A stretch of DNA of 64,000 nt from an uncultured Prevotella sp. (GTDB taxonomy: Bacteria > Bacteroidota > Bacteroidia > Bacteroidales > Bacteroidaceae). Position numbers and translations under genes: made by a program. The stretch covers positions 85,436 through 149,435 of the forward strand of contig CAJODL010000004.1 in NCBI GenBank assembly GCA_905233165.1, in the 5' to 3' direction. Positions 1 to 64,000 of this stretch are shown here, piece by piece; within the stretch, counting starts at the first letter, position 1; the number at the start of each line of letters is the position of its first letter. The notes beneath the pieces are model-generated. The model was not told where the DNA came from and made no database searches. It worked only from the letters and a program-made list of their open reading frames with translations.

Positions 1-1
1 T

Positions 2-766
2 GTGAAATCAATAGGCAGTTATGCTTTCCAAAACTGCTCAGGCCTTACCTCAATAACCATTCCAAGCAGTGTAACAAACATTGGCGGTTATGCCTTCTCT
101 GGCTGCACAGGTGACCTCACAGTTAATTGCAACATACCTTCTGCATCATCATCAATTTATGGCGCATTTTACAACTCAAAATTTAGCTCAGTTACGTTAG
201 CCGAAGGCGTTGATTCTATCGGAGACTATGCATTCTCTGGCTGCACAGGTTTCACTTCTCTTACTATTCCTAAAAGTGTGAAATCAATAGGACGTTATGC
301 TTTCTATGGTTGCTCAGGCCTTACCTCTATTATCATTCCGAGCAGTGTAACAAATATTGGCGGTTATACCTTCTCTGGCTGCACGGGTGAACTCACGGTC
401 AATTGTAATATACCATCGGCATCGTCAGAAAGTTATGGCGCATTTTACAACTCAAAATTTAGTTTAGTTAATATTGCCGAAGGTGTTGACTCTGTCGGAG
501 ACTATGCTTTCTATGGTTGTTCTAATCTTACATCTATTACTATTCCCAATAGTGTGAAGTCAATAGGAAAATATGCATTCTCCGGCTGCACAAATCTTAC
601 CTCTATTGTTATTCCTAACAGTGTGAAATCAATAGGCAGTTATGCTTTCCAAAACTGCTCAGGCCTTACCTCAATAACCATTCCAAGCAGTGTAACAAAC
701 ATTGGCGGTTATGCCTTCTCTACCTTCTGTATCATCATCAAGTTATGGCTCATTTGCAGGTTCTAA
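2..766 (+). CDS. BspA-like leucine-rich repeat surface protein, 5' part (partial, frameshifted)
   Basis: This reading frame is already open at the left edge, so the true start lies outside the window; the GTG at 2 is an internal Val of the repeat. It encodes LRR_5 (Treponema pallidum/BspA type) repeats of about 23 residues with the pattern IxSIGxYAFxxCSGLTSITIPxSV, alternating with a variant unit containing CTGxLTVNCNIPSASS. Proteins of this family are secreted or surface-exposed and mediate adhesion in oral and gut Bacteroidetes; that role is family knowledge. After the YAFS at about 720 the frame runs into 15 foreign residues and a stop, while the same repeat continues in the next frame (see 702-5591). 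Comparison with the intact unit at 90-165 shows that about 35 nt are missing here. The two parts are one gene. Confidence 0.85.
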   Translation: MKSIGSYAFQNCSGLTSITIPSSVTNIGGYAFSGCTGDLTVNCNIPSASSSIYGAFYNSKFSSVTLAEGVDSIGDYAFSGCTGFTSLTIPKSVKSIGRYAFYGCSGLTSIIIPSSVTNIGGYTFSGCTGELTVNCNIPSASSESYGAFYNSKFSLVNIAEGVDSVGDYAFYGCSNLTSITIPNSVKSIGKYAFSGCTNLTSIVIPNSVKSIGSYAFQNCSGLTSITIPSSVTNIGGYAFSTFCIIIKLWLICRF

Positions 767-3700
767 ATTCAATTCAGTTACGTTAGCCGAGGGTATTGAC
801 TCTATCGGAGACTATGCTTTTTATAACAGTTCTATTACTTCCATTACTATTCCTAACAGTGTGAAATCAATAGGAAAATATGCATTCTCTGATTGCACGG
901 GTCTGACATCAATTGAAATTCCCAATAGTGTGGAAACGATAGATCGTTATGCTTTTCAAAACTGCTCAGGCCTTACCTCAATAACCATTCCAAGCAGTGT
1001 AACAAACATTGGCGGTTATGCCTTCTCAGGATGTACTGGTGAACTCATCGTTAATTGTAATGGCTCATTTGCAGGTTCTAAATTCAATTCAGTTACGTTA
1101 GCTGAGGATATTGACTCTATTGGAGACTATGCTTTTTATAACAGTTCTATTTCTTCCATTACTATTCCCAACAGTGTGAAATACATAGGAAAATACGCTT
1201 TCTCTGACTGTACAGGCCTTACATCCATTGATATCCCTAATAGCGTGACAAGCATCGGAGAAAAAGCTTTTTCTGGTTGCTCTGGTCTTACATCCGTATA
1301 TATTGGCAACAGTGTAACAAGTATTGGAATTGAAGCTTTCTCTGGTTGCTCTGGTCTGAAATCAGTTCATATCACAGACTTAGGAGCGTGGTGTAATATA
1401 AAATTCTCCAGTGACTTTCTTAGCTCGAATTACAGTGCCAATCCATTATATTATGCTCATAGTCTATATTTAAATGGCAGCGAAATAAAAGATTTGGTTA
1501 TTCCCAACGGCGTTAAATCAATAGGTTATATTGCTTTCTATGGTTGCTCAAATCTTGTCTCTGTCACTATTCCAAATAGTGTAAAAAATATAGGAGGTAA
1601 TGCTTTTTATGGCTGTACTGGAGAACTCTCAATTAATTGTAATATTTCTTCTTATCCATCTCATTTTCGACCAATAAAAGGTGCACTTGCATACTCCAAA
1701 TTCAGTTCTATTATGATTGGAGAGGATGTTGATTCTATAGGAGACCATGCTTTTTACAATTGTTCTGACCTTACTGCCATAGAGATTCCCAATAATGTGA
1801 CATATATTGGAAGCTATGCTTTCTCTGGTTGTACAGGTTTGCAAACGATAACATCATACATCGAAACACCACCATCCAGCACAAGAGCTTTTTTTGATTC
1901 TTCTACGCTACAATCAGCGACACTTTACATTCCTTTCCTAAAGAGCAAAGCTTATCAGAACAATGGTTGGAGTTTTACTAATATTGTAGAGATGGGAGGA
2001 ACAGTTGAGGAAATGACGAATATTCAGTTTGCTGACCCCGTGGCTAAGCAGGCATGCGTCAGCAAATGGGATCTCAATGGTGATGGCGAAATAAACATGG
2101 GTGAAGCACGAATGGTAACAGAGATTTCTTTTCGTGATTTGACGGATTTAGAAAGTTTCGACGAATTCAAATATTTTACCAATGTTAAGAAGATTAATAC
2201 CTATGCTTTCTCTGGCTGCAAGAATCTGAAGTCGATAACAATACCAAACAGCGTGACAGAGATAGGGAGCAGTGCTTTCTACAATTGTACAAGCCTTACA
2301 TCTATTGAAATTCCTAACAGTATAGCAAAGATAGAGAACAGTGCTTTTTATGGATGCACGGGGCTTACTTCAATTGTCATTCCTAATAGTGTGATATCAA
2401 TTGGTAGTAACGCTTTCCAAGGATGCACGGGGCTTACCTCAATTGAAATTCCAAATAGTGTGACAGAGATAGGAAGCAGTGCTTTTTATGGTTGTTCTAA
2501 TTTAAGATCCATTACTTTACCAGAAGGGTTGATAACAATAGGAGGCTATGCTTTCTATAATACAGGTTTGTCAACTATGACTATCCCTTCAACGGTAACT
2601 TCCATTGGCAGTTACGCTTTGGCAGGTAAAGTTATCTATTGCAACCTGCCTGCACCAATCAGTGTTGGAACTTTGATAAATAATGCGTCAAAAGTACTCC
2701 TATATGTGCCCAAAGGCACCGAGGATGCATTCCGTCAAGCAGACGGATGGAAGCAGTTCTTCATAGCTGGCAGTATAAGTGATGGTAGTGAGGATACCAC
2801 AGATTGGACAGAAGGACAAATCTCAGTTGAACTTGAAGAGGCTGGTGACTTGCGTCTGGCTCTGATAGAACTGGACGATGAAGAGATTAAACGCCTGAAG
2901 ATCAGTGGACCGATGAATAGTGTTGACCTTGCATACCTTGTTGAAGGTAATGGCAAGATAGCTTCGTTAGAGTCACTTGACCTGAAGGATGTTACATTGG
3001 TTTACGATGGAGGGTGCTACAAGTCTGGTGGTTCCAGTGGTATTAGTGATACCGGATTTGAAAGCCGTTATAACTATTATTACTTAACGGAGGATGAAAG
3101 TATCAGTACGGGCCACACTCTTGGCATTGCTCCCAAATATTACTATTATTACCATGGTCCTAACCTTGCAGGAGTCTTCTCTGGTAAATCATACAAGCAT
3201 TTAGTTCTTCCGATGAGTGTTACAAAAGCGGCTTCAAGTGTATGTAGTGGGAACAAAGAACTGAAGAGTGTGGAGTTCCCAGGTGGATTGAAACATGTTG
3301 ATGACTATGCATTCTCAAGTTGTGAAAATATGAAAGAAATAGATTTGACGAGTGTTGACTCCGTCGGAGCAGGTGCTTTCTCATATTGTGAAAGATTGCA
3401 ACAGGTTAAAGGCTTGGACCAAGTGAAGTATATTGGTCAGGGTGCTTTCGCAAATTGCAAACTTCTGGGAAATGATGGAGAGCCACTCTCTCTGCTTACC
3501 CTTGACACGATTCCAGAAAACGCTTTCAATGGTTGTATGATGTTGAGCAGCGTTCGCTTGTCTAATAATCTGCATTATATAGGAAAAGATGCCTTCAATG
3601 GTTGTAGTATGTTGTCATCGGTGGCTTTGCCTGAAAGCTTGACAAGTCTTTCCGCTGGAGCTTTTGCAAATTGTAACACTCTGTCAGAAGTAAACTATTC

Positions 3701-5591
3701 CTCAGCCTTGATGCAGGTGGATTATACCAGTTTCCAAAACACTCTGTGGGAGGACAATCTTCCTGCTGTGGATGGCATCAAGTATATGGGACATATAGCT
3801 GTGCGTTATGATGGAACGAGCGGAGTGGCTGACGCTTCACCAGCTACACTCACTTTTCGCGAAGGAACTACCAGTATCGTTGACGGATTCATCAGTACAT
3901 TGTATATTGACTATAATCATAACTATGCAGGCAATGTAACGAAGATAAACTTCCCAACCAGCCTGATTCGAATTGGAGACAATGCTTTTGGTAGAAATGA
4001 TTTAAAATTAAATACAATATCGTTGCCGGCAGGATTACAGGAAATAGGAGAAAGTGCTTTTGCCAACTTGCCCGAGTTGACAAAGGTCACTATCCCAGAA
4101 GGTATAAAGAAAATAGGTGATAACGCCTTTGCAAAATGTAGCAAATTAAATGTAATAACCTACAATGCTATTGAGGCAGTTGGTCAAGGCTTATTTAAAA
4201 ACTGTACAAATATAGAAAAGGTTACTATCGGAGCAAAGGTTGAATGTTTACCTGAAGATATTTTCAGCGGATGTACTGCACTGACTATTGTGAAGTCTGA
4301 CGAACGTACCGATAACAAACCATTGGAAATTGGTAACGGGGCATTCTACAACTGTCAGAATATATCAAGGCTTACACTACCAGCTAATATAACGTCCATT
4401 GGAGACAATGCTTTCTATAATTGTATTGCGCTGACATCGTTTACCAATACACAGAGTCTTACAACCATAGGCAATGGAGCTTTCTATGGTTGTTCAGGGC
4501 TGACTTCCGTTCAACTGAATGAGGGGTTGAAGACAATCGGTGACAATGCCTTCTATAAATGCTACAACATTCCTTCATTTGTATTACCAGAGAGTCTGGA
4601 CAGTATAGGCTCCGGGGCATTCTCCGATTGTTATTCGCTGATGGAGATAACAATTCCAGCCAACGTAACCCAATTGGGTGGTGGCTTCCTAGGGTCATGC
4701 TATAATCTGACCAAGATTTATAGTAATATCATGACCCCGATGAACCTATCCTCTGTTATTCCTATGGGGGCAAATGTTATACAAGATGTCTATGGCTATT
4801 ATAGTAATTGGTCATTTTACACTGATATTCACTACGACGATGTGACACTCATAGTTCCAGATGGTACGAAGACACTCTATCAGAATACAGGAGGATGGAA
4901 GAAGTTCAGGAATATAGAGGAACTACATGGCGGCGACATAACAGCCAATAATAAACTCTATGTCACAGGCAATATAGTGCAACCTGGTGGAACTACAACA
5001 CTGGCTGTAGGGCTACAGAATACTGTTAGTGATTTTACAGCCTTCCAGTTCGACCTGATTGTTCCATTGGGATTTAGGTTGACCACAGATAATGATGATA
5101 ACTTTAATGCTTTTCTTGGTAACCGCTGCAATGATGGTAGTCATGTACTGTCTGTATCGAAATTGCCAGATCATCAGTATACAGATGTAAATAAGTATAG
5201 ATTTGTTTGTATTTCTGCAAATAATACATCTATTGCCGAACTCTATGGAACTTTAGTTAATGCTACGCTGCGTGCAAGCGAGAATTATTCTGAGGCTGAC
5301 TATAATGCAACTATCGAAAATGCCATCTTCACCCAACAGGATGGTACACAGAGCCTACTTGATTATGTGCCATTCGCAATTACAGTTAATAAGTCAGCAG
5401 ATATACTATTAGGTGATGCTAATGGAGATGGCTTGGTGAATGTGAGCGATATTGTGAGCGTTATTAATTATGTTTTAAAACAGCCTGGAGACAATTTCAA
5501 CCGCGATGCAGCCGATGTCAATAGTGATGGTGAGGTGACCGTCTCAGATGCCGTTGTGATAGTGAATATTATTATGAAGAACGGACGATAA
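702..5591 (+). CDS. BspA-like leucine-rich repeat protein with C-terminal cohesin-like and dockerin modules (3' part after frameshift)
   Basis: This is the continuation of the gene entering at the left edge. The genuine protein probably begins in this frame at about 727; the TTG at 702 is only the first possible codon. Order of modules: LRR_5 repeats to about residue 430; an EF-hand-like loop DLNGDGEINMGEA near 454-466; more LRR_5 repeats to about 670; a linker region with a short non-LRR segment (about 690-800); further LRR_5 repeats to about 1370; a beta-sandwich module resembling cohesin-type domains (about 1415-1565, FQFDLIVPLGFRL); and a type I dockerin (about 1568-1629) with two calcium loops, GDANGDGLVNVSD and DVNSDGEVTVSD. 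No T9SS C-terminal sorting domain is visible, so the secretion route is unclear. The following small gene ends with the same two modules. Confidence 0.85.
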   Translation: MAVMPSLPSVSSSSYGSFAGSKFNSVTLAEGIDSIGDYAFYNSSITSITIPNSVKSIGKYAFSDCTGLTSIEIPNSVETIDRYAFQNCSGLTSITIPSSVTNIGGYAFSGCTGELIVNCNGSFAGSKFNSVTLAEDIDSIGDYAFYNSSISSITIPNSVKYIGKYAFSDCTGLTSIDIPNSVTSIGEKAFSGCSGLTSVYIGNSVTSIGIEAFSGCSGLKSVHITDLGAWCNIKFSSDFLSSNYSANPLYYAHSLYLNGSEIKDLVIPNGVKSIGYIAFYGCSNLVSVTIPNSVKNIGGNAFYGCTGELSINCNISSYPSHFRPIKGALAYSKFSSIMIGEDVDSIGDHAFYNCSDLTAIEIPNNVTYIGSYAFSGCTGLQTITSYIETPPSSTRAFFDSSTLQSATLYIPFLKSKAYQNNGWSFTNIVEMGGTVEEMTNIQFADPVAKQACVSKWDLNGDGEINMGEARMVTEISFRDLTDLESFDEFKYFTNVKKINTYAFSGCKNLKSITIPNSVTEIGSSAFYNCTSLTSIEIPNSIAKIENSAFYGCTGLTSIVIPNSVISIGSNAFQGCTGLTSIEIPNSVTEIGSSAFYGCSNLRSITLPEGLITIGGYAFYNTGLSTMTIPSTVTSIGSYALAGKVIYCNLPAPISVGTLINNASKVLLYVPKGTEDAFRQADGWKQFFIAGSISDGSEDTTDWTEGQISVELEEAGDLRLALIELDDEEIKRLKISGPMNSVDLAYLVEGNGKIASLESLDLKDVTLVYDGGCYKSGGSSGISDTGFESRYNYYYLTEDESISTGHTLGIAPKYYYYYHGPNLAGVFSGKSYKHLVLPMSVTKAASSVCSGNKELKSVEFPGGLKHVDDYAFSSCENMKEIDLTSVDSVGAGAFSYCERLQQVKGLDQVKYIGQGAFANCKLLGNDGEPLSLLTLDTIPENAFNGCMMLSSVRLSNNLHYIGKDAFNGCSMLSSVALPESLTSLSAGAFANCNTLSEVNYSSALMQVDYTSFQNTLWEDNLPAVDGIKYMGHIAVRYDGTSGVADASPATLTFREGTTSIVDGFISTLYIDYNHNYAGNVTKINFPTSLIRIGDNAFGRNDLKLNTISLPAGLQEIGESAFANLPELTKVTIPEGIKKIGDNAFAKCSKLNVITYNAIEAVGQGLFKNCTNIEKVTIGAKVECLPEDIFSGCTALTIVKSDERTDNKPLEIGNGAFYNCQNISRLTLPANITSIGDNAFYNCIALTSFTNTQSLTTIGNGAFYGCSGLTSVQLNEGLKTIGDNAFYKCYNIPSFVLPESLDSIGSGAFSDCYSLMEITIPANVTQLGGGFLGSCYNLTKIYSNIMTPMNLSSVIPMGANVIQDVYGYYSNWSFYTDIHYDDVTLIVPDGTKTLYQNTGGWKKFRNIEELHGGDITANNKLYVTGNIVQPGGTTTLAVGLQNTVSDFTAFQFDLIVPLGFRLTTDNDDNFNAFLGNRCNDGSHVLSVSKLPDHQYTDVNKYRFVCISANNTSIAELYGTLVNATLRASENYSEADYNATIENAIFTQQDGTQSLLDYVPFAITVNKSADILLGDANGDGLVNVSDIVSVINYVLKQPGDNFNRDAADVNSDGEVTVSDAVVIVNIIMKNGR

Positions 5592-5660
5592 AGCAGATTT
5601 TCGAAAAAGAAATATATAGAGAATGAAGAATAGTTTTAATTAATTATACCAGATATAACA

Positions 5661-6347
5661 ATGAGAACGATTATAATTACAATAGCTTTATGTCTGCTAA
5701 CCGCTTTGAGTGGAAAAGCTCAGTCAGGTGACATAGTTTATATTGACAATTTTGGCATCAATGTTGGTACACAAAAACTTGTTAGCATAAAACTGGCAAA
5801 TCCAGAAAACAAATTTTGTGCTTTCCAATTTGACCTTAATCTGCCCAATGGCATCAAAGTTGCTCTTGACAAAAATGGTAAGTTGGATGTTAAGTTGAAT
5901 GGGAATAGAAAGATGAATGATCATACCTTATCGGTAGAGAAAATTGGCGATGGTTGCTATCGATTGGTTTGTTTCTCTATGAGCAATTCGGAGTTTTATG
6001 GAAACAGTGGTTCTATAGTAGACTTGACAGTTGAATCTACAGTTTCGTCGGCTTCAAGTCCACTAATAGGTAGTGTGGATAATATTGTGCTAACCCAAAT
6101 GGATGGCAGTGATGTTAAGCCTGTTAATTCTTCTTTTAAAGTAAATACAGTTATAGGCGCTCTTCGTGGTGATGTAAATGGTGATGGTGAAGAGAATATA
6201 AAAGATGCTATCTTCGTTACTAAGATCATTCTTGGCACGGAGGATGCAACAGAAGCAGCTGATGTCAACAATGATGGCAAGATTAACATTCAAGACGTGA
6301 TGTTTATCGTGAACTACATCAAGAATGGAGAGTTCCCAGACGAATGA
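5661..6347 (+). CDS. Secreted cohesin-like/dockerin protein
   Basis: A 228-residue protein with a clear signal peptide (MRTIIITIALCLLTALSGKAQS). Residues about 23-165 form a beta-sandwich module very like the one before the dockerin of the upstream LRR protein (FQFDLNLPNGIKV here, FQFDLIVPLGFRL there). Residues about 168-228 are a type I dockerin with two calcium loops, DVNGDGEENIKD and DVNNDGKINIQD. It lies 69 nt after the LRR gene with no visible terminator between them, so co-transcription is likely. It looks like the C-terminal part of the big protein with its own signal peptide. Function is not known; calcium-dependent protein-protein contact at the cell surface is an inference from the dockerin. 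Confidence 0.75.
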   Translation: MRTIIITIALCLLTALSGKAQSGDIVYIDNFGINVGTQKLVSIKLANPENKFCAFQFDLNLPNGIKVALDKNGKLDVKLNGNRKMNDHTLSVEKIGDGCYRLVCFSMSNSEFYGNSGSIVDLTVESTVSSASSPLIGSVDNIVLTQMDGSDVKPVNSSFKVNTVIGALRGDVNGDGEENIKDAIFVTKIILGTEDATEAADVNNDGKINIQDVMFIVNYIKNGEFPDE

Positions 6348-6454
6348 GCTTAAAGACGACCTAAGAGTCCTGTCCGAAGTTGCCCCTGCGGGAAGGATGC
6401 AGGACTCTGGGAGGATTTAAGATTATCGACGAAGTCAATGAACATTAGATATTT

Positions 6455-6489
6455 GCTCACGTAGATTTTACTCTGCGTGGGCTTTTTTT
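6455..6489 (+). terminator. Rho-independent terminator after the BspA/dockerin genes
   Basis: A 9-bp stem (6455-6463 with 6474-6482, GCTCACGTA pairing with TGCGTGGGC through two G-T pairs) is followed by seven T. A weaker upstream hairpin pairs AGAGTCCTG near 6365 with CAGGACTCT near 6402. Confidence 0.75.
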
Positions 6490-6496
6490 CTTCGAC

Positions 6497-6530
6497 GGAC
6501 AAAATCGTGCGCATCGGCGGAAGCGCAAAA
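6497..6530 (+). repeat. 34-nt dispersed repeat, copy 1
   Basis: This 34-nt segment begins GGACAAAATC and ends GCGCAAAA. It matches the reverse strand of 59994-60027 at 28 of 34 positions by my manual alignment, with no gaps. Both copies are intergenic, downstream of the last gene of a run. Nature unknown; possibly a REP-like or remnant mobile sequence. Confidence 0.65.
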
Positions 6531-6540
6531 GCCTGTCTCT

Positions 6541-6738
6541 AATAAATCATCAGATAATCTCCAATAAATCTCCAATAAACCTTTAATAAATCTTCAATAA
6601 ACCTTTAATCTTTCTTCGCTCTTTGTTTAATTGATGTTCAGTATATGTTCGGTACTTGTTCGGTACTTGTCCGGTATATGTCCGGTGTTTTACCGGACAT
6701 ATACCGAACATCTGACGGACTTCTACCGCACATGAATA
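6541..6738 (+). repeat. Array with 11-nt period (about 18 units)
   Basis: Reading from 6541 in steps of 11, units stay in register: AATAAATCATC, AGATAATCTCC, AATAAATCTCC, AATAAACCTTT and so on to about 6617, then a second sequence family (GGTACTTGTTC, GGTACTTGTCC, GGTATATGTCC, GGACATATACC) to about 6738. The sequence of the unit changes along the array but the 11-nt spacing is kept. It contains the hairpin at 6672-6706. Confidence 0.75.
6672..6706. repeat. Perfect 15-bp inverted repeat with 5-nt loop
   Basis: CGGTATATGTCCGGT (6672-6686) is the exact reverse complement of 6692-6706, separated by GTTTT. There is no T-tract directly after it, so it is not an ordinary terminator. It arises where the 11-nt units switch to their reverse complement. 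Confidence 0.8.
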
Positions 6739-6840
6739 GACGCTCCATATAAGTTCCTTACTGCCTGCTTAGGAGGTCGACATTACATGTGTTGGAGTAT
6801 AGTACTACATGTTTATAAGTTGTTTCGGAGTTTTTTATTT

Positions 6841-6906
6841 GATAGGGGAGTGAGAAGGGAGTGAGAAGGGAGTGATAGGGGAGTGAGAAGGGTATGATAG
6901 GGGGAG
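6841..6906 (+). repeat. GA-rich 11-nt tandem repeat, six units
   Basis: Six 11-nt units of the types GATAGGGGAGT and GAGAAGGGAGT run without gaps just upstream of the typA promoter. One strand is purine-rich throughout. A similar array with a 12-nt period lies at 13007-13054. Confidence 0.8.
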
Positions 6907-6966
6907 TGGAGCTTTTGAAAATGGGCTTTTTGACAAACTACTATAACGAAACTTTTGTAAAATATA

Positions 6967-6999
6967 TTTGTGTATTCGAAAAAAAAGTGTTAATTTTGC
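6967..6999 (+). promoter_or_regulatory. Bacteroidetes-type promoter of typA
   Basis: The -33 TTTG (6967-6970) is followed after 20 nt by the -7 element TAATTTTGC (6991-6999). The spacing and sequence fit the Bacteroidetes primary sigma factor consensus. It places the transcript start about 20-25 nt before the ATG at 7028. Confidence 0.8.
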
Positions 7000-7027
7000 A
7001 GCCCAAATGATATAAAGATTGATAACT

Positions 7028-8860
7028 ATGGATACCAATAATACCCAATCAAGCGGCTTGGCAAGTATCAGAAATATTGCTATCATTGCCCATGTAGATC
7101 ATGGCAAGACGACTCTTGTTGACAAGATGATGCTTGCTGGTAAGCTGTTCCGTGACGGACAGAATAACTCCGACCAGGTGTTGGACGCCAACGACCTTGA
7201 GCGCGAACGCGGAATAACGATTCTGTCGAAAAATGTGTCTATCAATTGGAAGGGCACAAAGATTAACATCATTGATACCCCGGGGCACTCTGATTTCGGA
7301 GGTGAGGTGGAGCGTGTGCTGAATATGGCAGACGGCTGCATACTGCTTGTCGATGCCTTTGAGGGTCCTATGCCACAGACGCGTTTCGTGCTGCAGAAGG
7401 CTCTGGAGATAGGACTGAAGCCTATCGTAGTAGTGAATAAGGTAGATAAGCCTAACTGCCGTCCTGAGGAGGTGTATGAAATGGTATTCGACCTGATGTT
7501 TGCCCTCAATGCTACAGAAGACCAGCTTGATTTCCCTGTTGTGTATGGCTCCGCAAAGCAGGGTTGGATGTCAGAGGATTATAAGAAGCCTACTGACAAC
7601 ATCGAATATCTGCTCGACAAGATTGTTGAGGTTATTCCTGCACCTGAAAAACTTGAGGGTACTCCGCAGATGCTGATAACATCGCTGGATTATTCTACAT
7701 ACACAGGCCGTATTGCTGTGGGGCGTGTGCACAGGGGAACCCTGAAGGCTGGCATGCCGATAACAATATCCCATCGCGACGGCAGTACGGAGAAGACAAA
7801 GATTAAGGAACTGCATACCTTTGACGGCATGGGACATCATGCTACGGAAGAGGTTTCTTCAGGCGATATCTGTGCCGTTATAGGACTGTCACATTTTGAA
7901 ATTGGTGATACATTGTGCGACATAGAAAACCCAGAGGCATTGCCTACTATCTCTGTTGATGAGCCTACGATGTCAATGCTCTTCACCATTAATGACTCAC
8001 CTTTCTTCGGCAAGGAGGGTAAGCTGGTTACGTCAAGACACATCAATGACCGCCTGCAAAAGGAAATAGAGAAGAACCTGGCTCTCCGTGTAGAACCGTT
8101 TGGCGATAGCACTGATAAGTGGATAGTCAGCGGACGTGGTGTGTTGCACCTTTCTGTGCTCATCGAGACAATGCGTCGTGAAGGGTATGAACTGCAGGTG
8201 GGACAGCCACAGGTAATATATAAGGAGATTGACGGCGTGCGCTGCGAGCCTGTCGAGGAACTGAATATCAATGTGCCAGAAGAGTTCGCAAGCAAGATGA
8301 TTGATATGGTAACCCGCAGAAAGGGCGAGATGACCTCAATGGAAACCCAAGGCGACAGAGTGAATATTGATTTCGATATCCCTTCCCGTGGTACGATAGG
8401 TTTGAGAACCAATATCCTGACAGCATCACAGGGTGAGGCGATTATGTCACATCGTTTTAAGGAGTATCAGCCTTACAAGGGTGATATAGAGAGACGCCAG
8501 AATGGTTCGCTGATTGCAATGGAAACAGGTAATGCGTATGCATATTCTATAGACAAGTTGCAGGACAGAGGAAAATTCTTCATTGACCCAGGTGAGGACG
8601 TCTATGGCGGACAGGTTGTAGGAGAGCATGTTCACGAGATAGACCTTGTCATAAATGTTACCAAGGCTAAGCAACTTACTAATGTGCGTGCTTCCGGTTC
8701 TGACGACAAGGCTCGTATCATTCCGAAGACTGTGATGTCGCTGGAGGAATGTCTGGAATACATAAAGGAGGATGAACTCGTGGAATGTACCCCAAAGAGC
8801 ATCCGAATGAGAAAGGTAATCCTCGACCACCTGGAGAGAAAGAGAGCAAACAGGGAGTAG
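7028..8860 (+). CDS. typA: Ribosome-associated GTPase TypA/BipA
   Basis: A translation-factor GTPase of 610 residues, close to the usual family length (about 607). The G domain shows all five motifs: AHVDHGKT (21-28), the RERGITIL switch, DTPGHSDF, NKVDKP and GSAKQG, followed by EF-G-like domains 2, 3 and 5 and the TypA C-terminal domain. Known family role: ribosome assembly and translation under stress. I chose ATG 7028; a TTG at 7019 is in frame but adds only three residues and ATG is the better start. It has its own promoter and stands alone before the methyltransferase gene. Confidence 0.95.
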   Translation: MDTNNTQSSGLASIRNIAIIAHVDHGKTTLVDKMMLAGKLFRDGQNNSDQVLDANDLERERGITILSKNVSINWKGTKINIIDTPGHSDFGGEVERVLNMADGCILLVDAFEGPMPQTRFVLQKALEIGLKPIVVVNKVDKPNCRPEEVYEMVFDLMFALNATEDQLDFPVVYGSAKQGWMSEDYKKPTDNIEYLLDKIVEVIPAPEKLEGTPQMLITSLDYSTYTGRIAVGRVHRGTLKAGMPITISHRDGSTEKTKIKELHTFDGMGHHATEEVSSGDICAVIGLSHFEIGDTLCDIENPEALPTISVDEPTMSMLFTINDSPFFGKEGKLVTSRHINDRLQKEIEKNLALRVEPFGDSTDKWIVSGRGVLHLSVLIETMRREGYELQVGQPQVIYKEIDGVRCEPVEELNINVPEEFASKMIDMVTRRKGEMTSMETQGDRVNIDFDIPSRGTIGLRTNILTASQGEAIMSHRFKEYQPYKGDIERRQNGSLIAMETGNAYAYSIDKLQDRGKFFIDPGEDVYGGQVVGEHVHEIDLVINVTKAKQLTNVRASGSDDKARIIPKTVMSLEECLEYIKEDELVECTPKSIRMRKVILDHLERKRANRE

Positions 8861-8865
8861 GGATA

Positions 8866-8921
8866 GTTTAGAGTTTAGAGTTTAGAGTTTAAAGTTTAAA
8901 GTTTAGAGTTTAAAGTTTAAA
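8866..8921 (+). repeat. Heptamer tandem array, eight units of GTTTAGA/GTTTAAA
   Basis: Eight 7-nt units fill almost the whole gap between typA and the next start codon at 8928. It belongs to a set of period-7 arrays seen at several gene junctions in this window. Confidence 0.9.
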
Positions 8922-8927
8922 TAGGGC

Positions 8928-9725
8928 TTGGAGATTACTTCTTTACAGAACGAACGCATAAAGCACCTCTTGCTGTTGCAGCAGAAATCTGCGGTCAGGC
9001 GGCAGGTGGGACTCTTTGTGGTTGAAGGGCAAAGAGAACTGCTCCATTGCATCAATGCCGGCTATGAGGTGCAGACTATCTTTGCCGACTGCGAGAAATG
9101 TGGTGATGACTTGAAGAATATCCCTACTGATGGCATAGAGGTTGTAGAAGTTTCTTCGAGGGTGTATGAAAAGATAGCCTATCGTGGTTCGACAGAAGGT
9201 ATGGTGGCCATAGTGAAGACCCGACAGCACACGTTGAAAGACCTCGAAAACAGAATGGGGGAGCCCCCCTTGTACATAGTGCTGGAATCTGTTGAAAAGC
9301 CAGGAAATATGGGGGCTATACTGCGCTCTGCAGATGCTGCAGGCATTGATGGAGTGATAATCTGTGACCCGCTGACGGATTTGTATAATCCTAATCTGAT
9401 AAGGGCCTCTATAGGAGCAGCGTTTACTGTGCCTGTTGTAGCATGCACGAGTGAGGAATGTATCGCCTGGCTAAAAGAAAAAGGCATTCAGATTCTTACC
9501 GCCCAGTTGCAGGATTCGTCGCTCTATTATGATACAGACATGAAGCGTCCGACAGCTATTGTGATGGGAACAGAGGCAACAGGTCTCACAACACAATGGC
9601 GCGAGGCTGCAGACAGGCATATCCGCATTCCGATGTGTGGAAAACTCGATAGCCTAAACGTTTCTGTTTCTTCCGCAATTTTGATGTTCGAAGCTGTCAG
9701 ACAAAGGCAAGAAAAGAAGAAATAG
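8928..9725 (+). CDS. TrmH/SpoU-family 23S rRNA (guanosine-2'-O-)methyltransferase
   Basis: A 265-residue SPOUT methyltransferase. An N-terminal substrate-binding domain (about 1-100) is followed by the SpoU catalytic domain, with the three motifs NMGAILRSADAAG (motif 1), IVMGTEATGL (motif 2) and IPMCGKLDSLNVSVSSAI (motif 3) that form the knotted SAM site. The most likely target is 23S rRNA, as for RlmB, but the sequence alone does not fix the nucleotide. The start is TTG at 8928, only seven nt after a heptamer array; there is no better ATG close by. Confidence 0.88.
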   Translation: MEITSLQNERIKHLLLLQQKSAVRRQVGLFVVEGQRELLHCINAGYEVQTIFADCEKCGDDLKNIPTDGIEVVEVSSRVYEKIAYRGSTEGMVAIVKTRQHTLKDLENRMGEPPLYIVLESVEKPGNMGAILRSADAAGIDGVIICDPLTDLYNPNLIRASIGAAFTVPVVACTSEECIAWLKEKGIQILTAQLQDSSLYYDTDMKRPTAIVMGTEATGLTTQWREAADRHIRIPMCGKLDSLNVSVSSAILMFEAVRQRQEKKK

Positions 9726-9761
9726 GTAGCAAAACTGTTAAAAAAGCATAAAAGTTATATC

Positions 9762-9800
9762 TTCCTCGCATATACGCACGTTGTATGTGAGGAATTTTTT
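9762..9800 (+). terminator. Rho-independent terminator after the rRNA methyltransferase gene
   Basis: An 11-bp stem (9762-9772 with 9784-9794, one G-T pair) is followed by six T. The T-run leads directly into the -7 element of the rplM promoter, so terminator and promoter are packed together. Confidence 0.75.
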
Positions 9801-9810
9801 ATACCTTTGC
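9781..9810 (+). promoter_or_regulatory. Promoter of the rplM-rpsI-rpsB-tsf operon
   Basis: The -7 element TACCTTTGC (9802-9810) matches the Bacteroidetes consensus exactly. The upstream element is weaker: TTG at about 9781-9783, inside the terminator stem. The transcript would start about 180 nt before rplM. Confidence 0.7.
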
Positions 9811-9817
9811 AACCCGA

Positions 9818-9998
9818 AACTGCGTCGACCTAGACTACCGGCGCTTGGTTTCATGGTTTGAGAGAACCGCTGGGGTACACTTAGAGCCCCACCCATTGGA
9901 GAAGGTGTTAATAGTACGGCGTTTGGCCGCGCCTACGGTTAGTGAATCCGACTCCGAAGAATGTATATTAATAAAGTAATTTTAAAAGAAACTTAAGA
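9818..9998 (+). ncRNA. Structured leader RNA upstream of rplM (probable ribosomal-protein autoregulatory leader)
   Basis: The gap between promoter and rplM is GC-richer than other intergenic DNA here and can fold. I can pair ACCG-GCGC (9837-9844) with GCGCC-TA-CGGT (9929-9939) as a closing stem; inside it lie GGTTT/GAACC (9847-9868), TGGGG/CCCCA (9871-9891) and a GGCG/CGCC hairpin (about 9918-9933). This is the arrangement of a multibranch junction. Ribosomal operons often use such leaders for feedback by one of their own proteins; L13 is the obvious candidate ligand, but that is inference. An Rfam covariance search would decide whether it matches a described Bacteroidia leader. Confidence 0.6.
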
Positions 9999-10460
9999 AT
10001 GAACACTTTAAGTTACAAGACAATTTCCATCAACAAGGAAACAGCGAAGAAGGAGTGGGTCGTTGTTGATGCTACTGATCAGGTAGTTGGACGTTTCGCT
10101 TCGAAAGTGGCAAAACTGCTTCGTGGTAAGTACAAGCCAACCTTTACTCCGCATGTTGATTGTGGTGACAATGTTATTATAATTAACGCAGAAAAGGTAG
10201 TCTTCACAGGTAAGAAAGAAACCGATAAGGTTTACACACGTTACACTGGTTACCCAGGTGGTCAGCGTTTCAATACTCCTGCTGAACTGCGTAAGAAGAA
10301 TGGTGGCGTTGAGAAGATGCTCCGTCACGCTGTAAAGGGTATGCTTCCAAAAGGCATACTGGGACGTTCTCTGATGAATAACCTCTACATATACGAGGGC
10401 GCTGAGCACAAGCAAGAGGCTCAGAAGCCTAAGGCAATCGATATCAATCAGTATAAATAA
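9999..10460 (+). CDS. rplM: 50S ribosomal protein L13
   Basis: A 153-residue uL13 protein of the large subunit. Typical features are WVVVDATDQVVGRFASKVAKLLRGKYKP near the N terminus, the KVYTRYTGYPGG segment and the AVKGMLPKGILGR motif. It is the first gene of a translation operon followed by rpsI after 17 nt. A long structured leader precedes it, which suggests control at the RNA level. Confidence 0.97.
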   Translation: MNTLSYKTISINKETAKKEWVVVDATDQVVGRFASKVAKLLRGKYKPTFTPHVDCGDNVIIINAEKVVFTGKKETDKVYTRYTGYPGGQRFNTPAELRKKNGGVEKMLRHAVKGMLPKGILGRSLMNNLYIYEGAEHKQEAQKPKAIDINQYK

Positions 10461-10477
10461 ACACAAAGTAAGATACA

Positions 10478-10864
10478 ATGGAAGTAATAAACGCAATCGG
10501 TCGCCGCAAGAGTGCTGTTGCACGCGTATATATGTCAGAGGGCACCGGTAAGATAACTATCAATAAGGTAGATATAACAGAATATTTCCCATCTGCTATC
10601 CTGCAGTACGTTGTAAAGCAGCCATTGGAGCTGCTCGAGGCAACTGGAAAGTACGATATCAAGGCTAATCTTGATGGCGGTGGCTTTACAGGTCAGTCTC
10701 AGGCTCTCAGACTCGCTATTGCACGTGCACTGGTAAAGGTTGATGCTGAAGATAAGAAGAAACTGAAGGATCATGGCTTCCTGACACGTGATGCACGTGA
10801 GGTAGAACGTAAGAAGCCAGGTCGTCCAAAGGCACGTCGCCGCTTCCAGTTCTCTAAGCGTTAA
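10478..10864 (+). CDS. rpsI: 30S ribosomal protein S9
   Basis: A 128-residue uS9 protein of the small subunit. It begins with the family hallmark AIGRRKSAVARVYM and ends with the basic tail RRRFQFSKR, whose last residues reach the P-site tRNA in known ribosome structures. Length is normal. It follows rplM after 17 nt and is followed by a 138-nt gap before rpsB. Confidence 0.97.
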   Translation: MEVINAIGRRKSAVARVYMSEGTGKITINKVDITEYFPSAILQYVVKQPLELLEATGKYDIKANLDGGGFTGQSQALRLAIARALVKVDAEDKKKLKDHGFLTRDAREVERKKPGRPKARRRFQFSKR

Positions 10865-11002
10865 TAGCAGACTTAGTTTAGCATCTAAACACCTGAGACT
10901 CTACACACGCCATTATAATATAATAATGTGTAGGCTACCCAGTGTGTTGGTTGCTTAAAATAGCAATTAAAAAAGAAAGTAAACAATTTTAAAAAGAACA
11001 TT
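10865..11002 (+). other. rpsI-rpsB spacer with three hairpins
   Basis: The spacer can form GTTTAG-CAT-CTAAAC (10876-10890), CTACACA/TGTGTAG (10901-10933) and TTGCT/AGCAA (10951-10966). No T-tract terminator and no consensus promoter are seen, so transcription probably continues. The hairpins could be a leader for rpsB or an mRNA processing site; this is speculative. Confidence 0.4.
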
Positions 11003-11902
11003 ATGTCAAGAACAAATTTTGAACAGTTACTTCAGGCAGGTTGTCATTTCGGACACCTCAAGCGTAAATGGAATCCAGCAATGGCTCCATACATCTTCAT
11101 GGAACGCAATGGCATCCATATCATTGACCTTAACAAGACAGTCGTTAAGATTGATGAGGCTGCAGAAGCACTGAAGAATATAGCTAAACAGGGTAAGAAG
11201 ATTCTCTTTGTTGCTACAAAGAAGCAGGCAAAGGACGTTGTTGCTGAGAAGGCACAGAGCGTACAGATGCCATACGTTAACGAGCGTTGGGCTGGTGGTA
11301 TGCTTACAAACTTCCAGACAATACGTAAGGCTATCAAGAAGATGGCTACCATCGACAAGATGACTTCTGACGGTACTTTCGCTAATCTTTCAAAGCGTGA
11401 GTTGCTCCAGATTTCTCGCCAGCGTGCTAAGTTGGAGAAGAACCTTGGTTCTATCGTTGACCTTACACGTCTGCCATCAGCACTCTTCATCGTTGATATC
11501 GAGAAAGAGCACATCGCTGTTAAGGAGGCTCATCGTCTTAATATCCCTGTATTTGCAATCACTGATACCAACACAAATCCTAACGATGTTGACTATGCTA
11601 TCCCAGCAAACGACGATGCAAAGGATTCAGTAGAGGTAATCCTCAATGCAATGTGTGACGCTATCAACGAGGGTCTCACAGAGCGTAAGGCTGAGAAGGC
11701 TGACGAAAAGGCAGCTGCTGAGCAGGAGGATAAGCCACGCATCAAGAAGGTAGAGAAGGTTGCAGAGGCTGCTGCTCCAGAAGATGACGAGGAGCCAGCT
11801 GAGAAGTCAGAGAAGAAGGCTACAAGAAAGTCTGCAAAGAAGGCTGCTGAAGAGGCAGAAGAGGCTGAGGTAGCTGAAGAAAAGGCAGAGGATGCTGAGT
11901 AA
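11003..11902 (+). CDS. rpsB: 30S ribosomal protein S2 with acidic/lysine-rich C-terminal tail
   Basis: The core (residues 1 to about 230) is a normal uS2: FEQLLQAGCHFGH at the start, FVATKKQAKDVV, WAGGMLTNFQTIRKAIKKM and DIEKEHIAVKEAHRLNIP. Residues about 230-299 form an Ala/Glu/Lys-rich tail, which is longer than in E. coli (241 residues in all). Such tails are found in other Bacteroidetes S2 proteins as far as I recall; their role is not known. It precedes tsf, the classical rpsB-tsf pair. Confidence 0.96.
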   Translation: MSRTNFEQLLQAGCHFGHLKRKWNPAMAPYIFMERNGIHIIDLNKTVVKIDEAAEALKNIAKQGKKILFVATKKQAKDVVAEKAQSVQMPYVNERWAGGMLTNFQTIRKAIKKMATIDKMTSDGTFANLSKRELLQISRQRAKLEKNLGSIVDLTRLPSALFIVDIEKEHIAVKEAHRLNIPVFAITDTNTNPNDVDYAIPANDDAKDSVEVILNAMCDAINEGLTERKAEKADEKAAAEQEDKPRIKKVEKVAEAAAPEDDEEPAEKSEKKATRKSAKKAAEEAEEAEVAEEKAEDAE

Positions 11903-11950
11903 TCTGGTTTCTACATTTAATTTATTTCACTTAAAAAATTAGTTATTACA

Positions 11951-12943
11951 ATGGCTATAACAATGGAAAGCATCAAGACTCTGCGTGCTATGACAGGCGC
12001 TGGTCTTGCTGACGTGAAGAAAGCTCTGACAGAGGCTGACGGCGATATGGATCGTGCTAAGGAGATCCTCCGTGAGCGTGGTCAGGCAATCGCTGCGAAG
12101 CGTAGTGATCGTGAGACATCAAATGGTTGTGTACTCGTTAAGAGCGCTAACGGATTCAGTGCTATTATCGCTCTGAAGTGTGAAACCGATTTCGTTGCTA
12201 ACGGTGCTGACTACATAAAGCTGACACAGGATATCCTCGATGCTGCTGTTGCTGCAAAGGCTAAGAGCATCGATGAGGTTAATAACCTGACACTTGCTAA
12301 CGGACAGACCGTTGCTGCAGCTATTACAGAGAGATCTGGTGTAACAGGTGAGAAGATGGAACTGGACGGATACCTCTACCTCGAGGGTGAGAATGTATCT
12401 TGCTATAACCATATGAACAAGAACACTCTCTGCACAATGGTACAGACCAACAAGCCAGCAGAAGAGCAGGCACACGCTGTTGCTATGCAGGTAGCAGCTA
12501 TGAAACCAGTAGCTCTCAGCGAGGCTGACGTTGATCCAAAAATCATTGAGGAGGAGAAGACTGTTGCTCGTGAGAAGACAAAGCAGGAGCAGGTACAGAA
12601 GGCTGTTGACAACGCTCTGAAGAAGGCTGGTATCAACCCAGCACACGTTGACTCTGAGGATCACATGGAGTCTAACATGGCTAAGGGATGGATTACAGCT
12701 GAGGACGTTGCTAAGGCAAAGGAAATCATTGCTACTGTTTCTGCTGAGAAGGCTGCAAGTATTCCTGCACAGATGCTTGAGGGTATCGTTAACGGACGTA
12801 TCAACAAGTTCTACAAGGAGGCTTGTCTGCTCAATCAGGAGTTCATCCAGGACTCTAAGATGACTGTAACAGATTATCTAAAGTCTGCTGACAAGGATCT
12901 GACTGTTATTGCATTTAAGAGATTCTCTCTGCAGGCAGATTAA
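11951..12943 (+). CDS. tsf: Translation elongation factor Ts
   Basis: A 330-residue EF-Ts, the nucleotide exchange factor of EF-Tu. The N-terminal UBA-like domain with TGAGLADVKKAL and the following CETDFVA segment that contacts EF-Tu are both present, then the two dimerisation-type subdomains, ending with a segment containing KMTVTDYLKS. It is longer than the E. coli protein (283), which is usual for the phylum. Last gene of the operon, followed by a strong terminator. Confidence 0.97.
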   Translation: MAITMESIKTLRAMTGAGLADVKKALTEADGDMDRAKEILRERGQAIAAKRSDRETSNGCVLVKSANGFSAIIALKCETDFVANGADYIKLTQDILDAAVAAKAKSIDEVNNLTLANGQTVAAAITERSGVTGEKMELDGYLYLEGENVSCYNHMNKNTLCTMVQTNKPAEEQAHAVAMQVAAMKPVALSEADVDPKIIEEEKTVAREKTKQEQVQKAVDNALKKAGINPAHVDSEDHMESNMAKGWITAEDVAKAKEIIATVSAEKAASIPAQMLEGIVNGRINKFYKEACLLNQEFIQDSKMTVTDYLKSADKDLTVIAFKRFSLQAD

Positions 12944-12967
12944 GAAAAAGATTATTACGACAATAGA

Positions 12968-13001
12968 TGCGTCAGTGCCTTGGGGCGCTGGCGCATTTTT
13001 T
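12968..13001 (+). terminator. Rho-independent terminator of the rplM-rpsI-rpsB-tsf operon
   Basis: A 12-bp stem (12968-12979 with 12984-12995, including G-T pairs) and the loop TTGG are followed by six T. It ends the ribosomal operon 24 nt after the tsf stop codon. Confidence 0.9.
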
Positions 13002-13006
13002 CTTTA

Positions 13007-13054
13007 AGGGGAGTGAAGAAAGGGAGTGAAAAGGGGTGTGAAGAAGGAAAATAA
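13007..13054 (+). repeat. GA-rich 12-nt repeat, about four units
   Basis: AGGGGAGTGAAG, AAAGGGAGTGAA and AAGGGGTGTGAA follow each other directly, with a decayed fourth unit. Composition resembles the 11-nt array at 6841-6906, and as there it lies just upstream of a start codon (13072). Confidence 0.65.
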
Positions 13055-13071
13055 AACTTAATAAAATAAAA

Positions 13072-13743
13072 ATGAAAATATTCGCTGTGGGCATGAACTA
13101 TGCTCAGCACAATAAAGAGATAAAAACTGCGTTATTACAAAAGGGAGTTGGCTCTTCTGATAATGACATGGAACGCAATCCTGTCATCTTCACGAAAGCC
13201 GATTCTTCGTTGCTGAAAGACGGAAAACCGTTCTTCGTGCCAGATTTCATGGGGCGCATAGACTACGAGACAGAGGTTGTGGTGCGTATCTGTCGCTTAG
13301 GAAAAAGCATTCCAAAGCAGTTTGCACATCGCTACTACGATGCTTTCACTGTCGGAATAGACTTCACGGCGCGTGATATGCAGAAGGCGCTGAGGGAAGA
13401 AGGACAGCCTTGGGAGATAGCAAAAGGCTTTGACGGAGCAGCAGTGATAGGAGAGTGGATTCCCAAAGAGAGCGTGCTGAACGAGCAGCAGATGAAGGGA
13501 AAGGAACGCCCAACTGTGGATTTCTCAATGCTGATGAACGGAGAACTGAAACAGAAAGGAAACACTGTAGAGATGCTTTGCTCCATAGACCGTCTGATAA
13601 GCTACATATCGCAATACTTCACTCTCAAAACGGGAGATATGATATATACCGGAACCCCAGTGGGCGTGGGCCCTGTAAAGCCTGATGACCACATCGAGGG
13701 ATTCATAAACGAAAAGAAGATATTAGATTTTTGGTGCAGATAA
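13072..13743 (+). CDS. Fumarylacetoacetate hydrolase (FAH) family protein
   Basis: A 223-residue protein with the FAH fold typical of YcgM/FAHD1-like acylpyruvases and oxaloacetate decarboxylases. It has the metal-binding acidic motif YETEVVV (Glu-x-Glu), DFTARDMQ, GFDGAAVIG and the conserved YTGTPVGVGPV. The substrate cannot be told from sequence. It overlaps porU by 13 nt. The same order, FAH-porU-porV, occurs in Porphyromonas gingivalis (PG0025-PG0027, from memory), so the linkage is old; whether it has a role in secretion is not known. Confidence 0.85.
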   Translation: MKIFAVGMNYAQHNKEIKTALLQKGVGSSDNDMERNPVIFTKADSSLLKDGKPFFVPDFMGRIDYETEVVVRICRLGKSIPKQFAHRYYDAFTVGIDFTARDMQKALREEGQPWEIAKGFDGAAVIGEWIPKESVLNEQQMKGKERPTVDFSMLMNGELKQKGNTVEMLCSIDRLISYISQYFTLKTGDMIYTGTPVGVGPVKPDDHIEGFINEKKILDFWCR

Positions 13744-16700
13744 TACGTATTATATTTCTTTTGTTGCTGATGCCAATTATGGTGTCGGCGCAAGATTTGT
13801 ATAAGCTGGCGAGCAAGGAGATGGACGAACCCAAGAATGAGTTCCTTCCCTTGTCCGGAAATTATAAGGATTCCACTTACATCATGCGAATCCTTTATCC
13901 TGACTATACTCCTTTGAAGCGCAAGTTTGCACGAAAATATCGCAAAAAGATAAAGAGGGAGAATATCATTCTTCCTGAACGCCCGACAGTCAGTTATGAC
14001 ATTTTTACAGATAGAAAGGAGGCCGTTCTGCGTGCTTCTTTCAATCCTATAGTTGAGCGTGACGGAAGATTGTATGAGGTTACCGATTACATTCCACAGT
14101 GGAGTGTAGCAACTCGCAATTCCGATGCATCCCAGAATGCTGCGAGGTCAGCAACGCGTGCTTCAGCATTGACGACGACAGCGTCTTCCTATTCTTCGTC
14201 GTCTGTATTAGCCTCAGGCACATGGGCAAAGATTCGTGTCAGCGAGACTGGCATATGTCGCCTGACGTCCGATGTTATCTCTCAGGCAGGGTTCTCCGAT
14301 ATCTCTAAGGTGAAGGTCTATGGCTTTGGTGGCGCATTGGTGCCAGAACAGCTGACGCAAGAGTGGATCGCGGAACACGACGATTTGCCGGAAGTAGCTG
14401 TGTGTCCAAAAGACGGGCAGTTGTATTTCTATGCCTACGGCCCTGTTTCATATACCGACAACACTGCTACGACACGCACCAGGAATCCATATTCCGACTA
14501 CGGATATTATTTCATCACCCAGACAGACGGAGCGCGAAAGGAGTGTTCTGAAGCAGAGTTGCTCGGCAGTGCTGTTGCAAATGGTGCTGCCTATCACGAT
14601 TTGTACGAGAGTGATGGTTTTGCGTGGCATGAGATGGGGCGTGAACTGGTGGAGGCAGAGACAATTGCGGCAGGTAATTCAAAGACAATAAACCTCTCTA
14701 TTCCTGACGACCCGGGTACAATTACCGTTACAGCGGTTCTTACGGCAACAAATGCAGGCTATACTGTTTCCGTAGGGGAGGCAAGCAAGAGCGGCAATAT
14801 AAGGACAAGTTCCGACGAACATGTAACAATGTTCAGCACTGTTACGCTTACGTGTGGTGGCTCTGGTACGTTGCCTGTCACTGTGGCGTGCAATAGCGGC
14901 GGTCCGATAAGAATCGATTATATACTGGCAACATTCAGTAATCCTAAGTCATACGCCCTCAGCAACAGTTTGCCTGCGGCAGAGTATGTGGAAAATGTAT
15001 CAAACCAGAACCACCATGCTGACGAGGCTGTGGATTACGTCATCATCATTCCGACATCAAAGAAACTGTACAATCAGGCAAAGCGTCTTGGTGACCTTCA
15101 TGCCTCACACGACGGCATGACATATCGCATTGTCCCTGCCAACGAATTATATAATGAGTTCTCCAGCGGCACGCCCGATGTGTCTGCTTATCGTCGTTAC
15201 CTGAAGATGTTCTATGACAAGAGCAGTGACGGCGGTGTGAAGAATGTCCTTCTGCTTGGCGACTGTATGTGGGACAACAGGATGAAGACCATGACGGGAG
15301 ACTATTCTGTTGACGATTACCTCCTTGTCTATGAAACATATAATTCCTACGACAAAACGAGAGCAGTGCCTATCGATGACTTCGTTGCCATATTGCAGGA
15401 CGGTATGACAGTAAATGCTGACGGCATTGTGCAGACCAATATGCAGATGGATTGTGGAGTAGGGCGCATCCCTGTCACCACCGATGCAGAAGCAAAGCAG
15501 ATTGTCGATAAGATAGTCGATTACGTTGAGAAATCTCCGTCAGGCAGTTGGCAGAACGGCATTACCTTCATTGGCGATGATGGTGATGAGAACAGCCACA
15601 TGAAGTTTATCAACGACTTGGCAGACGAGATGATAGACCGTGGCGGATATAATGTGACGAAGATTATGGCCGATGCCTACGTCATGAAGAAGACCTCTAC
15701 CGGCAATAGGTATCCCATTGTTGAGACTCTTATCAAGCAGTTGCAGAACGATGGTCAGCTCATTATGAATTATGGCGGTCACGGTTCTTGGAATCAGTTA
15801 AGCCATGAGAAGATACTGATGCTTGATGATGTGAAGAAATTCAAGGGCGAGAACTATTCGCTGTGGATTATGGCCGCCTGTGAGACAATGCCTTATGACT
15901 ATACCCATAGCACTCTCGGTGAGGAATTGCTGCTGAACAAGGATGGTGGTGCTATTGCCTCTTATGGTGCTGCCCGTGCGGTATATGAGACATATAATGC
16001 GAAGATAGACAAATACATGATGGAAAATCTGTTTGACTATGACAGCAACGGTAAGCCATTGACGCTTGGTGAGGTTCAGCGTCGTGCAAAGAATCAGTTG
16101 GTGAAATCAGGTTCCGACCTCACTGTCAACAAGCATCACTATGCTCTTCTTGGCGATCCTGCTATGTCGCTTGCCATTCCGACACGTAAGGTAAAGGTAG
16201 ATAAGATAAACGGCATTGCTTCCGGTAACCATATACAGACGAAGGCTCTCAGCACTGTTACCGTCGAGGGACACATTGAGACACTTGATGGCCAGACGGC
16301 ATCAGATTTCAACGGCAAGCTCCACAGCACTGTGAAGGATGCCAAGCAGACCATTACCTGTCGCGGACAAGCCGATGCCGATACACGTTTCCAATACGAC
16401 GACTACGACTCCAACATCTTCATGGGCACTACGACAGTCACCGGCGGACAGTTCCGCTTCACCTTCCGTGTGCCAAAGGATATCTATGACGAGAATACCA
16501 ACGGCCTGATAGTGCTCCATGCTATGGACGAGAACAATATGGTGTCAGCAAACGGCCACGATACTTCGATGTATCCTTACGGCATTGAGGCTGCGGCGAA
16601 TGACTCTATCGGTCCTGCCATTCATTCCTACCTGAACACGCCGTCGTTTGTCAATGGCGGCAATGTGGGTCGCACGCCGTTCTTCGTGGCTGAGATAAAC

Positions 16701-17258
16701 GATGCTGACGGCATCAATGTCGCAGAGTCGTCACTAGGACACTATATGGAACTCATTGTTGACGGCAGTGCCGAGATGACCTATAACCTTAACGACAACT
16801 TCACCTTTGCTGACGACAGCTATACCTCTGGTTCTACGTGGTTTGTATTGCCAAACCTCTCTTTGGGCAAACATTCGCTCACTTTCCGTGTTTGGGATGT
16901 GCTCAACAATACCAGCCAGATATCTCTCGACTTCAATGTCGTGAAGGGCTTTGAACCGACTATTGCCGATGTCTTTGTGTCACCAAATCCTGCTAAGACG
17001 GGCGAGAACGTTACATTCTACGTTACCCACGACCTGCAAGGTTCTGAGGCAGAGGTGAACATCGAAATCATCGACATGACTGGCCGCATCGTGGGTCAGT
17101 TGGAGTGGAGCGACACCTTCTCTGCCACCAAGCCGACAACGTCCTACAAGTGGACGGCATCGGGTATCACGCAAGGCATGTACCTCTATCGTGTAAGAAT
17201 TTCGTGCGACAAGTCAAAATACGTTTCAAAGACAAAGAAACTCCTGATAGGATATTAA
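13731..17258 (+). CDS. porU: Type IX secretion system sortase PorU (C25 gingipain-like peptidase)
   Basis: A 1175-residue protein. A signal peptide (VQIIRIIFLLLLMPIMVSA) is followed by an N-terminal beta-rich domain, then a C25 peptidase domain with the catalytic His in NYGGHGSW (His684) and catalytic Cys in MAACETMP (Cys717). The C-terminal 90 residues (PNPAKTGENVTFYV to KKLLIGY) look like a T9SS sorting domain, which PorU is known to keep. PorU cleaves the sorting domain of secreted cargo and attaches the cargo to anionic LPS at the outer surface. The start (TTG 13731 or GTG 13734) overlaps the preceding gene; porV follows 27 nt downstream. Confidence 0.93.
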   Translation: MVQIIRIIFLLLLMPIMVSAQDLYKLASKEMDEPKNEFLPLSGNYKDSTYIMRILYPDYTPLKRKFARKYRKKIKRENIILPERPTVSYDIFTDRKEAVLRASFNPIVERDGRLYEVTDYIPQWSVATRNSDASQNAARSATRASALTTTASSYSSSSVLASGTWAKIRVSETGICRLTSDVISQAGFSDISKVKVYGFGGALVPEQLTQEWIAEHDDLPEVAVCPKDGQLYFYAYGPVSYTDNTATTRTRNPYSDYGYYFITQTDGARKECSEAELLGSAVANGAAYHDLYESDGFAWHEMGRELVEAETIAAGNSKTINLSIPDDPGTITVTAVLTATNAGYTVSVGEASKSGNIRTSSDEHVTMFSTVTLTCGGSGTLPVTVACNSGGPIRIDYILATFSNPKSYALSNSLPAAEYVENVSNQNHHADEAVDYVIIIPTSKKLYNQAKRLGDLHASHDGMTYRIVPANELYNEFSSGTPDVSAYRRYLKMFYDKSSDGGVKNVLLLGDCMWDNRMKTMTGDYSVDDYLLVYETYNSYDKTRAVPIDDFVAILQDGMTVNADGIVQTNMQMDCGVGRIPVTTDAEAKQIVDKIVDYVEKSPSGSWQNGITFIGDDGDENSHMKFINDLADEMIDRGGYNVTKIMADAYVMKKTSTGNRYPIVETLIKQLQNDGQLIMNYGGHGSWNQLSHEKILMLDDVKKFKGENYSLWIMAACETMPYDYTHSTLGEELLLNKDGGAIASYGAARAVYETYNAKIDKYMMENLFDYDSNGKPLTLGEVQRRAKNQLVKSGSDLTVNKHHYALLGDPAMSLAIPTRKVKVDKINGIASGNHIQTKALSTVTVEGHIETLDGQTASDFNGKLHSTVKDAKQTITCRGQADADTRFQYDDYDSNIFMGTTTVTGGQFRFTFRVPKDIYDENTNGLIVLHAMDENNMVSANGHDTSMYPYGIEAAANDSIGPAIHSYLNTPSFVNGGNVGRTPFFVAEINDADGINVAESSLGHYMELIVDGSAEMTYNLNDNFTFADDSYTSGSTWFVLPNLSLGKHSLTFRVWDVLNNTSQISLDFNVVKGFEPTIADVFVSPNPAKTGENVTFYVTHDLQGSEAEVNIEIIDMTGRIVGQLEWSDTFSATKPTTSYKWTASGITQGMYLYRVRISCDKSKYVSKTKKLLIGY

Positions 17259-17285
17259 ATGTCGAACAACATAAAATTTCAATAA

Positions 17286-18491
17286 ATGACAAACAAGATC
17301 AAAATCCTCTTTCTGTTGTCAGCCCTTATGCTGACGATGGCAGCCAATGCCCAGGACAAGCAAACGCTCTTCAATCCCGTGCATACGGCTATGGTGAGTC
17401 AGAATATAGCTCCTGATGCCCGTGGCGGCGGTATGGGTGATGTGGGCGTCGCTACCGATGCTGATGTGTCGTCACAATACTGGAACCCTGCAAAGTATCC
17501 GTTTGCTATTTCCAGGGCCGGCGTGCAGCTTAACTACACCCCATGGTTGCGCAAACTCGTCAACGACATGAACATTGCATACCTGTCAGGTTACTACAGA
17601 ATTGGTGACTACAGCGCTGTTTCGGCGTCTATTCACTATTTCTCTCTTGGTGAGGTATATACTTCGTCAGGCGGCACCAGCGACAACTATGATATGACCA
17701 TCAAGCCTTACGAGATGAGTATTGATGCCGGTTACTCTATGATGCTGTCCGAGAAATTCTCTCTCGGTGCTGTCGTCAGGTATATGTTCTCCGACATGTC
17801 CTACAGCTCTACGGAGGAGAAGAAAACTTCCGGTGCCTTTGCTGCTGACATTGCGGGCTACTACCAGAACTACATCAACATCGGCAAGCGTGAGTGTCAG
17901 CTCGGTCTTGGTTTCAATATCAGCAACATTGGTTCTAAGATGAACCTCACCGGTACCGACCGCTCTGAGTTCATTCCTACGAACCTGCGTCTGGGTGCAT
18001 CCCTCAAGGTGCCTATCGACGAATACAATGCCATCACCATCGCCACCGACATCAACAAGCTCCTTGTGCCTACCTATCCTACGATGGAGCAGTATAACAA
18101 GGCTGTTGCCGAGGGTTCTACGACAGCTGTCAACCTTGAGCAGTATGCTGATGAGAAGTACTATAGCGTCGGTTCTATTGCCGGTATCTTCAAGAGTTTC
18201 GGCGATGCCCCTGGCGGTTTCAAGGAAGAGATGAAGGAAATACAGCTCAGCGTCGGTGCGGAGTATTGCTATAACGACCGTTTCTCTGTCCGCGCCGGTT
18301 ATCACGACGAGGCTGAGACAAAGGGTAACCGTAAATACTTCACCGTCGGTGCCGGTTTCAAGATGAGTGCCTTCTCGCTGGATGCCGCCTATGTCATCTC
18401 TACAGCATCAAGCAATCCTCTTGACCAGACCCTCCGTTTCTCTCTCGCCTTCGACATCGACGGCATAAAGGATTTGTTCGGAAGGAAGTAA
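17286..18491 (+). CDS. porV: Type IX secretion system outer membrane protein PorV (LptO)
   Basis: A 401-residue outer membrane beta-barrel of the FadL-like PorV family. A signal peptide (ending ANAQ) is followed by the conserved N-terminal PDARGGGMGDVGVAT and QYWNPAKYPFA segments, and the protein ends in strands with FSLAFDIDGIKDLF. PorV carries T9SS cargo from the translocon to PorU and forms part of the attachment complex. It is directly downstream of porU, the usual arrangement. Confidence 0.93.
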   Translation: MTNKIKILFLLSALMLTMAANAQDKQTLFNPVHTAMVSQNIAPDARGGGMGDVGVATDADVSSQYWNPAKYPFAISRAGVQLNYTPWLRKLVNDMNIAYLSGYYRIGDYSAVSASIHYFSLGEVYTSSGGTSDNYDMTIKPYEMSIDAGYSMMLSEKFSLGAVVRYMFSDMSYSSTEEKKTSGAFAADIAGYYQNYINIGKRECQLGLGFNISNIGSKMNLTGTDRSEFIPTNLRLGASLKVPIDEYNAITIATDINKLLVPTYPTMEQYNKAVAEGSTTAVNLEQYADEKYYSVGSIAGIFKSFGDAPGGFKEEMKEIQLSVGAEYCYNDRFSVRAGYHDEAETKGNRKYFTVGAGFKMSAFSLDAAYVISTASSNPLDQTLRFSLAFDIDGIKDLFGRK

Positions 18492-18576
18492 CCTCCGCGC
18501 TCGCGGCGATGCTATTGCGTGACAACAAAGATGCCTCCGTGCATCCGCTGGAGCTTCGAGAATTAATATATATACA

Positions 18577-18609
18577 ATGGCGCAAGATGTTTCGAACATC
18601 CTGCGCCAT
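18577..18609. terminator. Bidirectional hairpin between convergent porV and manA
   Basis: ATGGCGCA-A-GATGT (18577-18590) pairs with ACATC-C-TGCGCCAT (18596-18609) around the loop TTCGA, with one mismatch. Its place between two converging genes fits a shared terminator, although no long T-tract follows on either strand. Confidence 0.65.
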
Positions 18610-18639
18610 TAACTTTATACTATAAACTTACAACTGCCT

Positions 18640-19695
18640 CTACACTCTACTCATCCTTTTCCACCAGGCTTTTTTCCTGCGGTCGATGTGGGTTTCGAGT
18701 ATGCGGGTGTCGAGGCTGATGGGGATGATGTCGTAGTCGGCACAGCAGGCTGGGATGAGACAGCTCTCGCCGGCAGAGAGGGTGACGGAGTGGGGCAGGG
18801 CATCGCCGCCGTTGCTTTGGGCATTTTGCAGGGCGCGCAGCGTTATCTGGCACTTGCCGCTGATGCACATCGAGATGATGAAGGAGTTATATTTCTTCAA
18901 CTTGCGATGAAAGCCGTATGGACTTCCTGACAATATCAGCGGCTGTCCGTTGGCGAGAGAGCGTTTGTCGAGGTCCATCACGCGAACATCGAAGAACGGC
19001 GTGTCGATGACCTTTGCAGCACGTCCGATGGTATTGCCGTAATAGGTGCGGTAGTCTTTCTCCACGCGATAGTTGATGGCATCGACCGCCAGTTCCGTAT
19101 GCAGCTGTCGCGGCTTTCCGTCGAGACCCGGGCGGTTATAGTCGTAGAGGCGGTAGGTGATGTCGCTGCTCTGCTGTACCTCGGCCAGATATACACCGCC
19201 GCAAATGGCATGCACGCGTCCGGCAGGGATGTAGAAGACGTCGCCGGGATGTACCTCATGGCGTGCCAGGGCATCGACGATGGTGCCGTCGGCAACGCGA
19301 CGCTTATACTCATCGGGCGACAGCTCTTCCTTGAAACCGGCAAGGATAGAGGCCCCCGGCTCGGCAGAGATGATATACCACATTTCGGTCTTGCCAAAGC
19401 ACTGATGGCGCTCCATGGCGAGGCGATCGTCGGGATGCACCTGTATGGAGAGGTCTTTCTTGGCATCGATGAATTTCACGAGCAACGGCAGCTTGCCGCC
19501 AAACTCCTCATAGACGGCATCACCAAGGATGTCTGGGCCGAATTCGTCGATGACGCTGATGATGTCGCGGCCCTTCAGCGGACCGTTAGCAACGATGCAC
19601 GGACTGCTGGGAACGGCAGACACCTCCCACGCCTCAGTGCCCCACACGAGGGTATGGATGTTTTTCTCGAACAGAAGAGGGTAATTACAGTGCAT
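18640..19695 (-). CDS. manA: Mannose-6-phosphate isomerase, type I
   Basis: A 351-residue cupin-fold zinc enzyme that interconverts mannose-6-phosphate and fructose-6-phosphate. The zinc ligands are visible: Gln and His in SIQVHPDD, Glu in KTEMWYI and His in GRVHAI. Length and start (ATG at 19695) are normal for the short bacterial form. It is the last gene of a minus-strand run and overlaps the HIT gene by 11 nt. Likely role: mannose use or GDP-mannose supply. Confidence 0.92.
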   Translation of the reverse strand: MHCNYPLLFEKNIHTLVWGTEAWEVSAVPSSPCIVANGPLKGRDIISVIDEFGPDILGDAVYEEFGGKLPLLVKFIDAKKDLSIQVHPDDRLAMERHQCFGKTEMWYIISAEPGASILAGFKEELSPDEYKRRVADGTIVDALARHEVHPGDVFYIPAGRVHAICGGVYLAEVQQSSDITYRLYDYNRPGLDGKPRQLHTELAVDAINYRVEKDYRTYYGNTIGRAAKVIDTPFFDVRVMDLDKRSLANGQPLILSGSPYGFHRKLKKYNSFIISMCISGKCQITLRALQNAQSNGGDALPHSVTLSAGESCLIPACCADYDIIPISLDTRILETHIDRRKKAWWKRMSRV

Positions 19696-20110
19696 CTTTT
19701 ATCTTTGCTATCATTTCCTGATACTCTGCGTCGGAGAGATATACCTCCTGCGGATTCATGCGGAAGAGGCCCGGATAGTCAGGGCCGCCGACATATTTTG
19801 GCACAAGATGGAAATGCAGGTGGCAGAGAGTGTCGGAGAATGCTCCGTAGTTTATCTTCTCAGGATTAAACACCTTCTGCATGGCACGCGTGGTTTGTGC
19901 TACGTCGGCCATGAAATTGTTGCGCTCCTCGTCAGAAAGTTCGTTGAGGTCGTTGACATGCTTGTCGTATGCCACGAGGCAACGGCCATGATACGTCTGC
20001 TCCTTGAACAGGAATACGCGTGAAACACGAAGATGACAGATTTCTATCATCAATGATTTTTGGGTCTCGTTATTAGTACAATAGAGACAGTCTTTTGGAT
20101 CGCTGTACAT
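19685..20110 (-). CDS. HIT family nucleotide hydrolase
   Basis: A 141-residue histidine-triad protein. The active-site motif HLHFHLVPK (His-x-His-x-His) is near residue 97-105 and a CLYC pair near residue 8-11 suggests a zinc site. HIT proteins hydrolyse AMP-lysine, AMP-amidates or dinucleoside polyphosphates; the substrate is not predictable here. It overlaps manA. Its upstream region is a copy of the 65-nt dispersed element, which therefore lies in its 5' untranslated region. Confidence 0.85.
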   Translation of the reverse strand: MYSDPKDCLYCTNNETQKSLMIEICHLRVSRVFLFKEQTYHGRCLVAYDKHVNDLNELSDEERNNFMADVAQTTRAMQKVFNPEKINYGAFSDTLCHLHFHLVPKYVGGPDYPGLFRMNPQEVYLSDAEYQEMIAKIKDAL

Positions 20111-20121
20111 TTTTAGTTTTT

Positions 20122-20198
20122 ATTGAACATTGAACATTGAACATTCTTTCAGTCGCTTCGCTTTGTGAAAGCGTCCCTTTGGGCCGAGCGGAACATTG
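20122..20198 (-). repeat. 65-nt structured dispersed element with heptamer flank, copy A (intergenic)
   Basis: On the minus strand this reads the same 65-nt core as copies B (40245-40323) and C (59141-59212), with two differences from copy C. Three heptamers ATTGAAC (plus strand 20122-20142) flank it. Inner complementarity: CGCTTT-GTG-AAAGCG (about 20159-20173) and CCC-TTT-GGG (about 20175-20183), enclosed by CGCT/AGCG, which gives a three-way-junction shape. It lies between the MerR gene and the HIT gene. Confidence 0.85.
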
Positions 20199-20213
20199 AA
20201 AGCCTCTCACCTC

Positions 20214-20561
20214 TCACACAATATTATCGAGAGCTGCTTTTATCTTGAGTAACTCTTCTTTTATGGATGTTAGTTTTTCTATCATGTCGGCGGTGCGGTC
20301 AACACCGGAGGGGTTAGTCTGTAACATCTTCTTTGCGGCAGCAAGCTTAAAGCCCCTGACCTTCACGAGGTTATAAATCTTCCTTAGGTCCTCAAGGTCC
20401 TTGGCCGAATACATACGCACTCTGCTTGACTGCACCACGCGAGGTTTCAGATTGGGAAACTCCGTCTCCCAATACCTCAGGGTAGAGTCTGAAACACCGA
20501 ACATCTCAGAAACCTCCCTGACAGAGTAATATGTCTTTAGATTCTTATCCTCGTTGAGCAT
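20214..20561 (-). CDS. MerR-family transcriptional regulator
   Basis: A 115-residue protein with the MerR winged-helix: YYSVREVSEMFGVSDSTLRYWE (residues about 11-32), then RMYSAKDLEDLRKI and a helical tail (EKLTSIKEELLKIKAALD) for dimerisation. There is no effector domain, so it is a short MerR-like protein of a type common in Bacteroidetes. It begins 4 nt after the antiporter fragment ends, so it is probably co-transcribed with it. The target genes are not known. Confidence 0.85.
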   Translation of the reverse strand: MLNEDKNLKTYYSVREVSEMFGVSDSTLRYWETEFPNLKPRVVQSSRVRMYSAKDLEDLRKIYNLVKVRGFKLAAAKKMLQTNPSGVDRTADMIEKLTSIKEELLKIKAALDNIV

Positions 20562-20564
20562 AGT

Positions 20565-21080
20565 TTATATCTCCTGTTCGAGTCGTTTGATGTCGTCCTC
20601 TTCGCCTACGACCCATATGATGTCCGCTGGCTGGAACATATAGAGTGGTGTGATATTGATGAGTTTGTCGTCATCCTCCTCCAGACCGATGAACATACAG
20701 TTGTATTTGTCGCGCAGATGGCTCGTGATGAGCGACTTCCCGACAAACGGGCTGTCAGGAGAAATGCCGAATCGCTTCAGCTGCATATCCTTTCCGTCAA
20801 GGTCCATCATCTCCGGCTCTATCTCCTGTTGCAAAGCCGTATTAAGCTTTGCCAGCTGTTCGTCATTACCGATGACGTTGAGTTGGTCGAGAGGGAATAC
20901 GATATTGCTGCCCGACGGGATGTTTATCTTCTTGTAGCCACGTATGATGCTGCTGACATGCACGCCAAAGCGGTTGCCCAAATCCAGTTCTTTCAACATC
21001 TTGCCGCCCCAAAGCGAGTTGTGCGGAACATCGACGGTAGCAATGTGAATATCTCGGTCTAACAGACGTCCCTCAAACAA
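20565..21080 (-). CDS. C-terminal part of frameshifted Kef-type antiporter (TrkA-C domains)
   Basis: An in-frame ATG exists at 21080, but the frame is open upstream to about 21150 and encodes RLFIQNLRSKEYALRASG, which is the natural continuation of the antiporter encoded in the other frame. The product contains two TrkA-C-like ligand-binding domains (HIATVDVPHNSLWGGKML; ISPDSPFVGKSLI). In related proteins these cytoplasmic domains regulate the transporter. I read this as the 3' part of one broken gene (20565-22806) rather than an independent protein. Confidence 0.75.
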   Translation of the reverse strand: MFEGRLLDRDIHIATVDVPHNSLWGGKMLKELDLGNRFGVHVSSIIRGYKKINIPSGSNIVFPLDQLNVIGNDEQLAKLNTALQQEIEPEMMDLDGKDMQLKRFGISPDSPFVGKSLITSHLRDKYNCMFIGLEEDDDKLINITPLYMFQPADIIWVVGEEDDIKRLEQEI

Positions 21081-22806
21081 CGGCCGCTTGGCACCGCTGG
21101 CACGAAGGGCATACTCCTTGGAACGGAGATTCTGGATGAATAGCCTTGAGCCACCGTGACATTATCATGAGGGTTACCAGTCCCAATGCCACGCAAATTA
21201 GAATAGCCTTGTTGAACTCAGTCACCATGTAGCAGACATAGAATACGAATGCCATAGCGATGATAATGCGCACAAGGATGGTGAAAATCAACGGCGCGCG
21301 GTTGCCTCGTGTCACCCACAGGGCATGGAATTCCTCACTCTTATTCTTCTTCATTACCATAGCCCTCAGGAATGGTGACATCAACAACAGAGTGACAGCA
21401 CCCACTATGATTTGCGCCCACTGCTCATAATGAGGTGGCATGATGCGTTGGGCTATTGGTAGTGTGAAGGTGCTCATGAAGGCAATGATGGCTATCGTCA
21501 GACAGGAGTAGATAAGAGTGTTGACACATATCTGACGGAGTAGTGGCTTCCAGTACCCTCCGGCGTTATTGTGACGCCCTGACGGTGCAATGTCGGAGAT
21601 ACGGTTGATGTATGTTATCCAACTTGCAGGCAGACGTTTCTCAAGAGTTTCATAGGCCGGCACCGCAAGGCGTATCATGTAAGGGGTGAGGAATGTCGTT
21701 ACGACAGATACCGTCACCACAATAGGATATACGACATCGCTCAATACATGCAGCGACAATCCTAAGGACGCAATGATAAAGGCAAACTCACCTATCTGCG
21801 CCATAGAGAAACCGCATCGCATCGCCGTCTTCAGGGGCTGACCGGAGAGCATAAAGCCAAACGTGCCGAAGATGCTCTGCCCCAAAAGTATTGCAATAGT
21901 AATGACAACAATCGTCAGCCATTGGTCAACAATGATATGAGCATCTACCAACATTCCGACAGATACGAAGAAGATGGCTCCGAATAAGTTCTTCACAGGT
22001 GCCACCACCTTCTCTATCTTCTTTGCCTCTACCGTCTCGGCAAGGATGCTACCCATTACGAAGGCTCCGAAGGCAGAGCTGAAGCCCGCCTTCGTAGATA
22101 GCACCGCCATAAAGCAACACATACCGAGGGCCACGATAAGCAACACCTCCTCATTCATAAGAGGCCTCACGCGACGCAGGAAGGTAGGGATAAGGAACAA
22201 GCCTACCACAAACCATATAATGATGACGAAGCCAATGTAGAGTATTGTCCGTAGCATCATACCGCCATCCGGTGACCCACCACCGGCAAGAGCTCCCAAT
22301 ATCACCATCATGACAATGGCAAGGATGTCTTCCAGTATCAGCACGCTCATAACGAGGCCCGCAAACTGTTGTTGCCTTAGCCCCATATCGTCGAATGCCT
22401 TGTAGATAATGGTGGTGGAGGACATGGCAAGCATACCGGCAAGGAACATTCCGTTTATCTGCGACCAACCGAAGAGTCGCGAGACAAGAATGCCTATCAT
22501 CATCATCGAGAACACAATAGTAAGGGCGGCGATGATTGGAGCCATGCCCATCTTCAGGATTTTCTTGAACGAAAAGTCCAAACCCAACGTGAAGAGAAGG
22601 AACATAACGCCGATGTTGCCCCATATCTCGATATTCTCGTGATCTACGACGGATACCGTGAGAGGGAAGTTTGGCGACACAATGAATCCTGCCATGATAT
22701 ATCCAAGCACAAGCGGCTGCTTGAGTTTCTTGAATATCAACGTCACAACACCCGCTGTGACGAGAATCAAGGCAAGATCCCGTACTATGGAAGGTATGTT
22801 GTCCAC
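21073..22806 (-). CDS. Kef-type cation:proton antiporter, membrane part (frameshifted)
   Basis: A monovalent cation:proton antiporter-2 (CPA2) family membrane protein. There are about 12 transmembrane segments, including the typical GYIMAGFIVSP, LFTLGLDFSFKK and GMLAMSSTTIIYKAF segments, then four further hydrophobic helices. The frame ends with about 15 foreign residues after SRWLK, while the family's usual cytoplasmic continuation is found in the next frame (20565 to about 21150). Relative to what I remember of homologues, a few residues are also missing, so a short deletion is more likely than a single-base change. The start is GTG at 22806, sharing one base with the acyl-CoA dehydrogenase stop codon. 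Confidence 0.8.
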   Translation of the reverse strand: MDNIPSIVRDLALILVTAGVVTLIFKKLKQPLVLGYIMAGFIVSPNFPLTVSVVDHENIEIWGNIGVMFLLFTLGLDFSFKKILKMGMAPIIAALTIVFSMMMIGILVSRLFGWSQINGMFLAGMLAMSSTTIIYKAFDDMGLRQQQFAGLVMSVLILEDILAIVMMVILGALAGGGSPDGGMMLRTILYIGFVIIIWFVVGLFLIPTFLRRVRPLMNEEVLLIVALGMCCFMAVLSTKAGFSSAFGAFVMGSILAETVEAKKIEKVVAPVKNLFGAIFFVSVGMLVDAHIIVDQWLTIVVITIAILLGQSIFGTFGFMLSGQPLKTAMRCGFSMAQIGEFAFIIASLGLSLHVLSDVVYPIVVTVSVVTTFLTPYMIRLAVPAYETLEKRLPASWITYINRISDIAPSGRHNNAGGYWKPLLRQICVNTLIYSCLTIAIIAFMSTFTLPIAQRIMPPHYEQWAQIIVGAVTLLLMSPFLRAMVMKKNKSEEFHALWVTRGNRAPLIFTILVRIIIAMAFVFYVCYMVTEFNKAILICVALGLVTLMIMSRWLKAIHPESPFQGVCPSCQRCQAAVV

Positions 22807-24584
22807 TATGCCTGATAGTCTGTCAGATTGTCAACAGTCAGTGACATGATGAAGTCATAGTGCTTCTCTATTTCAGCAGCAGCATAGCGGTTGTAAACCT
22901 TTGCAGACTTGGCGAAGAGCTCAGGATTCTTTGTTGCATCCCCTATGAGCAGCAGTGACATGATGATGTCGGCAGCCATTTCGTAGAGGTGACGCAGAAC
23001 GAGATTCTTGAAGTCATCGTCTTTCTGGTCGTTGGTATATGCCACAGCCTCGTTGTATTTCTCGGTAGCCTTTGCCATGCGCTCCTTGAGAGCAGCAAAC
23101 TCTGCACCACACCAGTTAGCATCACACTCACCAGCTTCTGCGAGAGAAGTCATAGCCATGCCTGCCTCGCCCTTTTCGAGCATGTCGGCAATAATCTGTC
23201 CGTATGTGCCGTTGGTGATATAACGTCCTGCTGCAACGCACTGCAACTGTGTAGTACCCTCATATATAGAAAGAATACGGGCATCGCGATAGAGACGCTG
23301 ACAAGCATATTCGAGCATGAAACCTGAACCGCCGTGTACCTGAATGCCGTCATAAGCATTCTGGTTGGCATACTCTGATGTCATACCTTTTGCAACAGGT
23401 GTAAAGGCATCAGCCAGACGTGCGAAGGTCTTGTATTCTGTGCGCTCTGCTGCCTCCAGCTTACCACCTTCTGCCTTGCGATCGCGCTCAATGTCTTCCC
23501 AGATCTTGTAGATGTCTACGTAACGTGCCGTAGCATAGTAGAGAGCACGGCCTGCATCAAGCTTTGCCTTCATTATTGCAAGCATGTCGTAAACAGCAGG
23601 GAACTCGATGATAGCCTTGCCAAATTGCTTACGGTCCTTAGCATACGCCAGAGCCTCGTTGTAAGCCATCTGTGACAGACCGGTTGATTGTCCGGCAATA
23701 CCCAAACGGGCACCGTTCATCAGCGCCATGACATATTTTATAAGTCCCAACTTGCGGTCACCGCAGAGCTCTGCCTTGGCATTCTTATAAACCAGTTCGC
23801 ATGTTGGAGAACCATGTATGCCCAGTTTGTTCTCGATACGACGTACATCAACACCACCGTTGCGCTTGTCGTAGATGAACATAGAAAGTCCGCGACCGTC
23901 GCGTGTGCCTTCTTCTGAACGAGCCAATACCAAATGGATGTCAGAATCACCATTGGTAATAAAACGCTTACAGCCGTTCAGACGCCAGCAGTCTTCCTTC
24001 TCGTCGTATGTAGCCTTCAGCATAACACTCTGCAGGTCGGAACCGGCATCAGGCTCGGTAAGATCCATAGACATTGTAGCACCTTCGCAAACACGAGGGA
24101 TGTACTTCTTGCGCTGCTCCTCATTACCGAATTCGTAGAGGGTAGAGATACAGTCCTGCAAAGACCATATATTCTCGAAACCGGTATCGGCAGTAGCCAT
24201 CATTTCGTTGATTGGAGCATAGACAAACTGTGGGAAGTTTAGACCACCATAGCGGCGTGGCATCAAGACACCATGCAGACCAGCCTGACGGCAAGCTTTA
24301 AGGTTGTCGTAGGTCTTGCTGGCATATACCATGCGGTTGTTCTCAACGTGAGGACCCTCAGCATCTACTGCCTCGGCATTAGGTGCTATGACATTAGCAC
24401 AGATGTCGCCGGCGAGACTGATGATGCGCTCGTAAGAGTCCATAGCATCCTCGAAATTCTCCGGTGCATAATCATACTTGCCGAAGTCGGCGTAGTTTCT
24501 TTCTTTCAGCTCAACGATGTGCTTGAGCAATGGGTGACTGAGATGGAACTTCATCTCAGGATTATCTAAATAGAAATTCATCAC
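22806..24584 (-). CDS. Acyl-CoA dehydrogenase
   Basis: A 592-residue FAD-dependent acyl-CoA dehydrogenase. Visible features: SMDLTEPDAGSDLQSV (FAD/substrate region), CKRFITNGD, YAKDRKQFGKAI, VHGGSGFMLEY and the catalytic-base region SIYEGTTQLQ. A C-terminal extension of about 130 residues puts it in the long ACAD group also seen in AidB-like and Bacteroidetes enzymes. It overlaps etfA by 4 nt (ATGA), so electrons most likely pass to the neighbouring ETF. The acyl chain length is not known. Confidence 0.92.
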   Translation of the reverse strand: MMNFYLDNPEMKFHLSHPLLKHIVELKERNYADFGKYDYAPENFEDAMDSYERIISLAGDICANVIAPNAEAVDAEGPHVENNRMVYASKTYDNLKACRQAGLHGVLMPRRYGGLNFPQFVYAPINEMMATADTGFENIWSLQDCISTLYEFGNEEQRKKYIPRVCEGATMSMDLTEPDAGSDLQSVMLKATYDEKEDCWRLNGCKRFITNGDSDIHLVLARSEEGTRDGRGLSMFIYDKRNGGVDVRRIENKLGIHGSPTCELVYKNAKAELCGDRKLGLIKYVMALMNGARLGIAGQSTGLSQMAYNEALAYAKDRKQFGKAIIEFPAVYDMLAIMKAKLDAGRALYYATARYVDIYKIWEDIERDRKAEGGKLEAAERTEYKTFARLADAFTPVAKGMTSEYANQNAYDGIQVHGGSGFMLEYACQRLYRDARILSIYEGTTQLQCVAAGRYITNGTYGQIIADMLEKGEAGMAMTSLAEAGECDANWCGAEFAALKERMAKATEKYNEAVAYTNDQKDDDFKNLVLRHLYEMAADIIMSLLLIGDATKNPELFAKSAKVYNRYAAAEIEKHYDFIMSLTVDNLTDYQA

Positions 24585-25621
24585 TTATTATTCTGCTTGT
24601 AATACTTTATCATTTTTGGAACCACCTCTTCTACTGTGCCATTGATGACATAGTCGGCTATGGTGTTAATAGGAGCATCAGGATCATTGTTGATAGAAAT
24701 AATGATGCCGGAATCCTGCATACCAGCGATATGCTGTATCTGTCCAGAGATGCCGCAGGCAATATACACCTTAGGGCGTACTGTGACACCAGTCTGACCT
24801 ATCTGACGGTCGTTGTCAATCCATCCAGCATCAACGGCAGCACGGGAAGCACCAACCTCTGCGTGGAGTTCCTTAGCCAATTCAAAGAGCATATCAAAAC
24901 CTTCCTTGCTACCAACACCGTAACCACCGGAAACGATAATTGGAGAACCTTTGAGATTATGCTTTGCCTGCTGAACGTGGCGGTCGATAACCTTTACCAC
25001 ATATTCTGTTTCAGGAACATATTTCGCAACGTCGTGGCGTATTACTTCACCTTTATAATTCTCGTCGAACACCTCTTTCTTCATCACACCCTCACGAACA
25101 GTTGCCATCTGTGGGCGATGTTCTGGATTTACGATTGTGGCAACGATATTACCACCGAAAGCAGGACGAATCTGCATGAGCTGATTCTCATAGTGCTTGT
25201 CAATCAGTTCGCCTGCCTCGTTCTTCACCTTCATGTCAAAATCGTCAATCTCCAACTGTGTACAATCGGCAGTCAGACCGCTGAAGAGAGCAGAAGAAAC
25301 GCGGGGACCGAGGTCGCGACCTATCACTGTAGCACCCATGAGGCATATCTGTGGTTTCTCCTCCTTGAAGAGGTTTACTACGAGAGCAGTATGAGGATTA
25401 GAGGTGTATGGGAACAGACCTTCTGCATCGAAGATATGTACTTTGTCAACACCATATTTTATTACTTGATTCTCAACACCGTCAAGGCCTGAGCCAGCGA
25501 TGATACATTCCAACTGCACACCGAGGGTGTTGGCAAGCTTACGCCCCTTGGTAAGGAGCTCGAGGGCTACATCCTTTACTTTCGTGCCCTCTATTTCACA
25601 ATATACAAAAACGCTATTCAT
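24581..25621 (-). CDS. etfA: Electron transfer flavoprotein, alpha subunit
   Basis: A 346-residue ETF alpha subunit. The C-terminal FAD-binding domain has the typical SGGYGVGSKEGFD, EVGASRAAVDAGW and GISGQIQHIAGMQDS motifs, ending with the NNDPDAPINTIADY segment. The N-terminal alpha/beta domain pairs with EtfB. It lies between etfB (65 nt upstream) and the acyl-CoA dehydrogenase (4-nt overlap), forming a classic electron transfer unit. Confidence 0.95.
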   Translation of the reverse strand: MNSVFVYCEIEGTKVKDVALELLTKGRKLANTLGVQLECIIAGSGLDGVENQVIKYGVDKVHIFDAEGLFPYTSNPHTALVVNLFKEEKPQICLMGATVIGRDLGPRVSSALFSGLTADCTQLEIDDFDMKVKNEAGELIDKHYENQLMQIRPAFGGNIVATIVNPEHRPQMATVREGVMKKEVFDENYKGEVIRHDVAKYVPETEYVVKVIDRHVQQAKHNLKGSPIIVSGGYGVGSKEGFDMLFELAKELHAEVGASRAAVDAGWIDNDRQIGQTGVTVRPKVYIACGISGQIQHIAGMQDSGIIISINNDPDAPINTIADYVINGTVEEVVPKMIKYYKQNNK

Positions 25622-25651
25622 ATAAGCTTTATTTTATTTTCTTTTTAATAT

Positions 25652-25661
25652 CCCCCCCCCC
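25652..25661. repeat. Homopolymeric C10 tract between etfB and etfA
   Basis: Ten C on the plus strand (ten G on the coding strand) lie 31 nt before the etfA start codon. Tracts of this length are prone to slippage. It is outside the coding sequences. Confidence 0.85.
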
Positions 25662-25686
25662 TATATGGAGAGGGCTGGGAGAGGCT

Positions 25687-26496
25687 TTAACCGATAATTT
25701 TGTCGTTAATCAGTTCTGCCATTAGGTTGTTGATGTCTTCGTCGGAGCCTGTCATTGTACGGCTTTCCTTTGCTTTGAAGACGATGTTCTCAACCTTCTT
25801 AACGTTAGTTGGTGACCCCGTCTTTCCAACCTGATTCATGTCGCAGTTGATGTCGGTAGCATTCCACTCAGGAATTACAGCCTTCTTGTATGTCATGATG
25901 CGTTTTGCATTTGCAGGGCGACACTCAGCAGCAGAACCGTTGACAGTAACAACGAGAGGCAGAGGAGCCTCTACGGTCTCTACGCCACCGTCAATATGAC
26001 GCTTGATGACGATTTTCTTTGCCTGTGGGTCGAGAGAGAGAATCTCTTCTGCATAAGTAACCTGTGTAAGGCCTAACTTCTCTGCTATCTGTGGTCCCAC
26101 CTGTGCTGTATCACCATCAATAGCCTGTCGTCCACCAAGGATGATGTCATAGTTGCCAATCTTCTTTATGGCTTGTGACAGGGTGTATGAAGTAGCGAGC
26201 GTATCTGCACCACCGAGACAACGGTCTGTTACCACATATCCTGCGTCAGCTCCACGATAGAGTGACTCACGGATGATGTCTGCAGACTTTGGCAAACCCA
26301 TGGTGACAACTGTGATGGTACTTCCCGGAAATTTCTCTTTCAGCTGGAGAGCTTGCTCCAAAGCATTGAGATCGTCGGGGTTGAAGATTGCTGGCAACGC
26401 ACTACGGTTGATAGTACCTTCTGCTGTCATAGCGTCAGGACCTACATTGTGCGTGTCGGGTACCTGCTTTGCAAGTACAACGATTTTCAAACTCAT
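25687..26496 (-). CDS. etfB: Electron transfer flavoprotein, beta subunit
   Basis: A 269-residue ETF beta subunit with the alpha/beta nucleotide-binding fold (MSLKIVVLAKQVPDT at the start, ADTLATSYTLSQAIKKIG, ILGGRQAIDGDTAQVGPQIAEKLG near the AMP/FAD site). It is first in the etfB-etfA-acyl-CoA dehydrogenase operon and has a good promoter upstream. EtfA/B accept electrons from the dehydrogenase; the final acceptor is not encoded here. Confidence 0.95.
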   Translation of the reverse strand: MSLKIVVLAKQVPDTHNVGPDAMTAEGTINRSALPAIFNPDDLNALEQALQLKEKFPGSTITVVTMGLPKSADIIRESLYRGADAGYVVTDRCLGGADTLATSYTLSQAIKKIGNYDIILGGRQAIDGDTAQVGPQIAEKLGLTQVTYAEEILSLDPQAKKIVIKRHIDGGVETVEAPLPLVVTVNGSAAECRPANAKRIMTYKKAVIPEWNATDINCDMNQVGKTGSPTNVKKVENIVFKAKESRTMTGSDEDINNLMAELINDKIIG

Positions 26497-26542
26497 GATT
26501 GTATTCTTTTAAATTAAGTAGATGTTTTTTCCTATTTCGCGC

Positions 26543-26575
26543 ACAAAGGTACAATTAAGTTTTGAGAAATGCAAA
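26543..26575 (-). promoter_or_regulatory. Promoter of the etfBA operon
   Basis: On the minus strand TTTG (26572-26575) is followed after 20 nt by TACCTTTGT (26543-26551). This fits the Bacteroidetes consensus and gives a 5' untranslated region of about 40 nt. Confidence 0.8.
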
Positions 26576-26643
26576 AAATAAACAAAAAATAACACAACAA
26601 TTGCGACTCTTTTCACGTTATTAAAGAGAAAAAAGGAAAAACA

Positions 26644-27165
26644 ATGGAAAAGCGCAATCTTATAACCTCTGATAAAGATACAGAATTGTTCCCAGAAGTT
26701 GATGAAGCAGGCAATGCGATAGGACAGATTACTCGTGCTGAGGCCCATGATGGTACAAAACGCCTGCATCCTGTGGTTCATCTGCATGTTTTCAATTCTC
26801 GCGGAGAATTGTACCTGCAGCATCGTGCAAAATGGAAGAAGGTACAGCCGGATAAATGGGATACAGCCACTGGCGGACATGTAGATTGGGGAGAAGATGT
26901 GATGGCAGCTTTGGCTCGTGAGGTGAGTGAAGAGATAGGACTGCCATCAGATAGCTATACACCGAAACTTGTCAAGACATATATCTTTGAGAATAATATA
27001 GAACGTGAACTGGTATATGTTTTCACGACAGAATATGACGGAGAATTACATCCGTCACCTACAGAGACGCAAGGTGGTAAGTTCTGGAGCGTTAACGATA
27101 TACGCTCCGCTATAGGTAAGAATGTTCTTACCCCAATGTTTGAGAAGGAATTTTTGCTTCTCTAA
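26644..27165 (+). CDS. Nudix hydrolase
   Basis: A 173-residue protein with a complete Nudix box (GX5EX7REUXEEXGU: GGHVDWGE...REVSEEIGL, residues about 79-101). The N-terminal part (ELFPEVDEAGNAIGQITRAE) and the PVVHLHVFNSRGELYLQHR strand resemble IPP-isomerase-like Nudix proteins of the YfcD type. The substrate is not known. It is transcribed away from etfB and its stop codon overlaps the end of the convergent transporter gene by a few bases. Confidence 0.88.
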   Translation: MEKRNLITSDKDTELFPEVDEAGNAIGQITRAEAHDGTKRLHPVVHLHVFNSRGELYLQHRAKWKKVQPDKWDTATGGHVDWGEDVMAALAREVSEEIGLPSDSYTPKLVKTYIFENNIERELVYVFTTEYDGELHPSPTETQGGKFWSVNDIRSAIGKNVLTPMFEKEFLLL

Positions 27166-28184
27166 CCCTTAACCGTTTCATCTTCCTCGTCCCTGTTTCT
27201 AAACCATGTAGCCAATATGGTTCCGGAAATAGAATGCCATGCACAACTAACAGCAGCAGGTATTACGGCAAGCGGACAGCTGATGGCAAAGAAAGTTGAA
27301 GCAAGAACAGTGGCAAGACCTGCATTCTGCATGCCTACTTCAATAGAAATGGTGCGGTTTTTAGCTTTTGAGAAACCGAAGATCTTTCCTACGCTATAAC
27401 CTGTAAGGTACCCAAGGCTGTTGTGACAAAGTACAACGGCAAATACGATGAGGAAGAATGTTAATCCTTCTATCATCAGTTTGTCCCTTACGGCAGCAAT
27501 CACGCCGCCTACTATGCAAGCAAGTCCTAATACCGAAAAAGCGGGCATTACAGCTTGTGCCTTTTTGAACCCTTCGTTGTGACCATAGAAGAGGTTAGCG
27601 AAGAAGCCTATGCTGACAGGTAATAGTGTGACAATGAGGATGTTCAGGAACATTCCCAAAGCATCAACTTCGACCTGTTCTCCAGCAAGCCAAAGCACCA
27701 ATATTGGTGTAACAATAGGGGCGAGCAAAGTAGATACAGTTGTCATTCCGACAGAGTATGCAACATCGCCTCTACAGAGGTATGACATGATATTGCTGGA
27801 AACCCCTCCAGGACAGCATCCTACCAGTATTAATCCCACTACTATAGGTTGAAAAGCATTTCCGAAAAGCGAAAAGTGAAAAACTGTTTCACACAAAGTA
27901 CTTGCGCCGATTGTTAGACTCCATGCTATCAGGGGCATGAGACTGTATTGTGCACACGTGCCGATAAGGATGTCTAAAGGTCTGGCAGCAAGGATTCGCA
28001 TATCATGCATCGTAAGAGTTAAACCCATAGTAAGCATGATGAATCCCAAGATACATGATTGTGTGGTGCCGTGAACCCATGTAAAAAGCTCAGGTACGAA
28101 GTATGTCACTACTGCGATGGCTATGATAAACCATGAAGTGTAGGTGGACAGCCATTGGCTGAATTTATACAGTAAATTATACAT
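27162..28184 (-). CDS. Bile acid:sodium symporter (BASS) family transporter
   Basis: A 340-residue membrane protein with about 10 transmembrane segments of the BASS/SBF fold. Typical segments are GFIMLTMGLTLT, VGLILVGCCPGGVSSNIMSYL (the crossover region with conserved CCPGG) and TISIEVGMQNAGLATVLAS. It may import bile acids, pantoate or organic acids with Na+; the substrate cannot be told. I place the start at ATG 28184: an upstream in-frame codon at 28220 lies beyond the -7 promoter element at 28193-28201 and would not be transcribed. Confidence 0.87.
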   Translation of the reverse strand: MYNLLYKFSQWLSTYTSWFIIAIAVVTYFVPELFTWVHGTTQSCILGFIMLTMGLTLTMHDMRILAARPLDILIGTCAQYSLMPLIAWSLTIGASTLCETVFHFSLFGNAFQPIVVGLILVGCCPGGVSSNIMSYLCRGDVAYSVGMTTVSTLLAPIVTPILVLWLAGEQVEVDALGMFLNILIVTLLPVSIGFFANLFYGHNEGFKKAQAVMPAFSVLGLACIVGGVIAAVRDKLMIEGLTFFLIVFAVVLCHNSLGYLTGYSVGKIFGFSKAKNRTISIEVGMQNAGLATVLASTFFAISCPLAVIPAAVSCAWHSISGTILATWFRNRDEEDETVKG

Positions 28185-28192
28185 AATTGGCC

Positions 28193-28201
28193 GCAAAGGT
28201 A
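28193..28201 (-). promoter_or_regulatory. -7 promoter element of the BASS transporter gene
   Basis: TACCTTTGC on the minus strand ends only 8 nt before the ATG at 28184, so the mRNA would have almost no 5' untranslated region. No perfect TTTG is seen at the expected distance upstream. Confidence 0.6.
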
Positions 28202-28284
28202 ATATAAAGAATTGATACAAGGTAATTTTTATGCGTAAAAATAAGGATAAAGGTATATAATTTAGAGTTAAGAAATCTTATTTC

Positions 28285-28316
28285 TTTGTTATTTCGCTAT
28301 TTTTTTGTATCTTTGC
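28285..28316 (+). promoter_or_regulatory. Promoter of ftsY
   Basis: TTTG (28285-28288) is followed after 19 nt by TATCTTTGC (28308-28316), matching the Bacteroidetes consensus. The ftsY start codon is at 28344. Confidence 0.85.
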
Positions 28317-28343
28317 GCCCGAAATTTAATTATATAATAGTAA

Positions 28344-29300
28344 ATGGGCTTTTTCGGATTATTTAGCAAAGAGAAAAAAGAGACATTAGATAAAGGTCTT
28401 GAAAAGACAAAGCAGAGTTTCTTTGACAAGGTGGTTCGTGTCGTTGCAGCGAAAGATACTGTTGATGACGATGTACTTGACGACCTTGAGGAGATGCTTA
28501 TCACCAGCGATGTCGGTGTTGATACTACTCTAAAGATTATTAAGAGAATACAGGAACGTGTTGCCCGTGAAAAATATGTGTCAACCAGCGAACTCAACAA
28601 TATATTGCGCGAAGAGATAGCCACCCTTATGGAAGAAAATAATGTTCAGGGTGATGGCTCTTGGACAATTCCTACAGATCATAAACCATATGTGATACTT
28701 GTAGTTGGTGTAAACGGAGTAGGTAAGACAACTACTATTGGTAAGTTGGCTCATCTGTTTAAGTCTGAAGGTTTGAAGGTCGTGCTTGGAGCTGCTGATA
28801 CCTTCAGGGCAGCTGCTGTAGAGCAGTTATGCATCTGGGGTGAGAGAGTGGGAGTGACAGTTGTAAAGCAACAGATGGGTGCAGATCCTGCCAGCGTGGC
28901 ATTTGATACTCTGCAGTCAGCAAAGGCAAGTGATGCTGATGTGGTGTTGATAGATACCGCAGGACGATTGCATAACAAAGTGAATCTCATGAATGAGCTC
29001 AAGAAAATCAAGGAGGTGATGAAGAAGGTGATGCCTGAGGCTCCTGATGAGGTGATGCTTGTACTTGATGGCTCAACAGGACAGAATGCCTTCGAACAGG
29101 CAAAACAGTTCTCGGCTGTTACACAGATAACTTCTCTTGCAATTACAAAAATTGACGGAACAGCAAAGGGTGGAGTAGTAATAGGAATTTCCGACCAACT
29201 GAAAGTGCCTGTAAAGTATATAGGATTGGGAGAAGGGATGGAAGACCTGCAGTTGTTTAACAGACAGGAATTCGTAAATTCGCTTTTCGATAACAAATGA
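28344..29300 (+). CDS. ftsY: Signal recognition particle receptor FtsY
   Basis: A 318-residue SRP GTPase. After a short N-terminal segment (MGFFGLFSKEKKETLDKGLEKTKQ) come the NG domains with GVNGVGKTTTIGKLA (P-loop, about 133-147), DTFRAAAVEQL, DTAGR and TKIDGTAKGG. Family role: docking of ribosome-SRP complexes at the membrane. The long acidic A domain of E. coli is absent, as in many bacteria. It overlaps rimO by 4 nt. Confidence 0.96.
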   Translation: MGFFGLFSKEKKETLDKGLEKTKQSFFDKVVRVVAAKDTVDDDVLDDLEEMLITSDVGVDTTLKIIKRIQERVAREKYVSTSELNNILREEIATLMEENNVQGDGSWTIPTDHKPYVILVVGVNGVGKTTTIGKLAHLFKSEGLKVVLGAADTFRAAAVEQLCIWGERVGVTVVKQQMGADPASVAFDTLQSAKASDADVVLIDTAGRLHNKVNLMNELKKIKEVMKKVMPEAPDEVMLVLDGSTGQNAFEQAKQFSAVTQITSLAITKIDGTAKGGVVIGISDQLKVPVKYIGLGEGMEDLQLFNRQEFVNSLFDNK

Positions 29301-30595
29301 TAGATATTATTTCCCTTGGTTGCTCAAAAAATCTCGTTGATAGCGAGACATTGCAAAGACTGTTCCTGAAGAATGGTCTTCGCTGTGCTATTGACGCACC
29401 AAAGGTAACGGGAGATACGGTCATCATAAATACCTGCGGATTCATAGAAGATGCAAAACAGGAAAGTATAGACACCATCTTGCAGTTTGCTGATGCCAAA
29501 ACGAAAGGTAGCATCCGTCATCTGTATGTTATGGGATGTCTTTCCCAACGCTATATGGAAGAACTGCAGCAGGAGATTCCTGAGGTTGATAAGTATTACG
29601 GAAAGTTCGATTGGAAGGGCCTGGTGGAGGAATGTAGCAAGAATGTAACTCCATCTTCAAAAATTTCACCGAAAGCTAACAAGGCTTCACAAGCAACAAA
29701 ATATTCCTGCTACATAAAGATTTCGGAAGGCTGCGACAGACATTGTGCCTATTGTGCTATTCCTCTTATTACGGGAAAACACCAAAGCCGTGATATAGAA
29801 GATATTCTGGACGAAGTGAGAGCGCGGGTAAAGGAGGGTGTAAAGGAATTTAATGTCATTGCACAGGAACTGACCTATTACGGTGTTGATAAAGACGGTA
29901 AGCGTCATATAGCAGAACTGATAAAAAAGATGGCAGATATTCCTGGTGTACATTGGATAAGACTTCACTATGCCTATCCTACACAATTCCCTATGGACCT
30001 GCTGAAGGTAATGCGTGAAAAAGAAAATGTCTGCAAATATCTTGACATAGCATTGCAACACATCTCAACAAATGTGCTTAGCAATATGCGCCGCAAAACT
30101 ACCAAGGAGGAGACAATAGAACTGATAAAGCGGTTGCGCGAAGAGGTACCGGGCATATGTCTTAGAACGACAATGATGGTAGGATATCCGGGAGAGACGG
30201 AAGAGAACTTCAATGAATTGATAGACTTTGTAAAATGGGCACGCTTTGAGCGTTTGGGCGCTTTTGCTTATTCTGAAGAGGAAGATACTTATAGCGCAGA
30301 GCATTTTAAAGATGATATACCAGAAGAAGTTAAGCAGGCGCGTCTCAGTAAACTGATGAGGGTACAACAGCGCATCTCACATGAGATAATGGATGAGAAT
30401 ATCGGAAAAACCCTCGAAGTTGTTATCGATAGGATAGAGAATGATTATTACATTGCTCGCAGCCAATACTCTTCACCAGAGGTGGACCCGGAAATACTGA
30501 TTAGTGCAGAGGATGTGCAACTGAAAGTAGGGGAGTTTTACAATGTTGAGATAACTGATTCGGAAGATTTTGATTTATATGCGAAAATAAAATAA
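29297..30595 (+). CDS. rimO: Ribosomal protein S12 methylthiotransferase RimO
   Basis: A 432-residue radical-SAM methylthiotransferase that modifies an aspartate of ribosomal protein S12. The order is: UPF0004 domain with SLGCSKNLVDSE and CGFIEDAKQES and GCLSQRY (three Cys for the auxiliary cluster), the radical-SAM triad CDRHCAYC (about residue 149-156), and a C-terminal TRAM domain. It overlaps ftsY by 4 nt and is followed by two HU-type genes. Confidence 0.94.
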   Translation: MIDIISLGCSKNLVDSETLQRLFLKNGLRCAIDAPKVTGDTVIINTCGFIEDAKQESIDTILQFADAKTKGSIRHLYVMGCLSQRYMEELQQEIPEVDKYYGKFDWKGLVEECSKNVTPSSKISPKANKASQATKYSCYIKISEGCDRHCAYCAIPLITGKHQSRDIEDILDEVRARVKEGVKEFNVIAQELTYYGVDKDGKRHIAELIKKMADIPGVHWIRLHYAYPTQFPMDLLKVMREKENVCKYLDIALQHISTNVLSNMRRKTTKEETIELIKRLREEVPGICLRTTMMVGYPGETEENFNELIDFVKWARFERLGAFAYSEEEDTYSAEHFKDDIPEEVKQARLSKLMRVQQRISHEIMDENIGKTLEVVIDRIENDYYIARSQYSSPEVDPEILISAEDVQLKVGEFYNVEITDSEDFDLYAKIK

Positions 30596-30598
30596 TAT

Positions 30599-30853
30599 AT
30601 GAACAACAAAGATTTAATTTCGGCCTTGTCACAGAAAACGGGCGGTAAGACAACAGACACACAGAGTATGGTGTTGACAACTGTTAAAGCCATAATTGAT
30701 AAGATGTGTGATGCAGAAGCTGTCAACATCAACGGGTTAGGAACATTTGACGTGAGAAAACGAAATGAAAGAATCATTGTCAATCCAGGAACAGGAAAGA
30801 AAAATCTGGTGCCACCAAAACTCGTTGCAACATTTAAACCAAGAAAAAGGTAG
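30599..30853 (+). CDS. HU-family DNA-binding protein (short)
   Basis: An 84-residue protein of the HU/IHF fold. The helical N-terminal half (MNNKDLISALSQKTGGKTTDTQSM) is followed by the beta-arm region GLGTFDVRKRNERIIVNPGTGK and a basic end (FKPRKR). The arm motif differs from the classical GRNPxTG as NPGTGKK. It binds and bends DNA by family. It starts 4 nt after rimO and is followed 11 nt later by a second HU-type gene. Confidence 0.88.
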   Translation: MNNKDLISALSQKTGGKTTDTQSMVLTTVKAIIDKMCDAEAVNINGLGTFDVRKRNERIIVNPGTGKKNLVPPKLVATFKPRKR

Positions 30854-30863
30854 GTAAAAGATT

Positions 30864-31685
30864 ATGGTAACAATAAAAGATATAGCCAAGATAGTAGCTT
30901 CTCAACATAATATCAAGGTTGCAGAAGCTGAAGAGTTCGTACAGAAGCTGGTAGATACTATCAACGAAGGTTTGGAAGTTGACAGATTGGTAAAAATCAA
31001 GGGCTTTGGTACATTTAAGATGCAGGCAATGAAATCTCGTGCCAGCGTTAATGTGAATACTGGTGAGAGAGTAATCATTGGCGAACACGATAGGATAACT
31101 TTCCTGCCTGATGCTATGATGAAGAATGCTATTAACAAGCCATTCGCTCATTTCGAGACTGTAGAGATAGACGACGAAAGTCCTTTGCTTGATGAAATGA
31201 CTCCCGTAGATGATACTGATGATTCTTTGGACGAAGAACAAGAGGAAATCTTAGATGAGCCAAAGGTGGAAACCAAAGATGAGCCCCAAAAGGAGCCAAA
31301 GAAAGAGGTAAAGCCTGCAGAAAAGGTCGAGGCGAAGGTTGAAGAAAAACCTGTTGCTCTATCAATAGATGATGATGGTCAAGAGTCTATTTCAGAGCGT
31401 ATGCAGGGAAGCAGCAATGTCTTCGTTGGCATAGCAGCTGGAATATTTATTGTGATTGCTGCGATATATGGATTCAGCAGATACAATAATGCGACCTCTA
31501 CACCATCAGTACAACCACAAACAGTAGTAGTAGATACTGTGAGCCGAGATACGGCAAATGTTGATACTACAATCGTGAAAAATGAAGGTCAACCTGTTGT
31601 TGAGAACGATGACACTACATCTGTTTCCCCCAAAAAATCAAGACGTCACGGCCGTAAATACAGAAGACACCGTAGAAGAAGATAA
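30864..31685 (+). CDS. HU-like DNA-binding protein with membrane anchor and basic tail
   Basis: A 273-residue protein in four parts. Residues 1 to about 90 form an HU/IHF domain (MVTIKDIAKIVASQHNIKVA; VKIKGFGTFKM; VNVNTGERVIIGEHDRITFLP). Residues about 100-170 are an acidic, then Lys/Glu/Pro-rich linker. Residues about 183-204 (NVFVGIAAGIFIVIAAIYGF) are one transmembrane helix. The end is a Thr/Val-rich stretch and a very basic tail (RRHGRKYRRHRRRR). This would tie a DNA-binding domain to the inner membrane. Similar HU-TM proteins exist in other Bacteroidales as far as I recall, but the function is not established. Confidence 0.8.
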   Translation: MVTIKDIAKIVASQHNIKVAEAEEFVQKLVDTINEGLEVDRLVKIKGFGTFKMQAMKSRASVNVNTGERVIIGEHDRITFLPDAMMKNAINKPFAHFETVEIDDESPLLDEMTPVDDTDDSLDEEQEEILDEPKVETKDEPQKEPKKEVKPAEKVEAKVEEKPVALSIDDDGQESISERMQGSSNVFVGIAAGIFIVIAAIYGFSRYNNATSTPSVQPQTVVVDTVSRDTANVDTTIVKNEGQPVVENDDTTSVSPKKSRRHGRKYRRHRRRR

Positions 31686-31688
31686 TAA

Positions 31689-34193
31689 ATGGAAGATATA
31701 TTTTCAAAGTTTACATTAGACGATTTTAATAAAGACGATTCTGAAGGCTTCGTGCGCATAACGGAATTTGAAGGCGACTTTACCGAGATGCTGAAGGGAC
31801 AGCAGGAAGGCGATATGCCTGTCCTCGTAACTAGAAATATGGTTAACTTCCCTCTTATTCTTGCCTCCATAACGATAGCACGCAGCACAACACGTCAACT
31901 TATCAAATATCTCGAGAAGCACAAGAGAGATAAGTTTGCTATGTTCTGCCAGAAGGACCCTTCAATTGAATATCCTACATCGGAAGACCTTTGTGAATAT
32001 GGCGTCATAACCCAGTTTATAAAAGTGTTCGAAGTACCTGGTCAGGAGAATCGTATTGCTTTCCTCGCACATCCCCTTGCTCGTTGTCGCATCGGTGAGG
32101 TGTTGCAGGAGGAACCTTATATTAAGGCCCACATAATACCTGCCCCAGAGGATGAACCTGATGCTAATGATATGGAGTATCAGACAATGCTTAACGACCT
32201 GAACTCAAAGGTACGTGAATATATCCAAAAAACCGATTCCTTCACTTTTGAGATGCAGATGGTATTGAAGGACTTGGCAAATCCTGTGCAGCTCCTGAAT
32301 ACTGTGTCATACTTCATGCCGTTTAAACTTACGGAGAAGATGCACCTGTTGGCATGTGGTGATTTGAAAATGCGTTGCTTCGAACTACTGCAACTGATGA
32401 ATCGTGAGATACAATATGCGGATATGCGTATTGATATTCATAATCGTACCCAGCATGCTATCGATGTTGAGCAGAAGGAATATTTCCTGCGCCAGCAATT
32501 GAAGAGTATCAATCAGCAGTTGGGACGCGAAGACGGGTCACCAGAAAAGGCAAAACTGCGTGAGAAGGCTGCAACGAAAAAGTGGAACAAGGAAACTAGC
32601 GAATTTTTTGAAAAGGAGATGGAACGCCTTGACCAGCTTCACGTGCAGAGCTCGGACTATAATACGCAGCTTACATACCTCCAGAAACTGGTCGAACTTC
32701 CTTGGAATGAATATACTGAAGACAATCTGGACCTCCATCATGCTGAACGTGTACTTAATCGCGACCACTATGGAATGGAGAAGGTAAAGGAGCGTATCTT
32801 GGAATATGTTTCCGTACTCCTTATGCGTGGTGACCTGAAATCTCCGATATTGTGTTTGTATGGCCCTCCAGGAGTTGGTAAGACTTCTCTTGGTAAGAGT
32901 ATTGCTGATGCCTTGGGAAGAAAGTATGTCCGTATGTCCTTAGGTGGTTTGCATGATGAGGCTGAGATACGAGGACATCGCCGTACTTACGTCGGTGCTA
33001 TGCCAGGTCGTATAATTAAAAGTATAGAGAAGGCAGGCTCATCAAATCCTGTCCTTATTCTTGACGAGATAGATAAGGTAACACAGAATACCATTAATGG
33101 AGACCCGGCTTCGGCTCTGTTGGAGGTATTAGATCCAGAGCAGAATACGGCCTTCCACGATAACTATCTCGATCTTGACTACGATCTGTCAAAAGTTCTC
33201 TTTATTGCTACGGCAAATGATTTGTCAACAATACCGTCTCCTCTGCGTGATCGTATGGAGATAATAGAACTCTCTGGATATACTACAGAAGAAAAGACGG
33301 AGATAGCAAAGCGCCACCTTGTACCACGCGAGAAAGATAAGACGGGATTGTCTTCTTTCAAGAATATAAAGTTCCCAAAGAAGACCCTCGAATATATCGT
33401 CGAGCGATATACTCGTGAAAGTGGTGTGCGACAACTGGAGAAACAGATTAATAAAGCTCTTCGCAAGATAGCATATAAGATTGCGAAGGAGGGTTCTATG
33501 GATTCGTCCATCGAATTGTTGGAGTCTCCTTTGAAACCAGAGAATGTAACGGAATTGTTGGGAAATCCTCCTTTCTATCGTGACATCTATCAGGGCAATG
33601 ACTATGCTGGTGTCGTAACAGGTTTGGCATGGACAAGTGTCGGTGGCGAAATACTCTTCATTGAGACATCTCTGTCAAAGGGTAAGGAAGGAAAACTGAC
33701 CCTTACAGGTAATCTTGGAGATGTGATGAAGGAGAGTGCTGTTATTGCTCTTGAATATGTCAAGGCACATGCAGAATACCTCAATATCGATTCTCGCATA
33801 TTCCAATCATGGAACATACACATCCATGTACCTGAAGGCGCAACACCAAAGGATGGTCCATCTGCCGGCATTACAATAGCAACCTCCATAGCATCAGCCA
33901 TTACCCAAAGGAAAGTGCGTAAGAATGTTGCAATGACAGGCGAGATAACCCTTCGCGGAAAAGTATTGCCGGTTGGTGGCATAAAGGAGAAACTCTTGGC
34001 TGCCAAGCGTGCTGGTATAACCGATATCGTGATGTGCTCTGCAAATAAGAAGGATGTTGAGGAGATACCTGAGCAGTACTTGAAAGGTGTAAAATTCCAT
34101 TTCGTAGAGAATGTCCGTGATGTATGGGATTTTGCATTAACAGATGAATTAGTAGAAAATCCGCTGAATTTTGAAATTCCAGATACAAAATAA
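31689..34193 (+). CDS. lon: ATP-dependent protease Lon
   Basis: An 834-residue serine protease of the AAA+ class. The N-terminal LON substrate domain is followed by a coiled-coil region (EYFLRQQLKSINQQLG), the ATPase with Walker A GPPGVGKTSLG and Walker B LILDEIDK, and the protease domain with the catalytic Ser in PKDGPSAG and Lys in GGIKEKLLAAKRAG. It degrades misfolded and regulatory proteins in the cytoplasm. It starts 3 nt after the HU-TM gene and overlaps tgt. Confidence 0.97.
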   Translation: MEDIFSKFTLDDFNKDDSEGFVRITEFEGDFTEMLKGQQEGDMPVLVTRNMVNFPLILASITIARSTTRQLIKYLEKHKRDKFAMFCQKDPSIEYPTSEDLCEYGVITQFIKVFEVPGQENRIAFLAHPLARCRIGEVLQEEPYIKAHIIPAPEDEPDANDMEYQTMLNDLNSKVREYIQKTDSFTFEMQMVLKDLANPVQLLNTVSYFMPFKLTEKMHLLACGDLKMRCFELLQLMNREIQYADMRIDIHNRTQHAIDVEQKEYFLRQQLKSINQQLGREDGSPEKAKLREKAATKKWNKETSEFFEKEMERLDQLHVQSSDYNTQLTYLQKLVELPWNEYTEDNLDLHHAERVLNRDHYGMEKVKERILEYVSVLLMRGDLKSPILCLYGPPGVGKTSLGKSIADALGRKYVRMSLGGLHDEAEIRGHRRTYVGAMPGRIIKSIEKAGSSNPVLILDEIDKVTQNTINGDPASALLEVLDPEQNTAFHDNYLDLDYDLSKVLFIATANDLSTIPSPLRDRMEIIELSGYTTEEKTEIAKRHLVPREKDKTGLSSFKNIKFPKKTLEYIVERYTRESGVRQLEKQINKALRKIAYKIAKEGSMDSSIELLESPLKPENVTELLGNPPFYRDIYQGNDYAGVVTGLAWTSVGGEILFIETSLSKGKEGKLTLTGNLGDVMKESAVIALEYVKAHAEYLNIDSRIFQSWNIHIHVPEGATPKDGPSAGITIATSIASAITQRKVRKNVAMTGEITLRGKVLPVGGIKEKLLAAKRAGITDIVMCSANKKDVEEIPEQYLKGVKFHFVENVRDVWDFALTDELVENPLNFEIPDTK

Positions 34194-35298
34194 CGACCCC
34201 TACAGTAGCGCCCGTGCTGGTGTTCTCACGACAGATAATGGTGAGATACGTACTCCCATCTTCATGCCTGTGGGTACTGTCGGCTCCGTAAAAGCTGTTC
34301 ACTTCGAGGAATTGCGCCGTCAGGTGAAGGCCCAGATAATTCTTGGTAATACCTATCACCTGTATCTGCGTCCGGGGATGGATATTCTGCGAAAGGCTGG
34401 CGGTTTGCATCAGTTCATAGGGTGGGAGAGACCTATCCTGACGGACTCTGGTGGTTTTCAGGTTTTTTCTCTTACGGGTATTCGTAAGTTGACGGAGGAG
34501 GGATGTGAGTTCCGCAGCCATATCGATGGCTCGAAGCATATTTTTACCCCTGAAAATGTCATGGATACCGAGCGTACCATCGGTGCCGATATTATCATGG
34601 CTCTTGACGAGTGTGCTCCGGGACAGAGTGATTGGCAGTATGCCCGTAAGTCGCTCGACCTGACACATAGGTGGTTGGATCGTTGTATCAAGCGCTTTAA
34701 CGAAACAGAACCGCTTTATGGTTACAAGCAATCCCTGTTCCCGATTGTGCAAGGATGTTCATATAAGGATTTGCGTCAGGAGTCAGCAAAGTATATTGCC
34801 GACAAGGGATGTGATGGTAACGCTATCGGTGGTCTGGCGGTAGGAGAACCTACGGAAGTGATGTATGAAATGGTGGAAGTAGTAAATGAGATTCTGCCAA
34901 AAGATAAGCCACGTTACCTTATGGGAGTCGGTACTCCTTGGAATATTCTTGAGAACATAGAACGCGGTGTGGATATGTTTGATTGTGTTATGCCGACGCG
35001 AAACGGGCGTAATGCTATGCTGTTCACATATGAGGGTACTATAAATATGAAGAACAAGAAGTGGGAAGACGACTTCACACCGATTGACCCGGATGGCTGC
35101 GATATCGATAGGATTACGACAAAAGCATATCTGCACCATCTTTTTAAAGCGCAGGAATATCTCGCATTGCAGATAGCCTCTATTCATAATCTGGCTTTCT
35201 ATTTACGACTCGTGGGTGATGCCCGTGAACACATAATAAAAGGTGATTTCACACAATGGAAGAAAAGCATTATAGAGAATATGCAGAGAAGGCGATAA
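34171..35298 (+). CDS. tgt: tRNA-guanine transglycosylase (queuosine pathway)
   Basis: A 375-residue enzyme that replaces the wobble guanine in tRNA by preQ1. The start TTG 34171 gives the family-typical N terminus MKFQIQNNDPYSSARAG and overlaps lon by 23 nt. Active-site motifs are DSGGFQVFS and MPTRNGRNAM. The usual zinc ligand pattern Cys-x-Cys-x-x-Cys before the conserved AYLHHL is not there: the segment reads PDGCDIDRITTKAYLHHL with one Cys. From memory other Bacteroidetes Tgt proteins also lack it, so the enzyme is probably active. Confidence 0.93.
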   Translation: MKFQIQNNDPYSSARAGVLTTDNGEIRTPIFMPVGTVGSVKAVHFEELRRQVKAQIILGNTYHLYLRPGMDILRKAGGLHQFIGWERPILTDSGGFQVFSLTGIRKLTEEGCEFRSHIDGSKHIFTPENVMDTERTIGADIIMALDECAPGQSDWQYARKSLDLTHRWLDRCIKRFNETEPLYGYKQSLFPIVQGCSYKDLRQESAKYIADKGCDGNAIGGLAVGEPTEVMYEMVEVVNEILPKDKPRYLMGVGTPWNILENIERGVDMFDCVMPTRNGRNAMLFTYEGTINMKNKKWEDDFTPIDPDGCDIDRITTKAYLHHLFKAQEYLALQIASIHNLAFYLRLVGDAREHIIKGDFTQWKKSIIENMQRRR

Positions 35299-36458
35299 GG
35301 GTCATCCGTACCACGACGGAGAGAAGGAACAGACGTATTAAGAACAAATACTTCTCTCAGTTCTATCGCATCTGTCCACGTCTGGACAGATATATTATCG
35401 GTAAGTTCATTGGCACTTATTTCTTTGCCATTGCGCTTATCATATCCCTTGCTATTGTCTTCGACTTTAATGAGAATCTTGCAAAATTCACGGAGTATAA
35501 TGCTCCTTGGAAGGCCATTGTCTTTGATTATTACCTTAACTTCATACCATATTATGCTAATCTCTTCTCTCCTTTGTTTGTCTTCATTGCCGTAATATTC
35601 TTTACGTCAAAGATGGCAGGCAATTCAGAGATTATCTCTATCCTTGCTGCAGGAGTGAGTTTTAAGCGCCTTATGGTGCCATATATGGTATCGTGTGTCT
35701 TCATTTCGATATTGTCATACACCTTGGCGGCATATATCATTCCTCATGGTACAGTGATACGTCAGAATTTTGAGTCGATGTATAAGAACAACAAGAAGAA
35801 TACCTCGGCCGAGAATGTGCAGTTGCAGGTAGATAAAGGTGTTATCGCCTACATGCAGCATTATGATAATGTCTTCAAAAAGGGCTACGGCTTTTGTCTC
35901 GATAAGTTTGAGAACAAGAAACTTGTCTCTCACATGACGGCATCGGAGATACAGTATGACACGATATCCGACTCAAAGTATCATTGGAAGGCTACGAACT
36001 GGAAGATACGTGAGATGGCAGGTATGCGTGAGCATATCACGTCAGGTTTGACGTTGGATACCTTGATACAGATGGAGCCCGTTGACCTTGTGTTCTCAAA
36101 AGGACAGCAGGAGACATTCACGTCTCCGCAGTTGGCCGATTACATAGGTAAGCAGATAGATCGTGGCTCTCAGAATGTAGTACAATATCAGGTGGAATAT
36201 CATAAGCGCATCGCAAGTTCATTCGCTTCCTTCATTCTTACTGTCATCGGAGCATCATTGTCTTCGAGAAAGAGGAAAGGTGGCATGGGAATGTATCTCG
36301 GTTTAGGGCTTGCCCTGAGCTTCCTATATATAATGTTGCAGACGATATCATCGACATTTGCCATCAATGCCGGCACACCACCGATACTTGCGGCGTGGAT
36401 GCCGAATATCCTTTTTGGAATTGTGGCATACTTCTGCTATAAACATGCACCGAATTAA
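35256..36458 (+). CDS. LptF/LptG-family LPS export permease
   Basis: A 400-residue YjgP/YjgQ family membrane protein. There are three N-terminal transmembrane helices (RYIIGKFIGTYFFAIALII; PYYANLFSPLFVFIAVIFF; MVSCVFISILSYTLAAYII), a periplasmic beta-jellyroll (about 170-300) and three C-terminal helices. It acts with LptB in the ABC transporter that pulls LPS from the inner membrane. The start lies inside tgt (43-nt overlap), so the N-terminal 30 basic residues are uncertain. It is not possible to say LptF or LptG from sequence alone. Confidence 0.88.
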   Translation: MEEKHYREYAEKAIRVIRTTTERRNRRIKNKYFSQFYRICPRLDRYIIGKFIGTYFFAIALIISLAIVFDFNENLAKFTEYNAPWKAIVFDYYLNFIPYYANLFSPLFVFIAVIFFTSKMAGNSEIISILAAGVSFKRLMVPYMVSCVFISILSYTLAAYIIPHGTVIRQNFESMYKNNKKNTSAENVQLQVDKGVIAYMQHYDNVFKKGYGFCLDKFENKKLVSHMTASEIQYDTISDSKYHWKATNWKIREMAGMREHITSGLTLDTLIQMEPVDLVFSKGQQETFTSPQLADYIGKQIDRGSQNVVQYQVEYHKRIASSFASFILTVIGASLSSRKRKGGMGMYLGLGLALSFLYIMLQTISSTFAINAGTPPILAAWMPNILFGIVAYFCYKHAPN

Positions 36459-36510
36459 ACACAAGAGCTGATTCATTGAAAATCGTAATATTAAAACAAA
36501 ATACAAGAAA

Positions 36511-39500
36511 ATGAAAAAGTTTCGTATTGTAGATAATATACTCGGCTGGGTGGCATTCTTTGTTGCCTCCTTCGTATATTGTTCTACTATTGAACCAACG
36601 GCATCCTTTTGGGATTGTCCAGAGTTTATCACCACGGGTTATCTTTTGGAGGTCGGTCATCCACCAGGCGCACCGTTCTTCATGCTGACGGCCAATCTGT
36701 TCTCTCAGTTTGCTTCTGATGCTACACAGGTGGCACGTATGGTGAATACAATGTCAGCTCTGTTGTCGGCTGCATGTATCCTGTTCCTTTTCTGGAGCAT
36801 CACGCACCTTGTGCGCCGTTTGCTTATTGACAAGTGGGAGGAACTGACTACTGCGAAGATGATAGCAATAGAGGCCTCTGGTTTTGTGGGAGCACTCATC
36901 TACACTTTCTCCGACACCTTCTGGTTCTCTGCTGTCGAGGGTGAGGTGTATGCTTATTCCTCCTGCTTCACGGCGGTAGTATTCTGGCTGATATTAAAGT
37001 GGGAAGACCATGCCGACGAGCCTGGCGCTGACCGTTGGCTAATCCTTATTACATATATGACGGGATTGTCAATCGGCGTCCACCTGCTCAATCTGTTGTG
37101 TATCCCTGCCATTGTATTAGTATATTATTATAAAAGGTATCCTGATGCCGACCTCAAGGGTTCGCTGATAGCGCTCTTTGTATCTGTTGTCATCGTCGCT
37201 GCGGTGCTCTATGGTGTCGTACCTGGCATCATTACCGTTGGCGGATGGTTCGAACTGTTCTTTGTGAACACCCTCGGCATGCCGTTCAACACCGGTGTTA
37301 TTATATACCTTATTATATTGGTGGCTTCTGTGCTGTGGGCTATTTGGGAGACCTATGCCGACAAGTCTGTCATACGTGGCAATGTTTCCTTCCTGTTGGC
37401 AGTGGGTATGCTGGGCATCCCATTCTACGGCTACGGATGGAGTGCTGCTGTGATAGGTGTTGTGGTACTTGCGATACTATATCTTTGTCTTAACTTCAAG
37501 AAGAAGGGTGTTGCCGTTGTTACCAACCGCGTAAAGAACACAATGCTCTGCTGTATGCTGATGCTGATGATTGGCTATTCTACATACGCGCTGATAGTAG
37601 TACGTTCGGCAAGCAACCCTCCGATGGACCAGAACTCTCCGGAGGATATCTTCACTCTCGGTAACTATCTTTCTCGTGACCAGTATGGCGACCGTCCTCT
37701 TTTCTATGGTCAGGCATATACCTCACAGGTGGCTCTCGACATTGAAGGAAATATGTGTATTCCTCGTATGAAGAAGGGTGCTCCAATGTATCAGAAGGTT
37801 GAGAAGCATTCTCCTGACGAGCCTGATAAGTATTTCGTTGTCCGTACGAAGGATTCCTACGAATATGCACAAAACATGCTGTTCCCACGTATGTATGACT
37901 CTGGCCATGCCCAGGCATACGAAGATTGGATGGGTGGTATAGAAGGTAATGTCTCCGACTATGACCGCTGCGGTCAGATAGTATCGGTAAAGATGCCTAC
38001 CTTCATTGAGAATATCCGCTTCTTCCTGTCCTATCAGTGTAACTTCATGTACTGGCGTTACTTCATGTGGAACTTTGCCGGCCGTCAGAATGACATTCAG
38101 GGTAATGGCGAGCTGGAGCATGGCAACTGGATTACCGGTTTCTCATTCCTTGACGAGATGATGCTTGGCAACCAGGAGCTTCTTCCTGACGAGCTGAAGG
38201 AGAACAAGGGCCACAATGTTTTCTACTGTATGCCGCTGCTGCTTGGTTTGCTGGGACTCTTCTGGCAGGCTTACAAGGGCAAGAAGGGCATTCAGCAGTT
38301 CTGGGTAGTCTTCTTCCTGTTCTTCATGACGGGTCTTGCCATTGTCATCTACCTCAACCAGACACCTATGCAGCCCCGTGAGCGTGACTATGCCTATGCC
38401 GGTTCGTTCTATGCCTATGCTATATGGTGCGGTATGGGTGTTGCTGCCATCATCGACCTCATTACGAGGAAGATTCTCAGGAATAAGGAGAATGTGGCTC
38501 TTGCCGCCGTTGTTGGCGTAGCGGCATTGCTGGTGCCTGTTCAGATGGCGTCGCAGACATGGGACGACCACGACCGCTCAGGCCGCTATACCTGTCGCGA
38601 CTTCGGACAGAACTACCTCAACTCCCTCCAGGAGACAGGTTATCCTATCATCTTCACAAACGGCGATAACGATACCTTCCCACTGTGGTATAATCAGGAT
38701 GTGGAGCAGATACGTACCGATGCCCGCGTATGTAACCTCTCATATATCCAGACCGACTGGTATATTGACCAGATGGTTCGTCCGGCATGGAATTCTCCTT
38801 CTCTGCCTATCACATGGCCTCGTATAGACTACTGCTCTGGCCGTAACGAATATGTCAGCGTAAATCCGGAGTTGAAGAACCAGATACTGGAATTCTTCAA
38901 ACAAGATCCTGTTGCTGCTGCCAAGCAGTTTGGTGAAGACCCGTTCGAGGTTAAGAATGTCCTTGCCCGTTGGGTACGCGGCATTGAGGATAATGACGAG
39001 ATGCACTGCATCCCGACCGATACGCTCTACCTCAACATTGACAAGGAGGCAGTCCTCAAGAGTGGCATGATGCTGCCGAAGGATTCTGCCGGCAATGTCG
39101 TAATTCCTGAGCGCATGGCAATATCTCTTGCTGGCAAGCGCGCTCTATATAAGGGTGACCTGATGTTGCTCGAAATGGTAGCCAACAGCAACTGGACACG
39201 TCCGCTGTATGTGGCAATGACCGTGGGTAAGGAGAACTACATGAACCTTGGTGAGAACTTCATACAGGAGGGTCTCGTCAACCGTATCACTCCGTTCCAT
39301 ACCAACGAGAGCAACAATTTCGACACCGAGAAGGTATATAACAACCTCATGACGAAGTTCAAGTACGGCGGTTTGGAAAAACCGGGCCTCTATCTCGACG
39401 AGACCGTCAGCCGTATGTGTGCTACCCACCGTCGCCTCTTCGGTACGCTGCTGCTGCACCTCATTCAGGAGGGTCAGCTCGACAAGGCCAAGAAGGCTGT

Positions 39501-39849
39501 TGCCTATGCTGAGAAGGTTATTCCTACATACAATGTTCCGATGACATACATGAATGGCGGTGCCGACTTTGCCGAGGCATACTATAGGCTTGGCATGAAC
39601 AAGAAGGCCGAGGAGACACTGGATGCTATGTGGAAGACCTGCACACAGTATCTCAGGTACTACCTCTCTCTGCCGCAGAACCGTTTCTTGTCATCACAGC
39701 GCGATTGCATGTATAACCTTTATATAATGCAGCGTTTCTGCGAGATAGCATCTCCATACAACAAGCCTCTCGCAGACAAGATGACCGGGAATCTTAACCA
39801 ACTCATCGCAGCCTATCAGGGTCGCGGTGGCAGCTTAGGAGGAGAATAG
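36511..39849 (+). CDS. DUF2723 polytopic membrane glycosyltransferase-like protein
   Basis: A 1112-residue protein. About 12 transmembrane helices occupy the first 720 residues; conserved signatures are TASFWDCPEFITTGYLLEVG and GHPPGAPFF near the N terminus and QPRERDYAYAGSFYAY-type residues in the middle. The soluble C-terminal third includes a helical repeat-like end (RLGMNKKAEETLDAMWKTC). DUF2723 is related to human TMEM260, reported as a protein O-mannosyltransferase, so a periplasmic GT-C-type sugar transfer is a reasonable hypothesis. It is followed 3 nt later by a polysaccharide deacetylase gene. Confidence 0.85.
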   Translation: MKKFRIVDNILGWVAFFVASFVYCSTIEPTASFWDCPEFITTGYLLEVGHPPGAPFFMLTANLFSQFASDATQVARMVNTMSALLSAACILFLFWSITHLVRRLLIDKWEELTTAKMIAIEASGFVGALIYTFSDTFWFSAVEGEVYAYSSCFTAVVFWLILKWEDHADEPGADRWLILITYMTGLSIGVHLLNLLCIPAIVLVYYYKRYPDADLKGSLIALFVSVVIVAAVLYGVVPGIITVGGWFELFFVNTLGMPFNTGVIIYLIILVASVLWAIWETYADKSVIRGNVSFLLAVGMLGIPFYGYGWSAAVIGVVVLAILYLCLNFKKKGVAVVTNRVKNTMLCCMLMLMIGYSTYALIVVRSASNPPMDQNSPEDIFTLGNYLSRDQYGDRPLFYGQAYTSQVALDIEGNMCIPRMKKGAPMYQKVEKHSPDEPDKYFVVRTKDSYEYAQNMLFPRMYDSGHAQAYEDWMGGIEGNVSDYDRCGQIVSVKMPTFIENIRFFLSYQCNFMYWRYFMWNFAGRQNDIQGNGELEHGNWITGFSFLDEMMLGNQELLPDELKENKGHNVFYCMPLLLGLLGLFWQAYKGKKGIQQFWVVFFLFFMTGLAIVIYLNQTPMQPRERDYAYAGSFYAYAIWCGMGVAAIIDLITRKILRNKENVALAAVVGVAALLVPVQMASQTWDDHDRSGRYTCRDFGQNYLNSLQETGYPIIFTNGDNDTFPLWYNQDVEQIRTDARVCNLSYIQTDWYIDQMVRPAWNSPSLPITWPRIDYCSGRNEYVSVNPELKNQILEFFKQDPVAAAKQFGEDPFEVKNVLARWVRGIEDNDEMHCIPTDTLYLNIDKEAVLKSGMMLPKDSAGNVVIPERMAISLAGKRALYKGDLMLLEMVANSNWTRPLYVAMTVGKENYMNLGENFIQEGLVNRITPFHTNESNNFDTEKVYNNLMTKFKYGGLEKPGLYLDETVSRMCATHRRLFGTLLLHLIQEGQLDKAKKAVAYAEKVIPTYNVPMTYMNGGADFAEAYYRLGMNKKAEETLDAMWKTCTQYLRYYLSLPQNRFLSSQRDCMYNLYIMQRFCEIASPYNKPLADKMTGNLNQLIAAYQGRGGSLGGE

Positions 39850-39852
39850 GCC

Positions 39853-40605
39853 GTGTTTATAGAACAACCTTCCAAATGGATGAAATGGTTATATCCGAAG
39901 GCTTTGTGGCGCATGGACGCTGCGGAGCATTCGGTGTACCTGACATTCGATGACGGTCCGATACCCGAATCGACGCCCTTCATTCTCGATACACTCAAGG
40001 AGCTTGGCGTGAAGGCCACCTTCTTCGTGGTGGGTGAGAATGTGAAGCGTTATCCCGACCTTTTTCGCCGCATCATCAGCGAGGGTCATAGCATCGGCAA
40101 TCATACCTACAACCACATGGGTTCGCTGAAGCATTACGTCCGTACCTATCTCTCGAACATCGAGACAGCCGACGCCGTAATGCAGACGGCAGCGAATGTG
40201 GGCGGCTCAGAAGAGGTCAAAGGCTTGAAGGAATCAGAAGATTCCAATGTTCAATGTTCCGCTCGGCCCCAAGGGACGCTTTTACAAAGCGGAGCGACTA
40301 AAAGAATGTTCAATGTTCAATGTCCTAAGCCTCTCTTCCGGCCGCCGCATGGATGGATGTGGTTCAGTGCCTATCATCTGCTGATGAAGAAGGGCTATAC
40401 CATTGTGATGTGGGACCTTGTGACGCGTGACTATTCGCGCAACCTCAATGCCTTCGACGTGTTCAGAAATGTGGTCTATTACACCCGCAACGGCTCCATT
40501 ATCACCTTTCATGATTCGCTGAAGAGTATCCAGAAGCTGAAATACGCCCTTCCTGCCTCCATCCGCTACCTCAAGGAGCAGGGGTACGAGCTGAAAACGC
40601 TATAA
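39853..40605 (+). CDS. Polysaccharide deacetylase (NodB family) carrying an inserted repeat peptide
   Basis: A 250-residue carbohydrate esterase 4 type protein. The NodB motifs are TFDDGP (about 31-36), HTYNH (about 85-89) and FRPPHG (about 162-167), then MWDLVTRDY and FHDS near the end. Residues about 131-156 are encoded by a copy of the 65-nt dispersed element and read CSARP-Q-GTLLQS-G-ATKRMFNV; this lies in the loop just before FRPPHG, where relatives are shorter. It starts with GTG at 39853, 3 nt after the DUF2723 gene. Likely target: peptidoglycan or an exported polysaccharide. Whether the insertion affects activity is not known. Confidence 0.88.
   Translation: MFIEQPSKWMKWLYPKALWRMDAAEHSVYLTFDDGPIPESTPFILDTLKELGVKATFFVVGENVKRYPDLFRRIISEGHSIGNHTYNHMGSLKHYVRTYLSNIETADAVMQTAANVGGSEEVKGLKESEDSNVQCSARPQGTLLQSGATKRMFNVQCPKPLFRPPHGWMWFSAYHLLMKKGYTIVMWDLVTRDYSRNLNAFDVFRNVVYYTRNGSIITFHDSLKSIQKLKYALPASIRYLKEQGYELKTL
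40245..40323 (+). repeat. 65-nt dispersed element with heptamer flanks, copy B (inside polysaccharide deacetylase CDS)
   Basis: The core differs from copy C at two of 65 positions. ATGTTCA heptamers flank it on both sides. It is read in the frame giving GTLLQS and ATKRMFNV and contains no stop in that frame. No target-site duplication is obvious. Confidence 0.9.
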
Positions 40606-40610
40606 ATAAC

Positions 40611-40638
40611 GGGTAAAGGTTAACGGTTAAAGGTTAAA
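40611..40638 (+). repeat. Heptamer array, four units of GGTTAAA type
   Basis: GGGTAAA, GGTTAAC, GGTTAAA, GGTTAAA follow the stop codon of the deacetylase gene and precede the terminator. Confidence 0.85.
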
Positions 40639-40644
40639 GAATGA

Positions 40645-40675
40645 AATAATCCGGAAGATGTCCTTCCGGATTATT
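40645..40675. terminator. Bidirectional terminator between deacetylase and DUF4421 genes
   Basis: A perfect 13-bp stem (40645-40657 with 40663-40675) around the loop ATGTC, with AATAAT/ATTATT at its base, lies between convergent genes. The AT-rich base gives T-rich ends on both strands. Confidence 0.85.
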
Positions 40676-40766
40676 TTGTGCCCATGCGGTGGGGGAGTGT
40701 TAAAAAAAGTCGAAAGTATTTCGGGAAATCCTGCTCCCCCTCCCTTGGGTGAGTCGAAGTGGGATC

Positions 40767-41972
40767 TTACAGCGTTATTCCCACCGTGCCTTTCATGTTC
40801 CACTGGAAGACCTTGAAGGAAGTGCCTTCGAAGTAGGAGCGGAGGTAGTTGGCTTGTGCAAAGATGCTGAAGACCCATATCTTATACCTGTATGCTGCTG
40901 CAATGCGAGTGTTGACGTTGAGGGCTACCTTACCATGCTCGGTATGTTCTTCGCCAGGGATTACCGTCACGCCGTTGATTTGCGTCCGGGCGGCATCCTT
41001 GTAATGGTAAGTCCAGTCGTACTTATATAGGTTTGAACTGCTGAAAAAGGTCAGCACGGGCATTGCCATCATGTTTATCACGAGTCCTGGTTTGGGCACC
41101 CAGTTATAGGTGTATCCGCCGCCGGCGCTGAGCTGATTCATCTTAACCTTGCCAATGTGGTTGGCTTCTACGAGGAGACCGATGTTGTCGGGAGAGGAGT
41201 AGTCGCACTTCTGGTAGTTGAACATCAGGCCGGCGATGAACGAACCGGCAGAACGCAACTGCACCGTAGAGAGGTCGTAGGTGGCAGAGAGAGAGAACTT
41301 CTTCTTGTTGAAAATCCAGTAGCCGTCAAACACGAACGACTCTATCTTGTAGCCATAGTCGCGGCTCTCCACCAGCTGTTCGTACGTCATGCCCTTCTCA
41401 GCCCAGTCCTTCAGCTTGTGGTCGGTATTAGAACGTATCCACCTGACGTTGATGCTATAGCTGGGCGCTGCAAAATTCATGGCCATGTTGGTGCTGTTCT
41501 GTCCCGTCTTGAAGTAGGAAAAACCAAAACCATAGCCCATATATCCCACCCATATGCCGGAAGATGCTGACATTGGCGGGCGCACCTTCAGGTCAAAGCT
41601 CCACGTCTTGTCGCCATCTTTGGAAGTGTTCTTCACATCGACGTTCATATCGTCCATGTCAGCAATAAGTGACAAGCGCCACTTGCGCTTTGGCAGACCA
41701 ATGTAGGCGGGGTCGGTGCCCTTGATGCCAGAGGAGTCGAGATAGTTTCTCAGCTTGCCCAGAACAAAGTCCTTGGTAACATCATAGGTCTTCACGACAA
41801 TGAATTTTGTCTTTTTCTCGATGTGGTGCTCATCCCTCTTCAGCAACTCTTCGTCATGCTTCAGCTTGCTTTCCTTGGGTTCGGAGGTGGTGATGGTATC
41901 GCTATCGTCAATGTCTGCAGCAAAACCGCTGCAAGAGAACAGTAAGGTCAGAAATAGAAATATGGTCTTCAT
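40767..41972 (-). CDS. DUF4421 family outer membrane protein
   Basis: A 401-residue protein with a signal peptide (MKTIFLFLTLLFSCSGFAAD). The remainder is rich in alternating aromatic strands (GIWVGYMGYGFGFSYFK; SIFAQANYLRSYF) and ends GTVGITL, as expected for an outer membrane beta-barrel. It matches the DUF4421 family of Bacteroidetes in overall pattern. Function is not known. It has a divergent promoter shared with the DUF1015 gene region. Confidence 0.75.
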   Translation of the reverse strand: MKTIFLFLTLLFSCSGFAADIDDSDTITTSEPKESKLKHDEELLKRDEHHIEKKTKFIVVKTYDVTKDFVLGKLRNYLDSSGIKGTDPAYIGLPKRKWRLSLIADMDDMNVDVKNTSKDGDKTWSFDLKVRPPMSASSGIWVGYMGYGFGFSYFKTGQNSTNMAMNFAAPSYSINVRWIRSNTDHKLKDWAEKGMTYEQLVESRDYGYKIESFVFDGYWIFNKKKFSLSATYDLSTVQLRSAGSFIAGLMFNYQKCDYSSPDNIGLLVEANHIGKVKMNQLSAGGGYTYNWVPKPGLVINMMAMPVLTFFSSSNLYKYDWTYHYKDAARTQINGVTVIPGEEHTEHGKVALNVNTRIAAAYRYKIWVFSIFAQANYLRSYFEGTSFKVFQWNMKGTVGITL

Positions 41973-41994
41973 AATTTTACTTCTTTTTTCTGCC

Positions 41995-42027
41995 GCAAAA
42001 ATATAAAAAAGAAATCAATCTCGCAAA
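41995..42027 (-). promoter_or_regulatory. Promoter of the DUF4421 gene
   Basis: On the minus strand TTTG (42024-42027) is followed after 20 nt by TATTTTTGC (41995-42003). It is back to back with, and partly interleaved with, the DUF1015 promoter at 42034-42065. Confidence 0.75.
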
Positions 42028-42033
42028 TAAAAT

Positions 42034-42065
42034 TTTGATATTCAACAAAAAAACATTACCTTTGC
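42034..42065 (+). promoter_or_regulatory. Promoter of the DUF1015 gene
   Basis: TTTG (42034-42037) is followed after 19 nt by TACCTTTGC (42057-42065). The predicted transcript starts at about 42070, where the heptamer array begins. Confidence 0.85.
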
Positions 42066-42069
42066 AAGC

Positions 42070-42118
42070 ATAATTCAAAATTCATAATTGATAATTCAAA
42101 ATTCATAATTCATAATTA
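42070..42118 (+). repeat. Heptamer array, seven units of ATAATTC/AAAATTC
   Basis: Seven 7-nt units run without gaps from just after the promoter to 2 nt before the ATG at 42121. The 5' untranslated region of the DUF1015 mRNA thus consists almost only of this array. Confidence 0.9.
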
Positions 42119-42120
42119 CC

Positions 42121-43389
42121 ATGGCAATAGTAAAACCATTCAAGGGCATTCGCCCACCAAAGGAGTTAGTAGAAGAAGTAGAATCACGCCCTTACGACGT
42201 GCTCGACTCCGAAGAAGCCCGCGCCGAAGCAGGCGATAACGAGAAATCACTCTATCACATCATCAAGCCCGAGATAAACTTCGCCCCCGGCACGAGCGAG
42301 TATGATCCGAAGGTGTACGAAGAGGCAGCACGCCAGTTTAAGAAATTCCAGGACAAGGGATGGCTCGTGCAGGACGACAAGGAACAGTACTACATCTATG
42401 CCCAGACCTCTTCACTGCCTGCCAACGGCGGAAAGGAAAAGACACAGTACGGTCTCGTAGTAGGCGCATACTCTGGTGACTATGAGAAGGGCATCATAAA
42501 GAAGCACGAACTGACACGCCGCGACAAAGAGGAAGACAGAATGAAACACGTCCGCGTGAACAATGCCAACATCGAACCCGTCTTCTTCGCTTATCCTGAC
42601 AACGAGACCCTCGACAAACTCATTATGCGCTATGCCGCAACAGAGCCTGAATATGACTTCGTTGCCCCTATCGACGGCTTCCGCCACAGACTATGGATTG
42701 TTTCTGACGATAAGGACATCGCCACCATAACAGAGGAATTTGCAAAGATGCCTGCCCTCTACATCGCCGACGGACACCATCGCTCCGCTGCCGCTGCGCT
42801 CGTAGGAACAGAGAAGGCGAAGCAGAATCCTAACCACAGGGGCGACGAGGAATATAACTACTTCATGGCTGTTGCATTCCAGGCAAGCCAACTGACAGTG
42901 CTGGATTACAACCGCGTAGTGAAAGACCTCAACGGCAACACTTCAGAGGAGTTCCTCGAGAAACTGCAGAAGAACTTCGTTGTAGAAAAGAAAGGCACAG
43001 CAGAGTATCGCCCACAGCATGCTCACCAGTTCTCACTGTATCTCGACGGCGAATGGTACAGCCTCGACGCAAAGCCAGGCACATTCGACGATAACGACCC
43101 AATCGGTGTGCTCGACGTCGATATCTCGTCACGACTCATACTGCAGGACATCCTCGAAATCGGCGACCTGCGTTCAAGCCAGCGCATAGACTTCGTAGGA
43201 GGACTGCGCGGACTGGGAGAACTGAAGAGACGCGTTGACTCTGGCGAAATGCGCATGGCACTGGCCTTGTATCCTGTATCGATGAAGCAGATAATGGATA
43301 TTGCCGACTCTGGTAATATCATGCCGCCAAAGGCTACATGGTTTGAGCCAAAACTGCGCTCAGGACTCATCATCCACAAATTGGAATAG
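42121..43389 (+). CDS. DUF1015 family protein
   Basis: A 422-residue protein starting MAIVKPFKGIRPPKELV, with the family's conserved RPYDVL and the short motif IADGHHRSAAA (residues about 215-225). DUF1015 proteins are often found beside serA/serC in Bacteroidetes and some are called putative HPr-kinase-like or SerB-type proteins, but no activity is settled to my knowledge. No ser genes are in this window. It is followed by a heptamer array and a MATE gene. Confidence 0.82.
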   Translation: MAIVKPFKGIRPPKELVEEVESRPYDVLDSEEARAEAGDNEKSLYHIIKPEINFAPGTSEYDPKVYEEAARQFKKFQDKGWLVQDDKEQYYIYAQTSSLPANGGKEKTQYGLVVGAYSGDYEKGIIKKHELTRRDKEEDRMKHVRVNNANIEPVFFAYPDNETLDKLIMRYAATEPEYDFVAPIDGFRHRLWIVSDDKDIATITEEFAKMPALYIADGHHRSAAAALVGTEKAKQNPNHRGDEEYNYFMAVAFQASQLTVLDYNRVVKDLNGNTSEEFLEKLQKNFVVEKKGTAEYRPQHAHQFSLYLDGEWYSLDAKPGTFDDNDPIGVLDVDISSRLILQDILEIGDLRSSQRIDFVGGLRGLGELKRRVDSGEMRMALALYPVSMKQIMDIADSGNIMPPKATWFEPKLRSGLIIHKLE

Positions 43390-43416
43390 TCAAAGGTCGA
43401 AGGTCAAAGGTCAAAG
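43389..43416 (+). repeat. Heptamer array, four units of GTCAAAG type
   Basis: GTCAAAG, GTCGAAG, GTCAAAG, GTCAAAG begin with the last base of the DUF1015 stop codon and end 16 nt before the MATE start codon. Confidence 0.9.
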
Positions 43417-43432
43417 GTTATTTTTCACTTTT

Positions 43433-44746
43433 GTGAACAAGCAAATTCTGCAACTGGCAATACCATCGATAATCTCCAACATCACAGTACCGTTGTTGGG
43501 GTTTGTCGATGTAGCAATCACCGGCCACATGGGTGATGCCCGCTATATGGCGGCCATCGCTGTGGGGTCGATGTTGTTTAATATAATGTACTGGATGTTT
43601 TCCTTCCTGCGCTTCGGCACAGGGGGAATGACAGCCCAGACATACGGACAGAAGAACGACGAGGAATGTGCCTTGTTGCTGTTCCGTTCGCAGATTACTT
43701 CCTTCGCTGTCGCCTTGGGGCTCTTCGTGATGCAGGTGCCGCTGTTTGCACTTGCCGTGTGGGTGATACAGCCGGCAGCAAACCTGATAAGCATAATACA
43801 GACTTATTACAGCATCTGCATCTTCGGAACATTTCCGTCGTTAGCGCTATACGCCTTCACGGGATGGTTCGTCGGGATGCAGAATACGCGGTTCCCGATG
43901 GTGATATCCATAACACAGAATATCATCAACATCTGCCTCAGTTACGTCTTGGTATTCTTCTTTGGCATGAAAATAGCCGGCGTCGCGTATGGTACGCTGA
44001 TAGCACAATGGTGCGGTGCATTGATGGCGATAGCACTGATAGCATGGAAATACGGCGGACTGTTCAGAACACTGCCAAACCTCAGGGCGAAGGTGCTGAA
44101 GATGGAGGCCTTCAAACGCTTCTTCATGGTAAACCAAACCATCTTCCTGCGCACTATATTCCTCATCGCCGTAAACCTGTACTTCATAAAAGTGGGAGCC
44201 AGAGGCGGTGCGGTGATACTTGCCGTCAACGCGATGCTGATGCAGTTCTTCATCTTCTACACCTACGTGATGGACGGCTTTGCCTTTGCCGCCGAAGCAT
44301 TGTGCGGCAGATATTACGGCGCAAAGGATAGCGCAAATTTCAACCTCGCCATGAAGGGCGTATGGATTTGGGGCCTGCTGCTCACTATCGGCTACACCTT
44401 GTTCTACGGACTCGGCGGCGACTTCATGGTGGCGCTGATGACAGACGACGTCGTTATCCGCTTCGCATCACAGCCATACATGCCGTGGGCAGTGGCGATA
44501 CCTTTCTGCGGACTTGCGGCATTCGTATGGGACGGCGTCTTCGTGGGAATAACTAATATAAAAGGTATGCTGATGGGCACCTTAGTGGGAGCGGTTTTCT
44601 TCTTCGCAATACTGAACATCCCGTATCCCTTCGACATGACGACTACAGTTCGCAACAACATACTGTGGTGCGCCTTTGATGCATACCTGATAATGAGAGG
44701 CGTGACGCAGACGATAGTGTGGAAACTAAGACCTAAAACAATATAA
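43433..44746 (+). CDS. MATE family efflux transporter (DinF-like)
   Basis: A 437-residue membrane protein with 12 transmembrane segments. Typical MATE segments are LAIPSIISNITVPLLGFVDVAITGHMGD, FGTGGMTAQTYGQ and VMDGFAFAAEALCGRYYGAK. Known relatives export organic cations or metabolites by Na+ or H+ antiport. I chose GTG at 43433; the frame is open further upstream into the DUF1015 gene and the heptamer array but those codons have no similarity to the family. The next gene starts at the base after its stop codon. Confidence 0.88.
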   Translation: MNKQILQLAIPSIISNITVPLLGFVDVAITGHMGDARYMAAIAVGSMLFNIMYWMFSFLRFGTGGMTAQTYGQKNDEECALLLFRSQITSFAVALGLFVMQVPLFALAVWVIQPAANLISIIQTYYSICIFGTFPSLALYAFTGWFVGMQNTRFPMVISITQNIINICLSYVLVFFFGMKIAGVAYGTLIAQWCGALMAIALIAWKYGGLFRTLPNLRAKVLKMEAFKRFFMVNQTIFLRTIFLIAVNLYFIKVGARGGAVILAVNAMLMQFFIFYTYVMDGFAFAAEALCGRYYGAKDSANFNLAMKGVWIWGLLLTIGYTLFYGLGGDFMVALMTDDVVIRFASQPYMPWAVAIPFCGLAAFVWDGVFVGITNIKGMLMGTLVGAVFFFAILNIPYPFDMTTTVRNNILWCAFDAYLIMRGVTQTIVWKLRPKTI

Positions 44747-45223
44747 ATGATGGACGAGAAAGACAGAAAATTCATGCAGCAGGCAATAGACCTGAGTATT
44801 GAGAACGTTAAGAACGGTGGCGGCCCATTCGGTGCTGTCATAGTTCGCGGTGACGAGGTGATAGCAACGGGCGTGAACAACGTCGTGCCACATTGTGACC
44901 CAACGGCACATGCAGAGGTGAGTGCTATAAGGAGGGCGTGCCAGAAGGTGAACAACTTCAAACTGGAAGGATGCAGCATATACACCTCCTGCGAACCGTG
45001 CCCCATGTGTCTGAGCGCCATATACTGGGCGGGAATTGAACGCATATATTACGGTAATACAAAGCAGGACGCAGAGGATATAAACTTCAGCGACAAGTTT
45101 ATCTATGACGAAATAGAACGCCCTGTCTCGGAGCGCCACATACCGGCCACAATGCTCATGAGAGATGAGGCGCAGAAGGCATTCGAGGCGTGGAAGAATA
45201 AGGAAGACAAGACGGAATACTGA
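44747..45223 (+). CDS. Guanine deaminase-like nucleoside/base deaminase
   Basis: A 158-residue zinc deaminase of the cytidine deaminase fold. Zinc and catalytic residues are in PTAHAEVSAIRRAC (His, Glu) and SCEPCPMC (two Cys). The C-terminal SDKFIYDEI segment and NNVVPHCDPTAHAE resemble Bacillus subtilis GuaD, which converts guanine to xanthine, more than TadA. It directly follows the MATE gene, so co-transcription is likely. Other base or nucleoside substrates remain possible. Confidence 0.82.
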   Translation: MMDEKDRKFMQQAIDLSIENVKNGGGPFGAVIVRGDEVIATGVNNVVPHCDPTAHAEVSAIRRACQKVNNFKLEGCSIYTSCEPCPMCLSAIYWAGIERIYYGNTKQDAEDINFSDKFIYDEIERPVSERHIPATMLMRDEAQKAFEAWKNKEDKTEY

Positions 45224-45226
45224 GAT

Positions 45227-45254
45227 AGTTGATAGTTAAAAGTTAAGAGTTATT
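45227..45254 (+). repeat. Heptamer array, four units of AGTTAAA type
   Basis: AGTTGAT, AGTTAAA, AGTTAAG, AGTTATT follow the deaminase stop codon and run into a tract of 12 T (45253-45264), then hexamer-like GTTTTC repeats to about 45292. Confidence 0.8.
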
Positions 45255-45366
45255 TTTTTTTTTTCGTTTTAGTTTTCGTTTTCGTTTTTTTTCGTATCTC
45301 TGATCTGGCGGTCGAAGGTACTTCCGTTCGAAAATACAAACAAAAATAAAAAAACTTTTCTTTTTG

Positions 45367-45399
45367 TTTGGTATTTTGCTCACTTATTCGTACCTTTGC
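45367..45399 (+). promoter_or_regulatory. Promoter of the Nif3-like gene
   Basis: TTTG (45367-45370) is followed after 20 nt by TACCTTTGC (45391-45399). The start codon GTG is at 45427. Confidence 0.85.
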
Positions 45400-45426
45400 A
45401 CAAGAATTTAAGGATTATCACGGAGC

Positions 45427-46176
45427 GTGAAGATTAAGGATGTCATATGTACCCTTGAGCAATTCGCGCCTTTGCCACTACAGGAAAGCTACGATAATGC
45501 AGGCCTGCAGATTGGATTGACAGAGGCGGATGTTTCAGGGGTCTTATTGTGTTTAGATGTCACTGAAGCAATAGTTCAGGAGGCAATCGACAAGGGGTGT
45601 AACATGATAGTGTCACACCATCCGTTGCTGTTCCATGGTCTCAAGCAGATAGGCGACAATGACTATGTGCAGCGGGCTGCAGTAATGGCTATAAAGAACG
45701 ATATTGCCATCGTGTCAATGCATACCAACCTCGATAACGTCGAGGGCGGAGTGAACAGCGAGATAGCACGTCGCCTGGGAGCAGAGGGCGAGGTGACAGA
45801 AGGACTCTTCGTAGGAGAATTGGCAAAACCTCTTTCGGCAGAGGAATATATATATAATGTAAAGAAAATATTCAACACCGGAGTGGTGATGACCAACGGC
45901 TTGCTGAAGCGTCCCATCAAACGCATCGCAATTTGCGGCGGAGCAGGAGCCTTCATGCTGGAAAGAGCAATAGAGGAGGGGGCAGATGCATTCCTGACGG
46001 GAGAGATGAAGTATAACGATTACTTCGACCATGAGGGAATACAGATAACGGTAATAGGACACTATGAGAGTGAGCAGTTTACCAAAGAACTCCTGAAAGA
46101 CATCATAGACAAAGGATGTCCAGGCATCAGGACAATTGTTACGGAAAATAATACTAATCCAATAAATTATTTTTAA
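45427..46176 (+). CDS. Nif3-like dinuclear metal center protein (GTP cyclohydrolase I type 2 homologue)
   Basis: A 249-residue NIF3/YbgI family protein. Metal-binding motifs are SHHPLLFHG and SMHTNLDN in the first half and GHYESEQFT near the end; GGAGAFMLERAIEEGADAFLTGEMKYNDYFDH is the conserved second-half segment. This is the short form without the inserted domain found in some relatives. Its in vivo role is unclear. GTG start at 45427; a zinc-ribbon protein gene follows after 5 nt, a neighbourhood common in Bacteroidetes. Confidence 0.9.
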   Translation: MKIKDVICTLEQFAPLPLQESYDNAGLQIGLTEADVSGVLLCLDVTEAIVQEAIDKGCNMIVSHHPLLFHGLKQIGDNDYVQRAAVMAIKNDIAIVSMHTNLDNVEGGVNSEIARRLGAEGEVTEGLFVGELAKPLSAEEYIYNVKKIFNTGVVMTNGLLKRPIKRIAICGGAGAFMLERAIEEGADAFLTGEMKYNDYFDHEGIQITVIGHYESEQFTKELLKDIIDKGCPGIRTIVTENNTNPINYF

Positions 46177-46181
46177 AAAGC

Positions 46182-47006
46182 ATGGCAAGAAAAGACCCAA
46201 AAGAAATGACCGTTGAAGAGAAGCTGAAGACTCTCTTCCAGTTGCAGACAACTCTCTCACACATTGATGAGAAGCGTGCAGTACGTGGTGAACTGCCTCT
46301 TGAGGTGGAGGACCTTGAGAACGAGCTTGAAGGCCTCAGTGTACGTATGGAGAAGCTTAACAAGGAAATAAGAGACCTGAAAGAAGCTATCTCAAAGCGC
46401 AGCGCTGACATTGAACAAGCAAAGATGTCTGTAGAGCGTTACAAAGACCAGCTGAACGAGGTGAAAAATAACCGCGAATACGACACTCTTACCAAGGAAA
46501 TAGAGTTCCAGCAGTTGGAGATAGAACTCTGCGGAAAGAAAATCCGTGAGGCTGAAATGCGCATACAGGATCGTCAGGCTGACAGAGAAAAGGTGGAGAT
46601 GCTCATAGAAGATCGTGAGCGCGACCTTGACGACAAGAGAAGCGAACTCGACGAGATAATGCTCGAAACACGCGAGGAAGAAGACCTCCTGAAGATAAAG
46701 GCGAAAGACCTGGAACTGAAGATAGAAACACGTCTCTTGCAGAGCTTCAAGAGAATCAGAAAGAATGCTCGCAACGGTTTGGGTATCGTATATGTAAACC
46801 GCGATGCTTGCGGTGGTTGCTTCAACAAGATTCCACCACAGCGTCAGTTGGACGTGAAGATGCACAAAAAGATTATTGTTTGCGAACATTGCGGACGTAT
46901 TCTGATTGACCCAGAATTGGCAGGCGTGAAACTGGTTAAGCCAGAAGAGAAGCCAAAGCGTCGTCGTGCTACCACTTCTCGCAGAAAGAAGACTGACGAA
47001 GAGTAA
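46182..47006 (+). CDS. Coiled-coil protein with C4-type zinc ribbon
   Basis: A 274-residue protein. Residues about 10-190 are a long charged coiled coil (for example EDLENELEGLSVRMEKLNKE). The C-terminal zinc ribbon has two Cys pairs, CGGC and CEHC, about residues 209-240, followed by a basic tail (KPKRRRATTSRRKKT). Proteins of this type always go with Nif3 genes in many phyla, and the zinc ribbon suggests nucleic acid or ribosome contact, but no function is established. It is 13 nt before aguA. Confidence 0.85.
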   Translation: MARKDPKEMTVEEKLKTLFQLQTTLSHIDEKRAVRGELPLEVEDLENELEGLSVRMEKLNKEIRDLKEAISKRSADIEQAKMSVERYKDQLNEVKNNREYDTLTKEIEFQQLEIELCGKKIREAEMRIQDRQADREKVEMLIEDRERDLDDKRSELDEIMLETREEEDLLKIKAKDLELKIETRLLQSFKRIRKNARNGLGIVYVNRDACGGCFNKIPPQRQLDVKMHKKIIVCEHCGRILIDPELAGVKLVKPEEKPKRRRATTSRRKKTDEE

Positions 47007-47019
47007 ACAAGAATTCCCC

Positions 47020-48045
47020 ATGAGATACAGGCTACCTGCTGAATGGGAACCACAGTGTCTGGTGATGCTGACATGGCCTCACCAGAATACTGATTGGGCT
47101 CCTTATCTGGATGAAATCACGAAGACATATGTGGAAATGGCGAATGTCATAACACGATATGAAAAACTCCTCGTGGTAACACCAAATCCAGTAGAAGTGG
47201 GAGCTACGCTGAGCAAAAACCTTTCCAATAGCCAGATGGCACGAGTGGTCATAGGCTATTGCAAGACAAATGATACTTGGGCACGAGATCATGGGCCGAT
47301 AACACTTATTGGAACCGAAAATGACGGGCAGGAAAGACTTCTCTGCCTTGATTTCAGGTTTAATGGGTGGGGGGAGAAATTTCCTGCAGAGTTGGACAAC
47401 AGAATCACTCGACAGGTGTTTAAAGAATTACTCGATGATGAGGTGCTAACAGGCGAAATCGGAAGTGGTAATGATGACTTCGTCTTGGAAGGTGGCTCAA
47501 TAGAGAGTGATGGAAAGGGAACCGTGTTTACAACAGAGTGTTGCCTTATGGCTCCCAAACGCAACCAACCGCTGACGAAAGAGGATGTGGAGCAAGAATT
47601 GTTGCTGAGACTGAAAGCAAAGCGCATAATATGGTTGCAGCATGGGGCACTCGCAGGAGATGATACCGATGGGCACATCGATACGACAGTTCGCATCGCG
47701 CCGGAAGATACGATACTGTTCAGTTCTCCTGCTGACAAAAAGGAACTTGAAGGCTTGAGAACTCTTGATGGTAAGCAATATCGCCTGATGGAATTGCCTC
47801 TGCCGATAGTAGAATTTGATGGTGAGAAACTACCAGCCACATATGCAAATTTCCTTATTATCAATGGTGCTGTAATAGTACCGACATACAATATTCCTGA
47901 TATGGATGCAAAGGCGTGCGAAATAATTCAGACAGCTTTTCCTGACAGGAAGATAATAGCCATCGATGCAACAACAATAGTGCGACAGCATGGCTCGATA
48001 CATTGCTGCACGATGCAGGTTCCGGCAATAAAGGATATGTTATAA
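47020..48045 (+). CDS. aguA: Agmatine deiminase
   Basis: A 341-residue enzyme of the peptidyl-arginine-deiminase-like family that converts agmatine to N-carbamoylputrescine. Features: MRYRLPAEWEPQ start, WARDHGP, GGSIESDG, HIDTTVR (catalytic His/Asp region) and the catalytic Cys in GSIHCCTMQ near the C terminus. Start ATG 47020 was chosen because it gives the family N terminus; the frame is open further upstream into the zinc-ribbon gene. The next gene encodes the following enzyme of the pathway. Confidence 0.93.
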   Translation: MRYRLPAEWEPQCLVMLTWPHQNTDWAPYLDEITKTYVEMANVITRYEKLLVVTPNPVEVGATLSKNLSNSQMARVVIGYCKTNDTWARDHGPITLIGTENDGQERLLCLDFRFNGWGEKFPAELDNRITRQVFKELLDDEVLTGEIGSGNDDFVLEGGSIESDGKGTVFTTECCLMAPKRNQPLTKEDVEQELLLRLKAKRIIWLQHGALAGDDTDGHIDTTVRIAPEDTILFSSPADKKELEGLRTLDGKQYRLMELPLPIVEFDGEKLPATYANFLIINGAVIVPTYNIPDMDAKACEIIQTAFPDRKIIAIDATTIVRQHGSIHCCTMQVPAIKDML

Positions 48046-48061
48046 ATAAGGTATAATAATA

Positions 48062-48925
48062 ATGAAACGGTTGAAGATAGGTGTGTTGCAGCAGCATAAT
48101 ACTGCGGATAACACAGATAATAAGACACGTTTGGTAGCAAGCATAAAAGCTCTTGCTGAAAAAGGTGCGCAACTGATAGTATTGCAGGAATTGCATAATA
48201 CTCTGTATTTCTGTCAGACGGAAGATGTGAGAAATTTTGATCTCGCAGAAACAATACCAGGACCTTCAACCGAATTCTTCGGAGCATTAGCAAAACAATT
48301 GAATGTGGTGATAGTAATCTCGCTGTTTGAGAAACGTGCTGTGGGATTATATCACAATACTGCTGTCGTTTTGGAGAAAGATGGAAACATTGCGGGAACT
48401 TACCGAAAAATGCATATTCCAGATGATCCGGCATATTATGAGAAGTTCTATTTTACCCCAGGCGATTTGGGTTTCCTGCCAATCCAAACATCTGTCGGAA
48501 CACTTGGCGTGATGGTTTGTTGGGACCAATGGTATCCGGAAGCAGCACGACTGATGGCACTCGCTGGTGCAGAGATTTTGATTTATCCGACAGCAATAGG
48601 ATATTCCGACGAAGACGACGAAGCAGAACAGCAACGTCAGCGCGAAGCATGGACAACAGTACAGCGAGGACACGCTGTGGCAAATGGACTTCCCGTTGTA
48701 GCTGTCAACAGAGTGGGTAGGGAAGATACAATAAATTTCTGGGGCTCCAGCTTTATTGCAGGACCACAGGGAGAAATCCTATATCGTGCTTCAGAGAAAG
48801 AAGAGGAAAGCACTATAGTAGAAGTCGATCTGGCACATTCAGAAAATGTAAGACGCTGGTGGCCTTTCCTCAGAGATAGGAGAATAGAAAATTATAGTGA
48901 CCTGACAAGACGATTTTTGAAATAA
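48062..48925 (+). CDS. aguB: N-carbamoylputrescine amidase
   Basis: A 287-residue nitrilase-superfamily enzyme that converts N-carbamoylputrescine to putrescine. The catalytic triad is visible: Glu in VLQELHN, Lys in YRKMHIP and Cys in MVCWDQWYPE. The segment NRVGREDTINFWGSSFIAGPQGE is typical of AguB. It lies 16 nt after aguA and 10 nt before holA. Confidence 0.94.
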   Translation: MKRLKIGVLQQHNTADNTDNKTRLVASIKALAEKGAQLIVLQELHNTLYFCQTEDVRNFDLAETIPGPSTEFFGALAKQLNVVIVISLFEKRAVGLYHNTAVVLEKDGNIAGTYRKMHIPDDPAYYEKFYFTPGDLGFLPIQTSVGTLGVMVCWDQWYPEAARLMALAGAEILIYPTAIGYSDEDDEAEQQRQREAWTTVQRGHAVANGLPVVAVNRVGREDTINFWGSSFIAGPQGEILYRASEKEEESTIVEVDLAHSENVRRWWPFLRDRRIENYSDLTRRFLK

Positions 48926-48935
48926 AAAAAATATA

Positions 48936-49964
48936 ATGGCGAAAAAATCCTCTTCTGACGAATTTAAAAATATAATGTCCTCTCTTGAGACGGGCGACAG
49001 AAAACCTGTATATCTCTTGATGGGTGAGGAGAGTTATTATATTGACAAGATATACGATTATATAGCGACAAATACCCTGAGCGAGGAAGAACGTGATTTT
49101 AACCAGATTGTGATGTATGGTTCAGAAGTCACATCTCAGCAGGTAATGGATCAGGCTCGCCGTTATCCTATGATGGCTGAGAAACAAGTGGTCATCGTGC
49201 GCGAGGCGCAGGGAATGAAAGACCTGGAGCAGCTGGAACGCTATATGGACAAACCTGTTCCAACAACAGTACTCGTGATATGTTATATGGGCGGCACTGT
49301 TGATGCGCGAAAGAAAATAGTAGGCAAAGCGGCTGCTGTCGGTACTGTGTTCGTCAGTGAGTCACCACAATACGACAAAGACATCATAGCATTCATCAAC
49401 GATTATGTTAAGAAGCAGAATGCTACCATCGAAGAGCGTGCTGCACAAGTTGTTGCTGCGCACATCGGAGGTGACCTGAAACGATTGACATCTGAAATAG
49501 ATAAGGTGTTTATAGGAATAGGGGAGGACAGAAAAATAACTCTCGATATCATAGAACAGAAAATAGGTATCAGCAAGAGATATAATGTTTTTGAGATGCG
49601 CGACGCTCTTATCAGGAGGGATGCGCTGAAAGCTCACAGCATTGCAAAATATTTTGATGCCAACCCAAAGGCGGGTGGACTTTTTGCATTGCTGCCACAA
49701 ACATTTTCTTTTTTTCAAAATCTCATGCTGTGTTATTATGTTCCCAAACCTTGTACCGAAAATGCCATAATGGCACAACTGGGATTAAGGAATACATATG
49801 CTACCCGTGATTATATGACAGCTATGAGGAACTTCTCAGCCAGAAAAACTTTGCAGATAATTTCCAAGATTAGAGAGATAGATGCAAGGTCAAAAGGCTT
49901 AGATAATGTAAATACCACTCCTGGGGACTTATTAAAGGAGTTGGTAACCTTCATCATAAGTTAA
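48936..49964 (+). CDS. holA: DNA polymerase III delta subunit
   Basis: A 342-residue clamp-loader subunit that opens the beta clamp. The N-terminal domain has PVYLLMGEESYYIDKIYDYI and domain 2 has IGGDLKRLTSEIDKV, both typical of HolA. Sequence is divergent from E. coli, as usual. It is the last gene of the aguA-aguB-holA run; a hairpin follows at 50011-50036. Confidence 0.9.
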   Translation: MAKKSSSDEFKNIMSSLETGDRKPVYLLMGEESYYIDKIYDYIATNTLSEEERDFNQIVMYGSEVTSQQVMDQARRYPMMAEKQVVIVREAQGMKDLEQLERYMDKPVPTTVLVICYMGGTVDARKKIVGKAAAVGTVFVSESPQYDKDIIAFINDYVKKQNATIEERAAQVVAAHIGGDLKRLTSEIDKVFIGIGEDRKITLDIIEQKIGISKRYNVFEMRDALIRRDALKAHSIAKYFDANPKAGGLFALLPQTFSFFQNLMLCYYVPKPCTENAIMAQLGLRNTYATRDYMTAMRNFSARKTLQIISKIREIDARSKGLDNVNTTPGDLLKELVTFIIS

Positions 49965-50010
49965 TTTTGGATATATTTTAGAGCTTTTTTCTTTTAGAAT
50001 GCATCGGAGT

Positions 50011-50046
50011 AGGGGAAGCTTTTTTGAGCTTTTCCTATTGTTTTTG
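50011..50046 (+). terminator. Probable terminator after holA
   Basis: AGGGGAAGCT (50011-50020) pairs with AGCTTTTCCT (50027-50036) including G-T pairs; the loop is TTTTTG and the sequence continues ATTGTTTTTG. Confidence 0.6.
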
Positions 50047-50583
50047 TGGGAGTTAGGCGATTTCATGTTGCCTGAGAATTGAATTTTTACAGCTTTTTTG
50101 CCACCAGTAAAGGTAAATTAAGTTCTCGCAATTCTTGAGAATATTTACATATCAATATACATTTTACAATTAACAAAACAAAATTCTAAGTCAACAAAAT
50201 GAAATATAACGATGAAAAGATCACCATATTTACAAATCAAAACGCCAACAAAACAAAAACGAAATACAATATTTATGCACAATAGTTTTTTTGAGTATAA
50301 ATAATTAAAAATGAGTTAGTTGCATTGAATTATATGCAAAAAGATATCTCTAAAAAGCCTTTAATATGCATAATACTGGAGAAATGTCCGAAATACCCGA
50401 ATGCACATAACGTATAAAATACTAACTATCAATATAATAATAATAAATTATGCAGTAAGTTATAGGTATGACATATACTGTTTGAATGAGATGTTCAACA
50501 AAAGTAAAGATTTATATAGAGGTGTAAAAGCGTTTACAAAACTAAATATTTAATTTTGATATCAATTTCTAAATTTTTGCAAA

Positions 50584-50620
50584 TTATGTTGTATACATAA
50601 ATAAAATTATTTACCTTTGT
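50584..50620 (+). promoter_or_regulatory. Promoter of the XRE regulator with an operator-like inverted repeat
   Basis: GTTG (50588-50591) is followed after 20 nt by TACCTTTGT (50612-50620). TTATGT-TGTAT-ACATAA (50584-50600) is a 6-bp inverted repeat covering the -33 element. Its position fits autorepression by the HTH protein encoded at 50658. Confidence 0.6.
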
Positions 50621-50657
50621 AGCGAAAATTTAAAGGAATAATTTTTTTATCATAAAA

Positions 50658-51116
50658 ATGAAAGACAGAATTCGTCAGCTGATGGATGCCCAACATATGA
50701 ATCAGCAAACGTTTGCAAATTACATTGGAGTTAATACAGCTTCTCTGAGTAGTATTTTTACAGGTCGCACATCTCCTACCCTCAATATAGTCAATGCCAT
50801 AAAAGGGAAATTTCCCAACGTGAATACAGACTGGTTATTATATGGAACAGGAGGTATGTTTAACCTTCCCAAGGTAACCTCTTCTGGTTCTGCATCAAAC
50901 AATACTCCGAGTCTTTTTGATTCTGCCATTATGGCAGAGTCTCCTCGTACTAAAGAAGATTTAGAATCGCATTCTTCAGATGAAAATAAATCTCGAATAG
51001 AATTCGTAGAGGTAGAAAAAAATAATGCTTCGAAGGCTATTGCTCAACCCTCGAAGCATATTGTAGAAGTGAAAGTATTCTATTCGGATGGTACTTTTGA
51101 GACTCTCAAGCCTTAG
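50658..51116 (+). CDS. XRE-family helix-turn-helix regulator
   Basis: A 152-residue protein. Residues about 4-62 form an HTH_XRE domain (MNQQTFANYIGVNTASLSSIFTGRTSPTLNIVNAIKG), followed by the segment WLLYGTGGMF seen in phage-repressor-like Bacteroidetes regulators. The rest is Ser/Asn-rich and low in complexity, ending with a VEVKVFYSDGTFETLKP strand pair. It stands alone between an AT-rich gap and a convergent GH28 gene only 3 nt away. Targets are not known apart from a likely own operator. Confidence 0.82.
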   Translation: MKDRIRQLMDAQHMNQQTFANYIGVNTASLSSIFTGRTSPTLNIVNAIKGKFPNVNTDWLLYGTGGMFNLPKVTSSGSASNNTPSLFDSAIMAESPRTKEDLESHSSDENKSRIEFVEVEKNNASKAIAQPSKHIVEVKVFYSDGTFETLKP

Positions 51117-51119
51117 TAC

Positions 51120-52490
51120 CTATTTTTTTATTGCATTGATGTTTTTGTAGGTAAATCTTTCAACTATATTCGTATCGAAAGTAGTGTCCTTTGCGCGTAC
51201 TGTGATATTCTCGAAATTGAAGTTTGAGAGGTGGTAAACCTCCTCTTGCTGCTTTGCATTAAAGAATACATTGCAATCAACATCGCAGTTTCTCATAGTG
51301 ATATGATCGGAGTATGACATTGGTTTGTCTTTGCGTCCCTTCAAGTCATAGAACTGTGTCCAGGGAGCGATGAGGATGAAATTCTTCACAGGTCCTGTGA
51401 TATTCTCAACGGTGATATATTCGTAGCGTTGTGGAGTGTCTGGGCGCATTTTCAGCCACAGAAGATTGTTTGCCTGAGCGGAGATATTTATGCGTCTCAG
51501 GATGATATTCTTGCTATGAACAGATTCTGAACCAAGTGTCAGACATCCGTGACAGAAACCGTATTCACAATCTTCAATGATAATATTTTCGTTAGCACCA
51601 TTGCCGATATTCTCTTCAGGTATTTCAACGTCTTTATATTCCTTCTCGAAAGCATCTGCATAAGGTCCCTTGCCACCTTTAATGGCAACAGCATCATCAT
51701 TGACAGACATATAGCAGTTCTTTATAAGGATATTCTTGCAGACATCAAGATCTATAGCGTCTGTAGAAGGTCCCTTGCTGTCGTCTGGCTTTCCAAGTGA
51801 ATAAATGCGTACTCCCAGAACCTTTACATTCTCGCAGTTATAATAGTGACTTGTCCAGAAAGCGGAATTCTGTAGTTTTACACCTTCTATCTGCACGTTT
51901 TTGCAGTTGGAAACGTATAATAGTCTTGGACGTTGTTCGTCCTTGTTTGTACATTTTCTGTTCCACTTGCGACGAAGCCAGAACTGCTGATGATACTTCA
52001 ATCCGTTGCCGTCTATAGTTCCCTTGCCGGATATGGTGAAACCATCTAATCCGTCAGCATTGATGAGAGCACCGAAATAGGTGCATGTCTCTCCCTCTAT
52101 ACGTGTTTTGCCAAGAGGATAGTCACCAATGAAGTCAGAACCTTGCAGAACAGCTCCGTCCTCAAGATACAGATGTGTTCCCTGCTTAAAATGCAAACCG
52201 CCAGTCAGGTAAACACCCTGAGGGATACATATAACACCTCCGCCATCGGCTGCTGCTTTGTCAATGAGAGCCTGAATGGCTTTTGTGTGGATGTGGCCAT
52301 TGGCAAAGATACCATAATCTGTCAGAACATAGCGCTTGAGTCCCGTGAGATCTACAGCTTTAGTGTCCTGGAACCATGCAGAGATAGTACTTCCGTCAGG
52401 CCATGTGTCAACTGCTTTGGCTTTTTTCGCACCAAAAGAACAGAGTGTTGACAGAGTCGTGAATAGTGTAATTAATAATAGATTTTTCAT
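51120..52490 (-). CDS. Glycoside hydrolase family 28 (polygalacturonase-like)
   Basis: A 456-residue secreted protein with a signal peptide (LLLITLFTTLSTLCSFG). The right-handed beta-helix catalytic core has the GH28 motifs STDAIDLD, NDDAVAIKG, CHGCLTLGSE and LKMR, which carry the three catalytic Asp and the substrate-binding His/Arg/Lys. Family members hydrolyse homogalacturonan or rhamnogalacturonan; exo- or endo-mode is not predictable. No SusC/SusD genes are near, so it is not part of a full polysaccharide utilisation locus here. It follows a membrane protein gene after 6 nt. Confidence 0.87.
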   Translation of the reverse strand: MKNLLLITLFTTLSTLCSFGAKKAKAVDTWPDGSTISAWFQDTKAVDLTGLKRYVLTDYGIFANGHIHTKAIQALIDKAAADGGGVICIPQGVYLTGGLHFKQGTHLYLEDGAVLQGSDFIGDYPLGKTRIEGETCTYFGALINADGLDGFTISGKGTIDGNGLKYHQQFWLRRKWNRKCTNKDEQRPRLLYVSNCKNVQIEGVKLQNSAFWTSHYYNCENVKVLGVRIYSLGKPDDSKGPSTDAIDLDVCKNILIKNCYMSVNDDAVAIKGGKGPYADAFEKEYKDVEIPEENIGNGANENIIIEDCEYGFCHGCLTLGSESVHSKNIILRRINISAQANNLLWLKMRPDTPQRYEYITVENITGPVKNFILIAPWTQFYDLKGRKDKPMSYSDHITMRNCDVDCNVFFNAKQQEEVYHLSNFNFENITVRAKDTTFDTNIVERFTYKNINAIKK

Positions 52491-52496
52491 AAGTCG

Positions 52497-53489
52497 TTAT
52501 TTTGTTTGTGAGTTAGTTGTTGACAATCTCATCCATCCATATATTCCCAGTAATACCACCATCATCGTCTGTATAGCATGAACTATGAGGACAAAGAAAA
52601 GTGCGGCAGGAGCTGATATACCATATATGATAAGTACTGTCTTTACTGCAAAGTGCCACGAACCAGCTCCGTTTGGCGTTGGTACCAATACTGCCATACA
52701 TCCTACAGCAAAACTCACCAGAGCACACGACAGTGATAATCCCGATGTCTCTTTAAAGCAGAAGAATGTGAGATAGAAGTGCAGGAAATATGCAACCCAT
52801 ATTCCAACACTATACATTATATATAAAGGTAGGTTCTGAACCTCCTTCACCGATAGCACACCGTCTTTTAAGCCTTTCAAGGTCGCCTTTATCCTTCCGT
52901 AAAACTCCAACCTTTTCAATACCAGATATAGACTTGTAATAAGCGCTATGCCGCATATTGCAGTAACAATATATCCTGTTGCAGAGAACTGCCCAAAAAA
53001 TTCTGTTAGAGCGTCCAGTTTTGTTCCTGTTGTAGAAAAAAAAGAAAGCACCACAGGTAGGTGTATCAAGACGATACACATAATGATAACCAGTAGTACC
53101 AAGGTGTCAACGGCACGTTCTGTCACAACGGTGCCCAAGGCTTTTGCAAATGATACTCCATCTTTTCGCGTAAGGATGCCACAACGGGTAAATTCTCCTA
53201 TTCTTGGTATTACTAAAGATGCAGCATAAGAAACGAAAACAGCATAGAAACAATGAGCTGTGCGGGCATGCTCCTTCAATGGCTCTAACGTCTGTTTCCA
53301 GCGCCAGCCACGAAACATCTGTGCTATAACACAGAAAGGGAAAGATGCCAGCATCCACCACCAGTTCATCTCGTTGAGCAAAACATCCTTCACCGACTGG
53401 AAATCGAAATCACGATACATCCAGTAAAGGATTAGTCCGCCAAGCAATAGTGGTAGAAGTATATTGGATATTCTTCGAATACGATGCAT
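52497..53489 (-). CDS. Lysylphosphatidylglycerol synthase TM-region-like membrane protein
   Basis: A 330-residue polytopic protein of the LPG_synthase_TM (UPF0104, YbhN-like) family with about 8 transmembrane helices. The typical GWRWKQTLEPL near the first loops and the conserved PTPNGAGSWHFA motif towards the C terminus are present. It has no catalytic MprF domain, so it is a flippase-like or unknown membrane protein. It is probably co-transcribed with the GH28 gene. Confidence 0.8.
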   Translation of the reverse strand: MHRIRRISNILLPLLLGGLILYWMYRDFDFQSVKDVLLNEMNWWWMLASFPFCVIAQMFRGWRWKQTLEPLKEHARTAHCFYAVFVSYAASLVIPRIGEFTRCGILTRKDGVSFAKALGTVVTERAVDTLVLLVIIMCIVLIHLPVVLSFFSTTGTKLDALTEFFGQFSATGYIVTAICGIALITSLYLVLKRLEFYGRIKATLKGLKDGVLSVKEVQNLPLYIMYSVGIWVAYFLHFYLTFFCFKETSGLSLSCALVSFAVGCMAVLVPTPNGAGSWHFAVKTVLIIYGISAPAALFFVLIVHAIQTMMVVLLGIYGWMRLSTTNSQTK

Positions 53490-53533
53490 AGTTTTTTTCT
53501 TCTAATGACATATATGTTTTATATCATTCGGCT

Positions 53534-53566
53534 ACAAAGGTATAAAATAAATCTTATATCCCCAAC
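53534..53566 (-). promoter_or_regulatory. Promoter of the LPG-synthase-TM-like gene
   Basis: On the minus strand GTTG (53563-53566) is followed after 20 nt by TACCTTTGT (53534-53542). The start codon is at 53489. Confidence 0.7.
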
Positions 53567-53584
53567 CATTTTGAGAATTTTTTC

Positions 53585-54736
53585 TTAATCCATCCTGCCT
53601 TTATAATCCTCATAGGTATAATGTCGCAGTGTGTGGATGCTTCCGTCAAGACGTTTTATTGCTATGTCAGGATGCTGTATTCCGTTGAACATTGTTGTCT
53701 TTACGGTGGTATAGTGAATCATGTCCTCAAAGATTATCGTGTCACCAACAGATAACGGTTCATCAAATTCCCAGTATCCCAAAAAGTCTCCTGACAGGCA
53801 GCTGTTTCCTCCCAAACGGTAAGCCTTTTCGCTGTTCTGTTCTATGTGGTGTGCTCCGCGAACCTCTGGGAAATATGGCATCTCCAGACAATCCGGCATA
53901 TGACAGGTGAATGATACATCGAGGATTGCGGTGCGGATATTGTGGTTCTCAACGATATCTACCACATGAGCCTCAAGATGTCCTGTCTGCCATGCAAACG
54001 CTGAACCTGGTTCCATTATCAGCTTTATGTGCGGATAGCGTTGATGGAAACCGTTTAGGGTGTCAATCAGCAGTTGTAAGTCATATCCCTTACGAGTCAT
54101 CAGGTGTCCGCCGCCAAAGTTTATCCATGAGATGTTTTGCGTAATTGGTGACGAAACAAGAAACTTTTCCTCCAAATGAGCTAATGTCCTCACAAAAACG
54201 TCTGCATCATTCTCGCAATGACAATGCATGTGGAGTCCTGTTATTGGGGGGATTTCGATGTCTGATGGGTCATAAGCCTTAAACAGTTCATCAGCAGTAA
54301 CGCCAAATCTCGTACCAGGAGAGCATGGATTATACAGGTCCGTAGCAATCTCCGAATATTCCGGATTGACCCTCAAACCTATCTGTAACTTCTCATTGGC
54401 CTTTTTTGCACGTTTTGCCAGACGGCGATATTGTGACAAAGAGTTGAATGTCAGGTGTGACGACATGCGGGCTATCATGTCAATCTCAGAATCCAGATAT
54501 GCCGGGGAGTATGTATGTGCCGGAGCACCAAACTCTTCGTGTGCCAGACGTGCTTCGTTAAGAGAGGAGGCTGTCGTTGCTGTGATATACTTCCGAAATA
54601 GAGGGAAAGTTTTCCAAAGAGCGAAAGCCTTGAATGCAAGAATTATTTGTATATTGGCTTCTTGGGAAACCTTTTGTATGACAGAAAGATTTTTTATCAA
54701 AAGAGCTTCCTTGAGAACGTAAGTGGGGTTATTCAT
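53585..54736 (-). CDS. nspC: Carboxynorspermidine/carboxyspermidine decarboxylase
   Basis: A 383-residue PLP-dependent fold-III decarboxylase that turns carboxyspermidine into spermidine (or carboxynorspermidine into norspermidine). The PLP lysine is in LAFKAFALW near residue 36. Other family features are INFGGGHLMTRKGYD, EPGSAFAW and GNSCLSGDFLG. I place the start at ATG 54736: an upstream in-frame TTG at 54763 lies within the -7 promoter element and cannot be in the mRNA. Together with aguA and aguB in the same region it supports a polyamine route. Confidence 0.92.
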   Translation of the reverse strand: MNNPTYVLKEALLIKNLSVIQKVSQEANIQIILAFKAFALWKTFPLFRKYITATTASSLNEARLAHEEFGAPAHTYSPAYLDSEIDMIARMSSHLTFNSLSQYRRLAKRAKKANEKLQIGLRVNPEYSEIATDLYNPCSPGTRFGVTADELFKAYDPSDIEIPPITGLHMHCHCENDADVFVRTLAHLEEKFLVSSPITQNISWINFGGGHLMTRKGYDLQLLIDTLNGFHQRYPHIKLIMEPGSAFAWQTGHLEAHVVDIVENHNIRTAILDVSFTCHMPDCLEMPYFPEVRGAHHIEQNSEKAYRLGGNSCLSGDFLGYWEFDEPLSVGDTIIFEDMIHYTTVKTTMFNGIQHPDIAIKRLDGSIHTLRHYTYEDYKGRMD

Positions 54737-54759
54737 GTTTATTATTGTTGAATTTGTGT

Positions 54760-54768
54760 GCAAAGGTA
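54760..54768 (-). promoter_or_regulatory. -7 promoter element of nspC
   Basis: TACCTTTGC on the minus strand lies 24 nt before the ATG. A -33 TTTG at the standard distance is not obvious. Confidence 0.6.
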
Positions 54769-54842
54769 CTAAAAAAGATTAAAAAAATACTTTCTTCAAA
54801 GTTGAAAGTGAAATAAAAAGGGCAAGTTGTTATATTTTTTTG

Positions 54843-54851
54843 TAATTTTGC
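54843..54851 (+). promoter_or_regulatory. -7 promoter element of the thiE-like gene
   Basis: TAATTTTGC ends 5 nt before the GTG start at 54856, so the mRNA should be leaderless or nearly so. Confidence 0.6.
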
Positions 54852-54855
54852 AGGC

Positions 54856-55461
54856 GTGAAACTTATAATACAGACATTACCGACATATTTTGTAGAGGAG
54901 GATAAGATACTAACAGCCCTTTTCGAAGAAGGCCTGGATGTCCTCCACATTAACAAACCCGAGTCAGAACCCCTTTATATGGAGCGACTGTTATCACTTC
55001 TTCCTACCAAGGTGTATGGTAAGATAGTGATACATCAGAATTACTACCTGATGAAGGAACATGACCTTAAAGGCATTCACATCGATAATCCCGATGCCCC
55101 TATTCCCGATGGCTTCAAGAGGCACATCTCTCGCAGTACTTACAGAATCAGTGACTTGAAGGGATTTAAGAAAGAGTGCGATTACGTAATGCTCCATTCG
55201 CTTTTCGATTCTCTGCATGATGAGGTAAAGGCATCCCTTACAATAGAGGAAATACAGGAGGCTCGCCGTGCAGGATTGATAGACAGACACGTTTATGCTC
55301 TCGGTGGTATGAGTCTTGAAAACGTGCAGCAGGCGAAGGATATGGGGTTTGGTGGAGTCGTAATATGTGGCGATTTGTGGAATAGGTTCAGCATACAACA
55401 CGGAATAAATTTCCACGAGCTGATAAGTCATTTTAAGAAATTGAAAAAAGCAATAAGTTAA
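54856..55461 (+). CDS. Thiamine-phosphate-synthase-like (ThiE/TenI family) protein
   Basis: A 201-residue TIM-barrel protein of the ThiE/TenI family. The pattern VLHINKPE, HQNYYLMKEHDLKGIHIDN and ALGGMSLENVQQAKDMGFGGVVICGDLW fits the family, but the phosphate and Mg2+ residues of true ThiE (DD and GPxFxT segments) are altered, for example MLHSLFDSLHDE in place of the GPIFPT loop. It may be a TenI-like or specialised enzyme. GTG start directly after a -7 element; it heads a co-directional run with prs and others. Confidence 0.75.
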   Translation: MKLIIQTLPTYFVEEDKILTALFEEGLDVLHINKPESEPLYMERLLSLLPTKVYGKIVIHQNYYLMKEHDLKGIHIDNPDAPIPDGFKRHISRSTYRISDLKGFKKECDYVMLHSLFDSLHDEVKASLTIEEIQEARRAGLIDRHVYALGGMSLENVQQAKDMGFGGVVICGDLWNRFSIQHGINFHELISHFKKLKKAIS

Positions 55462-55472
55462 CACAACGATAT

Positions 55473-56441
55473 ATGGCAAAGAAATCTTCTATTAAGATTG
55501 ACCCGGAAAAAATGGCTGGGTTTATGGTTTTCTCTGGTACAGCAACCCGTTATCTGGCAGAAAAGATATGTCAGAGTCTTGGTTGTCCACTGGGAAGTAT
55601 GGTAATGACAAAGTTCAGCGATGGTGAGTTCGCTGTCAGTTTCGAGGAGACAATTCGTGGTCGCGATATCTTCTTGGTTCAGAGTACTTTCCCTAATTCA
55701 GACAACCTGATGGAGTTGTTGCTGATGATTGATGCTGCAAAGCGTGCTTCAGCAAAGACCATCAATGCCGTAATACCTTATTTCGGCTGGGCTCGTCAGG
55801 ACCGTAAGGATAAGCCACGTGTCAGTATCGGTGCGAAGCTGGTTGCCGACCTGCTGAGTGTTGCAGGCATAGACCGCCTTATCACGATGGATTTGCATGC
55901 CGACCAGATACAGGGTTTCTTCGATGTTCCTGTTGACCATCTCTATGGTTCTGGTGTTATACTTCCATATATCGAAAGCCTCAAGCTGAAGGACCTCGTT
56001 ATCGCAAGTCCTGATGTGGGTGGTGCTAAACGTGCTAAGAGCTATGCTAAGTATCTCGACTGCCCGCTGGTATTGTGCAATAAGACCCGCGCTCGTGCCA
56101 ATGTGGTGTCAGAGATGCAGATTATCGGTGATGTGGAAGGCAAGGATGTTGTTATTGTTGACGATATGGTAGATACAGCAGGAACAATCACTAAGGCAGC
56201 TGATATCATGAAGGAAGCAGGAGCAAAGACCGTTCGCGCTTGTGCCAGCCACTGTGTTATGTCAGGACCTGCAAGTGAGAGAGTGCAGAATTCTGCTCTG
56301 GAGGAAATAATCTTTACTGATTCTATTCCTTACTCCAATAGATGTGCTAAGGTAAAGCAGCTCAGCGTTGCTGAAATGTTTGCTGAAACCATCAGAAGGT
56401 GTATCAACAACGAAAGTATTTCGTCACAATACATAATCTAA
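55473..56441 (+). CDS. prs: Ribose-phosphate pyrophosphokinase
   Basis: A 322-residue enzyme that makes PRPP from ribose-5-phosphate and ATP for nucleotide, His and Trp synthesis. Features: FSDGEFAVSFEETIRGRDIFLVQS, YFGWARQDRKDKPR, MDLHADQIQGFFD (metal/ATP loop) and the PRPP-binding loop VIVDDMVDTAGTI. Length is normal. It follows the thiE-like gene after 11 nt. Confidence 0.96.
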   Translation: MAKKSSIKIDPEKMAGFMVFSGTATRYLAEKICQSLGCPLGSMVMTKFSDGEFAVSFEETIRGRDIFLVQSTFPNSDNLMELLLMIDAAKRASAKTINAVIPYFGWARQDRKDKPRVSIGAKLVADLLSVAGIDRLITMDLHADQIQGFFDVPVDHLYGSGVILPYIESLKLKDLVIASPDVGGAKRAKSYAKYLDCPLVLCNKTRARANVVSEMQIIGDVEGKDVVIVDDMVDTAGTITKAADIMKEAGAKTVRACASHCVMSGPASERVQNSALEEIIFTDSIPYSNRCAKVKQLSVAEMFAETIRRCINNESISSQYII

Positions 56442-56463
56442 TCGCTTAAGAGAGAAAAAAGAC

Positions 56464-56790
56464 GTGGGGAGACTTAACTCTATATGGGATTATATCGCTC
56501 GGCATAAGTATCTGATTACTATTACGCTGGGTGTACTGATTATCGGCGTACTCGATGAGAATAGCGTCATGCGTTTGATTTCACTGAACATAGAAATCGA
56601 TGAAGCAAACCAGACACTCGAGGAGTATGTTGAACAGTACAAGAGCGATTCAGTAAAGATACATGAATATGAAACATCAGTCAGCGGTGTGCGTCGTATT
56701 GCTCGTGAGAAGTTTTTCATGAAGCAAGATGATGAAGACGTATATGTGCTGAGCACAGATCGGGAAGAAGAAAATGAAAGAGTTAAGTAG
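56464..56790 (+). CDS. DivIC/FtsB-like septum formation initiator
   Basis: A 108-residue bitopic membrane protein. A short cytoplasmic start is followed by one transmembrane helix (about 15-31, YLITITLGVLIIGVLD), a coiled coil (NIEIDEANQTLEEYVEQYK) and the conserved end segment RIAREKFFMKQDDEDVYVL typical of DivIC/FtsB. These proteins act with FtsL and FtsQ in the divisome. GTG start at 56464; it overlaps the following gene by 17 nt. Confidence 0.85.
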   Translation: MGRLNSIWDYIARHKYLITITLGVLIIGVLDENSVMRLISLNIEIDEANQTLEEYVEQYKSDSVKIHEYETSVSGVRRIAREKFFMKQDDEDVYVLSTDREEENERVK

Positions 56791-57184
56791 GAATCAGCAA
56801 ATTATCATGGCAATCGGCGCTACGCTGATGGTTATTGGGGTAGGGTGCTTCGTCTTTTACTTCATGCCAAAGGTGTTTTCGGTTGTCTTTATGGTCGGAG
56901 CTGTCTGCTTTGCCACTATGCAGATGATACAGGTATCTTCTGGTGATGGTAAGAATATCGCCATTCGCAGGTTGAAGGGAATAATGATTGCTGCAGACAT
57001 CTGCTTTATATTGGCAGGACTCCTGATGCTTGAAAATTCATACAAGGTACTTTATCAATACCTCTCGTGGGAAACATGGCTGAAATATTGTTGGAACAAC
57101 TGGGTTGTCGTCCTGCTTATAGCTGCCATTCTGGAACTCTATACCTCACATAGAATTTCCAATGAACTGAAAAAAAACAATTGA
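56774..57184 (+). CDS. Small membrane protein of unknown function
   Basis: A 136-residue protein with four predicted transmembrane helices (about 9-30, 33-51, 67-86 and 107-124). I do not recognise a named family; hypothetical proteins of this kind lie next to divIC in other Prevotella as far as I recall. It overlaps the DivIC-like gene by 17 nt and the lipoprotein gene by 4 nt, so it belongs to the same transcript. Confidence 0.65.
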   Translation: MKELSRNQQIIMAIGATLMVIGVGCFVFYFMPKVFSVVFMVGAVCFATMQMIQVSSGDGKNIAIRRLKGIMIAADICFILAGLLMLENSYKVLYQYLSWETWLKYCWNNWVVVLLIAAILELYTSHRISNELKKNN

Positions 57185-57888
57185 TGAGAAAACTTTCTAC
57201 CTTATTATATTATATAGTGATTATAGTATGCTTCACGGCATGCTCCCAATATAATGTCATCGGTTCGTCTGATTTAAGCGATATCGATGGCAGAACACTT
57301 TATATGAAGACTATAGGAATCGATTCTTTGACAACAGTAGATTCCTGCAGCATCATTCATGGTAAGTTTAAATTCTCAGGTTCACTCGATTCTACTCGTA
57401 TTGTGACCCTCTGTATAGATAATTTGCCTATCCTTCCTATTGTGTTGGAAGAGGGCGAGGTGCGTGTGACACTTAATGGACAGATGCAAGAGAGTAAGGG
57501 AACACCTCTTAACGATAGTCTCACTGCCTTCAATAAACGTTACGAAGCACTGCTGAGCCAATATGAAGACCTTGAACATACACAGAATCAGGGATATATG
57601 AATGGCGAGAATATGGATTCCATCAATGTCATTCTTGCAGCAAAGCAACGTCAACTTCTTATGAAGGAAGACGAATTGGTAACATCATTCATTTCTGCAA
57701 ACTTCGATAATTGTCTCGGCCCATATGTCTTTCAATTAGCAACCAGCAATTACAGGTATCCCGTTTTGGTACCTTGGATAGAAGCCCTGATGACAAAAGC
57801 TTCCCAAAAGTTTAAGGATGCTCCCTATGTAAAAGAATATATGGGAGTAGCGAAGCAGAATCAGGATATTATGACGGGTGTGAAATGA
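57181..57888 (+). CDS. DUF4369 domain lipoprotein
   Basis: A 235-residue exported protein with a lipobox (VCFTAC, Cys about residue 21). After it comes a beta-rich DUF4369 domain (KTIGIDSLTTVDSCSIIHGKFKFSGSLDS), as found at the N terminus of thioredoxin-like TlpA proteins in Bacteroidetes, but the thioredoxin domain is not present; the rest is helical. Function is not known. It overlaps pyrC by 4 nt. Confidence 0.78.
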   Translation: MMRKLSTLLYYIVIIVCFTACSQYNVIGSSDLSDIDGRTLYMKTIGIDSLTTVDSCSIIHGKFKFSGSLDSTRIVTLCIDNLPILPIVLEEGEVRVTLNGQMQESKGTPLNDSLTAFNKRYEALLSQYEDLEHTQNQGYMNGENMDSINVILAAKQRQLLMKEDELVTSFISANFDNCLGPYVFQLATSNYRYPVLVPWIEALMTKASQKFKDAPYVKEYMGVAKQNQDIMTGVK

Positions 57889-59240
57889 AGACACTGATTA
57901 AGGATGGTACTATTGTCAATGAAGGACATCAGCAAAAGGCTGATATCCTTGTTGTTGATGACAGAATAGCCTCTATTCTTCCCTGTGGCACCAATACTGC
58001 TGGTTGCGACAATGTTTTTGACGCAAAGGGCTGCTATGTTCTCCCAGGCATCATAGATACCCATGTACATTTTCGTGAGCCTGGCCTTACCCATAAGGCT
58101 GATATGCAGTCAGAAAGTCTGGCAGCACTCGCTGGTGGCGTCACATCCGTCTTTGAGATGCCCAATACGCAACCTCAGACAACGACATTGGCAGCGTGGG
58201 AAGAAAAGATGCAGATGGCACAGAGCAGGATGCATGTCAATTACGCCTTCTTCCCAGGCGCTACGAATGATAACCTCGAAGAGTTAAGGCATTTTGATGT
58301 CCATAGCATTCCTGGCATAAAACTCTTTATGGGTTCCAGCACAGGAAACATGCTGGTCGATAAGGAGCAGGCCCTTGATGGCATTTTCTCCCTTGCCAGC
58401 GAGATGTCGCTGCCCCTGATGGTACATTGTGAAGACACCACACTCATCAATCAGCATATAGAGTATTATAAGCAGCTGACAGGCTCCGATGACCCTGATG
58501 TGAAACTACATCCCCTCATACGCGATGAGGAAGCCTGTCTGCAATCTACGGAACTTGCTGTACGCCTTGCCCATAAGCATAATACACACCTTCATGTGGC
58601 ACATATCTCTACTCAGAAGGAACTGCCACTTCTTGGCGGCAATATTACAGGCGAAGCAACAGTGGCCCATCTGCTGTTCTCCGTACCTGATTACGGCACC
58701 CTCGGAACACGCATCAAATGTAATCCGGCAGTAAAGACAACCCTTGACCGCGATGCACTCCGTAAAGCCCTCTCAGATGGCACTATCACGACTGTTGCTA
58801 CTGATCACGCCCCTCATACGCTTGCAGAGAAACAGGGTGGGGCACTCAAGGCAATGTCAGGAATGCCTATGGTACAGTTCTCACTTGTGTCAATGCTCTC
58901 GTTAGTCGATGAAGGAGTACTGACTATAGAGCAGTTGGTGAAACTGATGTGTCATAATCCTTCGCTGTTGTTCAGCATCCGTGAACGCGGCTTCCTTCGT
59001 GAAGGATACAAGGCAGATATCGCTATTGTGAAACGCTTTGACACCCCGTGGACCCTTGACAGCAGTATGATTAAGAGTAAGTGCGGCTGGAGTCCCCTCG
59101 AAGGGCGACAGTTCCATTGGTCAGTAGTCGAAACACTCGTCAATGGTCAATGTTCCGCTCGGCCCAAAGGGACGCTTTTACAAAGCGAAGCGACTAAAAG
59201 AATGTTCAATGTCTTTGGCCAGCCCATAGAATTCAGATGA
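57885..59240 (+). CDS. pyrC: Dihydroorotase with a repeat-derived C terminus
   Basis: A 451-residue amidohydrolase of pyrimidine synthesis. Metal and active-site motifs are DTHVHFREPG (about 60), HCEDTTLI, HVAHIST and ATDHAPH. The end of the family's normal sequence is reached at ETLVNGQ (residue about 421); the following residues about 422-443 come from a copy of the 65-nt element (CSARP-K-GTLLQS-E-ATKRMFNV) and the protein then closes with FGQPIEFR. The element therefore replaces or interrupts the usual short C-terminal beta segment. It overlaps plsC by 4 nt. Confidence 0.92.
   Translation: MKTLIKDGTIVNEGHQQKADILVVDDRIASILPCGTNTAGCDNVFDAKGCYVLPGIIDTHVHFREPGLTHKADMQSESLAALAGGVTSVFEMPNTQPQTTTLAAWEEKMQMAQSRMHVNYAFFPGATNDNLEELRHFDVHSIPGIKLFMGSSTGNMLVDKEQALDGIFSLASEMSLPLMVHCEDTTLINQHIEYYKQLTGSDDPDVKLHPLIRDEEACLQSTELAVRLAHKHNTHLHVAHISTQKELPLLGGNITGEATVAHLLFSVPDYGTLGTRIKCNPAVKTTLDRDALRKALSDGTITTVATDHAPHTLAEKQGGALKAMSGMPMVQFSLVSMLSLVDEGVLTIEQLVKLMCHNPSLLFSIRERGFLREGYKADIAIVKRFDTPWTLDSSMIKSKCGWSPLEGRQFHWSVVETLVNGQCSARPKGTLLQSEATKRMFNVFGQPIEFR
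59141..59212 (+). repeat. 65-nt dispersed element with heptamer flank, copy C (inside pyrC)
   Basis: The same core as copies A and B; differs from each at two of 65 positions. It is read in the same frame as copy B. The internal inverted repeat CGCTTT-TAC-AAAGCG and CCC-AAA-GGG are kept. Confidence 0.9.
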
Positions 59241-59944
59241 TATATAAGATTTACCAGATATGCGTTTTGGCTCCTGTGGTGGTGATAACCTCCGCATGGG
59301 CAGGCACCACGATGGCGGTGATGTGTAGCATCTCGCGTCATCCCGATTGGTGGAGCCGCTTCGCCTCCAAATGGTGGGCCCGCATCATCCTTGCCTTTGC
59401 CCTCATACCTGTGGAAGTGAAGGGTAGGGAGCATATCGTTAAAGGCGAATCCTATATCTATGCAGCAAACCATCAGGGAGCCTTCGATATCTTCCTTATC
59501 TGCGGCTATCTCAATGTCCCCTTCCGCTGGATGATGAAGCGAGCCCTTGAGAAAGTCCCATTCCTTGGGTGGGGCTGCAAACATGCCGGCTATGTCTTTG
59601 TCGATAACAGCAATCCTGGCGAGTCGCGTCGTACCTATCGTGAGGCAGAACAGATACTGCTCTCAGGCATGAGTCTTATGATGTTTCCGGAAGGCTCTCG
59701 CACCAAGAATGGTAATCTGATGCCGTTTAGGAAAGGAGCCTTTGTCCTTGCTGACGAGATGCATATCCCTGTTGTACCTATGACTATCAATGGCAGTTAT
59801 GCGATACTTCCAAAAGGTAAGAAGGTGAACTTTATAAAGCATAACAAACTCACCCTCACCATCCATAAGCCCATATATATCGACAATTCCGATGCCCTCC
59901 GTGAAGAATGTTATCGCTGCATCCTCAGTGATTTGAAAGAGTAG
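59237..59944 (+). CDS. plsC: 1-acyl-sn-glycerol-3-phosphate acyltransferase
   Basis: A 235-residue membrane acyltransferase that makes phosphatidic acid. The catalytic HX4D motif is NHQGAFD (residues about 77-83), followed by the substrate motif FPEGSRTKNG (about 155-164). One or two N-terminal hydrophobic segments are present (ICVLAPVVVITSAWAGTTMAV). It overlaps pyrC by 4 nt and ends the run. Confidence 0.92.
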   Translation: MIYKIYQICVLAPVVVITSAWAGTTMAVMCSISRHPDWWSRFASKWWARIILAFALIPVEVKGREHIVKGESYIYAANHQGAFDIFLICGYLNVPFRWMMKRALEKVPFLGWGCKHAGYVFVDNSNPGESRRTYREAEQILLSGMSLMMFPEGSRTKNGNLMPFRKGAFVLADEMHIPVVPMTINGSYAILPKGKKVNFIKHNKLTLTIHKPIYIDNSDALREECYRCILSDLKE

Positions 59945-59993
59945 TTTGTTCCTTTTTTTTGTGACGAGTGTTTTTGCGCATCGGCGGATTAAA

Positions 59994-60027
59994 TTTTGCG
60001 CGTCTGCCGACGCGATGGATTTTGTCC
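59994..60027 (-). repeat. 34-nt dispersed repeat, copy 2
   Basis: The reverse strand begins GGACAAAATC and ends GCGCAAAA like copy 1 at 6497-6530, with 28 of 34 positions equal. It forms one arm of a hairpin with the sequence at about 59978-59988. Confidence 0.65.
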
Positions 60028-60144
60028 ACGGAAGAACATTCTTTTTCTGTCCTGATTTCTGATGCAAAGGTACAATATTTTAGTATTTACGTGTTGCAAA
60101 AATCATTCTTTTTACATTTTTTATCAATATTTTTTACTGTTTTT

Positions 60145-60178
60145 TTTGCATTATGTGTTAATTTTTTACTATTTTTGT
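60145..60178 (+). promoter_or_regulatory. Promoter of the sodium symporter gene
   Basis: TTTG (60145-60148) is followed after 21 nt by TATTTTTGT (60170-60178). It leaves a 5' untranslated region of about 130 nt, which contains a small inverted repeat ATGTA-TACAT (60187-60202). A second possible -7 element (TAATTTAGC, 60266-60274) is weaker. Confidence 0.55.
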
Positions 60179-60313
60179 CGCACAAAATGTAATTAAATAC
60201 ATCATGACATCGAAAGAAAATTGAAAAAAAATAGAAAAAAATATTGCTAATAAAAAAAATATTTGTAATTTAGCACCCTGTAAGCATTATCCTAAAGCTA
60301 AAACTAAAAAAAT

Positions 60314-61669
60314 ATGAGTTCTTTTTCTTCAAAGATTGGAGTATTGTTAGCCGCAGCAGGCAGTGCCGTCGGTTTAGGCAGTATATGGAAATTTCCATAT
60401 GTAGTTGGCGAAAATGGCGGTGGTGCTTTCATCATACTTTATGTGGCGTGTTCCCTGATATTCGGATTGCCTTTGGTGATGAACGATTTCCTGATAGGAA
60501 AGTTGTCGGGCAAGAGTGCTTATGGAGCCTTTCGCACCCTAACTGGTGGTAACCGGTGGCAGTGGCTCTCATGGATGTTGTTGATAACAGTGACACTGCT
60601 TTCAAGCTTCTACTTTGTTGTAACGGGATGGTGCTTTTACTATATGGTGGAGGCTGCGATGGGAGCTTTTTCCGGCATGGATGCGGAAGCGCTGACTAAC
60701 TTCTTTGACGCTTTCAGTGGCGATACTGCGACGATGATAGGATCTGCCTTTGTTGCTATTTTACTGACAGCAGCTGTGTTGTGGTTTGATGTAAATAAGG
60801 GTATTGAACGCCTGAGTAAGATTCTTATGCCTTTACTATTCCTGATGTTAATAGTGATGGCAATTCACATGATATTTATGGATGGTGGTACAACAGGCTT
60901 GCGATTTTTGTTTGAACCAGATTTTACAAAACTCACTCCGAAGGTAATTCTTGAGGCTGTTGGATTGAGTTTCTTTACATTGTCGGTAGGTCTGGGCATA
61001 CTTATTACCTATGGCAGTTATATGCCAAAGGAGCAGACCTTAACGCAACAATCTCAAGAGGGCGATGTGGTTAGTACATCAATACAGATGATAGTACTCG
61101 TTCTCTTTGTTTCGTTACTTGCTGGCATGATAGTATTCCCCGCGGTGTTTGCGTTTGGGTTTAGTCCAGCAGAAGGACCTCAACTGGCTTTTGTCACCTT
61201 GCCAGCAGTATTCCAACATATGTTCTCACCATCGTTGACGAGTGTGGCTTTCTTTGCTCTGATGTGTGTGGCAGCCATCACCTCAACAATCTCACTGATG
61301 GAGGTAATGGTGGCCTTTGTTCATGAAGCTTCAGCAGATACCAAATGGCCACTCAACAGACATCAGAGTGTGATTATCGTAAGTGTGATACAGTTGATTA
61401 CCAATACTCTATGTGTTCTGTCGATGACTGGAGCCGTTTGCGGTCTCATGGTAATGGGCAAGAATTTATTTGATGCTTCAAATATTCTTTGCACTAATAT
61501 CCTGATACCTATTGGAGCGATGGCTACAGCAGTATTCACAGGATGGTTCGTTCCCAAAACAAGATATCAAGGTCCACGAACGGTATCATACCTGAACCTG
61601 ATGATGCTTCGATGGATAGTTCCTGTCGTCATCTTTATCATTTTCCTTGAATCAATGAATGTTTTTTAG
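60314..61669 (+). CDS. Sodium:neurotransmitter symporter (NSS/LeuT) family transporter
   Basis: A 451-residue membrane protein with 11-12 transmembrane helices. The hallmark first helix is GSAVGLGSIWKFPYVVGENGGGAF (residues about 16-39), whose unwound part binds Na+ and the amino acid in LeuT. SVGLGILITYGSYMP is the conserved helix 6-7 region. Likely substrate: an amino acid, taken up with Na+. It is 25 nt before the NRPS gene, with no terminator between. Confidence 0.9.
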   Translation: MSSFSSKIGVLLAAAGSAVGLGSIWKFPYVVGENGGGAFIILYVACSLIFGLPLVMNDFLIGKLSGKSAYGAFRTLTGGNRWQWLSWMLLITVTLLSSFYFVVTGWCFYYMVEAAMGAFSGMDAEALTNFFDAFSGDTATMIGSAFVAILLTAAVLWFDVNKGIERLSKILMPLLFLMLIVMAIHMIFMDGGTTGLRFLFEPDFTKLTPKVILEAVGLSFFTLSVGLGILITYGSYMPKEQTLTQQSQEGDVVSTSIQMIVLVLFVSLLAGMIVFPAVFAFGFSPAEGPQLAFVTLPAVFQHMFSPSLTSVAFFALMCVAAITSTISLMEVMVAFVHEASADTKWPLNRHQSVIIVSVIQLITNTLCVLSMTGAVCGLMVMGKNLFDASNILCTNILIPIGAMATAVFTGWFVPKTRYQGPRTVSYLNLMMLRWIVPVVIFIIFLESMNVF

Positions 61670-61694
61670 TTTACAATAATAACCAAAATAGGAT

Positions 61695-63596
61695 ATGAAA
61701 ACTACAGCACCATTATCAAAGACGCAGTATGGCATATATGTAGAGTGTGTTCAACACTTAGGAGAGTATTGTTACAACATAACTTATTTATATACGCTGG
61801 ATGGAAGTTTGGATGAAGGAAATCTTAAGACTGCTATAGAGTCCGTCGTAGCTGCACATCCTACGTTGTTTACACGCATTGAACTGAACGAACAAGGCGA
61901 ACCGGTGCAAAGCATCGACGACAGTGAGACTTTCTGCCTGGAGGTAGAGCATATCACCGATATAGAAGAAGAAAAGAAGGGGATGGTGAAGGCGTTTGAC
62001 ATATATAACGACAGACTGTTCCGCATTCGCCTTTTGAAGGACAGCAATCATTTCTATCTCCTTGTTGATCTTCACCATATCATCGGTGACGGCACAACAC
62101 TGAAGGTTATCCTCAACGATATTGATGCTGCCTACTGTGGCATGACTTTAGAGGCAGAGGGCAAGACCCAGGCAGACGTTGTACGTGAGGAAGCTGAAAT
62201 GCGTCAGTCGCCAGCCTTTGAGGAAGACAAACAGTGGTATGCCCAGAACTTCGACTGCAGCGACACCTTTAGCCAGCTAATACCCGACGTGGAAGGAACG
62301 GAGCCGGAAATAGGTGCTTTTAAGCGAAAAATGAATGTCAGTCTCGAGTCTATTGATGCCTTCTGCAAGAAGCACGGTATTTTCAAAAGTACTTTCTTTA
62401 CTGGTGTCTATAGCTATCTGTTGGCGAAATACAACAATGATCAAGAGGCACTGTTCAATACAGTATATAGCGGTCGTACAGACAAACAACTGGTACGCAC
62501 TGTTGCCATGTTGGTAAAGACAGTACCAGTATATGCAAAATTCAACGATGATACTACGGTGCTCGATTTTCTGAAGTCGGGAGAGAAGCAGATGAAGGGG
62601 TGTAGAGAACATGATACCTATTCATATGTCGATGTGGTAAGTGATTTGAAGTTGCAAGTTGACTCATTCTTCGCTTGGCACGGAATGATATGGGACAATG
62701 TTGAGATAGGCGGCAGTCCGACAACTGCTGTCAAATTAGATCACACAACGTTGGAAGTGCCACTCTATGTGAATGCAGCTATTATTGACGGGCATTGTTA
62801 TGTGAATGCAGAGTACAAGACAAATGTCTATTCCGAGCAAATGATAAGTCAGTTCTTAGAGAGCTATGAAGCTGTAGTAGAGGGTTTCCTCAATGAGGAA
62901 TATCTGCGTGATATCAACATAGCTACAAAGTCACAGGTGGAACTGCTCGACACTTTCAATCAGACTGATGTGGCTTACGACGATACCCAGACCATCGTTT
63001 CTCTATTTTGTAAGCAGGCAAAGGCAACACCCGATAATATAGCTGTTGTCTTCAAAGATAAGAAATACACTTATAGGGAAGTGGACGAGATATCCGACAG
63101 GATTGCAGGATATATAAGTTCAAGGTTCAAGGTTCAAGGTTCAAGTGAAGAGCCTGTTATCTCTATCCTCATTCCTCGTAGTGAATGGATGGCTATTGCT
63201 TCTTTGGGTGTTCTGAAGGCTGGTTGTGCTTATCAGCCACTCGACCCAAGCTATCCGAAGGAGCGCCTGAACTTCATGATGCAAGATGCTTCTGCTAAGT
63301 TGCTTATAGCTGATGAGGAACTGCGAGACATCGTAGATGAATACCAGGGTGAGGTGTTGCTGACAAAGGATATAGAAAATCTTCCGAATACTCCGATTAC
63401 TCCGAATATTCCGATTTCTCCAAAGTCGCTTTTCATCCTCCTCTACACCTCTGGTTCTACTGGTGTGCCAAAGGGTTGTCAGTTGGAGCACGGCAATCTC
63501 GTATGCTTCTGTCATTGGTATCAGCGTTACTATGACCTCAAACCTGGTGACAAGGTAGCTGCATACGCCAGCTATTGGATATGTATCCCGCATTGA
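61695..63596 (+). CDS. Non-ribosomal peptide synthetase, 5' part (condensation domain and first half of adenylation domain; frameshifted)
   Basis: The first 420 residues are a condensation domain with the catalytic HHxxxDG motif as HHIIGDG (127-133). The adenylation domain begins near 445; core motifs A2 (LKAGCAYQPLDPSYP) and A3 (YTSGSTGVPKG, from 584) are present. The frame ends at 63596 soon after AAYASY; the expected continuation (DMYPALTCGATVYIVPEEL) is in another frame from 63578. About seven residues containing core A4 (FDxS type, with the Asp that holds the substrate amino group) are missing at the joint. Two in-frame repeat arrays lie inside it (63119-63146, 63384-63419). A leading C domain suggests a lipo-initiating or downstream-acting module. 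Confidence 0.85.
   Translation: MKTTAPLSKTQYGIYVECVQHLGEYCYNITYLYTLDGSLDEGNLKTAIESVVAAHPTLFTRIELNEQGEPVQSIDDSETFCLEVEHITDIEEEKKGMVKAFDIYNDRLFRIRLLKDSNHFYLLVDLHHIIGDGTTLKVILNDIDAAYCGMTLEAEGKTQADVVREEAEMRQSPAFEEDKQWYAQNFDCSDTFSQLIPDVEGTEPEIGAFKRKMNVSLESIDAFCKKHGIFKSTFFTGVYSYLLAKYNNDQEALFNTVYSGRTDKQLVRTVAMLVKTVPVYAKFNDDTTVLDFLKSGEKQMKGCREHDTYSYVDVVSDLKLQVDSFFAWHGMIWDNVEIGGSPTTAVKLDHTTLEVPLYVNAAIIDGHCYVNAEYKTNVYSEQMISQFLESYEAVVEGFLNEEYLRDINIATKSQVELLDTFNQTDVAYDDTQTIVSLFCKQAKATPDNIAVVFKDKKYTYREVDEISDRIAGYISSRFKVQGSSEEPVISILIPRSEWMAIASLGVLKAGCAYQPLDPSYPKERLNFMMQDASAKLLIADEELRDIVDEYQGEVLLTKDIENLPNTPITPNIPISPKSLFILLYTSGSTGVPKGCQLEHGNLVCFCHWYQRYYDLKPGDKVAAYASYWICIPH
63119..63146 (+). repeat. Heptamer array, four units of TTCAAGG, in frame inside the NRPS gene
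   Basis: Four 7-nt units are translated as part of SSRFKVQGSS, in the loop after the AGYI helix of the adenylation domain, where relatives usually have fewer residues. Confidence 0.9.
63384..63419 (+). repeat. 9-nt repeat, four units, in frame inside the NRPS gene
   Basis: Units CCGAATACT, CCGATTACT, CCGAATATT, CCGATTTCT encode PNTPITPNIPIS just before the A3 core. It is a three-residue repeat in a loop. Confidence 0.85.
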
Positions 63597-64000
63597 CCTG
63601 CGGCGCCACGGTATATATCGTTCCTGAGGAGTTGCGTCTGGATCTCATTGCACTCAACGAATATTTCGAGCAGAACGGCATCACCCATTCATTCATGACT
63701 ACGCAGGTAGGTTATCAGTTTGCCACAAGCATCGATAACCACTCTCTGAAGCATATTTCCGTGGGTGGTGAAAAGTTGGCTTCGCTTACCCCTCCATCGA
63801 ACGTTACACTGACCAATCTCTACGGTCCGACTGAAAGTACTGTTTGCATTACGTACTTCGAAGTATCGAAGACTATGAAGGACATTCCAATAGGAAAGGC
63901 ACTGGACAACGTCAAACTATATGTCGTTGATAGTGCAGGACACCGTCTGCCTGTAGGCGCTGCTGGGGAACTGTGGGTTAGTGGTCCACAGGTAAGTCGC
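63578..64000 (+). CDS. Non-ribosomal peptide synthetase, continuation after frameshift (partial, runs off right edge)
   Basis: From 63578 the second frame is open to the end of the window (141 codons). It encodes DMYPALTCGATVYIVPEEL, then A5 core NLYGPTESTV and A6 GAAGELWVSG, so the adenylation domain continues. The start given is the point where similarity begins, not a start codon. Later modules, carrier protein and thioesterase are outside the window. The substrate cannot be predicted because the A4 region is missing. Confidence 0.8.

Follow-up and report, generated by a model that had tools for sequence, protein, structure and literature searches.

A dispersed 45-nt element of Prevotella-type gut bacteria, often beside 7-bp arrays, between genes and in frame within genes

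Three copies of one element in the window

The window, a 64,000-nucleotide stretch of a contig from an uncultured Prevotella sp., contains three copies (A, B and C) of one element with a body of 45 nt. Copy A is intergenic, and the other two lie within genes, each copy having heptamers on both sides. The features are listed below; the gene names are those of a preliminary description of this DNA.

20122..20145, minus strand: (AATGTTC)x3 + AAT array, 3' of copy A
20146..20190, minus strand: copy A of the 45-nt element, between genes; ORF 19685-20110 (minus strand) has its start codon about 36 nt downstream
20191..20197, minus strand: one AATGTTC heptamer, 5' of copy A
39853..40605, plus strand: polysaccharide deacetylase (NodB-like) ORF, holding copy B just ahead of its FRPPHGW stretch
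40246..40259, plus strand: AATGTTC twice, 5' of copy B, in frame
40260..40304, plus strand: copy B of the 45-nt element, within the deacetylase gene, in frame
40305..40325, plus strand: AATGTTC AATGTTC AATGTCC, 3' of copy B, in frame
57885..59240, plus strand: putative pyrC (dihydroorotase) ORF, with copy C in its C-terminal tail
59139..59155, plus strand: GTCAATG GTCAATG TTC array, 5' of copy C, overlapping native VNG codons
59156..59200, plus strand: copy C of the 45-nt element, within pyrC close to its 3' end, in frame
59201..59212, plus strand: AATGTTCAATGT heptamers, 3' of copy C

The ORF at 39853..40605 carries what we take to be NodB motifs, which fit its putative name. All three copies are where the preliminary description had placed them, and its count of two differences from copy C is right for copy A (T24C and A41G, which are partners in one stem) and for copy B. 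It had taken the shared unit to be a 65-nt core; comparison of filled and empty sites instead gives 45 nt. The pattern CGCTCGGCCCAAAGGGACGC, with up to 3 mismatches allowed, matches three times in the window, compared to a mean of 0.00 in 100 shuffles. A covariance model hits exactly copies A, B and C (E-values 1.8e-15 to 2.2e-16), although this is no independent test because its alignment contains all three. Among Rfam families searched over the window, only an L13 leader at 9871-9948 scored above the gathering score, and the element was unmatched.

Translation of pyrC and of the deacetylase gene passes through the element in one and the same frame, as had been claimed; the resulting peptides (KGTLLQSEATK and QGTLLQSGATK) differ at two residues. 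Conservation of the peptide in distant relatives would have counted against the preliminary description; in the relatives with which we compared PyrC the peptide is missing, and those relatives that were compared have no element at the corresponding position.

Distribution and insertion sites

The preliminary description had called for a genome-wide search, its reading depending on further copies. Six full copies were found across the host genome, and tsaE is a third gene that carries one in frame. By wider searches we found the element in 82 of 200 genomes of a genus sample that included the host (E 0.01), in 12 of 201 genomes of a family sample and in 1 of 198 genomes of an order sample (both E 1e-4). 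At least 115 stretches with the element were present among the genome contigs scanned, and there were 167 unique fuzzy matches, a small number of which are out of phase or due to chance (L103; L130 3118; L149 5725). Copies with all 45 nt identical occur at unrelated loci. Plasmid and phage reference collections gave no match to the element at E 0.01; in IMG/VR, five contigs contain its exact right half, and we read three of these. We found no earlier description of the element in the open-licence literature: searches there returned neither in-frame palindromic elements of Prevotella nor heptanucleotide repeats of Bacteroides, and the 14-mer AAAGCGAAGCGACT was absent among the matches listed.

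In-frame copies lie in pyrC, the deacetylase gene and tsaE of the host, in tsaE of another genome (G108, locus L021), in a carA-like ORF (L127), in L122, and at the C-terminal end of an ORF in L143. The reading frame is identical in all 7 of these counted copies, two of which share one orthologous tsaE site. Three more of the 10 intragenic cases were left uncounted: a coding look-alike (L103), a copy overlapping an ORF end on the other strand (L052), and a copy in a short ORF (L107), which has the same frame.

Filled and empty sites define the ends of the element. After removal of exactly 45 nt, host tsaE aligns without gaps over 400 nt, at 93.25% identity, with the empty gene of a close relative, G192; both have four heptamers, and the length difference is exactly 45 nt. 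The reverse case is also found: in G192 a copy precedes tsaE at a point where the host is empty (AATTTTC^AATGTTCAATG, the caret marking the junction). Similarly, L056 is filled, and the repeat in which its copy lies has paralogues in L071 and L153 that are empty (TTGTT^AAACGACCCC, 24/24 bases), and in L130 a 45-nt variant is nested within another copy at CTTTCAC^AAAGCG. These cases bear out the length of 45 nt. The empty sites, which had been suggested as a check on exact ends, place them to the base, just before AA, and no target-site duplication was seen at those of tsaE/G192 and L056/L071/L153. The alignments show insertion of exactly 45 nt, free of duplication, directly 5' of AA. AA directly follows 155 of the 167 copies, and 143 of 152 among sites with defined ends (132 of the 167 in a first set, 152 in a later, larger one). 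Tandem copies, in which the ..AAAG of one copy is joined to the next start with no intervening AA, occur in L065, L095 and L145.

The 152 defined-end sites comprise 9 tandem sites, 10 in hairpin loops, 61 that have at least 5/7 matching bases across the junction (counted after the tandem and hairpin-loop sites had been set apart), and 72 others. Some copies occupy T-loop-like TTCG^AA sites, and some sites are orthologous between species (L053, L068, L114).

The ATGTTCA heptamers are present at the flanks as first described, but they form a separate, lineage-specific tandem array of period 7 and are no part of the element. Each of the six full copies of the host is followed on its right side by AATGTTC, and either AATGTTC or CATGTTC adjoins it on the left. 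Over 132 copies, identity between the last 7 bases on the left and the first 7 on the right is 0.526, compared to 0.348 for shuffled pairs, and for periods 4-6 and 8-11 the excess over controls is at most 0.035. Seven is the most frequent tandem period both in the window and in element-bearing loci. Heptamer arrays also occur without the element, their unit differs between relatives at one same site, and the protein loops that hold intragenic copies have other heptamer arrays or none in relatives. One loop of TsaE has period-7 arrays in 17 of the 28 cases that we read. Since 7 is not a multiple of three, this period is probably imposed by a mutational source and not by coding, which makes the TsaE-loop arrays a separate puzzle from the 45-nt element.

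Structure, context and the search for an enzyme

A three-way junction, as proposed in the preliminary description, is indeed the minimum-energy fold of the host type, but covariation prefers two consecutive hairpins. For an alignment we took 30 distinct 45-nt variants, dropped three in which the left part is another one or a deletion occurs, and added the nested L130 variant. Under the two-hairpin model, 98.9% of cells are paired and double-change cells number 16 (mean of shuffles 4.5; none of 500 shuffles as high), compared to 3 for the three-way junction. The model comparison therefore favours two hairpins. The outer stem of the right hairpin, CTTTYA/TRAAAG, covaries: at pair 5/22, the 161 copies beginning CTTT have T-A (109), C-G (46), A-T (1) or T-G (1), or are unpaired (4). 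Folded as RNA, the host type is no more stable than its shuffles (z = -0.73), with z-scores of -1.80 to -3.21 for the other four types folded; as DNA, the host type has z = -2.27. The right hairpin is constant and the left one varies by type, sister types being 39-45 nt long; the elements start with CGCT.., TAATCG.. or ACTCG.. and finish with ..TRAAAG. The element is thus one type within a wider set that has a constant right hairpin and differing left hairpins.

There is no recurrent neighbour gene: the largest clusters among 293 adjacent ORFs have 4 members. Genes were called on either side of 124 intergenic copies; for 89 of these copies the two genes are co-directional, with 67 copies in the sense direction and 22 antisense. 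This share is near that of all gaps >40 nt in these loci (254 of 390 co-directional). For the 80 copies with a same-strand gene next in line, that gene starts a median of 46 nt away. Elements of the IS200/IS605 group prefer the lagging strand, of which there is no sign here, GC skew revealing no strand bias (59 of 117 positive).

Seven copies from three g24 genomes (L381, L383, L384, L385 twice, L386, L388) are located within GACGCAAA..TTTGCGTC palindromes, which resemble the palindromes around a Y1 gene from that genus (L374, genome G223). Of the 152 sites, 8 are enclosed by a stem of 8 bp or more (shuffled mean 1.8, largest 7), 10 by one of 7 bp or more (mean 4.1, largest 11) and 11 by one of 6 bp or more (mean 9.0, largest 17). 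We rejected a general preference for hairpin loops, because the excess is not clear at 6 or 7 bp and that at 8 bp is due to one palindrome family, from which all ten sites with stems of at least 7 bp come.

The covariance model matched at 1 of 64 Y1_Tnp loci (L290, a 32-nt variant 29 nt past the Y1 gene) and at 1 of 59 control loci, the 64 being part of the Y1 genes detected. This lends no support to Y1_Tnp/RAYT as a flanking partner, and we keep it as a possible enzyme in trans, one candidate being the host gene at G000:C4:377301-377660. None of the Y1 loci fetched revealed a parent element whose ends match. Per genome, 55 have both Y1_Tnp and the element, 27 the element only, 56 Y1_Tnp only and 62 neither (Fisher P = 0.006), a weak association in a comparison where many assemblies are incomplete. 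The YIHQNP-type Y1 genes that we read mostly have palindromes of their own nearby (GGGGACGG, GGGGACAG and GACGCAAA types). Heptamer arrays adjoining two genes for S23/IVP four-helix proteins (PF05635; in 175 of 200 genomes) made this family a candidate mobiliser, which we rejected when the 30 loci fetched proved to lack the element.

Interpretation and comparison with known systems

We lean, by a little, towards a single family of short, non-autonomous and likely mobile elements with two predicted hairpins, inserted 5' of AA without duplication and often between the units of 7-bp arrays; the evidence for mobility is comparative. The element would move as a single-stranded hairpin, which an HUH/Y1-type transposase in trans, a candidate enzyme, would cut and join in the manner of REPs. 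It may survive in genes because its 45 nt amount to 15 codons, two of the three forward frames are open, and heptamer numbers keep the frame; retention of only such numbers would confine it to tolerant loops and protein ends.

The same observations can be read in other ways. Copying between loci without transposition, by homologous recombination or gene conversion through the flanking 7-bp arrays, would fit the shared flanks of the six host copies and the 61 sites with matching junctions, but we think it unlikely in view of the 9 tandem, 10 hairpin-loop and 72 other sites and of places without an array (TTCG^AA, TTGTT^AAACG and the L130 nest); moreover, such recombination would usually alter heptamer number, which in tsaE is the same on both sides of the comparison. 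It is similarly doubtful that the element acts as RNA in 5' leaders and between cistrons to control mRNA stability or translation, its intragenic copies being incidental. The co-directional and sense majorities and the short distance to start codons suggest such a role, but the co-directional share is near background, the host type folds unremarkably as RNA, and antisense positions, T-loop-like sites, REP-type palindromes and coding regions are occupied as well.

An old family, now immobile, inherited vertically and eroding, would account for the sites shared by orthology and for the lack of a mobiliser at the 64 Y1 loci, and vertical inheritance with erosion has been suggested for CGTC repeats (PMC3733652, in excerpt). 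The host and G192, 93% identical in nucleotide sequence, differ reciprocally in presence and absence of copies; this, together with the fully identical copies at unrelated loci, makes such a family improbable. We give still less credence to non-HUH mobilisation, for example by an IS110-type recombinase; mobilisation of that kind would likewise duplicate the target hardly or not at all, and REP loops may be its preferred sites. Within 45 nt there is no space for the guide RNA that such enzymes use, and the stem excess, clear at 8 bp only, traces to one palindrome family; in its favour are that excess, the seven g24 copies within palindromes, and the description of IS elements that target REPs (PMC1525189).

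A bolder form of the mobile-element reading is possible but distinctly tentative: that these are protein-decorating hairpins confined to Bacteroidaceae, which jump as ssDNA with base-exact insertion and excision, land in hypervariable 7-bp arrays and in the loops of REPs and tRNA-like structures, and seed lineage-specific 15-codon peptides into loops of essential proteins such as TsaE, PyrC and CarA, the enzyme being a trans-acting HUH transposase or another. In-frame selfish inserts in housekeeping genes are best known from Rickettsia (PMC10969869, in excerpt). In a gut-bacterial lineage unrelated to Rickettsia, the many sequenced relatives, the exact filled and empty alleles and the covariation in the structure would make insert movement and protein tolerance testable, and the element, if mobile, would be a new example of inserted DNA decorating proteins that still function.

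As judged from sequence comparison, the best reading is a new family of duplication-free hairpin elements that would work like Rickettsia palindromic elements (RPEs) and REPs but without their sequence tags. It differs from MITEs of DDE transposons in having no target duplication and ends (CGCT.. / ..AAAG) that are not inverted repeats. MITEs derived from IS200/IS605 (PATEs) have hairpin ends and insert without target duplication; the element resembles them in both respects, ^AA being the only target preference seen. REPs also insert without target-site duplication, as the element does.

Like the REPs of RAYT (TnpA-REP), the element consists of short dispersed hairpins, and in-frame REP copies have been reported (PMC6006769, in excerpt). 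It lacks their 5' GTAG/GTGG tetranucleotide at the hairpin foot, although the same excerpt describes the structures of subclass 2.6 (RAYT group 5), which belongs to Bacteroidetes, as atypical and without the GT[AG]G tag. REP copies flank their cognate Y1_Tnp gene; the element matches at 1 of 64 Y1 loci, and at some sites it lies within palindromes of the Y1-gene type. CGTC-tagged repeats are short palindromes in five phyla including Bacteroidetes, also in coding regions, for which the excerpt names no identified transposase (PMC3733652); the element is similar in these respects, but has two hairpins instead of one and no CGTC, TGTC or CCTC end. Heptanucleotide repeats are described from Calothrix and, as TAACTGA, from Beggiatoaceae, many of them just upstream of start codons (PMC4679880, PMC4692102, both in excerpt). 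The heptamers here, in contrast, occur in frame in genes, change unit between relatives and carry a structured insert, which is itself no array.

The descriptions of RPEs set the element apart: RPEs are ~150 bp long (PMC10969869, in excerpt), compared to 45 nt in Bacteroidaceae beside 7-bp arrays, and RPE-4 and RPE-6 of R. conorii have a terminal CGTC (PMC3733652, in excerpt) that the element lacks. The analogy drawn in the preliminary description nevertheless holds: both are short, structured, dispersed repeats that lie between genes and in frame within unrelated genes, where they add a recurring peptide.

The element and its insertion sites

The three copies in the window (A, intergenic; B, in the polysaccharide deacetylase gene; C, in pyrC) align end to end as one element, as the preliminary description had claimed, and the unit that they share is 45 nt long, with the form CGCTCGG..TRAAAG, instead of the 65-nt core proposed there:

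20146-20190, minus strand, element copy A (45 nt)
40260-40304, element copy B (45 nt)
59156-59200, element copy C (45 nt)

A and B each have two differences from C, as first described, at separate positions; those in A (T24C and A41G) are pairing partners within one stem. When the host genome (41 contigs, 3.02 Mb) was searched with the 64-nt core, 16 matches had E values of 10 or less and six of these spanned 63 or all 64 nt, so further copies are present. One of the six lies in frame in a third host gene, tsaE (..NVQCSARPKGTLLQSEATKRMFNVQS..).

Comparison with the closest relative found, genome G192 (93% identity across 14.5 kb surrounding pyrC), showed that the ends are exact. The host tsaE gene reads AATGTTC twice, the 45-nt element, then AATGTTC twice, and in G192 there are four heptamers (AATTGTC AATTGTC AACTGTC AATTGTC) without the element; once exactly 45 nt are removed from the host, the two align without gaps over 400 nt. 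Directly upstream of tsaE we found the reverse case, with the element in G192 and an empty site in the host (AATTTTC|AATGTTCAATG), one left-hand heptamer being different. In the more distant genome G108 (74% identity around pyrC), tsaE has the element at the same heptamer boundary as the host, which implies either exact loss in G192 or two gains at one base. Outside the heptamers, a repeat that is filled in locus L056 has empty paralogues in L071 and L153 (TTGTT|AAACGACCCC); these match L056 at 24 of 24 bases, with no duplication. L080 and L082, set against L117, agree save for one mismatch. In L130 a 45-nt variant is nested in another copy at CTTTCAC^AAAGCG, and in tandem copies AAAG runs straight into the start of the next copy. 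At T-loop-like (tRNA/tmRNA) sites in L074, L094, L116 and L144 the flanks are TTCG|AA, GTCG|AA or ATCG|AA. AA directly follows 155 of the 167 copies collected, and together with the empty and filled sites this indicates that AA is part of the target; insertion before it is exact and duplication-free. Stretches resembling tRNA/tmRNA 3' tails recur in L229 (6844-6998), L074, L116 and L144, and there the element is positioned in the T-loop, ahead of AA.

Anatomy and folding

The right part of the element, CTTTYA-CAAA-GCGNAGC-GAC-TRAAAG, is almost invariant among the 167 copies, which were found with a search pattern that favours this part. Its GCGNAGC core is similar to the d(GCGAAGC) mini-hairpin, which we take to be a very stable structure. 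The left hairpin varies and falls into several types:

Left-hairpin types among the 167 copies
CGCTCGGCCC..GGGACG: 45 nt in 47 of 47
CGCTCGGCTYTGCCG: 41 nt in 19 of 20
ACTCGCTTTAGCG: 39 nt in 18 of 18
TAATCG-like: 39-45 nt, 47 copies
Unclassed: 35 copies

The three-way junction suggested earlier is preferred by energy folding of the host type, but covariation points the other way. Among 28 distinct variants, a two-hairpin model has 98.9% paired cells and three pairs with double changes, amounting to 16 double-change cells (shuffled mean 4.5; none of 500 shuffles equally high). The junction has 98.3% paired cells and one double-change pair, with 3 double-change cells that all lie within the CCC/GGG helix common to both models. 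In the outer stem, the Y/R pair was scored in 161 copies and is T-A in 109, C-G in 46, A-T in 1, T-G in 1 and unpaired in 4. The hairpin pair is conserved; the element may switch between the two folds. Our covariance model was built from an alignment that includes all three window copies. At L290 2104-2135, 29 nt past a Y1 transposase gene, there is a variant shortened to 32 nt whose right hairpin is simple (CTTTGC TT GCAAAG).

Copies inside genes and heptamer arrays

Of the 167 copies, 10 were called intragenic, and reading led us to exclude three of these; the others lie in co-directional (89), convergent (22) or divergent (13) gaps or at locus edges (33). The seven intragenic copies retained are in the three host genes, in tsaE of G108, in L122, in a carA-like ORF (L127) and at the C-terminal end of an ORF in L143; two of them represent a single site shared by orthology, and carA and pyrC are names assigned by reading. 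The frame noticed in pyrC and the deacetylase gene is used by all seven (..GTLLQSEATKR.. or variants). Judged from sequence, two of the three forward frames of the element are stop-free, in line with the original estimate of at least two, and the AATGTTC array is open in every forward frame and contains TGA in reverse, which would explain the sense orientation in genes.

The inserted peptide is missing from relatives, as had been expected. PyrC matches were found in 109 of 120 genomes (host included), and, host and gene fragments aside, the alignments stop at residues 421-434, except in G118 (450), whose tail lacks the peptide; at the position of the insert, G192 has VSGVAAQKN and G108 has GTSAEALEFER. 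In both of these genomes, other heptamer arrays occupy the deacetylase loop ahead of LFRPPHGW; in G192 (L301) a different palindromic stretch (CCCCCTCCCTATCGGGGAGGTCGGGTGGGGGG) with other heptamers is in frame at this loop. The TsaE insert is in a loop of variable length between NEY and (I/V)YHFD, which differs widely among 21 aligned sequences and is shorter in the solved TsaE structure 9zw5 than in G192. Among the best 30 matching tsaE loci (L324-L353), 17 of the 28 loops read have in-frame period-7 arrays and none has an array of another period; the array unit differs among loci, even between the host and G192. In hisD-like and hisG-like ORFs of G192 (L242) and a peptidase T-like ORF (L003), the first ATG comes from an AATGTTC array or element flank (N-termini MFNIQCS.., MFNKKIN.., MFNVQCS..).

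The ATGTTCA heptamers do lie on both sides of copies, as reported, but they are separate tandem arrays outside the 45-nt unit, and five period-7 arrays in the window have no element (8865-8921, 40607-40639, 42072-42117, 43389-43418 and 63118-63145). Among tandem periods, 7 ranks first in the window (9.4 arrays per 100 kb, followed by period 11 with 4.7), in element-bearing loci (13.3, followed by period 8 with 3.2) and in PyrC loci (7.2, with no other period), but S23 loci have more arrays of period 8 (25.2 versus 13.6) and Y1 loci more of period 9 (6.3 versus 5.2). Only period 7 shows an association between the element and arrays, and heptamer contexts are frequent but short of a majority (61 of 152 sites). 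According to passages in PMC4679880 and PMC4692102, citing Mrazek, the longer simple repeats of most genomes are most often built of heptamers, for which slippage of the polymerase has been proposed. In L244, L249 and L251, genes for S23/IVP four-helix proteins (PF05635; up to 15 matches in a genome) have short tandem arrays at both ends, seemingly inverted relative to each other.

Distribution, proposed mobility and relation to known repeats

The element is present in 82 of 200 genomes of the genus sample (E 0.01, host included, with about four matches at most scored per genome), in 12 of 201 genomes and 5 of 30 genera of the family sample (E 1e-4, host included), and in the host alone among 198 genomes of the order sample. 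The titles of 80 of at least 115 matching records name Prevotella, Xylanibacter, Prevotellaceae, Bacteroidaceae or Bacteroidales. In IMG/VR, the right half occurs on five contigs and closely precedes a start codon in two of the three read. A 39-nt variant lies 3' of pyrC in G027 (L181 2845-2883, E 0.013), and the window also contains an L13-Bacteroidia ribosomal protein leader (RF03127, 9871-9948).

IS200/IS605-like ends behave as single-stranded DNA moved by an HUH enzyme. REP-like hairpins are thought, in a passage of PMC6006769, to move likewise. By analogy with both, our element would move as single-stranded DNA through an HUH enzyme acting in trans. Two results count against this reading: the element is beside Y1 (HUH-type) genes in 1 of 64 Y1 loci fetched, compared to 1 of 59 control loci, and Y1_Tnp is not matched at E 0.001 in 27 of the 82 element-bearing genomes. 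Presence of the element and of Y1_Tnp is weakly associated across genomes. All six element-bearing genomes searched in genus g24 have Y1 genes, of the YI/VHQNP type; G276, of genus g10, has no Y1_Tnp match. Seven g24 copies (L381, L383, L384, L385 twice, L386 and L388) are within GACGCAAA..TTTGCGTC palindromes resembling the ones next to the L374 Y1 gene. The palindrome around the L391 copy is GCCAAAGAG^AACCGTCCCC, and a similar one adjoins the Y1 gene in L371, from the same genome.

We found no prior description of the element in the open-licence literature searched. The tag of CGTC repeats is absent from it. It works like REPs, but the GTAG tag and gene flanking of RAYT-REP systems are lacking. 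The likeness to Rickettsia palindromic elements (RPEs) that was drawn at the outset, in principle and with a different sequence, stands: the element works as RPEs do, but its length and tag are not theirs.
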